Positions 1 through 64,000 of a stretch of DNA of 64,000 nt are shown piece after piece. Within the stretch, counting starts at the first letter, position 1, and every line of letters begins with the position of its first letter. The stretch spans positions 26,321,514-26,385,513 of the forward strand of contig OX453286.1 in NCBI GenBank assembly GCA_949710005.1, read 5' to 3'. Both the position numbers and the translations under genes were made by a program. The stretch comes from Ricordea florida (taxonomy: Eukaryota; Cnidaria; Anthozoa; Corallimorpharia; Ricordeidae). A model generated the notes under the pieces. It saw only the letters and a list, made by a program, of their open reading frames with translations. It did not search any database and was not told where the DNA came from.

Positions 1-775
1 ATAAGGGAAGCAGATGTTGATGATTATAAAACCAACCAGTGGCTCAGAAGTACGGGACTGAAAGCTGAGACAGACTGGGACCGATCAGTATTGCAGCCCA
101 GGATCAGAGCCTCCCTACCAAGGCTTATCGCGCGGGATGACGGAGTCAGCCAGCGTATAAAATTCGGTAGCGCATTCCTTTCGTCGTCTTGGGAGTCAAA
201 AATTGCCTTGTTTTTTTAACTTTCCCGTATCCCGAGCCCGTCCCAAAAAAATTGTGTGATTTTTATTGGCTGTAACTCCGAATCACGTGCAGGTCAGGTC
301 GGATTGCACCATGGTTATCCATGATCGCACAATCAGCAAAAAGACATACTTCGTCAGCAACACATCCCGCGTAAACGCCTTCAGGCGTCTTCTTGTTTTG
401 CAAGGATTGTGAAGGATGGCACCAGTCTCACTGCGCAGAATATGCCACAAGAATGACGAAACAGCAGATCACATCACATCTGGCTGTCCTGAACTTGCAA
501 AAACTGACTGTCTGGAGAGACACAAAAATGCAGCTGGATATATCCATTGGAAGGCGTGCCAGCATGACAGTATTAAAGTCCCAGAAAGGTGGTATGAACA
601 CAAGTTCGAGACGGTAAGTGAAAACGAAGAATTCACAATTCTCTGGGATATGCAGATACATACGGATAGAGAACTGTCATGAAATAAGCCTGATATAATT
701 GATCAAGGACCATGTCAACCGATGTTGCAAACTTATGGATGTAGCGGTACAATTAATAGCACTCAAAACGTTTAT
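1..775 (+). pseudogene. Decayed non-LTR retrotransposon (LINE) C-terminal fragment
   Basis: A broken remnant of the C-terminal part of a LINE reverse-transcriptase polyprotein. The first ~140 bases read as NQWLRSTGLKAET in one frame and then as AAQDQSLPTKAYRA in another, so there is a frameshift. About 250 unrelated bases follow (roughly 145-395). The protein resumes at 416-682 with a zinc-knuckle-like segment (CHKNDETADHITSGC) followed by HWKACQH and ILWDMQIHTDRE. It then shifts frame again into KDHVNRCCKLMDVAV near 699-750. This ending is typical of LINE ORFs that finish with RPDII..D....C.LIDVA. At least two frameshifts and an insertion rule out function. A short AAT microsatellite follows. 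The family assignment is by recognition only. Confidence 0.75.
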
Positions 776-777
776 AA

Positions 778-811
778 TAATAATGATAATAATAATAATA
801 ATAATAATAAC
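778..811. repeat. (AAT)n microsatellite
   Basis: Imperfect AAT/AATAAT repeats immediately after the LINE remnant. This is consistent with a retrotransposon 3' tail or an expansion of one. Confidence 0.8.
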
Positions 812-1644
812 TTTAATTAATGTGGTTAAACACATTACAGTCGAAATTAAAAAACTTGTGGACCTCCTAATTTATACATAAGAAATATTAAACACAATAA
901 TAAATTGGAAAACTATGCAGGAATAAAAATTGTAAGACATGCATAAAAGGATTTCACATCATTATGAAAAATACTTAATTTTGTAATGCTTTGAATCTTT
1001 AAAACTTAAGCACTATCAGTAAAATTAAAATTCTGTAGTGGAAAAAGACACTTAGAGCTCTATTTCGATTCTATGATATTGTTAAATGATTAAGTCCTAT
1101 TTATATCATAGATTCTATTATAATCATGTTGACCAATCAGAAGAAAAGTTATGTTAGTCTTGTACCGGCCCTAAAATAGAGGTCAGCGCAAGGGCCTTGA
1201 AGTGAAAAGAGGTCAGCTCGCTTTGTGTGGTCGACATTCTCTGACAAGCTGAAGACTAGAAAGAGGTAGACCACGTGTCAAAATCTCACTTGGAACTTTG
1301 CCCTCTTCAAAGCACTATTGTATGGAGAAATTATAGATTGATCACTTGGCTTATTAGTAAACAAACCATCTCTGGATGCGGCCATATTTCCCACCACTGT
1401 GTCTCAAAATAGCTGAGGAGTTGATAACAGGATGTTTCCTATTGAAAAGAAAACAAAAATGAAAATTTCAGATTCCACTTTTTTATTTAAAAATGGAACA
1501 CTTTGGAAAGAAATTCTCCTTCCAGCTACAACTGTTCAACTCTGGTGGCTAATGCCACTATTATCCGTTTTCTCTTATGAAAACAGACAACACTTAATTG
1601 TCCTCCGTAACCAATTCCAACAGCGCCAAGAAGTAAATGAGAGG
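812..1644. other. Intergenic DNA, nothing recognised
   Basis: AT-rich unique-looking sequence. No open frame, RNA gene or repeat family could be supported. Confidence 0.5.
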
Positions 1645-1937
1645 GAGCAGGGTTGGCCCAGTATTGGGGAGCAGGGTTGGCGCAGTGGTGAGAGCGTTCG
1701 CCTTCCACCAGCACGGCCCGGCTTCTAATCTTGGCCCCGGCGTCATATGTGGGCTGAATTTGTTGGTTCTCTACTCTGCTCTGAGCAGTTTTTCTCTGGG
1801 AAGTCCGGTTTTCCCCTCTCCACAAAAAACAACATTTGATTTGATTTGATTTGATGTTATTTGTGCTTTACAGTGTCCCCAATTAGTTGGTCAGTGCTCG
1901 ATACAGTTGATACTCAAATAAAGTTCATTGTCATTAT
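1645..1937 (+). mobile_element. tRNA-derived SINE, family 1, copy 1 (5' end duplicated)
   Basis: The head carries a near-perfect RNA polymerase III A box (TGGCGCAGTGG) near 1678; the B-box region is degenerate here. A body follows (CATATGTGGGCTGA, then TTTTCCCCTCTCCAC), then an ATTTGATTTG-rich stretch, and a 3' part reading GTGTCCCCAATTAG and AAATAAAGTTCATT. The first 24 bases of the SINE (GAGCAGGGTTGGC..AG) occur twice in tandem, at 1645 and 1669. Other copies in the window lie at about 10215, 37357 (minus), 51507 and 62537; the last is the best preserved. Confidence 0.88.
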
Positions 1938-4210
1938 GACTGGATCTCGCCAGGTTATCAGTATCATCTTCTGCTGTCGTGCTTCCTAAACACAGCAGTA
2001 AATTTGCTTTCTAAGAGGCAACCTTGTCCACTGCCTTATTTTACTTGATAAGACAATCGATTCAGTATGCAATGGTCTTCGTGTTTGGATATTTTTTCCA
2101 TGAGCGACCATCAGGTTTAATATTGTTGTCTGTAATAAATTATAATGATAATTTGATCACAGCAATTAGCGTTGTCAGTTTTTCCGCGTCCCTCAGTGCT
2201 TCCTGACCCTCCAGCTGAGATGAGGACAAATGCCCGCGTATAAAAACAAACAACAACAGATAATTCAACACAATTAAATTCCACCATTCCACATACCAAC
2301 AGGTAAATTGTAATCTTTCGCAGAATCTTGTAGTGCTTTTGATAGCAGTTGGCTTTTCGTCATTGCTGACAGGTGGCGAGGGCCGTTCATGTTTGGTTCA
2401 GTCTAACTGATAACACTGCATCAGATACGATAATTGGCTTCTATTTCAAAAACATATAATCTCCTCATGCGCTTGAATACCAGTTACTTAATTAAGTCTT
2501 ATTTCTAACCATTTGAAGAAACAAAGTTTAAACCAACCCATCTATAGAAAACACTTTGAGAAACGTACCCCTTTAAATGGTTTAATCTACGGACCAATTA
2601 CGTCTGCATGACAACCCTTTATGAGGTTAAGGGTTAAGGCGTTTGAATTGACTTCTAAATAGCTTTACAGAATAATTGACGTAGCAGACGAAAAAACTAT
2701 GAAAATGACAGTCAAGATTTTTGAAAAATGGCTAAAGTGCATTGATATTTGTTCAGTTCCTAATCGTGTTGACTAAGGTAGGAGAGCATTATCCTTGATA
2801 AAATGTAACACTACTGTGTCGAATTCAATGTCGCAACAGACGCTCGTGTTAACATACCTGAATGTAGGAAAACTTGTAGTGGACAACAGGACCAGTTGCA
2901 TTTCCGCAGAAGCTCGTTAAAAAGGCAAAATTCTTAAAGCCAATTCAACGAAAAAAAAAATTAGACCTAGTGTGGAACGTTTTACCATGAAAATAAAGAA
3001 CAGACAGAGGAAAGGAATGCCATAAAAACAGCGGCCGTGAAAGTAATGAATTCACTTACATAACCCTCCAGAGTTATGCTTCCTTCACGAACAAAACTTC
3101 CTCTCGTGGTTGTAAGTGTGATTAAAAGCAATAAAAAGACAACACGTGCGATGAAGCTCATTTTTACACGGCCTAAATACATAAAAATTCAGAAGCAAAT
3201 GACAGACCATGCCGTGTTATTACTGATACAGTTGACTGACACGACGATCATTATGCAAATCAACACCCTGACTATCTAAGGTAGGGTTGCTGCGTTGACT
3301 CGTTTCACCTCAAGTGTTTTGGAGAGTTCAATTTTCTCTCACTGGAAAGACGAAACAAAAGAATGATACATAAAATGATCATACAGAAATTAATTTTCAC
3401 TGAAACTTTACTTACATATGCATATTCTTATCTGAAGCAAGTGTACCATCTAAAAAGACCCGGATGAGCAAGACCCTGATTCATGAGCATTCTTATCGTT
3501 CACCGCAGAGACCGTTAAAAACATCTTTTCAAGACATAAGGTTCTAACTTGATACTTACTGAAAATCAACTAAGGTGATCCCCTTGTGCAGTAACTGTAA
3601 GCCCATTCAGTTAAAGTATTACGAAGACCACGCTAAATTCACTGCCAGAGATTCATTTTGCGGATTGCGGGGCTCAGTCACATGACTAATGAACTCCTGA
3701 CTGTATCACCTTTATTATTATTATTATTATTATTACTATTTATTTATTATTACTACACTTACATCTCTACTTACATACTTACACTTACAGTTACAGTTAA
3801 TTATAGTTACTTATAATCACGTACAGTTTCATACTTTGCAGTTTTCTTTTTCAAGAACAAAAAAAAACAGTTGCGCAATTACTGTTTTTTTCTTTCTTTT
3901 TTTACTATTTATATGTATTTATATTATTAAATGCCTTTTTTCTGTTCTTAACTTGAATAAATAACTACATTTTTACAATGCTACACTTCATCAAATATAA
4001 TAATACTGACTGTATCACCTACCATCCACTTAAACAATTTCTGAAAACGACAAAGTTTGTCATGTAATCATTTATAATATAACTAGTTCTTACGCGCGCT
4101 CTGATTGGTCAAAAACCTATGTTTTAAAACAGAGAAAAAGCGCGTTTTATTGTTTTTCGCCATATTACCTTTACTCGACAATTCTGTAAGAGACGGCGAA
4201 AAACATTTTC
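1938..4210. other. Intergenic DNA with simple repeats
   Basis: No gene recognised. It contains a (TTA)n tract at about 3712-3740, a run of TTACA/TTACTTA-type repeats to about 3830, and poly-T and poly-A stretches. The short open frames here have no recognisable protein features. Confidence 0.5.
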
Positions 4211-4211
4211 T

Positions 4212-4616
4212 TTGAAGAAATTCATGATGGAGTTATCTGCGAAGCAGCAGAAAGTTTTGAAGCTGAGAATAATAAGACAAATAAAGAAGAAGAAGCGATC
4301 TGTGTGCTTTTTTGTTTCTACTTATGTATCATTCTACATCTCACTTGTGTTCTCAAATGCCCGTCGTGTTTTATCACAGTGTAATACACGGCTTAGGCTT
4401 CTTTATTTGTTAAATAAACAGTTCAAAGCCATAGACAGGAAAATAGATCGGTTGTATATTTTGCGCAAAGAACCAAAACAGCATAGCTTAATTCGGCAAG
4501 TGGAAGCCAGCATTAACCCGTTTTCTTTGCCCCGCACCAACCAGCCCACCCACCCACGAAAACACGCAAAACATGTTTCAATTCTTCGAAACAATTTTAT
4601 TGTCCTCCTTATGTAA
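4212..4616 (+). other. Unrecognised 134-codon open frame
   Basis: An uninterrupted frame rich in Lys, Arg and Leu, with a hydrophobic patch (about residues 30-48). It matches no family I know. The upstream 130 bases (CTGATTGGTCA, GCGCGTTTT) look like dispersed repeat sequence, so this is more likely chance or transposon-derived than a host gene. It overlaps the likely 3' flank of the minus-strand VPS9D1 gene. Confidence 0.2.
4596..4601 (-). promoter_or_regulatory. Candidate polyadenylation signal for VPS9D1
   Basis: AATAAA read on the minus strand, about 400 bases after the VPS9D1 stop codon. It is plausible by position only; other AT-rich signals could serve. Confidence 0.3.
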
Positions 4617-4999
4617 TAAATAAAATTCTAGTATTTACTTCGCATCTTGTGCACAGTTCACTTGAGATATTAAGAACTATGAACTACCTTTACAAATATT
4701 TCATAACTTGTTCTAATTCCTCTCAGGAGCCCATCATTCGTTCGAATACAATCCTTCTACTTAAATCTTTTTTGGTCAGACTTCGCTACGAAAACACTAT
4801 ATACTGTTCTATGGTTCCCGTTTTCAACAACTGATAACCGACAAACCGGGTTCCATTTAAATCATCACTGGAGTTTCTGGTTTCGTATCCAAACTGAGAT
4901 TCTGGCTGTACTCTCTCCTAATAGTCGTTGGACTAATCGTTTCTTGTTATCAGAGATAACACAGCAGACTAAGATTGGTCCATAGCCTGTCACGTGCGA

Positions 5000-7900
5000 C
5001 TAAGTCTTAAGCGTAGCCAAATATGCTAGGGCTGTAAGGAGTGTAGTCAGACAGTACCCTTCCTCTCCCATCAGGTACCTGAAAAAGGACCATACAGGGT
5101 CTTCGTTACGTCCCCAGAAAGCAATAGCGACAAAAGCTACATTTCCAGTAATGTAAAAAATGAGATAAAATTACTACAGTTGCTCGGTGGTGGCGGCTTT
5201 GTTGGTAAACACGCGTCTTAAAAACGATTGAGATTTCAAGCAAAAAATCTAAGTGCGCTGCTTGCGATTCGGGTTTGCCGGCGCAGTTTCAAATGTCAGT
5301 AGGAAAGGGAAGAGAAGGGAATGTACCCCCCAAATACCTACTAACCCCTCTGGTGTGAATTCCTCCATAGCATCACATTCAGAAATCAACTGAGCCATGC
5401 CGCTTCGTATGATAACATAGCTCAGAATCGGCAACAAGTCGTCACAGCCACTAAAATTACACAACAAAAAAGGGAACAAAATGTAAGAAAATTTAGGTAA
5501 AAATGATGTCAGGTACTTCCTTTTATGATAGTTTGGAGAAATTGGTACGAGATTAAATCAATATCATCGAACATTATTCCCTGTCTGTGACAAAATAGTT
5601 TGACTTACATCGCTGTCTCGGAGCTGTGGCGCGGTTTTCCTTTAATCTCCCAGTAATCTTCAACACACTGGCAAATACAGCGGGACGTACGAACTAAGGA
5701 GTATTAAGATCAATGTAAGTATCTGGCAAATGTGCACCTACCCCTCCTCTAACCCAACAAGTTCTAATAAGTTAAAAAGTTACCGAATATTAAATAAAAC
5801 AACAGATTGAGGAAAGGTCAAAGTCGTACCGCGATCGAAAAGATGCTTTTTTGTTCTATTCATATTTTAACAATCTACGTCGAGTCAACTTTCCCTGCCA
5901 ACTCTTGAAGCAAAATTCGGAGGAGGAGTCCGATCATTTTGAGTACAATTTTCGAAATAGGCAGTCCGTCATTGCTGATTTCTGATGGCCGCGAAACATC
6001 TTAAAGACCTGGATCGAGCTGCCCAAAGAGGATGTGACAACGGTGACTTAACAGTGCAAAACCTGCATAGCTTTGGAGGATGAAAGCAGGCACGCCATTG
6101 TATTCAAGCCTTGCAGACGAATACATACATATGAAGATCCGTTCAGCGCCCTGTTCGGGCAATCAGTAAATAAAATACGGTATAACAATGATTAAGACAG
6201 AATACTTTGAAACTTATCTAATTGCATACACACAGTCACGTCAAACAACATGTTCCTATTTATAACTTTATTTTCCAATAACTTTTTAAGCTCCTGCCAC
6301 TTCCTCTTGTTGCAAATATACTTGACCTTAGCCTATGTCAGTACCTATGCATTCCAGCTTTTCCAGGGGACAGAAAAACGTGACAACTCTGTGAAGTTCT
6401 TCTACCGCTAGTTGATAGGGGTACGAGTTTCCAGTGGAAGTTAGAGCTTCCTAAAAGTAAAGATAAAATAAAGATAAAAAATTGGTTTGAAGAACACAAA
6501 AACAAAACGACTATAGTAAACGTATTTGAACCTTTCGATTTCAGGGTCAACCTTGAGTCAATGAACTTCTAAGGCCCGCTTCAAACGTGGAACTTTACAC
6601 GTGCCAAATCTAATGTAAATGCGGGAAAACAATAGACTTTCCTCATTTGCATTAGGTTCGGTACATGAAAAGTTTGACGTTTGAACCGGGCCTAACTTTT
6701 GTCATTCAGGTCATAAAATGTAGTTGGAACTTTTAACCCCTTCAATCACACTTTACTCACTTAAAATAACTAAAATAAGGTTCTTCATTTTTTCTCAAGC
6801 ATCTGAGCGGTCCGGAATCCTAAATCTTCGAATTTGATTGGCTAATCAAGCGCGTGTAACCTATCCAACTTTAAACGATACGGCCCACAGGCCGGACATT
6901 TTTCCCGCTGTAGCGATTACGGCTCGTTAAAAATATTTACAAAAAAATAAATAAGTTATTTACCGGGCTAGGTCGGTCCCAATGGGGAAAAACTGTGCTC
7001 TTGGTGTTGAGTACTTCGGCCTCAGGCCGTACTCAAGACCTCAACAACAACCTCATTTTTCCCATACGGACTTCCCGCCCGGTAAATAACATATATAACT
7101 TTTATTCGCGTCGATTCCAAAGTCAAACGGCTGAACCGGGAGTCATACGATGTGGTTCTAACTTTTCACCATTTCTGATTTGTACAGTTAGACTCGAGTC
7201 AAGCAGCTTGGTTCTTGGCCTTTTTAGCTGAAACCCATCAGACTTGACACGTGTAACTAACTTTGAGCGTCTTTAACCACAGAGTGTCCACATTCTACCT
7301 ATCAACAGCAATATTTGGAAAATCAAGAGAAACGAAATAAATCAATCAAATTCGATAGCAAGACATACTTACCGACTTACCAGGAAATACCCACCTCTGT
7401 TCCAAACATGGCGGACTCGCCGTTGTTGCAAATGCCCTTAGTTCACGATGTGCCATGGAATCAGGAAAGAGCCAACAAGTTCAAAGACTGGGGCAAGTAA
7501 TTTTCAAATATGGCAATTGGGAAATATTGAATGTGGACAAGCTGTGAACGCATGTTACACGTTTCAAGTATTATCGGTTTCTGGGTTTAGCCTTTTCACT
7601 CCCAAATTAAGACGTTGAGTCACAAATTGATTCACAACAAACAAACCTGATCATTCAGACACAGCCTCTGAGGTACTCCAAAATCTTCTGGCTTCTTGTT
7701 AATATTTTCAGTCATAACATCAGCAAGACAAACCTCTTTGTCATAATTGACCTGTCTGTAAAAAGTAGAACAATTTTCGATAGGAAGAAAAAGAAATCAC
7801 GAAAAACTGAATCAAGAGACCTCAACAATAAACAAGGGCTGTCTAATTTTCGTTCAGAATCAACCAGAGTTGAACCGCAGTTAACACTTGAATGCCTTGC

Positions 7901-10900
7901 CTTGGGAAATCAGGTTGGCCGGGTTGTCAGCGAGCACAGATATTTGGAAAATAGAAAATATGGCAAGGCTCAAGCATGACCAGTCCTACACAGCTCTTAA
8001 AAGATAGTACGTAAACCAGTCAAACCTGAGTACAGATAATAACACAGGCCACAGAGGTTTGAAGAACGGGTACTCCACACAAGAGTGACAAAGATCTCTT
8101 CCTGCAGGTGTGTCTAACTGTTCATACGCTAACATCAAAAAATTCTGGAGTTTTTCTGAAAAGATAAAGTACCGAAATATGAGAAGACGCAGCATCGCGA
8201 GTGATTTTTTCCTTATAGGAGTGGGGTAAGGGTTGCTAACTTTCCAACTATGTCGCATTCTTACGAAACAATTAATTTGAAAACCGCACGTGAAGCCATC
8301 ACAAGAGTTAAAATTCTCCTGTTAACACGCAGGCGCGTAGCTTGTAGACCTGGATTCTTAGTGAACTTCGTTTAATGCATAAATAACTCTGAGTGAAGTT
8401 AGCATATTTACGTACCAAGGAAAAATCTTATATCCAGGAAAACGTTCTTGAGTTGTGATCTCACTTCTTCAGTCGCGGCTGCCGTCACACCAACGCGTTC
8501 GTTTTCATCCTCATTAGCAGCGACAGGTGACACTGGATTCTGCATGGTTTCTGTATTGTCCCTTTCCGCCGGTTTTCTCTCTAATCCACTGTTTGCTTCA
8601 TATTCGTTCCCGTCACCACCTGCTGGCTCTCTATTTTCGTTACCAGGATCCTCTGAAACAGATTCAGATTTACCGTCATCACAGGGTCCCATGATACAAC
8701 ACGGTACCGTCGTATTTCCCGGATATAACACATCTGTAGGTTGAAAGTCTCGTCTGTCGCTGTGCTTTGGTTCTTGAACTGAATCTTGTACTTTTGATTC
8801 GAGCAATTGATCAGAATCCACCTTGCCATTAGCGACAGCGGAATCCGAAAGCTGCACTGAATGCTCGCCATCACCCCGTTGGGTTACTTGATCATTCTTG
8901 TCTGTATAAAAAGAAGGCAAGGGATTTCCCATTCCATTTTCACTCTGTTCAACCTTAACATCACCTGGCGTCCTTTCCTCTACTGTTTTCCCAGCTCTAT
9001 CGCGAACACGTTCCTGAGTGCTTTTCATGCTATCTTTGTCATCATCATCATCATCATTGTTATCATCGCTGCTCTCCCATTCTAACATGTCTTCCTCAAG
9101 TTCGCGGAAATAATTTTCAAATTCAGATGACGAATTAAACTTCTCATCCTTCTTCGAATCAGGGTGGTCGCCCAGGTCAGTGTTCAGTGCATTGTTATTT
9201 TCTGTGGAGTCCGTTTGTGAGTTGTCCTCTAGGAGACTTTTCAGTTTCTCTAGATCAGTGTTCGAGCTGATCTTCCTGCCTTCATTGCCTTGTTTCCTAT
9301 CATTTAACTCTTCTTGAGATTCTAATCGACTGTTCTCCGAAAAATCAGAAGATACACTTTTACTGCCATCTTCATCTTGACCATCCGACACTTCCTCGGA
9401 TTTCAGTTCTGACGAACTTTGTTCCACAGATGATTCCGCACCACGCACAGAAATGAGTGTGTTTTCTTCACCGTTTTCAATTTCAACACTCTTTGTAGTT
9501 GCTACTCGCTGATTGGAGCCCAGTTCCTCCAACAGCGCTTTATTTTCTCCGCTGCTGCCCTCAGCTTTATCGGCTCTCTTCCCACTACAAATCCCAACAT
9601 CCTTCACGAGCGGTGCGAGCTTCCTGTACAAGTGGTACTGACAGTCGAGAAGGAACTGGGTCAAAGGGTGGTCGGCCGAACTGAATGATGGGAATCAACA
9701 GAAGTGAGCTGTGATTAAGGTTGTTTGAGACAATTTATATTTTGGGGGGTGGAGGAGGTGAGTAGTATGATATTACATGACACGATTAATATGGTATCCT
9801 ACCGAAAGATTTCTTGCGGGAGGCCAAGACGGACGAAATCTTTCACTGTGAATGGCTACCAAGCAGGCAAGATGGAGCCGCCTTCCGCAGTCAGGATTTC
9901 CCGCGGGCAAATTACGCGGAAGTTAGAGGCAAGTAAGAGAACCATTCAAAGACTCACCAGAAAATTTTTGTTATGATTTCCTTGATCAACTTAGAATCTC
10001 CCGGATTCCCCTTCAACCGCTCCCTTAAATGCTTTGGCCACACCTGTAATCACAAGTTACATTGTTACCTCCTTAGTAAGAACTGCTGGTACCTTGAGCA
10101 TGAAGACAAACACCCGTTAACACGCGTTTCTTTAAAAATCCGGGACTGTTTAGGCCGATTTCAGGCGAAACTACAGTTTGGGAACAAAGAGGTTTACGTC
10201 CACTAACCGTCCGTCCGTTAGGGAAAGAAGTGCTGGAAAAGTGGTGGGAACGCTCGCCTTCCACCGATGTGGACGTAGTTTCTAAAAAAACTGGTGCTGC
10301 GTCGGTGGGGAATTGAAACACAAGAAATTGGGATAATCAAACAAGTTGATAAAGTAATTTGTTCCACCGTCAAAGCGTCACTGAGGCGACAGTGGTAGAA
10401 GGGATAAAACATGTTAAAGCCGCACATATGCGCATTTATTATATGGAGAAGAGTGTTTTACTGGGAACTAAACCACTCGTAGATTCCATACGCCACTTTA
10501 TCCGGGACCCGAGTGGCGTATTTTCCGTATGTCACCTTTGTGAGTGTCGTATCGTTCAACGACGTCACGATTCCCGCCTTTTGCTTTTGTTGAATTGGTT
10601 TTTATTTAGTCTCCATATAATAAAAAGAACATTACACGTTGGCTCGAAGATATGAATTTTATGTTCTCGTGGCAAGAACAATATCTCACGAGTGAGCGAA
10701 GCGAACGAGTGAGATATTGTTCTTGCCACGAGAACATAAAATTTATATCTTCTCGCCACCGTGTAATATCCTCTATATGTGTGGCTTCAACATACTCTTA
10801 CTACATTTTGACGTTGTCATTTCAAGCCACATCCCACAACCCTACCATTTTTCATCATTTGTACCAACGTAAGGTAAAAGAAGGGGGTGCTGACGTTTCG

Positions 10901-12630
10901 AGCGTTAACCTTTCGACGTTAGCCCTTCGCTCTGACGAAAGGCTAAGGCTCCAAATGTCAGCACCTCCTTCTTTTACCTTTACGGTGGAACAAATTACTC
11001 TATAAACTTGTTTGATTATCCCAAATTCTTGTGTTCTACCAATGTGGTCCAGGTTCGTCATATGTGGGCTGAGTTTGTTAGTTCTCTACCCTGCTCCGAG
11101 AGGTTTTTCTCCAGGTACTCTGTTTTTCCCCTCTCCATAAAAACCAACATTTGATTTAATTTAATATGGTTTTATTTGGTTTCATTTGTATTTTACAGTG
11201 TCCCCAATTAGTCCGTCAGTGCTAGATGCACTTGACACTCAAATCAAGTTCAAGTTCAACTTCAAGTTCACAATTTAGGGATGGTTTCTTTTATCTGGGG
11301 AGCGGTGGGGAGGCTAGTGGGGTGGGGACAAAACGTTTATGGTTCCGACGAGAAATTAACGCATCCCAGGTGAAAGAGAACTGAGCTTACAGTATGTCCT
11401 TAGTGTGATCCGCGTTCCGGTATTACAAGTTATAGAGACGAATATGACAAGAAGACCACGTGTTCTTTCCGGTCTTCTTACTCACCGTTTCTTGTTCAAA
11501 TTCTAAAATCTTTGTGTAAACAAGGCGCTTTTCTTGTTCTTCTTTCGTTGATAAAATGGCAGGTCCGAATCGTCTGACGATAAAACAAAATTATAATAAA
11601 ACAATGGTGTAATCCATGATACACATAAAATATCCGATGCGATTACCTATCCCCCGATTATTTCCGACGGCGTGCGATGATATCCAACGTTTTCGGAAGC
11701 ACTCGAAGAAGCTCCGATAAATGTATATCCCTGGACATCATTTGTTCTCTTGGCAACGTTCATCTACATGCCGCGGACACAAACGTTGGAACTTTCCTAA
11801 ACATGACTTCAACGTAGCTGAGGATGTGAGCTTGCGCTCTACTTAATGCGTTTCTTGCGCAGCTTATTTTGCTTCACACTGAAAAAGGACATGGAAATAC
11901 ATGTACTTGTATCACCTGTCACAACTTCAAAAAATAATATAAATATCAAATAAAATAAAGATGGACTCTAGTTTTGACTCTTAGTCAGAGTTTTATTGAA
12001 ACTAAAGATGAACATGTTAACCACACCTGTTTGCTTCCTCTTGTAATCTCTGTTGGCGTTCCACAAGCTTTTTTTTTAGCTGAGGCAAGTTAAAGAATAT
12101 AAACCTGAATTTATGTACACAGTGTATATGTTGTAGTTCAATTTTTTCCTTGGTTCAAATTTTATTTTCCTTTGTTTCAAACTCATTATCATATATTACC
12201 ATACCAGAAAACAATGGAAAATTAAATTTGAACCAAGGAAAAAATTGAACTGTAACATATATACAAAGACACCAGCCATCACCTCTGAGGGTAATGACTT
12301 CAGTCACATAGAAGCAGCTGCCATTACAGTTATTCACAAGCTGGAGGTACCTAGTGTTAGCTTGTTCATAGGCATGGTCTCAGTGGGGGAAAGGGGAAAA
12401 GGAAGACCCAGTTTTGTACAATGTATAATGGATTTGGCCTGCAGGAGTTAAACTATGTAAAATAAATTGAGGATACTGCTTCTTCTCTGGCCTTTGCTAT
12501 TACCAGATTTTCAGACATTCTTCTGAGCAAGCTGAGGTTCTGCAAAATGACACAACAGGCATACATTTTTCCATTTTAATGATGTACGCATTTACCGGTA
12601 CTCTTCTTATATCTGAAAAAACTGGAACAA

Positions 12631-12665
<35 letters not shown>

Positions 12666-14789
12666 GCATTTATATAGCACTAAATTGACTACTTCTTCAT
12701 AGTGTTTTACAATATCTACCATAAAATAAAAAATTTCAAGTTAATAAAAAGAAATGCAGTAATAGTTAAAAGCTATCACAACCATGATTGTTAGCTAAAG
12801 GCAGTTTTAAATAAAAAAAAGTCTTCACATCTTTTTTAAAAATTGTATAAGTGTCTAATGATCTAATAGATAATGGTGGTTCATTACACAGTTTTGGACC
12901 GGCAATGGAAAGCTCTGTCTCTATATATCTTCAGAGATGTCATTGAGATGCTCAGGAATTTTTTTGAATAGGAATGTAGTGAACGAGAACAAGTATGATG
13001 ATATAAGAGTTCAGAAATGTAGGCAGGAGCTAGGCCATTTAAACCTTTGTTTACTAATAACAGTACTTTGAAAATGATTCAGATTTATAATTAACTGGTA
13101 ACCAATGGAGTTTACATAAAATGGGAGTGAAGAGAGAGAAATGAGAGAGAAACAATTCAATGGTGTTACAGAAAAAAAAATTAACTTCTCACCCTTGATG
13201 TCATATCTCCACTGCCACTGACGTGGTTCTGAATTCTTATCCGATAGGCCATGATAAGCTGTTGGTTTTCCTTGTAAGCTTTTTCCAAGGGGTCACTATT
13301 TCCACTTCTACATTGGAAGCATACAAAACAAAAGAAACAATAATAACAAGTAATAACTGGATTCTGAACTTATGAAATGGTTACAACACATGACATATTC
13401 CACTTAGATTCTGCCACACAGACCTTTTACGAATCGGTGTAGGAGAGCCAAAGTGTTTGCGATTAGAACCCATCCTTGGTGAACCAGGTGGGGAAGGAAG
13501 ATGGAGGGTTGCATCAGTTGGTGGAGTCATCAGTGTAGCTTTCGGAAAAGCTGGATTGGAAATGTTGTGATGAGTTCCTGTCTGGGGTGTCAAATGTTGC
13601 TGGCTGGGAAGTGAGCTGTCAGAGTGTCGCCGATGTGGCCCTTCTGTTGGAGGGGAAAGATTCTTTGCTGTCTGTGCTTGACTGTTTTCATACGCTGGAG
13701 GACTGGATGCTGAGGATTTTGAAATGGAAAAAAAAAGGTGTGGAGTAGTTGTTAGACAATAATGGACATCACAAAAGATGAAGAATATTTATATAATGAT
13801 NNNNNNNNNNNNNNNNNNNNNNNNNNNNNNNNNNNNNNNNNNNNNNNNNNNNNNNNNNNNNNNNNNNNNNNNNNNNNNNNNNNNNNNNNNNNNNNNNNNN
13901 NNNNNNNNNNNNNNNNNNNNNNNNNNNNNNNNNNNNNNNNNNNNNNNNNNNNNNNNNNNNNNNNNNNNNNNNNNNNNNNNNNNNNNNNNNNNNNNNNNNN
14001 TTTATATAATGATGTTTAACTTTGTCTTAGTCAAATCCCTTACCATGAGAGGAAATTATCATCAGTGCTCTTTCTTGGCATTGGTGGAGTAACTGAAACA
14101 GCTTGGCTGTGTCTGAATTGTAGACTGATCTAAGGTCTGGAGATAAAAGCATGCTCATATTAATCAACTATAAAAAGCAGCAAATGTATAAAGTGCATTT
14201 GAAATGACATTATATTATAAGTTTAAAGAAGCCTTAAAAGTATTGTTATAGTTATGACTTTCCAGCACAAAGAAAGTGCATGTGCACTTTGTCAAATATT
14301 GAAAAACCTGTTTGAACACACTTGTACCCTGAACAATGGCTAACTCCACATAACACTGAAATTATGCAGCTTCCATCAACTCAACTCAAAATCTTTTGCA
14401 TGCCAAAGAAAAGTATGTAAAGCCTTATTCATAGTATCATGAGCAGAAAATCAAGACAAACCTTTATCCCAGGCATCATCCTTTAGAACTTGTGAGATGT
14501 AAACTATACAACTCAGATACTGACAATAGGCCTCCTGAATAAAACAGCCATAAACGAAAATTATTATGAAAAATTTATTTCACAAAGGGCAATTAATAAT
14601 GTTATCTTATTTAAGTAGCCGAAAAATGCCCAAGTTAAACAGCCAAATTAAGATGTATTTAGAACATTAATTAGCAATCTGCTATATGCAACTACCCCAC
14701 ACCTTAATTTTCTTTTCGGAATCAAGCCTGATGGCATCACCGACGCTTCGAAGTGCCACTGGCATGCAAGAAGAAACCCCTTCTACCAT
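5000..14789 (-). CDS. VPS9D1: VPS9 domain-containing protein 1 (Rab5-type guanine nucleotide exchange factor), 16 exons
   Basis: Exons (minus strand): 14789-14703, 14534-14462, 14124-14044, 13709-13424, 13307-13193, 12539-12477, 12079-12027, 11573-11486, 10043-9958, 9680-8416, 8155-8026, 7755-7647, 6450-6345, 5693-5609, 5450-5346, 5078-5000. All 16 join in phase: 2811 bases, 936 residues. Residues 1-80 are an MIT-like helical region ([23 protein letters not shown]). About 195-310 is a helical/coiled-coil part ([21 protein letters not shown], then [14 protein letters not shown]). About 770-936 is the VPS9 catalytic domain, with CDDLLP (Asp and Pro of the Rab-binding surface) and GEEGYCLTT (Tyr and Thr). 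The family activates Rab5-like GTPases on endosomes. The order matches vertebrate VPS9D1 (about 630 residues from memory); the excess is mostly exon 10. The start is the first ATG after an in-frame stop. The weakest junctions are the GTCTGT donor at 13423 and the GTTAGT donor at 5345. Confidence 0.93.
6571..6694. mobile_element. Fold-back MITE in VPS9D1 intron 13
   Basis: The two halves of this ~124-bp segment are reverse complements with some mismatches. The left end reads AGGCCCGCTTCAAACGT and the right end, reversed, AGGCCCGGTTCAAACGT. The complementarity continues inward through CTAATG. There is no coding capacity. Confidence 0.75.
6955..7090. mobile_element. Fold-back MITE with 14-bp perfect terminal inverted repeats
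   Basis: It begins GTTATTTACCGGGC and ends with the exact reverse complement. Inner segments around GTGTTGAGTAC are also complementary to GTACTCAAGACC, closing on a small loop at about 7014-7030. It lies in a VPS9D1 intron. Confidence 0.78.
8416..9680 (-). other. VPS9D1 exon 10: giant acidic, disordered exon
   Basis: A single 1265-base exon encodes residues about 311-732. It opens with the conserved [20 protein letters not shown] helix and closes with a conserved helix ([10 protein letters not shown]). Between them lie about 360 residues dominated by Ser, Glu, Asp and Asn, including a run of nine Asp/Asn residues. No domain is recognisable in the middle. A small patch ([14 protein letters not shown]) resembles the short acidic EDLEQFL element that vertebrate VPS9D1 carries in the equivalent linker. 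It probably acts as a flexible tether between the coiled coil and the VPS9 domain. Confidence 0.8.
10215..10272 (+). mobile_element. 5' half of a family 1 SINE, split by an insertion
   Basis: AACGCTCGCCTTCCACC is the conserved post-A-box segment of SINE family 1, and the copy ends at ACCGATGTGG. The SINE resumes at 11038 with ACCAATGTGG. The intervening 765 bases are therefore an insertion flanked by a ~10-bp target-site duplication with one mismatch. Confidence 0.75.
10273..11037. mobile_element. Composite fold-back element inserted in a SINE
   Basis: A ~765-bp non-coding element. Inverted repeats of ~50 bp (GGGATAATCAAACAAGTT) lie at 10316-10366 and, reversed, at 10984-11036. Inside is a near-perfect ~100-bp hairpin (10651-10752) whose arms contain TGGCAAGAACAATATCTCAC. 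Near the right end is GCTGACGTTTCGAGCG, with its complement in AAATGTCAGCACC. Related sequences occur at about 40314-40667, 49580-49675, 51000-51400 and 59418-59462. Confidence 0.75.
11038..11275 (+). mobile_element. 3' half of the split family 1 SINE
   Basis: It carries CATATGTGGGCTGAGTTTG, TTTTCCCCTCTCC, ATTTGATTTAATTTAAT and GTGTCCCCAATTAG in the family order, ending in a CAAGTTCAAGTTCAA simple repeat. The B box is largely deleted. Confidence 0.8.
12632..12664. repeat. (AAT)n microsatellite
   Basis: About eleven AAT units within a VPS9D1 intron. They are followed by AT-rich sequence at 12665-13130 that looks like an old interspersed repeat but could not be assigned to a family. Confidence 0.85.
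13801..14000. other. Assembly gap (200 N)
   Basis: Exactly 200 unknown bases inside the VPS9D1 intron between exons 3 and 4. The 13 bases before the gap (TTTATATAATGAT) are repeated exactly after it, so the flanking contigs may really overlap. Neither neighbouring exon is affected. Confidence 0.99.
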
Positions 14790-15012
14790 TTTTCGCTGTT
14801 GGAACACTGTAGTTCCTCATCTACGTTCCAGAAAAATATGGAAATCCTCCACGCCTTCCAACCTGTCCACCATGCTTACTATATGCCCGTTCAGCACGCT
14901 GGGATTTGTTATGGAGCATTTTATTACACTGTTACTGATTGGTCAATGATATAAAACCAATCAATGAGCTTCTTATAGTGGCCTGTACATCCCGGATGTT
15001 AACGCGGTCAAT
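14790..15012. promoter_or_regulatory. Bidirectional promoter of VPS9D1 and ACIN1
   Basis: Only 223 bases separate the two divergent start codons. The segment holds ATTGG at 14938-14942 and CCAAT at 14957-14961, the two orientations of an NF-Y site, framing TATAAAA at 14950-14956. Together they form a near-palindrome, TGATTGGT...ACCAATCA. The ACIN1 start lies in AATATGGCGG, a YY1-like initiator context. Promoter function is inferred from layout and motifs. Confidence 0.7.
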
Positions 15013-18000
15013 ATGGCGGAGCGTGAACTTATGATAGGGGGAAGGCGGTTGTCGCAACTAAAAGTCGACGAACTAAAAGTTGAGCTAGAGAGGAGAGGAC
15101 TTAAGAAAAGCGGAAACAAAGGGGCACTTATAGAAAGATTACAAGAGGTGAGTTTGTGTTTGAGAATAGCTATACACGTATCAACCTTCTCCGAACCATG
15201 TCATGTTTTCATACAACAGTTTTCAATGTATTTTCTAGCTAGCGTACTCAAATATTTATGCGTATGCTTATCCTTCCCTGTTCGTTTAACCCTTTGTCTT
15301 GAATCCTTAAGATGATAATTAGGTTAACAAACTCTATCGGGTTAAGCTTTAAAACCCGTTGTTTTGGTTGAATCAATTTCTTCATGTCGGTTTATAAATA
15401 GTCCTGAAAATAGCTAAACATGTTAACCCTTTGAGCCCCGAGAGGTCTCCCTGTGACGAGTAAAATCATCTGGCTTTAGCCAGAGTGAAATCTACAAAGT
15501 CGCTTTTGGGGCTTAAGGGATTAAAGTGAAAAGTGCACATTACAGCTAGGTGGACAATGAGACACAGTACTTCATATGCTGGTTTGAAGTAACGTAACTT
15601 GAATAACTCCTCTTTCCCTTATCTAATATATTTAATTTTTTTTTCATTTCGTTTACTTTAATCACAGTTTTATCATGTATTTTAATGTGCAAGTTATATT
15701 GTAAAAGGTAGTCGGTGATTGTTCTTGTGGTCTTATAACTTGGTTCTTGTAAGCTTATTACAACTTTTTTTAATAACCCCATACTTAATCATGTATGCTG
15801 AAGTTGTGGTGTTCAGGGTAGTGTACATAAGAACATCAGTTGTCTTTTTTTGAATGGAACAGTGCAGTTTGGCATGTTGGAATGAGATTTGGGTTCATAC
15901 TGAGATCTAGCCCCATTCTGTTTGAGCTCCATTGTTTATAGATATACATTGACCTAGTTTATTTATTTATGGAATTCTAGGCTCTGGATAAGGAGCTTGA
16001 AATGAGTGATAGCTATGGAGGTTTCAGTGCTCAACCATCAAGCCAGATGCAAGCAGCCACCAAGCCGGCTGCGAAAACTTGGGAGCAAACAATGATTTCA
16101 CCACAAACTGGTAAGCAGTGGACCTTTATTCACATAATTGCATTATATTGGTGAAGTCTCAACATCATTCTTTCCATTAAAGTCACCTATACAGCAAAAC
16201 TTTCTTGAACATTGCTTATCCAAGCTAATAATGAAGAGATTGTAGCTTGAATTCTTGGCAGGACTTCAGAGTTCTTTTTAAATTATGCCTGTGTTAAATG
16301 CTAAATTTTATTCTGTAGGTAGTTACCCTGTGCAGCCAACAAGAATACAACTGAAAATGGAGGAACAATCTCCAGTAATGATGAATCAGAAACAAGATGT
16401 AAGCAAACAGCTGTTAATACAATGTGTGTACTTTGCATGTTATTTTTAACCTAGCTTTTTTTTTACCATTTATATCTATTTTTCTTGTTTGCATCTTCTC
16501 TATCAGTTGAAATCGCCAGTACAAGTCACTGGATATGAAGAATCATGGAAGCAAGCTGAAGTTCATAAGCTTCAGATGCAGTATCATCAACCACTACAAC
16601 AAGGGTCACAGAGAATTTCTGAACAGAAATCCTCTACAATGTGCAGTGATGTAATAACAAGCAGTTCAGATCTTCAGGCTAATATTGTGCAACCTGCAGC
16701 TCAGGAGGTAGAATCGTCATCAAGCTCACCTTGTAGTGATCAGAAGGCAGGTGAACAGACATCCCCAAGTTTATCAGACCAGGATAATGACTCAGATGAC
16801 AAACAGCCTAGGAGAGATTGTGTGTGGTTAACTTCACCTTTAAATCAAAGTACCTCAAACCTACCAGACCAAAACTCTTCTGTTGTACCTGATGAGGAGA
16901 AACCTCCCTCTTCAGAGGAAAATGTGGTGAATGTAGAAAAGGTTTCAACTGTTGAAAAGAAGTTGAATTCAAAATGTGAAGGAAAGAATGCTGTTGAAGA
17001 GAAAGTTACCCTTGAAGAAGAGGATAAAGCAAATTTGATGCATTCAACCTCTCCAGGAGATACTTCTGAAGCGTTGCAAATGAATATTTCTCAATTTGAG
17101 GAAAATACCTTTGAAGTTGAACCAAGTGAAGATGATAAAGCTGTTGTAGAGGACCCTAAACTTCCAATAGCACCAGTTTGTAGCTCAAACTTTACTTTTC
17201 ATTTTAAACTATAATAATTATTAATATTAATTATTTCCTCCCACTGGCATTTTTCCTAAAATTAATGGTATTAATGTTATTGTTTTGTTTTTAGACACCA
17301 AATTCACCAGTTATAACCAAGAAGAGGAAGATATCCATACCAAGTAAGTAAAAAATTCTTACTCTTGAAACACTATTTCACAGTACACTGAAGCATACAA
17401 TGTTCTTCCTTTGAAAGAGGCTGTATTTCTTTTTAGTCAGTTATTTCTTTTTATGAGGTGAGATTAAGAACTGCAGGTAAACAAGTTTGTTTTTGTCTTT
17501 TTCATTTCAAGCCCTATTACTTTAATCATTTAACTGGTGAAACGTTTTTCTTGAGGAACATCTTTACTTAGCACACCAAACAATGAAGGACAGCCAGGAT
17601 CACGCAAAAGAAGATGGGGTTCGTCTTCGTCAAGCAAAAAGAAATCATCTGTCCCAATAAGCACTGATTCACTTAAGGTAAAACGTGTTGGTTAGCTACC
17701 ATATTTCTCTTTCCTAGGCAGCATGGTTTGTTACCATTACACGTACATTATAGTTGGCCTTTGTACTATAGAGTACTCTTTTAGTAGAAACACTTCATAC
17801 ATTATCAATGGTGTGCATGTGATCTGATCAGTACTCACTGTCTACATGTATTCTGTGACAGGAAGTAACTGTTAATGTAAATTGTATCTCCTTCATGAAA
17901 TGAATTTTTTTTTTGAAATTTCTCTTTTGTTCCCTATGACTTTTGCTATTCAAACGATTTGTTAGTATCATAATTAATGGTGGTGTTATGATGTTGGTTT

Positions 18001-21000
18001 GTGTGTCAGGATCTTATCCCAGGAGTACAGCTTCACAGCACGCCAGCCCTGGAGGCTGTGATGGACCTAGGAGAAGATGATAATGATGAAGAAGATGAGG
18101 ATGGCAATAAAAACACAGAAGCAAAGGAGGAAGAAGAACCAGCAGAGAAGCTTGGATGCTTTCAACCAGCTGACAAGGAGGAAGGGAAGAAGAGAAGAGA
18201 CAGGATCGTGAAAGTAGAGGAGAAGAAAACTTTTAAGCTCCAGCGTAAGACAATAGTTGTTGAAAACACACCTGACGAACAAGATATGGAAGTTGACAAA
18301 GGTATTGGGTACTTATATGTCAATATTCAATTAAATGCAGGTGACTGTCTTTTGAAATTTTCTTATGTAATTCCCTTTTTTGCATGTCGTTCAACTGAGT
18401 CTGTAATTGGTTTAATATTTACTGTCATCAATATTGTGGTAGGAAATGCTGTACAGCTGTTCAAAGGACCTTGTGAGTCTCTATCTGGATTCCCCTAATT
18501 TAATTATTATACTTTTTAAATATGCTTTTGCATATTTATTTTTATAATTGGACATCTGCTCTAAGGCCCATATAAACAGTTCCAAGTCATTTGTTTACAG
18601 GTAAACATCTTAAAAAATTCCTGAAATCAAAGGAATTCTCTCAGGTTTTTTCACTGTAGAAACTGAATTTTAGTAGCCACAAGTTATTTTGTAAGGGTCA
18701 CTATTTTAAAATCACTAAAAATCTTAGAGCTTTCATAATTATCAATGTTCTTCAGTTTTGTTGAAATAATTAAAACTATTTTGGCCAGGTCTGTAGACTA
18801 AGAGACAGGGAAAAAGTTGGTTACTTTTTCCAATCCTTTTTAAGGAAACACTGCAGACACTATCTTCTGTTTATGCAAGAAAACTGGACTAAACAAAACA
18901 TAACTGTAATTGTTTTGGGAAGTCAGTATGGAGACATCGCATTCAAGGTCCTTTGAATAGTTGTACTGTCGATAATACAGTTTTTGTTTCTTTGAGAAAC
19001 CTTGATTGTCTAACCTTCTGCACACAGTGGCAGTATCAAGTGTAAAGTGCAGTAAGTCAGCATTGCATTCAACCCTTTTGTACATGACGAACTCTTTTCT
19101 GTGGCATGCAGTGCGGGAGGTTTTCTTTGGGGTCAGTCCGGCCGGGTGACTGAGAGTAGATGTGTATTGAAATTGAGTGAGCAAATTGCCATTGCAACCA
19201 GTGAGTGTACTGAGACACAGGATAGACAAAGCAGTGACTTTGCAACTAATGTTGATGAGAGCAAAGTAAGCTGTTTGTGTCAACAGGACACATGTGCAAT
19301 GTGATTGGAGACTCTACACCTACTTTCATTATCGATGACATGGCTAATACTGTGGTGTGCTGTTATGAACAGTTGTGACTGCAGAAGCAAACATCAAAAA
19401 GCAGCATGAGATTGTGGTGTGAATTATTGACTTCATTTCACTGCTATTTACACAAGCTTGGCTATGCTACCTGAACAGTGTGCTCTGTACAGTGCAAGTT
19501 ATGGAAGTGGTAAAATATCAGGGAAGTTACTCTGGAACATTGTCATTTGGTCTGGCTAAAGAAAAGTGGAATACACCCCAATCTTTGGTGCACTTATCAG
19601 CTTGGAGAGTAACTTTCCATTGTGTTTCTTGCATTGGTTGTACATTAACAAGCAAATTGTTAAAGTAAAAAGTTAACAGTCTGATGATGATTTTGACTGC
19701 AGTATTTGTAGTGATTTGCCCACAGTGTCTGTGATGGACAAGAAATCTCCAAACAATGTATAGTATACAGATTACACCAACCTTCCCTTGGCAACATAAA
19801 CTGGAAGAGTGCAGTGCATAAATAAAGTTTACTGCAACGTACAGCTGAACGATGGGGTCTGCAATAAGTATCCTTGTGTTGACTGTGGGAATGCACAAAT
19901 GCCAAGATGTAGTGGACAATCCCAGACTTCTGCACATTACAGTGTTAAGCTACTGTGCTGGATAAACAAACTTCATTTGAGTCATCATGAGTTACTCACA
20001 GTTTACAGAATTTGTAAAGCAGCACAGCAATCCTATTCAGTCTCCTGTGGTCCACAGAATGTTGCTATGGACAGTGTACCTACTGTATTCACTGTAGTGA
20101 CTGCTAAAGCCCGAATGAGATTCACAGTTTAAGGATTCACGCAACATTCTACCTCAGCAGAGATGTCTGTAGTGACCCAGAGTTAATGTCTAAAAAATCT
20201 GCATCTACAAACCTGTGCACCAATAGCTACATGCAAGTACAGGAAACAGTCCACTTGCGCTGCATGTGGAATCTGAGTAAGAACTTCCAACTACTGCTGT
20301 TTACTATCCAGTGATGAGCAAAATGTACGCTGTATATGTGCACTGTACAGAAACGTGAAGTTTTGAAATCTTGGCTTAGAACAGTGAAATAAACTCTTCA
20401 AGAAAGAAGAAAGTTACGTAAACATTCAACTGTTCTATTGTTGGACCAACAAGATGCATGAGAAAATAACTAACTGATCAAAGAAGGAAAATACCATATA
20501 CATGTTGGCTACAGTTTATCTGCAGTACCTCAAGATAAAAAAAAATGAATAGTTGAGACCTGAAAGTTCTGAATGCGATAACCACCAGTGATGAAAAAGG
20601 AACATTCTCGTGTGAAGCTACATGTTGTAGTGGAAGATCTATGATTGATGATGAGAATGGCCCTGACCTTAATGAAGTTTTGTTGAACATGAAGTGCTGG
20701 GATGTCCATCTGCTGCTGTCTGTACTCAGCCCCAAAGTAATCTTCATCTTGTTGTAGGGCTGTATGCAGAGGAGTATAATAAAGAACCATTAGGTTACTA
20801 CTGTACTGGCCTTCAGGGTAGTTTCAAGTAGGCAAAATATGTCAGAACACATACATGATGTTCAATTGAAATTTATTTATTGGCCAACAAAGACGAACTA
20901 TCCTGAAGGGCTTTTGGCTATTGTTTATGTCATAGGCTTGGGTTTTGTTGTTATTCAATGCAGTAGTGTTTAATTATGCCATAGTCATTCTGCTCCGTAT

Positions 21001-23905
21001 CACTCAACATTAAAAAGATATTAAAAGCTTCACTGCTACTTGGTTCATGTCAGGATAGCAGACTCACTGGAGAGTAGAATAAATATGGTATAACACGATG
21101 TTATTTCTATTAAGTGAAATCATGTAAAAGTGATTTCACTTGTACAGAACCCTTTCAACTCCACAAGTTATTGATAGAGGTAACTGGTATAAAGGTTTTG
21201 AACCAGAAGGAACTTGATTGGCATATCAATTTTAATATTGTCCCTTCTAGCAGAATAAGAGAGCTCACGAGTTCACCTAGCTTTTGAAGCTGAAAGAGTT
21301 CAGTTTCTTTGTTTGTTACAGATTGTGCTTATGTCTAAGATATATTGTATAGAGCAGTTTCAATTGATTGTTGACTATATTACTGCTTAGAATAGCTCCT
21401 CGGTGCTTCACTGTGGTCAGTCATTCTTTTGGCATTAGATTCGGTCCACCCTACTCAAGCAATCAGATTGCACCAAAGAGCAAATTTCCAGGAAATGAAT
21501 TATTTTAGGGTTTTACACTCACATTCTTTGCCCTTGTTAACACTCAAGTGAAAAGAGCCGTAACCTTGGTACCTGTGGCTAGTGTTTTAAGTGTTTTTTT
21601 TTTTGTTGTTGATCTGGTTGTAACAGTGTTTTCTTATCTTGGTATGTCTGAATAGAGCCAGTAAGCCAAATCACAGATAACCCGCACCCGAGACATGCGT
21701 CACTTTCAACCCAAGAAGCTTCTTCACCAGTCCCTGCAGAGCGCTCTCCTTCTCCAGCCCAAAACCCACTGAGCAAAGTATTGCATGTGAGGAATCTGGT
21801 GCGACCGTTTACTCTAGGTCAGCTGAAGGAACTGCTTGGTAAACATGGTACCTTGAAAGACAATGGATTCTGGATTGACAAGATCAAGTCACACTGCTAT
21901 GTGGTGGTATGAACGTTTGTTTGACCCTATTAAAAAACAGAAATGAAATCCAACTATATGTGCTGCGTCTTACACCAATCAGTAAATACTACATGCGCTC
22001 TGCTTATATGCTAAGAACTTATTTTGCTTTCCTGTAAATACACGCAAATTATGTGTGAATTCGCTGGGTGTAAAATCGAGAGTAAAATTCAACACTCGCG
22101 TTTGTTGCAAGTAAATCGCGTGCGTGTAAAACCGCCATATTGCACGCACTTTGTGTGTAGGTGCTGCAATGTCTGTGGCCGGTACTATATCAACTTTCGC
22201 AAAATTTTCGGGAGTAAAGCTCTGTAATGAGTTTTCATTTCTCGCGAAACCATACTTTCTTAACCTTCTCTGTTTGTAACTCTCCATCAACAGTACCAAA
22301 CTGTGGAAGAAGCGTCTGCTAGTAGACAAGCTCTTCACGGAGTCAAGTGGCCTCTCACAAGTCCAAAGATGCTCAGTGTTGATTTTGCTGACGAGGAAGA
22401 GGTAGTTGTTGACTTCCTAAATTACTTTATCCCCGCCTATTTCTGTACGTACTTGATTCTACTAAAAATTGGTCTAGGCGTATGTTTAATTCTGCAAGGT
22501 TAAAAGATAGAAACTTTAGCTTATTTAGCAATTCCCTTTTCAGCCCTGGCAAACAGTGACAGAAACTTACTCTAGTTACACAACTTTGTCTTCTTTTCGA
22601 AGTCACTCAGTCCGACTCATGTCTCATGCAGTTTTGTTAGTCTTTGCACCCTGTGCGATAACAGTGTTGTCAAGGTATAACATTTTCATTTTCCGCACAG
22701 ATGTCTCGAGATACTGGGGAACTCTTAGGGAAGTCAAGAGAGTTGGAGAAAAAAGCCAAACCCGTGGAACTTATACAGAAGCAAGGTACGAGAGTAGAAA
22801 CTTATGTTCAACCATTCTTTGTAAAGCTACTGAACAGTACTGTACTGTTATACTGTTTGTTTTACTATACAGTGTGGTTCTAACTTTTTCATCTGTGGAT
22901 CAAACCATGCAGTGTGACCATTCTACTGAACAGTACTATACTGGGATACTGTGGTGGTCGTTCTAACGATTTTTAGCACTAAATAACGTGTTGCCGTTGT
23001 TTGGTGTTAGATCGTGTGCAACCAAAATCTGAGAAGGAAGACGGAGAAGAGCAGAAGAATCCTGGCAACTTACTGGATAATCTGTTCAGAAAAACTCAAA
23101 CCACTCCGTGCTTGTACTGGCTTCCCCTTACCGATGAACAGGTGAGCTGGCCTGCATGTGATCTGTAAAGTGTGTTCAAGCATAAATGAACGTGTCCGAA
23201 CAATAGTGAACTGCGTCAGCGCGCGTGAACTAGCGTGAACGAGCTTGCAAGTGTTAAAATTTTAAGTCATTTAAAGACAATGTGGAGGAATCGGATGACC
23301 CCAAGCCATGAAAAGGAAAAAAATTTAAAAGGATCTCATATGCTTTAAATTAAGTAGCCTCCAATTCATGAAACTGTACATGCTCCCGGAATTTGCTGTA
23401 GCGTGCTAAATGAAGGGCCAATTGGCCTAGTTACGTATGTAAGTACCTTGCGCTGCATGTTAGGGTCGGTATAACAGCATTTTTTGAATAGAGGGTCATC
23501 TGAATCTCGAATAACCACATCACTCTGAAAGAGGACTTCCGCTCAAAGTGTAAGCTTCTTCGATTTGCTTTGCTGAACAAACTCTGTCACTGACTTCACG
23601 ACTGCATATTTGTTTACGGATGTTTTGTTACTTTCCGCTGCAAGCTTAGCTCCATTTCTATTTTTGTTTCTCTAAAACTGCAGATAGCCACGAGGGAACG
23701 GGAACGCGAAGAAAGGCGTAAGCAAAGGCAGGACGAGAGAGATAAAGAGGAAGAGGAACGAAAAGAAAGACAACAGCAACGGGAAAAGGAAAGAGAGAAA
23801 GAGAGAGAAAAACGCGAAACAGAAAAACCACGATCACGCTCGCCACGAGATCGCAAGAGAGAAAGAAGTAGGAGCAGAAGTCGCGGCGGACTAAGGCGTC
23901 GTTAA
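15013..23905 (+). CDS. ACIN1: Acinus (apoptotic chromatin condensation inducer), ASAP/exon-junction complex scaffold, 12 exons
   Basis: Exons: 15013-15147, 15981-16110, 16319-16398, 16507-17175, 17295-17343 (or 17347), 17572 (or 17589)-17677, 18010-18301, 21656-21906, 22294-22401, 22701-22785, 23011-23141, 23684-23905. The total is about 753 residues. An N-terminal SAP domain (about 11-45, [18 protein letters not shown]) should bind nucleic acid. A long disordered middle follows, and [14 protein letters not shown] marks the conserved KRRWG motif. The RRM (about 530-608) contains [18 protein letters not shown] and [12 protein letters not shown]. The RNPS1-SAP18-binding motif reads [20 protein letters not shown] (about 655-675). 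The tail is RE- then RS-rich, ending RRR. Acinus scaffolds RNPS1 and SAP18 in the nuclear ASAP complex on spliced mRNA. It is shorter than the long human isoform because the middle is reduced. All phases close; the exon 5/6 junction is the one ambiguous point. Confidence 0.95.
18302..21655 (+). other. ACIN1 intron 7 (3.35 kb), content unexplained
   Basis: The longest ACIN1 intron. From about 18840 to 20800 it is rich in TG/CA words (ACAGTG, TGTACTG) and poor in CG, and its ORFs are short with no recognisable domain. It may be an old transposon decayed by CpG methylation, but no family could be named. Confidence 0.4.
22811..22965 (+). repeat. 106-bp tandem repeat, 1.5 copies, in ACIN1 intron 10
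   Basis: The unit begins ACCATTCT..CTACTGAACAGTACT and contains GTTTGTTTTACTATACAG and TTTTTCATCTGTGGAT. The second copy starts at 22917, giving a 106-base period. The same unit and period recur at 62883-63145. Confidence 0.85.
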
Positions 23906-26446
23906 ACAGGGGGTCCACTACAGTCAGACAAGACTTGTTTGTGGGTACTACTGACAGTTCGTTCTTACCCTCCTCTTATACTTCTTTAGCTGCCTTCCTC
24001 CCCGTGCCCTCTTCACTCCCAACCAACTCCATAAAAGATAAACTGTTAGTACAGAAGGTTTTTATTCTTTCAAAGGAATAGTGGAACCGTTTTATTGCGT
24101 TTGTTACCGTTCCTCTGAAGTCTTTATTTGCGACTGCCAGGACAGTTATTTCAATTTCCCTTAACAAACAATGTAGGCGATCTCGTTTTATTGACTTACC
24201 GAGTATACACTCATTTTTAGGGTTTAATAGAAGCTCAAGCATTTTAGGTCTTGCTGACCATTCCTTTGTAAAACATTTTGCTTTCCTGTACGGACTCAGT
24301 GAAGTCTACAACACTTCACTTTTTGATCAAACCATACTTCGTTTTTCAGTCTTGTACAAAACTGTTTCGAGCAGCCAAAACTTTTAACAACGTGGTGCTT
24401 TTCAATACAGCTTGTAGCATACAAGCGATCTCTCTGCCACCCAGCTGTTCTTAATGGAATAAATGTCTATTCTGTTGTTTTCTCAATCTTATATAACACC
24501 GTTAGTGTCAGTGAGTGTTAAACTGAAGATACCTTGATTTATCTATGTCGCCCTATGGCAGATGTTATGATCTTCCCATGTTATGATCTCCCCACGACAA
24601 TTTCGAGCCACGGCATTTGACGGAAGCGGTGCTTCCATCCTCCCTACCTTTGGCACCAAGTCCCCCTTCCCCTCCCCCTAATCTAGGAAGGTGGGGGAGG
24701 GGAGGGTGGAAAAGAGGCCATGAGATCGAGGTGAAGCACCCTGGACAGTGTAGTACTTCTGTTCAGTACCTTTACAAAGAATGGTCACATTGCATAGCTC
24801 TAACTGTCAAGGGAGGAAAACGTCGTTACCAAATATAACTAAAACCTTACACCGGTAGTGTTAGTGGTCCCTAATAAAAGTTAGTGGTCAGCATGCAATT
24901 CTTATCTTATTAGCTCCCTATCAGATATAAAACATAAGATAAGAGTTGTAAATGTGGAATGTGGAATCTGCCTGACAACAAATTCTGCATGAAAGATTTA
25001 TCTTTGCCGGCTTTTTGTCGCCCTTCAAGTTTTTGCCTTCGGTACTTGTTAATTGCCCATGGCGTGAATTAAAATGTACCTGCGGGGAAAAACAAAAGTT
25101 TGCGAGGCCACGGATGTGACCAACATAACTGATCTTTAACAAAAGGGACCGCGAAACCGCAAATACAAAAACATTTCTTTCGTCTAGCCTTACAGCAGAA
25201 AGCGGAAATATTTATGCAAAACACGAATTTAACTTGTAGCCCCGTGTGCCCCCGAGGAACAATTTATCTTTTACTTTTCTTGCTTTGCCGTAGTATGATG
25301 TCCGAATCACTAATTTTCAGTAGGTTCACGGTTGACATTTCATTTGGCGGATTTTCTTTGAATAGGTATTTTTGGCCTTTATGAGAAGGTTGATTTTTCA
25401 CAGAAACCCAAAGGCGTTTATAATAAAGCCCTTTTGTTGTATGTTGTCTACCTTGTGTTGCAAATGCCGTTTCCGTTGCGCGGCAGTGAAAACCTCGGCC
25501 AATTTCCACTCGAGACCCTCTACATCTGCCAGCATTTATGAGGCAGAGAAAGGATATGCCGGAAATATTCTTACAAACAACAGGAACCCTTTTTGAGAAC
25601 TAGGGTTTAAGAGCCTTCATGACGTCGAAAGCGTTTATGGCTCATTTCAGTGGCATGTTGATATCTGACGGCTAAATGTTTTCCTTCCCTTGTAAACATA
25701 CCAGATATTGCTTTTCTTTGCTTGAGTACACTTAAAAGGCGATAAAGAATCGTGTAGATGTTCGAACTTTTATTTTGCTAGTTTTACTCATTCAAAAGGA
25801 TCGGCAGAATTTTACTTTTATACTGAAATAATCTTCTCGACTTTGAAAGCAAAGAAGTGCGTATTAGAATCTTGTGCATGATCAGAAAAGACAACGACGA
25901 CTGAGTGGGTACTTATTACAGATATGTGACTTCATTCATTTCGTAGATTAGAAGATTTATTTCTCTGCCATTATATAATTAACGTTCTATTTTTGATGTA
26001 TACGTAGGGTTACTTTTTGCACGGAATTTTACACTTTCGCGCATTTTTCTTTCGAACGGAGACCGTCTCTCTCATGTGACCAAAATCCACCAATTGCAGC
26101 CTTGCAGTCATTTTTAACAAACAACTCTGTTCAAACAGCATGGTTTTTCAATGAGAATCAGTTTGTAGTGAGATTCCTAGCTTTCAAATCGTTGTGGGAA
26201 CGTGTTATTTTGCTTAGAATAGTAACGCGTTTGGGAAACATGTGAAGGCTCATTGTCTCAAGCTTGAGAAAACTATGCACAGATTTAGTTATCAGGTACG
26301 GCTTTCGGGCGCTGGTGAAAGGATTCAACTCTTACGTGGATGGCTTGTTGTTTATCTCGGCTAATTTGGCCAAAGATGATAGAAAGATACTTTTTTGACA
26401 CTGGCTCTCCGTATGGAGTACATCGTAGTAAAGCGTTAAATGGACA
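23906..26446. other. Intergenic region between ACIN1 and the RasGEF gene
   Basis: No gene recognised in 2.5 kb. AATAAA at 24458-24463 is a candidate ACIN1 polyadenylation signal. A C-rich then G-rich inverted repeat sits at 24655-24711. The last few hundred bases should contain the RasGEF promoter and 5' UTR, but no TATA or CCAAT element stands out. Confidence 0.5.
24655..24711. repeat. C-rich/G-rich inverted repeat
   Basis: CCCTTCCCCTCCCCC is followed by its near reverse complement, GGTGGGGGAGGGGAGGG. It could form a stable hairpin or, on the G strand, a quadruplex. It lies about 750 bases downstream of the ACIN1 stop. Confidence 0.6.
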
Positions 26447-26511
26447 ATGCATTCTCTAAGGAGGCGGTTGAGCCAGAGATGGCAGACAAGAGACAGCGAA
26501 TCTCCCGTTAA
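26440..26511 (+). promoter_or_regulatory. Overlapping upstream ORF at the RasGEF start
   Basis: An ATG at 26440 in AAATGGACA opens a 23-codon frame that ends at TAA 26509-26511, overlapping the main start (26447) out of frame. Its context (A at -3, G at +4) is at least as good as that of the main ATG. If transcription starts upstream, it would reduce initiation at the main start. Confidence 0.5.
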
Positions 26512-29500
26512 CGAACCATGCCAAGGTGAAACTGGCGATGAAGCCGCGAATGTATCGCAAGGAACGGCGCTTCTACCACAGACAGAAAGTCGAACAGTGG
26601 AAGATTACAGCTCTGAAGAACTGCACTTTATTGTTGACTATGTAGGGTCGGCACCAATTTCTGAGGCTCAATCGTTAACACGAATGATGGAAACTTTGAA
26701 AAGAGTCAAGAAGCTACAGATTAGAAGAAGCATGAGGGTAAACTTCATCATACGCGACGGAATTTTGATAGTGTCTTGTGTCGGCTCTAATTCTTTAATC
26801 CTGACAGCGCCTCTTTATGCCATTGCGTTGTGTGGTCAAGAACAGCTTCGAGGATTCGATAGTACTTTTGGACTTAACATCACAAGGAAAAAGACCCATA
26901 TGTGTCACGTATTTGAAGCCGGTTCCCAACTTGAGGTAAGCCCTCGGGGAATGAGAGAATATATTAGCTAAAGGTTTTGTTTACCCAAGTAATATTATGT
27001 TGTGTTTTATACCTCTCCGGGGCAGGTATTTTGAAGAGATGTTCTGATGTTTTGATACCTTTAAAGCCTTTGTATCGAGGAAATCAGCTTGTAAACGTGA
27101 GAAACAGCTGTGTGTTATGTCCACTCATGAAAGTTCTTAGCGGCTGAGCGTCCAAGTACTTGTCAGAAATTGTGTTATCGTGCGCTGTACAAAGATCCGA
27201 ATGAGTTTTTCTCCAATATTATGCAATAACTGTGTGTAGATTTTTTCAACTAATGTATTATATTAAACTTTGAACTGATTTTTACCTTGTCAAATCGAAA
27301 GCCAAATACGTATGCTAAGCGATCTGAAGAAGCAGGTATTCGCTGATCCATTTCAATCCATTTCCTCGTGTCACGCTACTACTTTCGGAGTAATATTTTT
27401 TAATAACTTCAGTGAGCGCACGCCGGCCACTGTTTTGTATTATTTTCTAAAACACTGAATGAAATGTTGAACTGATTAGCCATATGATAATATGTGAAAT
27501 AGTTATTGTTGTTGATAATGGTTTAATATGAAATCCTGTGGGCACGCTACTTCTTGTTTTTGTTCTTCGAGTTGTTTTGTTCGGACACAAAAGAGCGTTT
27601 CGTACGATTTTATTTTTTGCTAGTGATTTCCTCCGAAAAATGGTTGCATTTCTGGTAAAAAGGTCGTATACACTTCTTATTTCAACGAATGTACAATCCA
27701 TCTTAAATTTGTTTACGTACTTTTGTTTTCTATTCGGCTGTTAATATTTATATTGAAGTATAATTGAATGCTGTGCTTCACTGGTTGAACAACTCACGCC
27801 GAAAGTACCAGAATCTTTCAGCAGTCACGTTTCGATGGTTTCTTCTTTTTTCTTAATTTAATAGCAGTGCGATTTTACAATGTATCTGAAATTAAATTAC
27901 TGTAATCCTTTCCTTTTTCATTTGCGCGACAAACAAATCCGTTGCGCATTGACTGTTTCATGGAAGCGGAACGAATTTTCTGAAGCTCAAGGTCAACAAA
28001 CAGCTTTTAAGTTCGTTATAAAAGTGTATTTGAACTTGATTCAAAAGCTTACATTGATTGTGTCAAAAATGCTTCAAAATATGTTTCACGACTTTACTAA
28101 TCCTGCCAACCACATACGATAAAGACCATGTAACGAAAAAAAAAAAAAACAAGCGATGACAGCACTGATAAGAGTTCAGATCCGTGCTTATCAAGTGGGT
28201 GGTCGATTTTGTTTAGTAATCCTCCTTTACAAAGCAGCGCACATGGTGGTCTATGTACTGTCATGTGGAAAGATAGCATGGCCAGATTTCCGTATCACCT
28301 CATACTTCATCATGCTTGCTGTAGCTGGATTGTTTTGGGTAATGGATGAGCGAGCATTTCTTATTTTCAAAGAATGAAACGGTATAATTACAGCTTACAT
28401 AACGAGTACGCGTTATACGGAAATTTAGCCATCATAACAGTGTTATTGAGTTAGATTTTTTAACCCACAAGATCTGAGTAATAAATGTAATTCTCTCAAG
28501 TGAATTTCGCACCTGCATGTCCCTTTATGTTACCTCTCTTTTGTGTCTTGCTTACCACTGCAATCAAGCGATGAGAATATATTAGAAATAGCCCTTCTGA
28601 AACCCTACAGAAAAATTGCCAAACTTTACAAAAGATTCTAAATTGTTGTCTGTAGACAGAGCCCTCTATTAGAGTATTTGTGTGAATAATTATAAATTAT
28701 AACATTTGTAGCAAATTTACATGTCTTTCCTCTGTACCTTCTATAGGCTGCAAGCATTGTGAGAACAGTTGCACTGTCATTCAAAGTTATTGGTAAGATG
28801 ACGAGAGAGAAACTTGAGAGAGCAAACCGACGAACAAGAAGAACTCACTCAATCAGTAGCTCAGAGCGTACACGCACAAATTCTGAAGTCTCAACAACCT
28901 CAACAGTGGGTAGTTCATCAGAGAGAAGACTCCAGCATGTGCAGTGGAGGCACAACTTAGAGGGTACATCTGGTCGCAAATCTTCACACAGTAAAAAATT
29001 TAATAAGAACAGTGCCAGTCCATCTATACTTCGTCATCCCTCCAGCTCACATACCTCAGGTCGCCATGTTGAGTTTTCTGCCTTGTCTCCTGTGCCATCA
29101 GATGGGAGTGACTGTGACGGAAGGGAGACTGCAGGCCAGAAGAAGGAGCCAAAGTCTGGTTTGGAAGGAGTTATATCAGTTCAAGCTGATGTCCATTCTG
29201 TGCCTTCATCTGATATACCTGCCCCAATCTGGGTTAAAAGAGATGGTACGGAATCAGTTAGAAGAAGCAGGTCACCTTTGGTTACCAGCAGTATTCTTTT
29301 AACTGCAAATAGAAGTCCAGGTATGGACCAAATTAGTCATTCAGTTGGTGAGGATCAAATTCACAAACGCAAACAAGAGACTCAGTCTCCTGTTCATGTA
29401 GTTCCTGAGCCAAGTAAAGTGAACGAGACTCATCTGCAATCGACTCCTGCAGAGTGTTTACCAACAAGCCTTCATGTTAAACGAGCATTAAATGAAAGTT

Positions 29501-32500
29501 TGGAAAAGGTTGCTGCTCAAATAGATCTTGGGCCTGTAAAGCTTGAAAATGAAACTGCCTCTGAGAATTTTACAGTATCTGGTTCTTTCCTACCAATTGA
29601 ACGCTTTCATAAGCAAGTGGTGTTCACCTCTGATCACACCCAGCAGGGTTTTGACAGTGTTGACAAATACCAAGGCCAACCTCCAGAGCTTCTACCAGGC
29701 TCAGATGGTGAAGATCCAATAGAGACTGAAATGTTACATCTTGCTATAGAGGCTGTTAAAAGAGGGGAAATGGCACAAGTTGAAAAATATTTAGACAATG
29801 GATTGCCTGTGGATGCACATGATTGTGCAAGAAGAAGTTTACTCTATCATGCAGTCTTGCTGGGTTATGTTGAATTAGCACAGCTATTTCTAAAGAGGTA
29901 ATACCTCTTATAAACCAAGTTCAAGGTCCGTACTGTAAGTTACGGACCAAGCAGAAAAAAGAAGGATCTGGAACTTACAGTACAGACCGAGAAAACAAGG
30001 TTTGTAAGATATTTATTATATCTCTGGAGACATTTTGGCGACCAAAACAAACTTTTGAATTTAGCGGGCCACACAGCGAAGTACGGCCCACTATATTGAC
30101 CAATCACAGCATGCGTAGTAAATGAGAGATATAATGATTGTTCTCATGAATGATGAATAGATTAAGTTTTGGCAGCTGTGTGTAGTCTGACATGGGCCTA
30201 TTGTATAAATAACTGCAATATCAAAATGCAGATAATGATACAAAATATATGGAGCAAAGATATTTACAACCTTCATAAAAATATCATATATATTTTCTAC
30301 CTAGTGTGAAACTGGACAAACTCAAAAGAAAAGAGAACTTTGGGTTGTTTTTAGTAATGACAGCTTCTCCAAATTTAAAAAAAGCCTACCTGCCAGGAGA
30401 TCCGTTTTTGTGACAATTAAATCTGGTTATTCCAGACTTGGCTATTTTGCACTCCCTGCTATCTTGAACTCAAAACCTTCGTGGCTGTGAACAGCATATG
30501 CAGTACCTACATATGGATATTAGACATGTAATAACTTACAGTGGTAACTTATAAGCTATGTTATATGTTTTCAGGGGTGCGGATATCAACTGGGAGGGAC
30601 CAGGAGATAAGTCCCCTTTACATGTTGCAGCTTCAGTGGGTAACAGAGCTGTTACTCAGCTTCTCCTTGCACATGGTGCAAATGTTCGGGCCAAGGACAG
30701 TAATTTGTAAGTCTCTGATATATGAAATGTTGGTATGTGAATACAGTGAGGTAATATTGCTTACACCCTTTACGCTAGAGGTTTTGATAACTATTATCAA
30801 TTTAAGCAAAGGTTTTAACGTTTTATGTATCAAGTCAATTATAACATATATGATTGTATTGTTTTATTGTGTGGATTCTGATCACATTGTAAAATGTTTT
30901 TGGTTTTGGGTCAACTGTCTCCAGGATTCTATTTTGATATTACTTTGCATAGTTTTGAACCACTATCCACTTAGAGGGCATTTGAACTGTCTTTTGTGTT
31001 TCCATATCACCTTGTATTTTATTCATTTAATCAGTTGTACACCACTTCACTTGTCTGCTGGGCATAGAAGCAATCTAGAAGTTTCATTTCTTTTGGTGGA
31101 ACATGGTGCCAGAATTTATGAGAATAACATCCATGGTGTGAGACCGGTGGATATAGAACCTGTAAGATGTTGACTGATTTTCTTTTGAATAGTTTTTTAG
31201 TGTGTATACTTGTACTCTTGGGTTTGAGACTTGCTCTTGTACTGTAAATCTACATAGATTTTTGGGGCGTCTTTGAACTACCAGTAGGCCTTGTTCTTTT
31301 GGATCAGAGCAGGCATATAAGTGTTGTTAGTTAAATAATTTCCTCTCTTCCATATATCCATGTTTCAAGCGTTTTCTTTTATAAAACTGACAGAAAAACC
31401 TGCAAAATTCCGGAAAGACAACTGATACATGCAGGTTTCTTTTTTTCTGACAAAGAATCTTTCCCACCACGACCAGAAGTTTAATGCTTTCAAATACAGC
31501 TTGTCATGCCAATGGCAAATTACCTATAACACAGGGAAGCCTGCAGTGCCACTGATCTCTGCATACTGTTGTCTCTTTCAGGAACTTAAAGAGATGCAAA
31601 GATTGTTGGTACAATCGGCCTGTGAGGGGTTTGCCTCAGCAGATCTTACAAAGTCTCGATCTAATTCAGGAGCATCATCACTCAACCAGAGCACAACAAG
31701 CACCAGCGTAAAATCCAAATCATTAACTTGCTCACCGCATGTGGAACGATTGACAACGTTACGTAAAGGATTGTTTCAGCACAGGAGGTCATCCAGTCTA
31801 TGTTCCATCTCCGGAGGCCACAGAAGTCCAGAGACTGGTAGAGGAAAAGCCCCGATAAGAAGGACAGAGAGCATTCATCTGTCGCAGACATCGAGTCCCA
31901 TGCTGAGTACGTGGTACATTATTTGTTTGAAAATAATTACGTTGTTGTAGAAACTGTGCCCAGGAAAAGTCTATCTCCTTTATATTTGTTCTTTACATTT
32001 CTTTCTCATTAATATTCATATTTTTGATCATCCGGACGCTCAGTTATCCAGTCATTTTGCACAAGGTCCAATGAGTCTGGATAAATTGAGGTTTGATAGT
32101 ATTATCACTTCACTTTATTTCCTGCCTTGGTTGCTATTTGTGAAACACTCCTCACTTTGTCTTCCTTGAGATATTCATATAATTTTAGTCTCTTGCTATA
32201 TTCTTCCAGCAAATTCCAGGAAAGGGGGTCTTCAGTGGATGCATAATCTGCAAAGAGCAACTCAAAACACTCCTCAAGCAGATTCTAAATCAAACCCAAA
32301 TGTACCAGATAATCACAGCTACACAGATGAACAGCAGGGTGGCACTAAAGAAGTGGTGAATAATTTGTCTCTTTCAACCACAAAAACGCAAGAAGACGCA
32401 AGTCCACCAGTAACTGGTGATCTTGTTTCTACTTATGATGAATCCAAGCACAAACTTGTCACGGCAGAGGTGCTTTTGATGGAAGATGAAAGTGAAAAAA

Positions 32501-35500
32501 ATGCTGATCTTAATGTCTCGGAAATATCGGAGGAATGGCAGCTAAACAGTGCAAAGACGCCACCAAGAACAAATGTAACAGAAGCTACTTTTTCAAGCCC
32601 TGATGTACCACAAACATCTTTTCTTCCATTTGATATCTCAACATCTCCTGACTCTACAATACCCTCTGCAGGATCAAATCCAGTGTCACCTTTTATTCCA
32701 AAAAGATCTGTTCCAGAAAGAGTGAGCACATCTGTTTCTGATGCTGCAGCAGTGTCTGACCTTATCAGGTTTGGTGACAAACCTTCTCCTATAGTTGTTA
32801 GGGTGGAAACAACTTGCCAGACCTGTGAGGTTTCTGAAGATACTAGCCTTTCAGAAGAAGTCAAACAACCATTGAAGAAACATCGGAGACCATCCAATGT
32901 ACGACAACCCAGCATTGAGTCAGAGCATTCAGTGGTAAATAAATGCTTCTTACTAACCAAGGTCAAGGGTAATACTGCAAGTTATAGTGGAGACACTGTA
33001 GTGTAGTGGTTAGCGTGTCAGACTTCCGAGCAGGAGGTCCAGAGTTTGAGCCCTGGTAATGGCACAGTGTTGTTTCCTTAGACAAGAAACTTAACTCCAC
33101 ACTGTCTCTCTCCACCCAGGTGTATAAATGGGTACCAGCAATATAATGCTGGGGGTAACTTGTGTGGTTTCCTTAGACAAGAAACTTAACTCCACACTGT
33201 CTCTCTCCACCCAGCTGTATAAATGGGTACCAGGGATATAATGCTGGGGGTGACCCTGCGATGGACTAGCATCCCATCCAGGGGGGAGTAGTAATATTCC
33301 CAGTTTCTTCATGCTACAGACATCGGGATAAGCTTCGGCCATGTGAGCCTTAAGGCCCATGTGTGCCTTTACCTACCTTATCTTACCTTTACTGCAAGTT
33401 ATGGACTCGGGTATTTTGTTCAGATTTATAGTCCAAGCATAAAGATGCATGCTATAAGCCCACGTGGACAAAAAAGCAAGGTTCCATAGCTTACAGTGCA
33501 GTCCAAGAAGAGGATGTAACATTTTATCATAACTCTGAGGAAAAAAATTTAAGGAACTGGTTCATTGGCAACAGATAAGCAAATTTGATTTGCTTTTAAA
33601 ATGGGGTTTATTAGTTATCAGAGACATGTTGCCAACCAAAGCAAATTTTTCAAGTTAGTGGAGAAAATAACACATTTGTAGTACCATGTTTATTCAAATA
33701 TGTGGTCAACTGCAAGTTAGTGCCCAACTTGAATAAGCACCCATCCTAAAGGCAGAGAACATGAATAAGTGCCCATGAAACCATGCACAAAATAGACATT
33801 TGTTATCTTTATTTAGAGTGGCCAAAGAAGTGTCTCAGAATGTGAGGAAAGCTCACTGTTAAGCACAGGCTCCCACTGTGCAAAAGACGAAGAATATGTT
33901 ATTACTGCAATGGAACCAGTTGTCCTTCTTTCTGGTAACCCAGAGTGTCATTCAAGTTTATTGGCATATCTCTGTCTTCCAAAAGCGTCTGGTCAGCTTA
34001 TTGCATTGGCTCATATGGATAGTGCATCAAGCTTCATTAATAACAACATTGCTGTGCTCATTGGCAATCTGTTCAATGTAAGTGAAACCAACACTTTTCT
34101 GCCCTCTCATCAATGACGATGCACAAGGGAGCTTTGTATAAGATAACGTATTTCAGCACTGAGTCGTTCCCTCCTTCTAAAAAAACAAACAAAGAAAAAC
34201 TGAAGAGGAAAAAGCTCATGTTTTAAAAGAAGGAAAAGTAATGATCAGACGCAAGAAAGTAACCATTTGCTAAGCCTTACCACTAAGGTACACGGCCTTT
34301 ACAATGCCTTTACCTAGGATTCTTGAGCTTACAGGTAGATGGAGAATTTGGTTGAATATGAACTCAATAAAAAATGGTCAATCTCTATATTTCTGTTATT
34401 TGTCTCCATTACTGTATATTGATATATCAAGGAAAAGTTTAATACTGATCACTGTTAAGTAGATGGGAAAGAAAAAAATATATGATGATAACTTTAAATG
34501 AGGGCAAAAAGGTTCTAAGCATAATTTTAGTTTTAGCTGTTGTAACCTTTGTATGATTTTGGTTTTCTAGCTTGAGGGTGCAGACAGCCGCAAGAGGGCT
34601 GTAGAGGCCGGACTTTTAGAAACAGTTTTGAAATTGGTGGACAGTTCAGAACCTATACAGGTTAGTGGTTCGTATGTCACATACCATCTTCCAATGTATT
34701 CTGTTGTTTTAACTTAATTGACCCTTTTTGCCATAGTCCTTACACAGTATCTTCATATCTTTCTTTATTTATTTTGCCATAAATATATAAGTTGATACAA
34801 AATAGTTAGATTATGAGGTAAGGGAGCCCAGAGAAGCAAATGAGGCTTATGTAAAGAGCTACCTTTTGAAATACTTTTGAGTTGGAAATGAAATACTGTT
34901 ATTGGCAGGCGAGATCACTTAATAATTATGTAAGTATATCTTTACTGACAAAAACAATCATTCACATCAGACTGCAGAAGTGATCTCCATACAAGAACTA
35001 TGCAATGAATGGCTAACAGTTAATGAGAACTGCAGAAATGATCAACTCAGACATAAATTGATCTGACACCAAATTCTCCAGACTAACATAGAACCAAATA
35101 TATGGCAGTTGCCTGAGAGAATTGTTGCTCAGATCTTTAAGGAGATCACTGCATATTTTCATTACTGTCATTCACTATTGTATTGATATCAATACGAGAA
35201 ATTGCAAGCTGATTGCTATTAGGACTTATAAGGTCAATATTATTGATTTTCTTTTTTTTACACATGCCCGTTTTCTTCAAAAGTGACATTTGAGTAGCAA
35301 GTTTACATAATGATATTGTTGTAAAAATCTATCCTTGTTTTGTTTGTCTGTCTCAGAGTACATGCCTGTCCATTTTACACAACATTCTGGAGTTTAACAA
35401 AGAGCAGGAGTATTCATCAGCTCTGAAAACAATTCCACTTGAACCAGTGCTGAACCTACTCCAGACCAGTGATGTGGACAGTGGAGCATTTGATCTGAGA

Positions 35501-38500
35501 CACACAGATTCACCACCACCCGGCAGCCATGACAAACCACGACATCGCAAGAGAAGCACTTGTAGCCAAAGCTCCTTTGATGATCGTCCTCGTGAGATGT
35601 CTCCCATCACTCTCAGTAGAGTGTCGGTACAAAGGAACAATTCTGGAGCATCAGATGTGAGATCAGAAAGCTGGCCACATCATGGAGGGTATACAATGCA
35701 AAAGAAAAATAGCATTTGTAGTATGGGAAGTTCTGTTGATGGTGACCATTCATTTCCACTTTACAGGTACTCTAGATCCAGTGGTGTCTTTTGTTGTAAT
35801 CTTGACGTTGGTGCTATCTCTTTATTTGATAAAATTGATCTAATGCTTTTGTACTTAACAGTCCTGGGTTTGGCCACAGTCATCTTCCATTAATGGATCT
35901 TCACACAAAGACAATGCCCAGACTTGTTGCCACCAAAATGTTGTCAGCAAGCAGTGTGCATCCCAAAATGCAAGTGGAGCTGGGCAGTACAAGGTACAAT
36001 TGAGTCTGTATGGTATTCAGGCAACAGATAATATACACGGTCTTGTTTTGTATTTGAGGTGCCCTCTGCCAGGGTTGGGTGGTGCAGTGACGGGTGTGTG
36101 CAATGACAGTGCAACTTAGTGATACTTAGTAGGGTCAGAGTGCAATGAACCCTACCCAGTCCACCCCTCAATAGCAAAAAGCCAGCCACAAGGCCATTAG
36201 CCAAAATCCCCCCATTAAGTGCAATGGGATGTAACTGGCCCAGTGGGGACAGTAACAGGCAGTAGGTGCAAATGTGTCACCATCCTGTGTCAGTCAAGAT
36301 ATAGAAAGAAAGAAAATAATATGAATGGTCAGCCAAATCCCATCATTTAGAGGTGCATTCCCCTGAAAGTGGGTTCCCTTTTTGTAACCGTTGGGAAGTG
36401 GTTACATTTTCAGATAAGGAAGGCCATTTGTTCATGGTTCTTTTAAATATCTGTACATCTCTGAGTAGATTTACATTTTATTTTAATTGTAGTTAGTCTA
36501 TGTTGATATGCTTCAACCTTTTTTCCAGGCCACTGTCCTTGTTACTGGAGACCCTGACAGACAGTAACCCTGACATTGTGGTTTATTCTGCTGCCACTCT
36601 CGCCAACATTGCTTTGACTTTAGAAAACCACATGCAGGTTAGTTTACCTGTTGAGTTTTAGCAATATCCTCTTTATTGAAAATATGCAAAATATGCTTCT
36701 CAGCTCCTCAATGAAACTTTATACTGGAATTTTACAACGCGAGGTTTTTGTGTGAAACATACTTCTGTACAATATGCAGTATGTGGATAAGACTCAGGTC
36801 AAACTTTACGAATTCTGTGTTTCTAATGAACAGCAACTTTAATAGTAATATAGCTTTTATCATTTAAAACTTGGCACATATGAATTGCATTCTGTCACAT
36901 TCTAGCTGAAGAATAAAAAGAGCAATCTCGTTTGTTTGTTTCGTATATTCCTTGCATGTTCGTTTTTTTTTGATCAGATGGAACTGTCTGGAGTTTCTGA
37001 TGGATTGAAGCAGATGCTTAGCTGTCCTGATGCCAGGTGAGATTTGATTCATATGCATTACAGAATACTGATTGTAAATGGTTTGAGCTCAGGAGTCTGA
37101 GTAGTTGTTTGTCGAGTTTGATCGTCCCTGTGTAGGTACACATCTGTACTGTAGTTCTGCGAAGAACAGTTGATGAGGTTGACTGAGATTTTGATAACCT
37201 TATCAACCTTGTGATCATCAGAGTTAAATGATCGCTTGTCATCATGTGGTGATATTTGTCTGTCGAACGTTTAGTTGTGAGATTGGTTGTTTAAGTTGTG
37301 ACAGTGATGGTTCGACTATAGAGAGCTTCCGTTTTTTGTGAGAAACGAAAGTAAATAATAATAATAATGAACTTTATTTGAGTGTCAACTGTATTTAGCA
37401 CTGCTGTACTAATTGGGGACACTGTAAAGCCCAAATAAAATGAAATCAAATCATATTAAATTAAACCAAATCAAATGTTGGTCTTTGTGGAGAGGGGAAA
37501 ACCGGAGTACCCAGAGAAAAACCTCTCGGAGCAGAGTAGAGAACCAACAAGCTCAGCCCACATATGACGCCGAGGCCGGGAATCGAACCCGGGCCACATT
37601 GGTGAAAGGCAAGCGCTCTCACCACTGCGCCAACCTTGCTGCAAACACTGCACCAACCTTGCTGCCAACACTGCGCCAACCCTGCTTCCAACACTGCACC
37701 AACAGGGGTTTCAATAGAAGCCGGCAACCGGCGAATTTCGCCTCCTACTTCCCAAATCATCGCCGCCTACTTTCTAACATTAAATTTCTTTTTGGTCCCT
37801 TGAGTTTCTTGAGTCACAGAATTTCTCACCTGTTACAGCCGCCTACTTTAATATGGTCGGCCGTCTACTTTAGAACTTATTGAAACCCCTGCACCAAGCC
37901 TGCTCCCAACACTGCACCAACCCTGCTCCCCAATAAAAGTAAAAAGTAAATAAAATAAAATAATAAAAAGTAAACGTCTTACTTTCAGGTTGTATTTAAT
38001 GCGTGATCACAAGATATATTATATATTTTATATTCTGTCACAGAGTGAGATACCATGCAGCCCGTGGCTTGATATATCTGGGACATATGAATGTTGGAGG
38101 CGTGTACCTATTCAAGAGAGTACCAGGTAATGTACTAGTGTGGGGGTGAGAGTGGGTGTCGGGGGTGGAGGTGGAGTGAGGGCTTAGTAGTACCCTGAAG
38201 TAATTGGGTGTGGCCTCATGGTGTCCTCCTTTAGACCCCAACCCCTGTCAAACTAAGGTGAAGTGTACCCAAACTTTACATGTATCTCAAACCTATATGT
38301 TCCCTGCTTTACATGCAGCTGAAAATTATAATAATTATAATTATAATAATAATATTAATCTTTATTGAGGAAACTTTTTCGCAAAATGTGGTTTTCGAAA
38401 AGGATCTAAGAAGATCCCCTTTGAAATGCCAAGACCCAGCTACTCTTTAGCACTGCATTAGATTGGAAATAGTATTCTTATTTTTCCTTGTTAGGTGATG

Positions 38501-39861
38501 AGAAAGTAGATGTGCTGTTTGCAGATTCATCTGGAGAGGAACAACTGTTCGCTAGGTGGTAATTCATCTCATAATTTTAGTAGATAATTTACATTTTAAT
38601 TTACAGAAAAAAACAGAAGGAAATCATGCACCGTGACATGTTTGGATATCTGATGAAACAGGGCTCGTTATTTCATTAACTTCTCCTTTTAGATAAATTC
38701 ATTCGAGAATCTATATCATTAAGTTTTCATTTATTTTACCTTATTTTCGATCCTGCTGGTAGCATTTCCATGGCTATGTTTCAGATTAGGCCGTCATGTT
38801 CTACACTGTCATCGTCATGTTATTTTTAGTTAATAATTAAAATCAAGAGCGAATCATTTTCTCCTGTTAAAATTAACGCTTGAATCATAAGATGTGACCC
38901 CAACTTGTTGTGGTTGTTTTCAGAGGTGCGACAGTGGAAAAGATTGTCGAGATTATCACCAACAACCCGTCGCTTCTCTGGGGAGGATTAAAGCTGCCGC
39001 TTCCATCTTCACGGGGCAAAAAGCACTCACTGCACAAAACGAACAGTTCTGGCTCAAGAGTCACGGCTACAGAGGAGCAGATTATAGACTTCCTGCTGAC
39101 AACTTACAAGAGCTTTGTAAATTCCACTATTCTCATGAGATTGCTGCTTCACCGGTATGTGCCAATTGAATACCCTAATGTAATTATGTAGTTAATTTGC
39201 AGGCAATATTTTGTTAATGTCGCATTTTTAATGTAAACGTGATTTATACTTCGTATCAGTTTTAAAACAAAGACCTAATTATAATAATATTGATAAAATG
39301 ATGACGATAATGATCATGATAATGATAAAAATAGTAATATTAATAATGTGTTCTTCATGAGGAAATAGAAGCAAAGTCATATTATACTGTTTAAATTACT
39401 TCACGTAGGTTTCATGATCCGTGGTTCGGTAAGTACTTTGATGGCAATCCATCGACAGGCCAAATGGAACAGTTCAGTCCATTACCTCTGCTACACATCT
39501 TCCTGATGCGAATATGGACGGCGTGGTTAGGCAAATATCCGGAAGACTTTATTAACAGTCCTACTATGGCGGTAAGTTTGATTTCTACTTTATTTTCTAG
39601 TCTTGCTTAATGCCCCAAATTGTCAAATCCTATATGCACGCAGTCTTCTGTTTACTGTGATCATGTACCGTCGTTCCCAGTAATCTTCGGCATGAATCCA
39701 ATTTTCTCATTTACCTTTTTCCTTTGCACCAAGTTGTTTTGGTCTGGGTCTCTGTCTTTCCCGTTTACCGTCAAATTTATTTTGTTTTTCCTTGTAATTT
39801 CCTCTTGTTATTTCACGGCTTCATGTCCAAGCCGACTTTCATCTTGCTTTCTCCGCAATCC

Positions 39862-39959
<98 letters not shown>

Positions 39960-42900
39960 GTTATGGGAGCAATAATAGGGACCTTTAGATTCTTGGGCGA
40001 GAGTGTACAGCATACGACTTGTTCCAACAGTGAAAGCACGCACACGCGTGATCCAGCATTTTATAACCGAATCAAGTGTGTCAACTTTGACTTTTAAACA
40101 GAGAAACTTAGTTAATAGAAAAGTGCAACTTCTTGGGAATGAGTTTTTTTTTTAATTTGGGTCTGTGGTTTGTTTGAATTTGTTTCACACAGACCGAGTT
40201 GAGTGATGTGTTGATTCCAATGAGACAAGCAGGAGGACCTTACCTGTCATGCGCAAAAAACCTTGAAGACCTCATTCATAGTCTAATGGTAATCAAATGG
40301 TGTATTGATTTCGAAACACAGGAAATTGGGATAATCAAACAAGTTGATAAGTAATGGTAATACGACTGAGTGGAATCCAATTCTGTCTGTAATCATACGA
40401 GTGATTAACAAAATCGGACGACCGCGTAGCGAGAGTCCGATTTGTTTAACCACGAGTATGATTGCTGACCGAATTGGACGACACGAAGTCTTATCACCAA
40501 TTAATCATAACTTTAAAAACATTTGTGATATATAAACTTCTTTTTTGTAGATCAAAACGCATGAAATTCCAAGATTTTTTTTTTGCTGGTAGTGAAAAAA
40601 ATAGCCATTTAAGCGCGCGCGTGCACCGACGCAGCACCAGTTTCTTTAGAAACTACATCCATAAAAAATATTGATTTTGTAGCCCCCTACGAATTGTCGT
40701 ATGGTATCCCCTTTGTAGGAATGAAAAAAAGTTGGAAACCGCAAATAGTATCGCAGCACAGTACTGATCGGTAGCATTCCAGCGTATCGTCACACTATGT
40801 TTAATCCAGCGATAAAATAGTAGTTAGAGAACCACACTGTACAGTTTAACAGTGCCAACAAATTGTCACACTGCATGATTTGATCAAGAGATGAAAAGCC
40901 AGAACCACACTGCATTGCAAGACAAATAGTATCCGGCTCTCAGCAAGAGTTCTCTGTAACTTCCCTTGAGATGGTCCCACCGAATATTTTCGTCTATAGT
41001 TGAACAATCTTGGACCACACCATATGGTTTTCGTACAGAGATAAAAAGATTTGCAATCGGAGAGAAATGTTTCTTATGAGCTCATTCAGTAACCAGGAGG
41101 AATAGTTTATTTTAGTAATTGGTAGATTGTTATTGCATATTATAGGAGAGAGCTGCAAGGAAAGGCTACTCAGATAAATTTCAGGCTAATCACTGTCATC
41201 ATGCAATTCTCTATGAGCAGGTGGGTAACATCGCATAGGTTTGAGCAGTTTCTAGACATTTTCCAAGGAAACCTCTGTAAGTATTTCATTGTACCAACTT
41301 TAGAGTTAAACGTTGGTACGTGGTGCTTGCTCAGACGGCTGGGTAACGGAGAACTGGAGCAAGAAGTACAAAACTTGTAAATTGAACGCTATTTCGATGT
41401 AAAAACGTATTAGGTACGTATGTTAACGTTGTGACACAATAATAAAAAGTTATATTTAAATGGTTCTAAAAATGTCGAGAGTAGATTCCCTAGGGAGTAA
41501 AGTTAACAGATTAGCATTCCATGATTGTTCCTGTTTGTGAAACGCAGAAATACATGCTCGTTATTTCTGCTTAATTGCATGTTTTGGCTTCACCTCTTGT
41601 TGCCCATGTCGCCTTTCTACACCTGCATTGTCTACCCTTCTGTCATTCCATTAAGAGCAAAGGTCATGTCATTGGAAAATATTATTGGAACGATCTCCCT
41701 CTTTCTGTTCGCAACAAACCATCTAAAATCCTATTTAAAAAGGCACTTTACAGATAATATCTTGCTCAATACTAAACTACTTGACTTTTAGTTTTCGTTT
41801 GTGTGTGATTTGTGTTTGTGAGTATTAATGTTTATTATTATTATTATTATTATTATTTATTATTATTATTATTATTTTATGTTGTTATAAATAGTGAGTG
41901 GTCAAGTATTTAAGTTATGTCAAACAAGCAACATGGTCCAAGGGCCTTAATTAGTTCTACTATACTGTGTCCTTCCTCATTCCCATTCTGCCTTGTGTAG
42001 ATATTAATGATGATGTCATCGATTTCTTGTATCAACCTTATCTAAACTTCTGTTGTATTAATAAATAAATGAAATTAAATAAATTAAGACTCGAAAAGGT
42101 GAAACACACGCGACTTTTTAGATCAAATAGTGCAGTCAACCTGGTGGTTCCGCGTGTTAGTAACAGTTTTCAGGACACTGCTGCCCGGATCTTCAATACG
42201 CGGCCTTGAGGGACAAAATTGTGTGTGGATAGCAAATCATTTTCAAAACAGGCTTTTACTTTTTTGAAATCTCGTCTGATTCCGAATGCTTTGTATTATA
42301 ATTATTAATTGTACATTATTATCATAAATTTGTCAGTTTTTAGCGTAGTTTACTTACTTAGTTTATTCGGGTGAAGAGCCATTTTATGGATATACCGTAA
42401 TAAAGCCTTTATTATTATGATTATTATTATTGATACAAATACAACGCAGCCCTGAACTGTAAGATGTTTTCCTTATAACACATCTCACATCTGTTTATTT
42501 TCCACAGTGCCAGAAAGCAATAGTCAGTGGGAAATTGCCGTGTTCTGTAGATGATGCTATTTACCTGTCTTCCCTTCAGCTCTATATTGAGGTTTGTAAG
42601 CTTCCCTCTAAACAGAAGGACTTCTCTGATCAATTACCCCTTGTTTGAAATCCCTATAGAAAAAAAGAGATTTCCAGACATTCCTCCGAGAGAGGAGAAA
42701 AGCTGTTTAGTCGCTCCGGGAGCTTCATGTCAACTGAACTCCCTTTTTCCTTAACATTAGTGAACGCTAGTGGAATGACCTTTGCAAAAGCACTTCCCCC
42801 ACCACACCCCTGTCGACACCATCATTCCAGCTGCCTTGTGACGATTTCCAGTAGGGTGGGATGGGGTCTATGCCTGTCTCAACAATTTTTGAATTTTTTT

Positions 42901-45900
42901 CTTTAAAGGATCTGGCACCTGCTGAGCTGTCTGGGAAACCGTGGTTCTTTCCTTCTTCAAGCAGAGAGAGGTAAGGTTTTGTTTGGACCTTACGAGGTGT
43001 CTATTTAAACCATTCACTCCATTTTTTTTTTTAGTCGTTGAATTCTTGATTTGAACTGTGGTTTATCTCTTTCTTTTAGACTAACTGCATCTCGAATCAA
43101 ACTGAGCCTTAATCCGTCCCTGTACAAAATGAAGAACATTGTAAAGAGGTAAAACTCTACAAATCAAATATCTTTGATCGCTCTTACTGTAAACCCATCG
43201 TACAGTCAGGTTTTAGTATCGTTTTACATTTGTTGTGTTTCTATGCGACACATACAGTAACGCCAATTTCTTACTAGCGTGGTTTTAACGTTTCTATATG
43301 TAGTTCAATTACTGAATTTTAACGTGTGGGTTTATGTTTTCATCTGTGTATGAACCCATGGAGTGTAGCCACTCTAAAAGGAGCTACGCAGCGATAGTTT
43401 GTTTTTAGCGGAGCTCCACAGCGGCTCGAAGAGCCACAGAGCGGAGCCCCATAACTACCGTGCGAGGATAGAAATTGAGAAAACCATGCGTTTGAGTTTT
43501 CATGGTCATCGTGGCTAGCGGCATGGCTCGCGGGCGCGTGCGCCTAGCGACGACGACGACGACGACGACGATGATGTTGCCCCAACATGGCGGCCATAGT
43601 CATCCGGGATATTTAGAAGGTCTTAAACCGAAACGAGGCTTTGTTTTTCGCGCGCTTTTCGCGGCTTGCCGCGGCTACAAAACCTACAGCCAGCAGTCTA
43701 CAGCAGTCTACAATGTTTTGCTGAAGAAACGGATTATTCATAGCTGTTTTGGAGGAAAAATTTTCTTCCTACAAGTTTTCAAGCTTTTTTGGAGGGACAT
43801 AAGCATAAAGCTGAGTGTCTATTTTTCATTTGTGAAAGAGCTGCCTAGCTGCTTTTGATGTTGCTTTAAAACTATTATAATTTTGCTGACCAGGTAATGG
43901 TTCTTCCGTTGAGTCGCGAGCTAGATGTTTTTTTTTTGACGATTTATTTCAGCTATCGAATCTTCTTTAAGTAGTTGCGTACACCAGGCGTATTTAATAA
44001 CTTTAGTGACAGCATTTTCCATTGTGTGAGGGTCTGTGTGAGGAGCTCCGCTTTTAGGCTTGCCTAAATCTATTTAATACTTTTTATTAGTACCTTTTCT
44101 ATCTGTGTATCAAATGATACAGTATGACCATGTATTGAAAAACTATTAAACAGCATTGTGCGTTGCCAAACCACGGTTGTCTTAAATCCACTGCGGGTGG
44201 GTGTTGTAGTTACCAGATATTTGTTACTTTCTGTAGAGTCAAAGTTCATTATGAGCAGTTTATGATGCGAGCCATGACAGAGAGAAACGCCAAGCATAAC
44301 TACATCGACTGTTGCCAAGCAATGGCAGGCTATGGATGTCAGTTTTTCAAGCTTAAGGCAAGAGCTTCACAAACCTTCTTGTTTCTGATGTATATTTTTG
44401 CGCTTTTTAATCTCACTGTTCACAGTGAGATTAGAGTAATTTTTTACTCTTGCCTTTTACCGGAGGCAGCGTGGCCGAGTGGTTAGGGCGCTGGACTTGT
44501 AATCTGGTCAAGGTCCCGGGTTCGATTCCCGTCCTGACCACTACCTGGATATGTAATACGGTAATCCCGAGTTTCATATCCCTAACATCATCGGCCACGC
44601 TTGTAAAATAGCCAACTGGTCTGCCTTCCGCCAGTTGGGATTCTTAGCAAAGAGTTTATGTTGTGTTGTGTTTAATGTAAAAGTGACTCTGAAAAGCCCC
44701 GTGGGGACGAGCCACTATATGTATGTATGTATGTATCTTCAAAGGCAACAATGCAAGGTTTTAGTTTCACAACCTTACACTTATGTTAAGGAAATGTGCT
44801 TGTTCCCTTCTCCTCTAGGAGTTGGCAGGCGTTATCAATTCCAAGGGAGTGATGGTCAGGCGACATTTGGGCATTAGTCCAAAGAAGATTACTCTACTGG
44901 ACGACAGGACAAAGGTTTGGGAAACTGATTGCTAATCTGTAAAGGCGCTTGTAACACACTTCACATGCATTCCATAAAATTGGAGACACGGTAGTGTAGG
45001 AGTCAGCGTGTCGGACTTCAGAGTATCCATGGAGTCCAGAGTTCAAGCCCTGGTGGTGGTACTGTTGTTTCCTTAGACAAGAAACTTAACTACACACTGT
45101 CTCTCCCCACCCAGGTGTATAAATGGGTACCAGCGATATAATGCTGGGGATAACTTGTGTTGTTTCCTTAAACAAGAAACTTAACTCCACACTGTCTCTC
45201 TCCACCCAGGTGTATAAATGGGTACCAGCGATATAATGCTGGGGGTAACTTGTGTTGTTTCCTTAGACAAGCAACTTAACTCCACACTGTCTCTCTCCAC
45301 CCAGGTGTATAAATGGGTACCAGCGATATAATGCTGGGGATAACTTGTGTTGTTTCCTTAAACAAGAAACTTAACTCCACACTGTCTCTCTCCACCCAGG
45401 TGTATAAATGGGTACCAGCGATATAATGCTGGGGGTAACTTGTGTTGTTTCCTTAGACAAGCAACTTAACTCCACACTGTCTCTCTCCACCCAGGTGTAT
45501 AAATGGGTACCAGTGATATATTTCCGGGGATAACTTGTGTTGTTTCCTTAGACAAGAAACTTAACTCCACACTGTCTCTCTCCACCCAGGTGTATAAATG
45601 GGTACCAGTGATAAAATGCTGGGGGTAACTTGTGTTGTTTCCTTTGACAAGAAACTTAACTCCACACTGTCTCTCTCTCCACTCATGTGCGCCTTTACCT
45701 TTCTAAGTATTACGTTCACTTGTTAAGAGGCTAGTCTTCCCCCTTTAGAATGATTATTGTTTTCCTTTTTATTGAGAATTTGAGAATTACTTACAAGGGA
45801 TGTCTTCTGGTATTGCGACAATAGTTTCTTCCAACGTTAGGACGATGTTGCCTACCCTATTAGGTTGTACGGTTATTGGAAGCATTTGTCTTCTAATATT

Positions 45901-48900
45901 GGAACAATATTGCAGGCCTTATCAGTCTCTTATTATAACCATTTTTCTTCTAATATTGGTATGATATTGCATCGCCTGTTATAACTGCCGTCTCTCTAAT
46001 ATCGGTATAATACTGCCTGCTCTATTAGGCTGTCATTGGTACTTGGCAGTTTAAAGACCTTAGGAGGTGGAGGCCAGCCGCTGATGATACCAGGCTTCGA
46101 CTGGAATTCAGTAACGTTTCCTTTGAATTTCTGCTTGAAAACAAAGGGTAAGCAACAAGCGAGATGTTTGCTTATGGATTGTCGGATCTGCCATCTTTGT
46201 CTTCATTAATTGTTTGATTGGTATAAATATCCGACTTTTTTGGCTTTTAAGTTGAGCGTCGGGAGTAATCGAAAAGTTGCTTGCGTAAGTTTTTGTTAGC
46301 TTGGCTTGGCACGGTAATATGGTTTTGTCTTGATTTTAAGAGGACTCTTCTTACTGAAAACTGCTGTGACGCGACTATTTAGAACAATGATTGATTGATT
46401 TGAAGGTAAATCAGCCAATTGACTAATTGATGGATTGATTAATGGTTATCATTAGTGGATAATTACAGCATATGGTTGACAGATTGATTGTTTGGTTAAT
46501 TAAAAAAGAGTGCTAAAAATTTATCAACTTGTTTCTGTTTTGACAGTGGATATAAAGAGATCAATGATGTTCTTCTTCTGTGCACCAAAGTTGATTGGCA
46601 GGTGAGAATATAACTGTTCCAGAATTTCGGTTACGTGCATAAGTTTCTATTCATGATAATCACCCATAAACTTTTCCTGCCTCGCGTCGTAACTCGAGAG
46701 CATGGTAGATCTGTCCCCGGCGTCGTATGTTCGAATTCCAGGTTCCCACCGAGATCAAAGAAATTTTTGCTTTACCTCGTTTGGTTCCTCTTATTCGTAA
46801 TTCTTATTCTAATTCTAGTTCCAAGGGCTAATGCCTATCGTATTTTGTCGCCTTGTATAGTGTAAGGTGAGCAGTGACTGTACATTATTTGACATTAATC
46901 CGCGCTACTGATAAATTTTGTTTTCTCTTTAGATTCTCGCAGGCCAGGACTTTACTCCTTGGAGCAAATACGCTGAGGAAACAGAAATGTGGGGACCAAA
47001 AGCAATAGCAGCTGTTGCCGTCAGGCCCTCACTTTACTCCGACAAGTACGAGAGCGACTCGGGAGTAGTGTCCAGGTTACGTGCCATCTCACTGGCCTCG
47101 TCCGTTCCTGACCAGTACCCAGGGAAAGTAAAGAGGCAAATGTCCTTGTCCGCTAAGCTGTCATCGTCTGCGCCGTACCAACAAGGTGCCTTACAGAAGG
47201 ACGGTCGAGGAAAGATAGTGTCTCCTCCAGAGACAGAACCCATGTTAGCTACCGCTGCAGGTGCGAGCCTAGTATGATTGAGATCGTGTGGTGGCCTAAC
47301 CATCAGATTGCCGCCTAGGACTGCTTGGGATTGCTTCAGATTAAACAATCACGCGATGAACGCGCCGTTTTACACACAACACGCGGTTTATTTCTTTGCT
47401 CACACACACAGAATCATGGGGATAATGATATCGAGGGAATCATGGAATCATGGGTCCGCATTGGGTACATTGAGCCCGTAGAGCCTACTCTATTTGAATA
47501 ATCCATTTTAAACATGCATTCTGAAACGATCAAGGTTTCGGTCTCGGAAAACGTTCCCAGTCGTTTTTAGTTGAACCTTGGTAACTCCGAATATGTAAAT
47601 CCAGATTACCGTGCGTTTTTATTCCAAAGGAAAACTTGGCAGTCCTTGGCCATTCAGCGAACAGATTCACCGGAACTGTAATGGTTTCTCTCCATTCGTT
47701 TTAGACCGTTTCGGTCTAGTTTTGTTCGGCCGGGTTCATAAAGTTGAACAGTTAACGAACCAAAAAGGTCTTCACCCGAAACTAGAGCGAAATGGTTGGA
47801 AACCTATTAAACGTTGATCAGCCAAACCAAGCAAGAACATGTTTAGAACGCGAAATAATTGAAATAAATGAATGCAGTTAGCATTCGTGTGTATGTTGTG
47901 CCCGGCTATGCCTCTATGTGGCGAATTGTACTGCACCCTATTGCACTGTACTGAAGTCTATATGGCTATTTTGTCGTCTATAACTTGACTTATTTGGCTT
48001 CAGGTACTGGAACCTCGGCTGTGTCCTCTGGCAGTCCAGGGAACTTATCGGCAGGGACCCATACATCAGAGGAACTCCTTCTTGGTTCACTTCTGAGCAA
48101 TCCGGGCGCTTCCAAGTGTTCCTGGGAACCTGGTTCGCTTCAAACAACAGACGGAAAAAGACGTTCAAGTAAGAAACAATCGAAAATGTTCTTTTAGAAG
48201 AAATTGCAGATTGTAAAGCACAACTTGTGAACCAAAAAATTTAAAGAAGACCGACAGACTGCCACACAGTGAAATTCGTTAGATTATCGTTGATTGATTC
48301 GCAGTCACCCCAGATTGAGGTAACTAACCCCCCGCAAACATTGTGGAACATGAAAGGGTGCAGATTGGCTTCAAAATTGCTGATGCACAGGAAACTAATT
48401 GAAGCGCCCCTTTCGATAGCACACTATCGCAACCCTTTTTAGAAGTAATTACTTTGAATCGTCGCTGTCGTAATCTGCTCTCGAGTGTTCAGTTTCCAGT
48501 GCTCGACCTTAACTTTTTAAATCGCTGGTCCTTGGACTAGTTGAACTGAAAATTTACTAGTCCTGAGTAAATCTGTGGTAGTCCTGTGGTAGTCTGAACA
48601 TTGCGAGGAACGCATCGAAACAGCGTTTACAAGACGTATATTTTGTTTTCACCTTGTATTATTTTTTAAACATTACAAACTACAAAGTAGTTGCTAGTCC
48701 TGTGACTAGTGGTTCTAAGTTTCTACTAGTCCAGAAGCATTTTGCACTAGTCCAGGACTAGTGGACTACCGCTAAGGTCGAGCACTGGTTTCATCTGAAA
48801 CGCAAGCTATACTTTGACTGAGTTAAGTATTATGGAACCTTTTTACAGATTGTACACTGCGTGTCTCCAACCGTTTTTAGTCATGGATATGCGAAGCGTA

Positions 48901-51900
48901 GAAACGACCATTGCTAGGTGTCAAAATATGCTTTACTCACTCAGATGTAAACTTAGTCGATATATAAATCACCAATATCGATTTTTTCGAAATATGCCAA
49001 TTTGATACTCACTCAGTTGAATATAAATGAATGTGGCAAAGACCAATATCGATTTTTCGACTTTGCGAAGTAATGCAGCAACGTGACAGGTTCAAATATT
49101 CTTCAACTTTTCTTCGTTCCGATGGGATTGATACTCGTTGCAATCGGCATTGTTCGGTAGTGTAGCTGTTTGGAAGACTAAAGGTGTCACTGCGCTATGT
49201 GTGCAGAAAATGAATGCGAAGAGTCTTCGACTCCTCCAGACATTTGCTCATCGATCTGCCAAGCTCACGACTTATAAGAGGTATCTCTGAATCATCACAT
49301 GTCAATTTATTTTGACAACAAAAACTAAGTGCAACTGATTCTCCTTTTTCGGTCAAATATTTGATTTTTGATGTATTGCAAATCATATTGTATAGCCAGG
49401 CTATAAAGCCTTCGTGTTAGACAAAACTCAAGCACGAACTCTTTCCTAAAGGAAAACAACTTAGTACCAGAAAAGAAATGGGTAAATTCTATTTAGTGAC
49501 ACTAATTTATTTTAGTAAAAATCTTCAGGTATGCTAATGCAAATACTGCAATCTGATTGGCTGAGCTACTCCGATGAAGGGCTGACGCTCGAAACGTCAG
49601 CACCTCCCTTTTACCTTACGGTGGTATAACTTACTTTATCAACTCGTTTGATTTACCCAATTTCTCGTGTAAAGTGATACTTCACCTCAGACCAACACAG
49701 TAGCTCAAAATAGTCCCCGCAAGTAGTTTTAACGGTATCCAAGGGTTAAACGTTAGATACCCATGTTTAAAAAGGAATTTAATTATCTTCAAAACCCATT
49801 CAAACATAAACCGTAAAAGCTCTGTTAAGCATCGCGCAGAATTCAGCGACATATCCGGGACTTTTTGCATTGCTTGTAGCGCTAAATTTGAAATCTCGTG
49901 AGTCAAAAGACGCAAAACAATAAAGAAAATGAGCGAAAACGGCGCACCATCGACTGCTTCTTGCCATTTTTATTTTATACAGCGCACTGATCGCTTAGGT
50001 ACACTTGGACTTTTAAAGGAGAGGTATTATGCTTTTATTCCAAACATTTTTCAAAGCTGTTCATCCTGCATTTGGTTTTTCAAACTGATCTTGAAAATGC
50101 TCTAGTTTTACTTGTTATTTGTATGAAATATTTGACTCATTAATATTCCGATTGATAATTTCTCTTAGCGACTTACGTACACTCGGGCATTCTAAGCTCC
50201 CGATCTGATGAAAGGCTGTGCAAAATGTCATGTTTATAGGATGACGACAAGTTTTATCAAAATGGTGATTTATAAAAGTTATACCGAATACCGGAAAAAA
50301 TGGTTGCCTTCGAACTCCCTTGAGTATTTTAACATTTTTATTTGTTACTCTGCCTCCCGCTGACAATAGCATGCTGTCTTGCATAGTGAAGCATTGTTAA
50401 CGTGTTGAAAAACAGCGCGACAAATTTAGAATTCAACAGCGATTCACTTATCATGAAAACCTCGTCCAAATACTTACCGCTCTGTGACTAAAATGGCTTT
50501 CACACAACAAATTCAGCGCGTTGATGGAGTTTCTTTTTCTACGGTAGCAACTGATCACATCAGAGCTCTCATTTTTTGAACGATATATCCACGACTTGTC
50601 TTGTTTTTTTTTTGAACTTAAATTATCGGACCTTTGTCTGCAGGAGAGAGTGAAACCAGTGTAGATGAAGCCGGATCACCAACGGAGAAACAGCCTTTAG
50701 ACCCAAGCGGTACCTTCACTTTCTCGCAGCCTCAAAGATCTTCAACTGGGCGTGGCGTGAATTACATAACAGAGAGCGCTACCTCCTCCCTGGCAAGTGA
50801 TTCACCCAACAGCTCTGGACAAACCACCCCAAACCTACCCCACAGGGGCCCATTTAGCGCATTGTTTCGCGATGAAGAATTACCCAATGTGAACCGCGTG
50901 TTTGGTTTGAGCCCGCAAGGTCAGCTCCTGATATGTCATTGTCCGCCGGATGCTGAGTTGCCAGGATTCGATCGTCGGAATTTTACGTAAGTTGCGTCCT
51001 TCATACAGTGTAGGAGATTCGGAGAACGACATATATAGAGAGGGTATTAAACGGTGGCGAGAAGATATGAATTTCATGTTCGAGTGGCAAGGACAATATC
51101 TCACTCGTTCGCTGCGCTCACTCATGAGATATTGCTCTTGCCACTCGAACATAAAATTCATATCTTCGAGCTAACGTGTTATTGTCTTTTTATTATATAG
51201 ACAAAAACACTTAAAGACGTTCGTTTGCCAGCTTTGCACACAAACTGAATCGCGCAAGGCGTGAATTTACGTCATCGATATTCTCACTAGTGAGAATATG
51301 AAAAATACGCCACTTTGGTCTCGGATATACTTTCGTATCAATTTTATGAGTGGTATAATTCCCAGTAAAACACTTTCGTCTATATAATAAATTGAACTAA
51401 TGAATATGGTATATGTTCAACCAGGTGAATGTTTGAACTATGTATTTTTCAGTGTGTCACAGACAAACCCAGAAAAAGGAAAATCCGAGTCCTCCTACTG
51501 GGCGTGGGAGCAAGGTTGGCGCAGTGATGAGAGCACTCGCCTTCCACGGCCCTAGTGACCCGGGTTCAATTTCCACTATCTTATGTGGGTTGAGCTTGGC
51601 GTTGGTTCTCTCCTTGCTCCGAGGATTTTTCTCCTGGTTCTTCGGTTTTCCTGTCTCAATAAAAACCAATACTTCCAAATTCCAACTCGACCAGGAAATA
51701 AGTGTGCGGAAACAAAGCTTGTAAGGGTCCTCGTGTCTTGTTCTGTGTCTCCCTCAGAATTTTCAGCCACCGTTAATAAACACATTTATGTATTTAAGCC
51801 ATTGAACTGGCATTGACATTCAGATCCCAGCAGTATGTAGGATGTTTGTCCCATGAACCTAGTTTAATTGCCTTGTTTCCAAGAATCTCCTGAAGCTCAG

Positions 51901-54900
51901 TGGTAAATACGTTCGGCTTCTATTGCGAGACCTCGAATTTTGTTTTTTTTTTCCGAGCTCGCCTGCGGCGTGCCGTAAAATACATCGATTTTTACTAGTT
52001 GTTATGTATCATTTTGTTTCCGGCATTCCAGGGCTTATGACTTGCTACAGTTTCCTAAAGAACTTGCCAGGCAGATAACGCTCATCGACCATGGTAAGAT
52101 TCCTAAAATTAATTAACGTTCAACTGCAGTTAAAACTTAGTCCTCGATTTGCGCATGAAATTGGCCCGACATTTTCCTGGCGTAATGAGAAAGGCCCACG
52201 AGGCCTCCTTTGTTGAGATTTGTTTCAGAGGTAGGATACTCGTCTTCTGATGTTTGTATTTGGCGATATTAGCGCCCGTGATTTTGTTCACCTATCTTCT
52301 GAGTTAGCATGTGTTTTTTTTTTGTCAGAATGCTTTTGTGCTGTCACGTCCACTGATATTCAGAAAAAGCTGGTCATCGGAACTGGAAAACGCAAAAAGT
52401 CACCTTTGGAGGAGAAGCTGGCTGTAGAAAAAGTAGCTGACAGATTCAATCAGGTAAAAAACCGGGATTGAATTCGTGTTGTTTAGTCAAACTTCACTAT
52501 GTGCTGCCAACAGCACTAAACTGGAAACAGTCGTAGAATGGCTTCTTATAAATATGACAATAGACCATTTTACAGTTGTGTGCTTAGTACCCTGGCCTCT
52601 GAATAGAAGCGAGGCTGGAGGTGACCTTGTTTTGTTACAAACCTTCCTGTTCTTCATATGTAAATAATATGATTTGCACATGAAAGGCAGGGAGGTATGT
52701 AACCAAGCAAGGTCACCTCCAGCCTCGCTTCTGTTCAGAGGCTAGGTTCCTTAGGTCAAAACTGTAAAATGGCCAATTCGAATGCAGTATACAATCTGAC
52801 TGCCTTCTTATTGATGATGAATTTCTTAAAAAGATTGTCAGCATGTTCTGATAGGCAGTTTTCTTTGCTATATGCAATTTGACGATGTGATGTTTCAAGC
52901 TTCATTTCAGTTTCTTATGATATCCATGTTCATTTGAGTCAGTAATCTGAACGATACATTGATGTTTATTTTCTGTTTATTTCAGCTGAGCACTTGGGTA
53001 GTGGCTGGTATTCTTACAGAAGAGACCGCTGAAAAACGAGCGAATATGTTTATCAAATTTATTGAGACAGCCAAGGTAAGTAACGTTTTCTGACTCTGCT
53101 GGGTGGGGATAGAGGAGGGTTTCCTATAGTAACATGAGATCCCCGCCGTACCACCCTATTATTACGACCACCTTACATATTTAACAAAACCCAGAAGTTT
53201 CCTTCTGGTGAAACCTCGCCAATCCCGTTGTTACAACCAACAACCCCTTGTTGGACTCTCTTGTAATTATCTTCATGAAAGTTATATTTCTTAATCTTAT
53301 TAGTGATGCATTGGGCGAAAAACGGTGATAATCAAACAACGTGACTTGTTGAATGTCCGATGAAACACGAATCTGTTATTGGGAAGTTATTTTGAAATAC
53401 GCGATACCGTGTTTCATCTAAGGTAAAGCACTGAGAAGAGAGTTGCAAATACAACGCGCAGTGAACTAGTTTTTTTTATGGCCCGGCGGCAGTGAATGTA
53501 AGTAAGGGATGAATATTACAGGATTTACTAAACTGTAACGTTGTTGATAATATAAATTGTTCATTTGTCACACGATGTGGTCACTGGATGTTGATCGCGA
53601 CGTTTCGACTGCTTACTGCTGGTCTTCTTCAGGCGATGGGGTCGACTGTAACGTTGTTATTGTTGTATATGTTTATTCCAGCTGTGCCTAGAGTTGAGAA
53701 ACTTTAACGCAGTCATGGCTATTGTGGTGGCTGCTCTTGGCAGTGCGCCAGTGAGACGCCTGCACAAAACTAAAGAGGTAAAGCGTCATTCGAAAGTTGC
53801 GATTTGCAGTTTATAACTTTTTTTTCCAATTATTGAACTCTTATTAACCTGTTAACTTAACTCCTGTGTAAACTGAGTGGTCTGTATTTTATCAAATTAA
53901 AGGAAAATGTGTTGCCCCGTTTTGTGCGGTGATTTCGTTCATTCCGTGTTCCAAACTTGAAATTATAAATGTTACATTAACCCAGTACGACCGGAGGAGT
54001 GAACTTCACTGTGTTTCTTCACTCCTAGCTTGTTCCTAAGGAATGCCTGGAGCAGTACACTAAAATGGAGATACTTATGGATACAAAGGTATGAAACAGT
54101 ATTTCAGTGATCTTAACAAACGAGGACTTATTTTAGGAAAAGTGCACATTGCAACCAGGGAGGATAATCAGACACAGTTTGATGCTACGCTGGTTTGAAA
54201 TAATGAACCGTAACTTTAATAGTTACAATAGCGCTTTCTACTATTACTAAAAATAGATTTTGAAACGTGATAACCCATGACACCCCCCGCACAGACTCAG
54301 ACAAACATTGCGACCAGCTTAAAGGAAATATAGTAGCGAGAGCTGTAAGATTGAAACAAAGCAATGGAAGATTTCGTCAAAAAATGACTTAGCGTTCTAA
54401 AGGGAAGCGGCATGGTTGGTACCAAACACTGTTGTTGGGGTGAGTGTAAGACAGACTCAAGATATGCAGATAAATGGCCAAAATCACTCAAAGAGTTAGA
54501 GGAATCAGGGAAGAAAGTATTCATTCCTTTCCCAAAACCTTCGCGAGACATGGCAAAGTGCAAGCGTTGGCTAGTGGCTTGTTCGCGTGAATTTTTTACT
54601 GAGAAAAACATAACAAGAAACACTTATATTTGTGCTCTTCACTGGCCCGGCGAAAAAGGTCCAACAGCCGAATTTCCCGATCCACTGAAGGCAAATTTAA
54701 GACCAGCGCAACTAAGTCGACCACGTGCTCCAAAGAGAAAAGCACCGAAAGAAAGAGAAAATCCAGCGTCAAAGAAACAGAAATTATTCAGTGAAAACTA
54801 CGAGGAACAATTATATAACGACAATACAGTTTCTGATGATCATGATCAGGAGTCACAAGATCAAGAGTCTCCTTTACTAACTATGGTTGAACCGACAGTC

Positions 54901-57900
54901 GACGAAAGCAGTTTTATTGCTGAAGAATGTGTTGATGAGGAACGTGACGTGATCGATATTTAAGCTAACTCTTCAGGAAAGCTGGTTTCTGACCAAGGCT
55001 CTCAGACTATATATTCAAAATACGAGTTGTCTGCAAAGGTCGAAACTATGATTTTGAAAAACGACGTCTCTACAACGCAGTCACAGGGTCCTACAATAGT
55101 GAGTACTTTATCTTACGAAAATATCGTGCAAGATGTAGCTCTCATGAAACACTTCACCGGCCTCAAGCCTTCCCAGTTTGAAGTTTTGCATGATTTTCTT
55201 GACGGTGTTTGCCCTTTAGAGACAATCAACTACTGGAAAAGCAAAGATTGCTCAGCAACAGAGAACGCAAGAACTGGCCCGAAAACTGATTTTTCATCAA
55301 GAGAAAAACTTTTCATTTGCCTTTTGAGACTGAAGAGGGGTTTTACTCTCAAAACTATTGCAGCTCTTCTTAGTACACCAAAGAGGAAAATTAACTGCTC
55401 CTATATTGGAAAGATTTTTACAACTTATATTCAGTTGATGTATGTAATTTTTAGAGACATGCAAAAGTTTATGTTTCCAGAGAGAGCCCAATTTAGCAGG
55501 TTTCTCCCTAAGGTATTTAAAACCATGAAGAACATACGCTGTATTGTTGATTGCACGGAATTTAGTGTAGAATGCTCCAGGAATTTTGCCAGGCAAGGAA
55601 ACACTTTCTCTTCCTATAAGCACACCAACACATTTAAGTGTCTCATTGCTGTAACCCCCAGTGGTGGAGCATGTTTTATTTCTGATTTGTTCGAGGGTGA
55701 TATTGATGATGTTCGCATCTTTAAGGAAAGTGGTCTGTTGAAACACCTGAAACCATATGACTTAGTACTGGCAGATCGTGGTTTCACTGTGCAGGATCTC
55801 TTAAATCCTCTCCAAGTGCAGTTAAAAATTCCATCCTTTTTAAAAGGTAGAAAAAGTCTAATTGCTGCAGAGGAATTGGAAACACGTCGCATTGCAAAAG
55901 CTAGGATTCATGTGGAGCGTTTCAATCAACGCTTAAAGCAGTTCAAACTAGTCAGCAGAAGAATACCTTTGTCTCTTGCTCCTCTTGCAACTCAAATGGT
56001 AGTAGTTGCTGCATGCCTTGTCAATTTTCAGGAAGTCCTTTGTAAGTAGACTTTATATTTTAACTGAAAAGCTCTAACTAATGGATATATGGCAGGTCAT
56101 CAGCTTCAAACAATAGTCTTAATTGGCATTTTGTGTGCATTCCTTTGGGGTGATAGGGATGGGTCCTCGTCTGGGGTGGATTCATTGGCTCATTTGATGT
56201 ACCATGATTCAAGTGATCTCGGATCACTGATCCTGATCCGGTCATCCCAAAGAAATGCACCCTTTATCCACTGGGTCTTTATATTGCAGAGATATAAGGT
56301 AAATTTTGATTGACATCTTGTAAACGACTGGTATTGCATTTCTGTAAATTGATGCACGAATTGGAAAATTGACTTCATTTAGTGTCAATACTCTGAGATA
56401 AGGACACCTTCCTTTTATAACAACTTCTATACCCTCGTCATTGAAACCCTTGTAAAACTTATTTGAAGAAAGAGCCAAAGCGAATGACAAATCATAATAC
56501 GATATAATGTTATTAATGGTAATATGAATAATAATTTATTAATTGATTCCAACAAGCTATGTTTATATTCTATACAAACAACATTTTGAGAAATACATCT
56601 TATTTACATTTTTACACCTGTACACAAAATATGGATGTTAACTTTTACTAGTAAACATTTGAAAACTCAAAGAAACTTCATTTTTACATGTAGCAGGAAC
56701 AAGAATTTGATTTGAATTTGACAACTGCACAGGCTACAGGTCAATGACTGTAACTACAGAAGTTTCTTTATATAAAAATATCAAAATTTCAGCTTACACT
56801 TTCTGATGGCCATTTCTCAGTGTAATCATCAGAAAATTGAAATGCCTTTACTGGACAGAAATACAATGATATAAACATGAAAACATTAACTGTTACCTGA
56901 GAATAAACCAAGTTATGATAATCCTACTACTGTACATTTTTGCCACTTTCATCAACCAAGATTCGAACACTAAGCAAACAAAGGCTGAACATTGATGTCT
57001 ATAAGTCTCCTTTTAAAGGCTCATGTTCACCCAAAATGCATTGCACACCCTCTAATCCAGAAAAATGATTTTCGGGTAGTTGAAAATTGCAGTATTCAGT
57101 ATGTGTAGAGTCAAGCTTTGGCCAAGCAACTCTGCTCTCATCGACGGCCAAACGTGAGCCCTCACTAAATAATGATCGCCGTTTACCGTGTCCATCATAT
57201 CGTGAACAAAGCCCGAATCTACGTAATTTCTTCCCCTTTTCAAAGGTTTATCCGTCATGTGCCCCAGCCCGTCTTCGATGTCTTCAGGATGATCGGCAAC
57301 ATTTTGGATGGACTCTAGCGCGTAGTAATGCACGTGCCCATAGTTGAAGAGCGAAGGAATGTTTTGAGACGGAAAAAGACGCCAGCCTGCAGTCAATGGA
57401 ATACACGGAATGGATATCGATCCAGAATTTGTCTTTACATTAGAATTTTCGTATAGAACTTTGGCAGCAAACCATTTTCCATGATCGATTTCCGGATCAA
57501 GGGTGTAATAATTCCCGCTTCTCACAGTCTCTCACTCGCTGTACAAGATCTTCTCGTTTACCGCTTGATTTTAATCCTCTACATTTTAGCCACCGTTTTA
57601 GCTGGTCTACAGTGTAGTTTTCCGGTTCTCTTTCAAATTTGGAGCCAGGAACGCCGTCCTCTTCGGTCAGAACTGTAAGGGAATGAAGCGAACGACTCGC
57701 CATTTCCCTTGCAGCTCTCATAGAAGTGGAGTTTGTTTGTCTGAGTCACGCGGGGGGTCTAAAATTTCATGACGTCATTAGTATAAAGCGCTATTCACAG
57801 ACCCTACGTTTCGACACTCCTGTCAGTGTCTTCTTCAGGGGGTGGTGATTAGGGAAGACTGTGAAGCTCCTTTTATACCCGCGATGAATGGTTTCGCCTA

Positions 57901-60635
57901 ATTACAAACTGGGGTTTGCTTGCTATGGGAACGGTTGCGACTATGTTATATATATTTGAATTATATATAACATACATAATTATATTATATATATATTATA
58001 ATATTCGAATAACGATACACTCCTTTGTTTCAGTTTTAGCTCCTTACCCCCACCCCTTCCCCCCGACCCACCCAAACTCTGTTTTGTTTCAGTGTTGTTT
58101 GTTAGTTAAGCCATGGTCTTTTACTTTTGTTATATCCTTCTCAGGATAATTACAAACGATATCGCCAGGCATTGGCTGCTTCACCAACTCCTTTGGTTCC
58201 GTACTTTGGTGAGTTATTATTTTGTTTTTGATCGGCCAAGTTGCATGCTTCGACAAAACGTGTCGACACAAAGGCCTTTGAGACAGTTTGTGAGTAAATA
58301 TTTTAAACATTGTACTTCCCCTCCCCCCCTCCGCCCCCCCCCCCTCCCTAGTCAATGTTGTTTCAGGAACGTTAGACCGTAACTTTAGAAAATAATATAT
58401 ATACCTCTCTTTTTTTAGTTATTTCTATAGCAAAAAAGGATCTGAACGTTTGTTTGTTTCCTACGGACAGGTATATACATGAAGGATCTAACCTTTGTCA
58501 CCGAAGGAAACCCAGACTTTTTTAAAGGAGGGCTGATTAATTTAACCAAAAGGAGACAGGTGCGTCACTCTCCGTCCCCTCACGGGAACTTTGCTCTCCA
58601 CGCTCCCTATCCCCTTGTAGAAACTTTCTTTCTGAGCTTCGAACAACATTGCGTTTAACCACAGTAATGGGCACTTTTCTCATACACTTAGCTTCTGTTG
58701 AAGATTTTCTTTATGAGTTTTCCTTCGGGAATAGAGGAGCAAAAACAGGCCTTTAAGCAACGCGATTTTACTGGACAAACGAGTTAACCGTATACCGCTC
58801 ACGTCCAACAATTTGAGTCCCGAGTTTATGTTTAGCCATCCCTCGTTATCTGGGGTAATTTTGATTTTGGACAAACATTTGGAATATTTAAGTCGAAGTT
58901 TTACTCCAAATCTTCGTTGTCTTGTCTGTTTGCAAAAGCGAGTAGTCAGAATTATTTCCAAATAAACTTTTCATGCTCACTCAGACATCTATCTTCAGAG
59001 ATTTAGAACTATTGAAACTTTTTGATATTAGACAACTAGAACTGGGTAAACTTACGTTTTTTTAGACACTCTCTTCTGCCAGTAAAGTTTAAGGATTACT
59101 TTTGTTTTAGAAAAGAAGTTCAAAGCTATGACTCTAGACAAACTGATAATTTTAACCTTCCCATTTGTAGAGCCAACCGTCGTAAATTTTCTGGCAGTTT
59201 CCAGGGACCATCCTATTATAACTCTTTAACAAATGAAATCAAAGACACTACTTCTCTTTCCTCATTTAAAACTAAGCTTCGTAAATACTTTTATGAGAAC
59301 TATTAATTATAATTATATAAATATATTATATATACACATATAATCTTTGTAAATAGATATCGTTTTCTTCAAAGTGTTTCATCATTTGGTTATACGTTTG
59401 CTACTTTACTTCACTCGAAAATAAAATTCATATCTTCGCGCCACCGTGTAATATCCTCTATGTATTAGTTACCCCCTTTTATCAATTGTCATGCAATTAA
59501 TATGTTTACACTCGATCCTGGCCTTGTAAACTTATGCTTTTATACTTTAAGGGAGTCCAATCTCTATAAGCCTTATGGTTTCTTTTTGGGCTTCCTCACC
59601 ACTTTGCTTTCGTGTACTTTCTATGTTTCATCTTTCCATTTCTATTTTTTCTGTGGTGAAAAAAAAACCTCAATATATGAAAACCGTACTATTGACTCCA
59701 TTGTTTGACCTCTTTTTAGATTTACTTGATTATTGACGAAATAAGACGTTGTCAAGGAGACCTGTACAACTTTCAAGAGGTGAGTTTGCGTTTTTAATAA
59801 ACGGCAAAAACAACTTAAAATATATAAGCCAATAATTATATGTTATTTACATTTCAATAAGAATTTTATAACTTCAGCTTTAAAAATGTGCACATTTGAA
59901 GCAGAGCGGATCTCAAAAGGCAGAATGTTCCATGTGTCCACTATCCTATGAAAGAAACTATTTTTCAGTACATTTGTGCTGGCAAATGTCTTCTTTAATG
60001 ATGTATTACCAAACTGTCGAAACGAGTAGCGGTCCTCTTGAAAATAAAATCCAAAAATTGAGAAAAGTCCACATCCATAAAACCATTGATGGCCTTAAAC
60101 AAAAAAGTGACATCAAATAATAAATACCTCTGTTCAAGGGTTAACATCTTGAGATTACTTAAACGAACATCATAAGGTTCATTGGATTTTAGAATGAACT
60201 TGGTTGCCCTATGTGAAGAATGGTAAAATGGGCCGGTGAAGTTGAATTCTTTCTAGTTTGTCTATATTACAAATTGGCTACTCGCAAGGGGAGAATTTTT
60301 ATCCAAGGGGAGAATTTGTATGCGCTGTTGACTATGCCTTTGTCATTTTAATACTGTGTAATACCATTTTGATTCTGATTTTATCCGTGCTTGTTTTTTA
60401 GGTTCCAGAGGTCCGTGATTATCTTGCCAGTCAGGAGATTCATACCGGAAATGAATTGCACAACATTTCACGACAGCTCGAGCCAGGTAATTCAGAAGCT
60501 GACAAAACAGGCTCCATCGTTCCAGGCTCACAGTTCAAGTCGAACGCTGTGGGCCGTTTGGCAGGTAAAAGATACATGAGTTTTTCACGGAGTTCGACGA
60601 CTTTGGAAGCTTCCCTGCCGGATTCGAACTGTTGA
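26447..60635 (+). CDS. Giant multidomain Ras/Rap guanine nucleotide exchange factor: PTB-ANK-ARM-REM-FERM-RasGEF, 37 exons
   Basis: Exons: 26447-26935, 28747-29897, 30575-30706, 31035-31161, 31582-31906, 32210-32934, 33817-34077, 34571-34660, 35357-35766, 35862-35993, 36529-36637, 36978-37036, 38044-38126, 38495-38555, 38924-39154, 39409-39571, 40193-40288, 41146-41220, 42508-42591, 42909-42970, 43080-43148, 44237-44357, 44819-44914, 46029-46147, 46547-46601, 46933-47260, 48004-48168, 50644-50986, 52032-52093, 52329-52453, 52986-53075, 53682-53777, 54029-54088, 58145-58208, 58471-58559, 59720-59779, 60402-60635. They sum to 7041 bases (2346 residues) with every phase closing. Domains by residue: PTB ~55-185, ankyrin ~487-650, armadillo-like ~1000-1100 and 1280-1365, REM ~1430-1550, FERM F2-F3 ~1565-1775, Ser-rich linker ~1776-2050, CDC25/RasGEF ~2050-2275, Ser-rich tail. 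The start is the first ATG after an in-frame stop at 26429. CDC25 domains load GTP on Ras-family GTPases. The rest suggests recruitment to phosphotyrosine or NPxY receptor tails at the membrane. I know of no vertebrate protein with this order, so no symbol is given. Confidence 0.92.
26612..28805 (+). other. PTB domain coding segment (exons 1-2)
   Basis: Residues about 55-185. [20 protein letters not shown] is a PTB first strand and helix. [18 protein letters not shown] and [13 protein letters not shown] are the central strands. CHVFEAG leads into the final amphipathic helix, [14 protein letters not shown], encoded by exon 2 across a phase-0 intron. PTB domains bind NPxY peptides or phosphoinositides. 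I cannot tell which subfamily this belongs to or whether it needs phosphotyrosine. Confidence 0.82.
29711..31640 (+). other. Ankyrin repeat coding segment (exons 2-5)
   Basis: About four ankyrin repeats at residues ~487-650. Hallmarks are [20 protein letters not shown], then [20 protein letters not shown], then [11 protein letters not shown] and [11 protein letters not shown], then VEHGARIYE. Introns fall within repeats. Likely a protein-interaction module. Confidence 0.9.
29903..30110. repeat. Dispersed repeat with a palindromic core
   Basis: It contains GTCCGTACTGTAAGTTACGGAC and its near complement, GGAACTTACAGTACAGACC. Downstream parts (GAGACATTTTGGCGACCAAA, GCAAACTTTT-like) match the element at 32951-33670 (GAGACATGTTGCCAACCAAA), so both are copies of one family. 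Confidence 0.6.
32951..33670. repeat. Second copy of the dispersed palindromic repeat, split by a SINE
   Basis: It starts CTAACCAAGGTCAAGGGTAA, is interrupted by the SINE at 32986-33389, and resumes GGACTCGGGTATTTTG, ending near GTTGCCAACCAAAGCAAA. It lies in RasGEF intron 6, immediately after the donor at 32935. Confidence 0.6.
32986..33389 (+). mobile_element. tRNA-derived SINE, family 2, with 13-bp target-site duplication
   Basis: The head carries an A box (TAGTGTAGTGG) and a B-box-like GAGTTTGAGCC. The body is two copies of a 95-bp unit (TTTCCTTAGACAAGAAACTT, CACTGTCTCTCTCCACCCAG, AAATGGGTACCAG) at 33069 and 33164. The tail includes GCGATGGACTAGCATCCCAT, a LINE-like 3' end. TACTGCAAGTTAT lies on both sides (32973-32985 and 33390-33402), the target-site duplication. 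Confidence 0.88.
37357..37703 (-). mobile_element. tRNA-derived SINE, family 1, minus copy with expanded 5' end
   Basis: A reverse-orientation copy with an intact B box (GGGTTCGATTCCC) and A box. On its 5' side the first 23 bases of the SINE are repeated about 3.5 times (AACACTGCGCCAACC units at 37630-37703). Further units reappear at 37891-37935, beyond an inserted MITE. Confidence 0.88.
37704..37890. mobile_element. 187-bp MITE inserted in the SINE 5' tandem array
   Basis: The ends are AGGGGTTTCAATA and its reverse complement, TATTGAAACCCCT. The interior has repeated CCGCCTACTT words. The array continues on both sides (GCACCAAC before, TGCACCAAG after), so it inserted after the array had formed. 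Confidence 0.8.
39864..39956. repeat. (TG)46 microsatellite
   Basis: An uninterrupted TG tract of about 93 bases in RasGEF intron 16. It is a likely length-polymorphic locus. Confidence 0.98.
40314..40667. mobile_element. Fold-back element related to the 10273-11037 element
   Basis: It opens GAAACACAGGAAATTGGGAT and ends AGTTTCTTTAGAAACTACAT. Internal arms (AATCCAATTCTGTC versus GACCGAATTGGACG; AAAATCGGACGACC versus GTCCGATTTG) fold back on each other. It shares both end segments with the element at 10273-11037. Confidence 0.7.
41540..42095 (+). pseudogene. LINE 3' end (RT C-terminus remnant plus 3' UTR)
   Basis: In one frame [14 protein letters not shown] followed by ILFKKAL resembles the last residues of jockey/CR1/L2-like ORF2 proteins (YWN.LP..VR....S..FK..L). 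The following 3' sequence contains a (TTA)n tract and ends AATAAATAAATGAAATTAAA. It lies in RasGEF intron 18 and is broken by frame changes. Confidence 0.6.
43340..44130. repeat. Probable dispersed repeat with (ACG)n tract in intron 21
   Basis: It contains GGAGCTCC-type inverted words and GCTCGAAGAGCCACAGAGCG, then a (ACG)n run at 43551-43571. A 118-codon open frame at 43502-43858 has no recognisable domain. The edges (CATCTGTGTATGAACCCATG; CTATCTGTGTATCAAATGAT) weakly resemble the 106-bp tandem unit. The family is unknown. Confidence 0.35.
44358..44818 (+). other. Intron 22 with a GC-AG splice pair
   Basis: The exon ends CTTAAG and the intron begins GCAAGA; it ends CCTCTAG. No GT donor in the right phase exists nearby, and the exons on both sides carry conserved FERM sequence. 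A non-canonical GC donor is therefore the simplest reading. The intron also contains a SINE. Confidence 0.8.
44464..44745 (+). mobile_element. tRNA-derived SINE, family 3
   Basis: The head looks like a tRNA: A box TGGCCGAGTGG, anticodon stem-loop CTGGACTTGTAATCTGG (anticodon TGT), B box GGTTCGATTCC. The 5' and 3' acceptor halves do not pair well and no CCA-ready end exists, so it is not a functional tRNA gene. The body ends with GCCCCGTGGGGACGAGCC and a TATG repeat tail. It lies in RasGEF intron 22. Confidence 0.78.
44985..45710 (+). mobile_element. tRNA-derived SINE, family 2, with expanded 95-bp tandem array
   Basis: The head (GGTAGTGTAGGAGTC, then GAGTTCAAGCCCTGG) matches the copy at 32986. 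The 95-bp body unit starts at 45064, 45159, 45254, 45349, 45444, 45539 and 45634, with the last one cut short. The usual LINE-like tail is missing. It lies in RasGEF intron 23. Confidence 0.92.
48497..48787. mobile_element. hAT-like MITE, 291 bp
   Basis: Terminal inverted repeats CAGTGCTCGACCTTA are perfect over 15 bases. GTTTC flanks both ends (48492-48496 and 48788-48792), a possible 5-bp target duplication. The interior is full of ACTAGTCC words in both orientations. It lies in RasGEF intron 27. Confidence 0.82.
49556..49680. repeat. Partial copy of the fold-back element family
   Basis: GCTGACGCTCGAAACGTCAGC is followed by ACCTCCCTTTTACCTTACGG and TCAACTCGTTTGATT, the same order as the right end of the element at 10273-11037. 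Confidence 0.65.
51000..51400. mobile_element. Fold-back element with ~105-bp hairpin
   Basis: A near-perfect hairpin at 51063-51170 has arms AAGATATGAATTTCATG and its complement, around TCGTTCGCTGCGCTCACTCA. It matches the hairpin at 10651-10752. Flanking words (ATACGCCACTTTGG, CCCAGTAAAACAC) match 10440-10530 in reverse, so both are copies of one longer element. Confidence 0.75.
51507..51690 (+). mobile_element. Diverged family 1 SINE
   Basis: The A box is AAGGTTGGCGCAGTGATGAG and the B box region GGGTTCAATTTCC, followed by TTATGTGGGTTGAGCTTG and TTTTCCTGTCTC. The tail differs from the other copies (AACCAATACTTCCAAATTCC), suggesting a separate subfamily. Confidence 0.75.
52558..52777. mobile_element. 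Hairpin MITE in RasGEF intron 30
   Basis: The left arm (GACCATTTTACAGTT ... GAAGCGAGGCTGGAGGTGAC) is complementary over about 65 bases to the right arm (GTCACCTCCAGCCTCGCTTC ... AACTGTAAAATGGCC). The loop is about 80 bases. Confidence 0.85.
54412..56049 (+). pseudogene. THAP-DDE transposase with one in-frame stop
   Basis: One reading frame of 546 codons runs from 54412 to 56049 with a single TAA at 54961-54963. Residues 1-90 are a THAP zinc finger (C-x4-C at CCWGEC, then ALHW and a C-terminal FPDP-like end). The DDE catalytic core has its first Asp in [10 protein letters not shown], its second in LVLADRGF and Glu in [10 protein letters not shown], typical of the DDE_4 superfamily. Apart from the nonsense codon it looks intact, so it died recently or the stop is a sequencing or allelic difference. 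Downstream initiation could still give the catalytic half without the DNA-binding THAP. Confidence 0.88.
56135..56260. mobile_element. 126-bp MITE nested in the ISL2EU element
   Basis: The ends are GTGCATTCCTTTGGGGTGA and, reversed, GTGCATTTCTTTGGGATGA. The centre holds GATCTCGGATCACTGATCC palindromic words. It lies just past the transposase stop. Confidence 0.75.
57052..57721 (-). pseudogene. ISL2EU second protein (SAP domain, YqaJ-type partner), truncated and frameshifted
   Basis: The start at 57721 gives a ~50-residue lead and then a SAP domain ([20 protein letters not shown]). Near 57520 the frame shifts: RVRDC continues as [20 protein letters not shown] only in another frame, consistent with loss of two bases in a TGTG run. 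The homology carries on through [20 protein letters not shown] and [12 protein letters not shown] to AHVWPSM and then stops. The SWIM zinc finger and YqaJ exonuclease domains expected next are not found between 56050 and 57050. Confidence 0.78.
58317..58350. repeat. Polypyrimidine (C-rich) tract
   Basis: CCCCTCCCCCCCTCCGCCCC and further C runs in RasGEF intron 34, about 120 bases before exon 35. Confidence 0.8.
58860..59310 (+). pseudogene. LINE reverse-transcriptase C-terminal remnant
   Basis: Frame-interrupted LINE ending: [12 protein letters not shown], then [15 protein letters not shown], then LPVKFKDYF, then [20 protein letters not shown] and [15 protein letters not shown]. This matches the ends of jockey/CR1/L2-like ORF2 proteins. 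Stops and at least one frame change make it non-functional. It lies in RasGEF intron 35. Confidence 0.82.
59880..60300. repeat. Probable old interspersed repeat in intron 36
   Basis: AT-rich sequence with one 74-codon open frame (59896-60120) and no recognisable domain. Words such as GATGGCCTTAAACAAAAAAG resemble those at 13030-13060. No family could be named. Confidence 0.3.
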
Positions 60636-61085
60636 CGTCACAATGACGTCGCCAAGACGTCATGTTGAAAATTTGAACGCCGATTTCAAGTCGTTCGGAC
60701 ATTTTAATGTAGTGTTACAGGTAACGGGTTGATAGCATTTTGCAAAGGAAAACACTATTTAATCGAAAAAGCTGTTAATATTTTCTGTGCAATGTATTTA
60801 TAGCACATGTATGCAATCCCGTTTTCGTACCGTCACGATATTAGAACCCAGGACATGGTTCTTGTCATTCTTCTTTGTATCAGAGTAGAATGCCATAATT
60901 TTGTCCCTACCAGCCCGGGTTAAAATCAGAGCTGTAATTTTGCTACCCTTCCACAACCCACAGTGAATGACATTGTCGCTACCATCCGTACCCTGTGGGA
61001 GTAATAGATGCAGCGTGGATAGATTCCCTTTCCTGCTCAACAATATTAACAGAGCGCCCGAAAGGGACCCATGGTATACCAGCGA

Positions 61086-61095
61086 AATAAATAAA
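61086..61095 (+). promoter_or_regulatory. Candidate polyadenylation signal of the RasGEF gene
   Basis: Two overlapping AATAAA hexamers, about 450 bases after the stop at 60633-60635 and before any repeat is recognised. Confidence 0.5.
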
Positions 61096-61099
61096 GCCT

Positions 61100-62366
61100 G
61101 GAGGGAGAAGGGGGGTGGGTGGGTACTTTATAGTTGCACAGGTTAATCTATGAAAAACGATTTTCCTTAATTTGAAAGCTGTCTACAGATTAAAAGGGTG
61201 GGCCTTTGTTGCTAAGCGACTTTTAGCGTCAGTTGAAAGTATGTTGCTTTTCTTGCATACAGTAGGTTCATTTGCAAACATCTGTATACGCAAGAAATTG
61301 TCCATTTTTAAGTAGTGTAAATTTGTAATTAGCTGGGCTGTATCCCAGCCTTTCAGGGAAAAAAAACGCCGCTTAGGGGCGATTTAATTTTGTATTGGAT
61401 TTGGTGAAGTATTTAAAAATCCAAGTTATTTAATGGAATAACTTAAGTTGTATGCTAATGACAATAACCAAAAGGCACGGTGTTTTGCGCTGACTTGTTT
61501 CATGGTGGCTCTACAGCGCGTGGTTAGTCGTAGAATTTTCTAGTGGAGTCTAACTCTTCCAAAAACAAACGTCCTCGAGTTATGTAAGCTAGTAACTGGA
61601 TTCTGTGGGGTTGAGATTTATTTACGCAGTTTTGGAAATGATTTGAAGCAGCTCTCGCATGCCGAGCATCGCTCGCTGTTTTGTCTTTTGAGAAGTGAAC
61701 CATTTGGAACCTTCTGAGAGTACAAAGTGCAACCGGTTTCAGTGTTCCACAGTCTTATTTTTTGTCGTTACTGTAATAGTTTAAATTCGATTTTGAATCA
61801 GTTTCTCTCTCGCATCTTTTTTCACTCTCGCGTCTCTGAGTTTACGAATATTCCCCCTTTGAAATTTTTTTTAACTATATGGCCTCTTTCAGAACAAGTT
61901 TTAGCCAGTTGGTTTTGTTGTGCAAAAATGTCAGATGGTTCACCTCATTCCGTAACCAGATGGACTGTGAACCCAGTAGTTTATTCTAACACTCGTTAGG
62001 AAACGTTTGGGCTACTATTTAACATACACCATTTGAATGGACCCCTTTAAAAGAAAACCGTTAGTTGACGAATATTTATAAGGGTGTTTGAGGTACATCA
62101 TACGTCATAAAAAATGAAGATGGTATTACCGGTATTTATTACAATGTGCATTACAATGATCGCGCTCTGCAAGACTGGACCTCGCTCACTGTCTAAGAAA
62201 TAAAACAAAAATCTTCCGAGATTATTTTGAGATGGTAGGTATTTTTGTATATGCTATATACAAATAAGATTCTCTTCCAGTTGCAAAATAAATTTTTTTG
62301 AAAACTTAAATCATTACAGTTCTGAATGTGTCCTGACATGCTTTTAGACAGTGAATATGGAGGTTA
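61100..62366. other. Intergenic DNA, nothing recognised
   Basis: Unique-looking sequence downstream of the RasGEF gene. One 90-codon open frame (61727-61999) shows no recognisable features. Confidence 0.45.
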
Positions 62367-62536
62367 ACCAACAGGCGACTGCGATATCCCTGTCTTCCCT
62401 ATTGGTTTCGCAGCAGTCTCGCATTTCACTTGCGCGGAATAAGTACGCTCTCATCATATCATTTCCGGTCTCCATATTTGTGCACAACTTGTGATTGCCT
62501 AAACATATGCAAATGTAGTCACATCTATAATTTCGG
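62367..62536. repeat. 170-bp direct repeat, copy 1
   Basis: By eye identical over all 170 bases to 63202-63371. It begins ACCAACAGGCGACTGCGATA and ends ACATCTATAATTTCGG. A family 1 SINE starts at the very next base. Confidence 0.95.
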
Positions 62537-62828
62537 GGAGCAGGGGTTGGCGCAGTGGTGAGAGCGCTCGCCTTCCACCAATGTGTCCCGGGTTCGATTC
62601 CCGGCCCCGGCGTCATATGTGGGCTGAGTTTGTTGGTTCTCTACTCTGCTCCGAGAGGTTTTTCTCCGGGTACTCCGGTTTTCCCCTCTCCACTAAAACC
62701 AACATTTGATTTGATTGATTTAATGTAATATGATTTCATTTCATTTCATTTCATTTGTGCTTTACAGTGTCCCCAATTAGTGCGTCAGTGCTAAATACAG
62801 TTGACACTCAAATAAAGTTCATTATTAT
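62537..62828 (+). mobile_element. tRNA-derived SINE, family 1, best-preserved copy
   Basis: A box TGGCGCAGTGG and B box GGGTTCGATTCCC are both intact. CCCCGGCGTCATATGTGGGC, CCGGTTTTCCCCTCTCCAC, an ATTTGATTTGATT/CATTT repeat and GTGTCCCCAATTAG follow, ending AAATAAAGTTCATTATTATT. It is the reference copy for the family in this window. Confidence 0.92.
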
Positions 62829-62882
62829 TTTATTTAAAACCCCGTGCGCCGTGTAGGGAGTGGAAGCCTATGATGCAGTGTG

Positions 62883-63145
62883 ACCATTCTTTGGAAAGCT
62901 ACTGAACAGTACTGTACTGTGATACTGTTTGTTTTACTATACAGCGTGGTTCTAAATTTTTCATCTGTGGATTTAACCCTGCAGTGTGATCATTCTTTGT
63001 AAAGCTACTGAACAGTACTGTACTGTGGTACTGTTTGTTTTACTATACAGCGTGGTTCTAAATTTTTCATCTGTGGATCAAACCATGCAGTGTGACCATT
63101 CTTTGTTATGCTACTGAATAGTACTACCCTGTGGTACTGTTTCTT
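62883..63145 (+). repeat. 106-bp tandem repeat, about 2.5 copies
   Basis: Units start at 62883, 62989 and 63095 (the last partial), exactly 106 bases apart. They share GCTACTGAACAGTACTGTAC, GTTTGTTTTACTATACAG and TTTTTCATCTGTGGAT with the array at 22811-22965. Confidence 0.92.
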
Positions 63146-63201
63146 TATCGGTGGAGTGTCGGCACAGCATTGCTCTGACGCTCAGTGCAACTCTATGCAC
63201 C

Positions 63202-63371
63202 ACCAACAGGCGACTGCGATATCCCTGTCTTCCCTATTGGTTTCGCAGCAGTCTCGCATTTCACTTGCGCGGAATAAGTACGCTCTCATCATATCATTTC
63301 CGGTCTCCATATTTGTGCACAACTTGTGATTGCCTAAACATATGCAAATGTAGTCACATCTATAATTTCGG
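63202..63371. repeat. 170-bp direct repeat, copy 2
   Basis: An exact copy of 62367-62536, continuing here directly into an open frame at 63380 instead of a SINE. Confidence 0.95.
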
Positions 63372-63379
63372 CCTTTAAA

Positions 63380-63532
63380 ATGGATAATTCAGCATCTGAA
63401 ACAAAGTTCAGTAGAAATCCCGACGAAAGAAGCTCTCCTCTTTCTGGGTACGTCAAGAAGCTGGAGCTACGAGGCAAGCGGCGTTATTTGGAAAAAAAGT
63501 TCGGCGATTGGATTCGATTCCGTGCTCATTGA
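63380..63532 (+). pseudogene. Truncated first exon of a transposon-associated gene (tentative)
   Basis: A 50-codon frame reading MDNSASETKF...SSPLSGYVKKLELR with GKRRYLEK. The sequence KRRYLEK reminds me of the N-terminal part of SWIM/YqaJ-type transposon partner proteins, but this rests on memory of the family style only. After RRYLEK the homology stops and LINE sequence begins soon after, so it is probably a broken copy. Confidence 0.35.
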
Positions 63533-63589
63533 GAGTAAGAAGTTTCAACCAGTCTGCCTGCCTCGTGTGGGATCCAGGGATCTTCTTCC

Positions 63590-64000
63590 ATCTTCTGCGA
63601 ATAAACAAACAGTTAATATATCAAAAACAAATTGTATACTGTTTTCATCAAGTCAAAAAAGGATAGGTTTAGATTTGCTCAGTAGTGGACTTAATATTGA
63701 CCTCAATGGAATTCCAATAAATAGAATAGATCATCCTAAATTTCTAGGCGTGAACATTGACCAGAATTTGCAATGGAATGTTCACATCAATCATATTTCA
63801 CGGAAAGTGGCCAAATGTTTTGAGATTATCTACAAAGTTAGTTGCTATTTAACCTTAAATATATTTAAATGCCAATACTATAGTTTGATATATTCACATT
63901 TGTGCTATTACACTGTTTCATGGGCAATTAATATTATCCTATGCAGCTCGGCTGCTTACTTTTTCTACATAAAAGGGTAGTAAGAATAATAACACGATCA
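63590..64000 (+). pseudogene. LINE reverse-transcriptase fragment running off the window
   Basis: NISKTNCILFSSSQK is followed by LNGIPINRIDHPKFLGVNID, then LQWNVHINHISRKVAKCFEI and YYSLIYSHLCYYTVSWA, the RT thumb region of jockey/CR1/L2-like LINEs. The last ~35 bases read LHKRVVRIITRS in another frame, so a frameshift is present. The element continues beyond 64000. Confidence 0.85.

Follow-up and report, generated by a model that had tools for sequence, protein, structure and literature searches.

A Ricordea florida gene combining PTB, ankyrin, armadillo and REM modules with a talin-type F2-F3 module and a CDC25 domain in one predicted protein

In vertebrates, tail binding and Rap activation are carried by separate proteins, namely a GEF, Rap1, an adaptor and talin. 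CDC25-type RasGEFs (yeast Cdc25, RASGRF1, RalGPS1, SOS1, RASGRP, EPAC2) have a REM and a full CDC25 domain, both of which they share with the protein described here. SOS and RasGRF carry DH-PH domains ahead of REM-CDC25; scanning our protein against Pfam up to E 1 detected none. EPAC2 (RAPGEF4), a Rap GEF, places a regulatory module between REM and CDC25, as our protein does; in EPAC this module is an RA domain, whereas here F2-F3 lobes take its place and no cyclic-nucleotide domain was detected (Pfam up to E 1). KRIT1, linked to Rap1 in the titles of PDB entries, resembles our protein in having ankyrin repeats followed by a FERM on one chain, and it is not known to be a GEF. The PTB proteins NUMB, ARH and ANKS1, whose PTB domains are closest to that of our protein, are adaptors not known to carry a GEF. 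The likeness to the talin and kindlin heads lies in the F2-F3 lobes; unlike talin, our protein lacks F0/F1 and a rod and has its own CDC25 GEF. Many FERM lobes bind lipids. SOS and EPAC are described as kept inactive by adjacent domains until released by a signal (PMC6767298), and the talin F3 lobe as binding the integrin NPXY motif (PMC9198492).

The window analyzed in this study, the whole stretch of 64,000 nucleotides from contig OX453286.1 of R. florida, belongs to an assembly of 538 Mb in 48 contigs. The preliminary description of this DNA had proposed a single gene of 37 exons with consistent phases and a 2346-residue product, and our analysis gave a gene with the same coordinates and, after splice refinement, a model of identical size (Table 1). 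The segment-based gene finder used generic splice-site weights and codon scores trained in two rounds, the first on long ORFs and the second on the models it had produced; applied to positions 24001-61500 under its stricter settings, it returned one plus-strand gene with the start and end given in the table. The loosest settings moved the gene start to 24463, runs without masking passed through a transposon lying in an intron, and a first run with a low intron cost was discarded for threading more than 200 chance exons. Splice sites were refined by hand and then corrected against relatives, resulting in a model with consistent phases and one terminal stop. Its 36 introns, some of them large (about 4 kb ahead of exon 34), comprise 35 of the GT-AG type and one GC-AG (donor 44358). 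A supposed intron at 39429-39458 was rejected, as relatives read straight across it, and its removal turned a 38-exon, 2336-residue draft into the final model; the full-protein Pfam scan, the PDB search and the first protein search used the draft without these 10 residues, and the Pfam scan of the part from REM to the end was repeated on the final 2346-residue model. Small candidate exons at 33022, 33320, 34909, 36073, 44466, 45022-45589, 51463 and 51884 arose mostly under loose settings (51463 also under stricter ones) and were dropped because the chain continues, and the relatives align, without them; some fall within 95-bp tandem repeats.

Under the same penalties, the real strand with the transposon masked scored 325.7 and gave one 38-exon gene of 2361 residues, compared with 54.1 and three models for the reverse strand (same codon scores) and 5.4 to 13.5 for five first-order Markov resamples, the real strand being somewhat flattered by codon scores trained on the gene under test. 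The gene signal is not a product of chance, and homology is the independent test of the model beside these score controls. The window protein and its Acropora relative share the start MHSLRRR. Among 17 RasGEF pieces listed for the genome, the one inside the window lies at 53667-53783.

Table 1. Features of the R. florida locus, in window coordinates.
Feature	Position	Strand	Details
Whole gene	26447..60635	+	37 coding exons, 2346 aa; ATG at 26447, TGA ending at 60635
PTB domain, NUMB/ARH/ANKS1-like	26618..28830	+	residues ~58-191, exons 1-2; 8-row profile vs PDB
Ankyrin repeats	29755..31600	+	residues ~500-640, exons 2-5; Pfam
Conserved block and Ser-rich linker	33895..35766	+	block residues ~1010-1150, exons 7-9
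Armadillo-like repeats	35862..38126	+	residues ~1250-1364, exons 10-13
REM / RasGEF_N	38924..40288	+	residues ~1386-1548, exons 15-17; Pfam 1436-1519
FERM F2 lobe (FERM_M)	41146..44357	+	residues 1568-1682, exons 18-22; Pfam
Intron 22	44358..44818	+	GC-AG; also contains a predicted tRNA-Thr-like sequence
FERM F3 lobe, IRS/talin-type PTB fold	44819..46980	+	residues ~1686-1790, exons 23-26
CDC25-type RasGEF	52032..60485	+	Pfam residues 2064-2248, exons 29-35; 185.6 bits
DNA transposon, not part of the protein	54388..56049	+	intron 33; THAP-like ORF and DDE_Tnp_4 transposase ORF
ARAGORN tRNA match, Val	37569-37639	-	
ARAGORN tRNA match, Thr	44465-44539	+	
ARAGORN tRNA match, Val	62540-62612	+	

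The introns contain several further elements. The transposon of intron 33, an intron that separates two CDC25 exons, matches THAP at 23.4 bits (cut-off 23.9) and DDE_Tnp_4 at 141.8 bits, its two ORFs lying in the same frame with a stop between them. Much the same 95-bp tandem repeat is present in two introns (33067-33251 and 45063-45677), and its units contain splice-like AG/GT that give rise to chance exons. Two of the three ARAGORN matches fall within introns of the RasGEF gene, and all three may be tRNA-derived repeats.

The product of this single gene has the domain order PTB-ANK-ARM-REM-[talin-type F2-F3]-CDC25; the order previously proposed thus stands, with F2-F3 lobes in place of the whole FERM. 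The PTB, ARM and REM assignments rest partly on relatives, as all three are below the Pfam cut-offs in the window protein. Across the 11 relatives scanned, Pfam cut-offs were passed by RasGEF, FERM_M and Ank in 11/11 each, PID in 6/11, RasGEF_N and IRS in 4/11 each, and Arm in 2/11. The Pfam scan did not report a PTB (PID) in the window protein itself, and the eight-row profile matched NUMB (1.4e-7), followed by ARH (1.2e-4) and ANKS1B (0.0022) in the PDB, so that the suggested NPxY-type binder is borne out as a predicted Numb-like PTB. The ankyrin repeats reached 54 bits with Ank and 50.7 bits with Ank_2, the best listed stretches lying within residues 548-621, and block 601-650 showed a mean majority identity of 0.74 in the alignment of relatives. 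The blocks spanning 1001-1200 showed values of 0.52-0.66, and the conserved block there may represent further helical repeats. The Arm match of 20.4 bits is slightly under its cut-off of 20.6. Several linker Ser/Thr residues preceded by a basic residue at -3 are conserved, for example at position 662 (11/12 rows) and 1828 (11/13), which would suggest kinase control.

In the window protein, FERM_M scored 52.2 bits (cut-off 23.8) and IRS 30.9 bits (cut-off 22), and FERM_N (F0/F1) gave no match even when Pfam results up to E 1 were admitted; since these lobes are missing, the module is a talin F2-F3 rather than a whole FERM. A seven-row F2-F3 profile placed talin (3.4e-15) and kindlin-2 (1e-14) far ahead of KRIT1 (1e-6), and the KRIT1-type modules stayed below their Pfam cut-offs (Ank_KRIT1, 17.7 of 80 bits; KRIT1_FRMD8_FERM_C, 12.7 of 29 bits). 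Talin and kindlin were also closest by fold, with merlin, moesin and 4.1 behind, in the predicted structure of the relative P0015, which stands in for the window protein and has a mean pLDDT of 59.9; MyTH4-FERM fold matches, at an rmsd of about 16-18 A, were set aside. The integrin-tail-type FERM of the preliminary description is therefore upheld in sequence and fold for F2-F3, and fails for F0/F1. In the P0015 model the final REM helix runs to 310 and F2 begins at 320; after F2-F3 neither this model nor Pfam revealed a talin rod, and a low-confidence linker and the RasGEF follow instead. The C-terminal part of CDC25 is poorly modelled there, and the REM-CDC25 brace therefore stays putative. 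An RW motif of F3 aligns with talin KRW; its Trp, the predicted tail-binding residue, is kept in 12/14 rows and absent in both sponge-like rows. F3 looks degenerate in Dysidea and scores 19.6, under the cut-off of 22, in the sponge-like P0026; together with the absent Trp, this means that the ancestral protein did not necessarily bind tails.

The REM, N-terminal to CDC25, scored 26.8 bits with RasGEF_N, just below the cut-off of 28.3, and exceeded it in P0001, P0002, P0009 and P0011. The CDC25 domain appears intact, as had been claimed: the Pfam match covers profile positions 1-181 of 181, and the yeast Cdc25 alignment extends to about residue 2297 in exon 37. Residues 2051-2250 belong to the best-conserved stretches of the protein (mean majority identity 0.71-0.80, 13 rows). 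In the segment aligned to SOS1 EEGNPE, E/D and N are kept in 14/14 rows; the hairpin acid is D in place of E in 4/14. Judged against yeast Cdc25, RASGRF1, RalGPS1 and SOS1, a one-residue insertion ahead of LGSAPVRRL is present in 13/14 rows and absent in Actinia. The PDB ranking by similarity (yeast Cdc25, RASGRF1, RalGPS1, SOS1, RASGRP1, EPAC2, RASGRP2, SOS2, RASGRP4, RGL2) does not single out a target GTPase. Just N-terminal of CDC25, in exon 28, a CxCPP(D/E)A motif (residues 2037-2043) is kept in the window protein and four cnidarian rows, reads CDCPEDP in P0026 and is absent in Dysidea. Pfam scans up to E 1 found no DH-PH, C1, EF or cNMP domain in the window protein, and none of the 58 sequences matched in the PDB search had more than one matched stretch, hence none combines a GEF match with a FERM match. 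By its predicted domain make-up, the protein belongs with the CDC25-type RasGEFs and falls outside the SOS/RasGRF and EPAC families.

Of the 14 proteins obtained in the first protein search, 11 have both RasGEF and FERM_M: Oculina, a coral-like one, Acropora, Nematostella, Actinia, Actinostola, Rhopilema, two more, Hydra and the sponge Dysidea. The Nematostella gene is LOC5521422 and the Hydra gene LOC100197014. Where database names exist, they read 'uncharacterized' or 'hypothetical protein'. The window exons have counterparts among these relatives, the linker exons weakly so. Exons 15-25 and 29-37 (REM, F2-F3, RasGEF) share 50-100% identity with Oculina, P0002 and Acropora, of which the Acropora isoform is without exon 15; linker exon 6 shows 18-29% identity in these three and 0-16% in the others. 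The Oculina model is without most of exon 1, P0008 begins within the ANK repeats, and Dysidea largely misses F3 exons 24-25 and linker exons 26-28. Several contigs barely exceed their reading frames (2342 aa on at most 8457 bases, 1924 on 6368, 1696 on 5674, 1914 on 7115) and, being too short for such introns, are probably transcripts, in favour of one message. P0012-P0014 and P0023-P0025 (RasGEF without FERM_M) and P0022 (a 528-aa coral fragment with the UniRef name FERM domain-containing protein) were excluded from the orthologue set. Six cnidarian-like proteins of 691-789 aa, P0016-P0021, have FERM_M in 6/6, RasGEF_N in 5/6 and RasGEF in none, with an RSTTT(T) stretch near the end in the three read (RGRSTTTT in two); they may be partial calls, or long exons that end at a splice site.

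An alignment search (12 matches) and a search with the sponge protein (4 matches) added FERM-bearing members that were cnidarian-like only, apart from P0026. In each protein search, scoring covered the roughly 8000 candidates with the most shared words, limited to a range of lengths (1285-4090 aa for the first, about 530-1680 for the alignment search and 956-3043 for the sponge-protein search), and the group of many FERM-bearing matches was read from their tree position. In the REM-FERM tree (20 rows, midpoint root) the window sequence lies beside but outside the stony corals (99/96 and 100/99), with sea anemones next to both, followed by medusozoan-like rows, and Dysidea and P0026 apart. The proposed presence in early-branching animals thus agrees with relatives in cnidarians and a sponge. 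Among the FERM-bearing matches of these length-limited searches no bilaterian, placozoan, ctenophore or choanoflagellate is named, and the search matches contain no vertebrate protein of this design, as had been anticipated. Absence from Bilateria is likely, and only likely because of the approximately 8000 length-limited candidates per search and the many matches without an organism label. No well-described orthologue or other description of this protein or family occurs among the literature matches listed.

From the known roles of its constituent domains, we consider it probable, at roughly 60%, that the protein is a scaffolded Ras-family exchange factor recruited by tails to membrane receptors; as suggested earlier, it could be a receptor- or adhesion-coupled Ras/Rap activator. 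Recruitment to receptors would rest on two modules that bind NPxY-type tails, one being the Numb-like PTB at the N-terminus and the other the talin-like F3; the ANK and ARM repeats would hold partners, and the REM would brace the catalytic domain. F2-F3, lying between REM and CDC25, could act as a docking or autoinhibitory gate comparable to the regulatory domains of EPAC and SOS, and gating by tail binding is an attractive idea by analogy. Once tails or membrane are engaged, CDC25 would load a Ras-family GTPase, most likely Ras or Rap, at adhesion or receptor sites, and the basic-x-x-Ser linker sites could place it under kinase control.

The missing F0/F1, the degenerate F3 of Dysidea, the sponge-like rows without Trp and the common lipid binding of FERM lobes would suit a F2-F3 that is a membrane lipid or intramolecular module without receptor-tail binding, in a protein that is not adhesion-coupled; this is somewhat unlikely, as talin and kindlin, which bind integrins, come closer in sequence and fold than merlin, moesin and 4.1 do, and 12/14 rows retain the Trp. 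It is improbable that the protein serves chiefly as a scaffold, acting through its FERM and PTB with CDC25 activity lost or weak: the D for E at the hairpin and the insertion before LGSAPVRRL point that way, but the conservation of CDC25 and its full profile coverage argue against it. A model built from genomic DNA, with big introns and a transposon inside one of them, might instead fuse two or three adjacent genes, such as one for a PTB-ANK-ARM scaffold and another for a REM-FERM-RasGEF. This is very improbable, since the same parts are united in cnidarian and sponge relatives of 1739-2342 aa that were predicted separately, the longest of them on what is probably a transcript.

A bolder and rather doubtful extension of the tail-recruited exchange factor is that the family preserves an ancestral one-chain integrin switch, in which a talin-head-like F2-F3 and a Rap/Ras GEF would couple tail binding directly to Rap activation. 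The common ancestor of sponges and cnidarians would have had this switch, and its loss would have come before the bilaterians or early in their history. If active, these proteins would form a family of exchange factors for Ras-type GTPases that follows a domain grammar of its own, whose members are already in databases as sponge, sea anemone, coral, jellyfish and Hydra sequences that are so far nameless there. A large signalling gene may also have been lost in bilaterians. An active enzyme would also tie NPxY-bearing receptors, perhaps integrins, directly to Ras/Rap activation, and would offer a concrete test of adhesion-to-Ras wiring in early animals.
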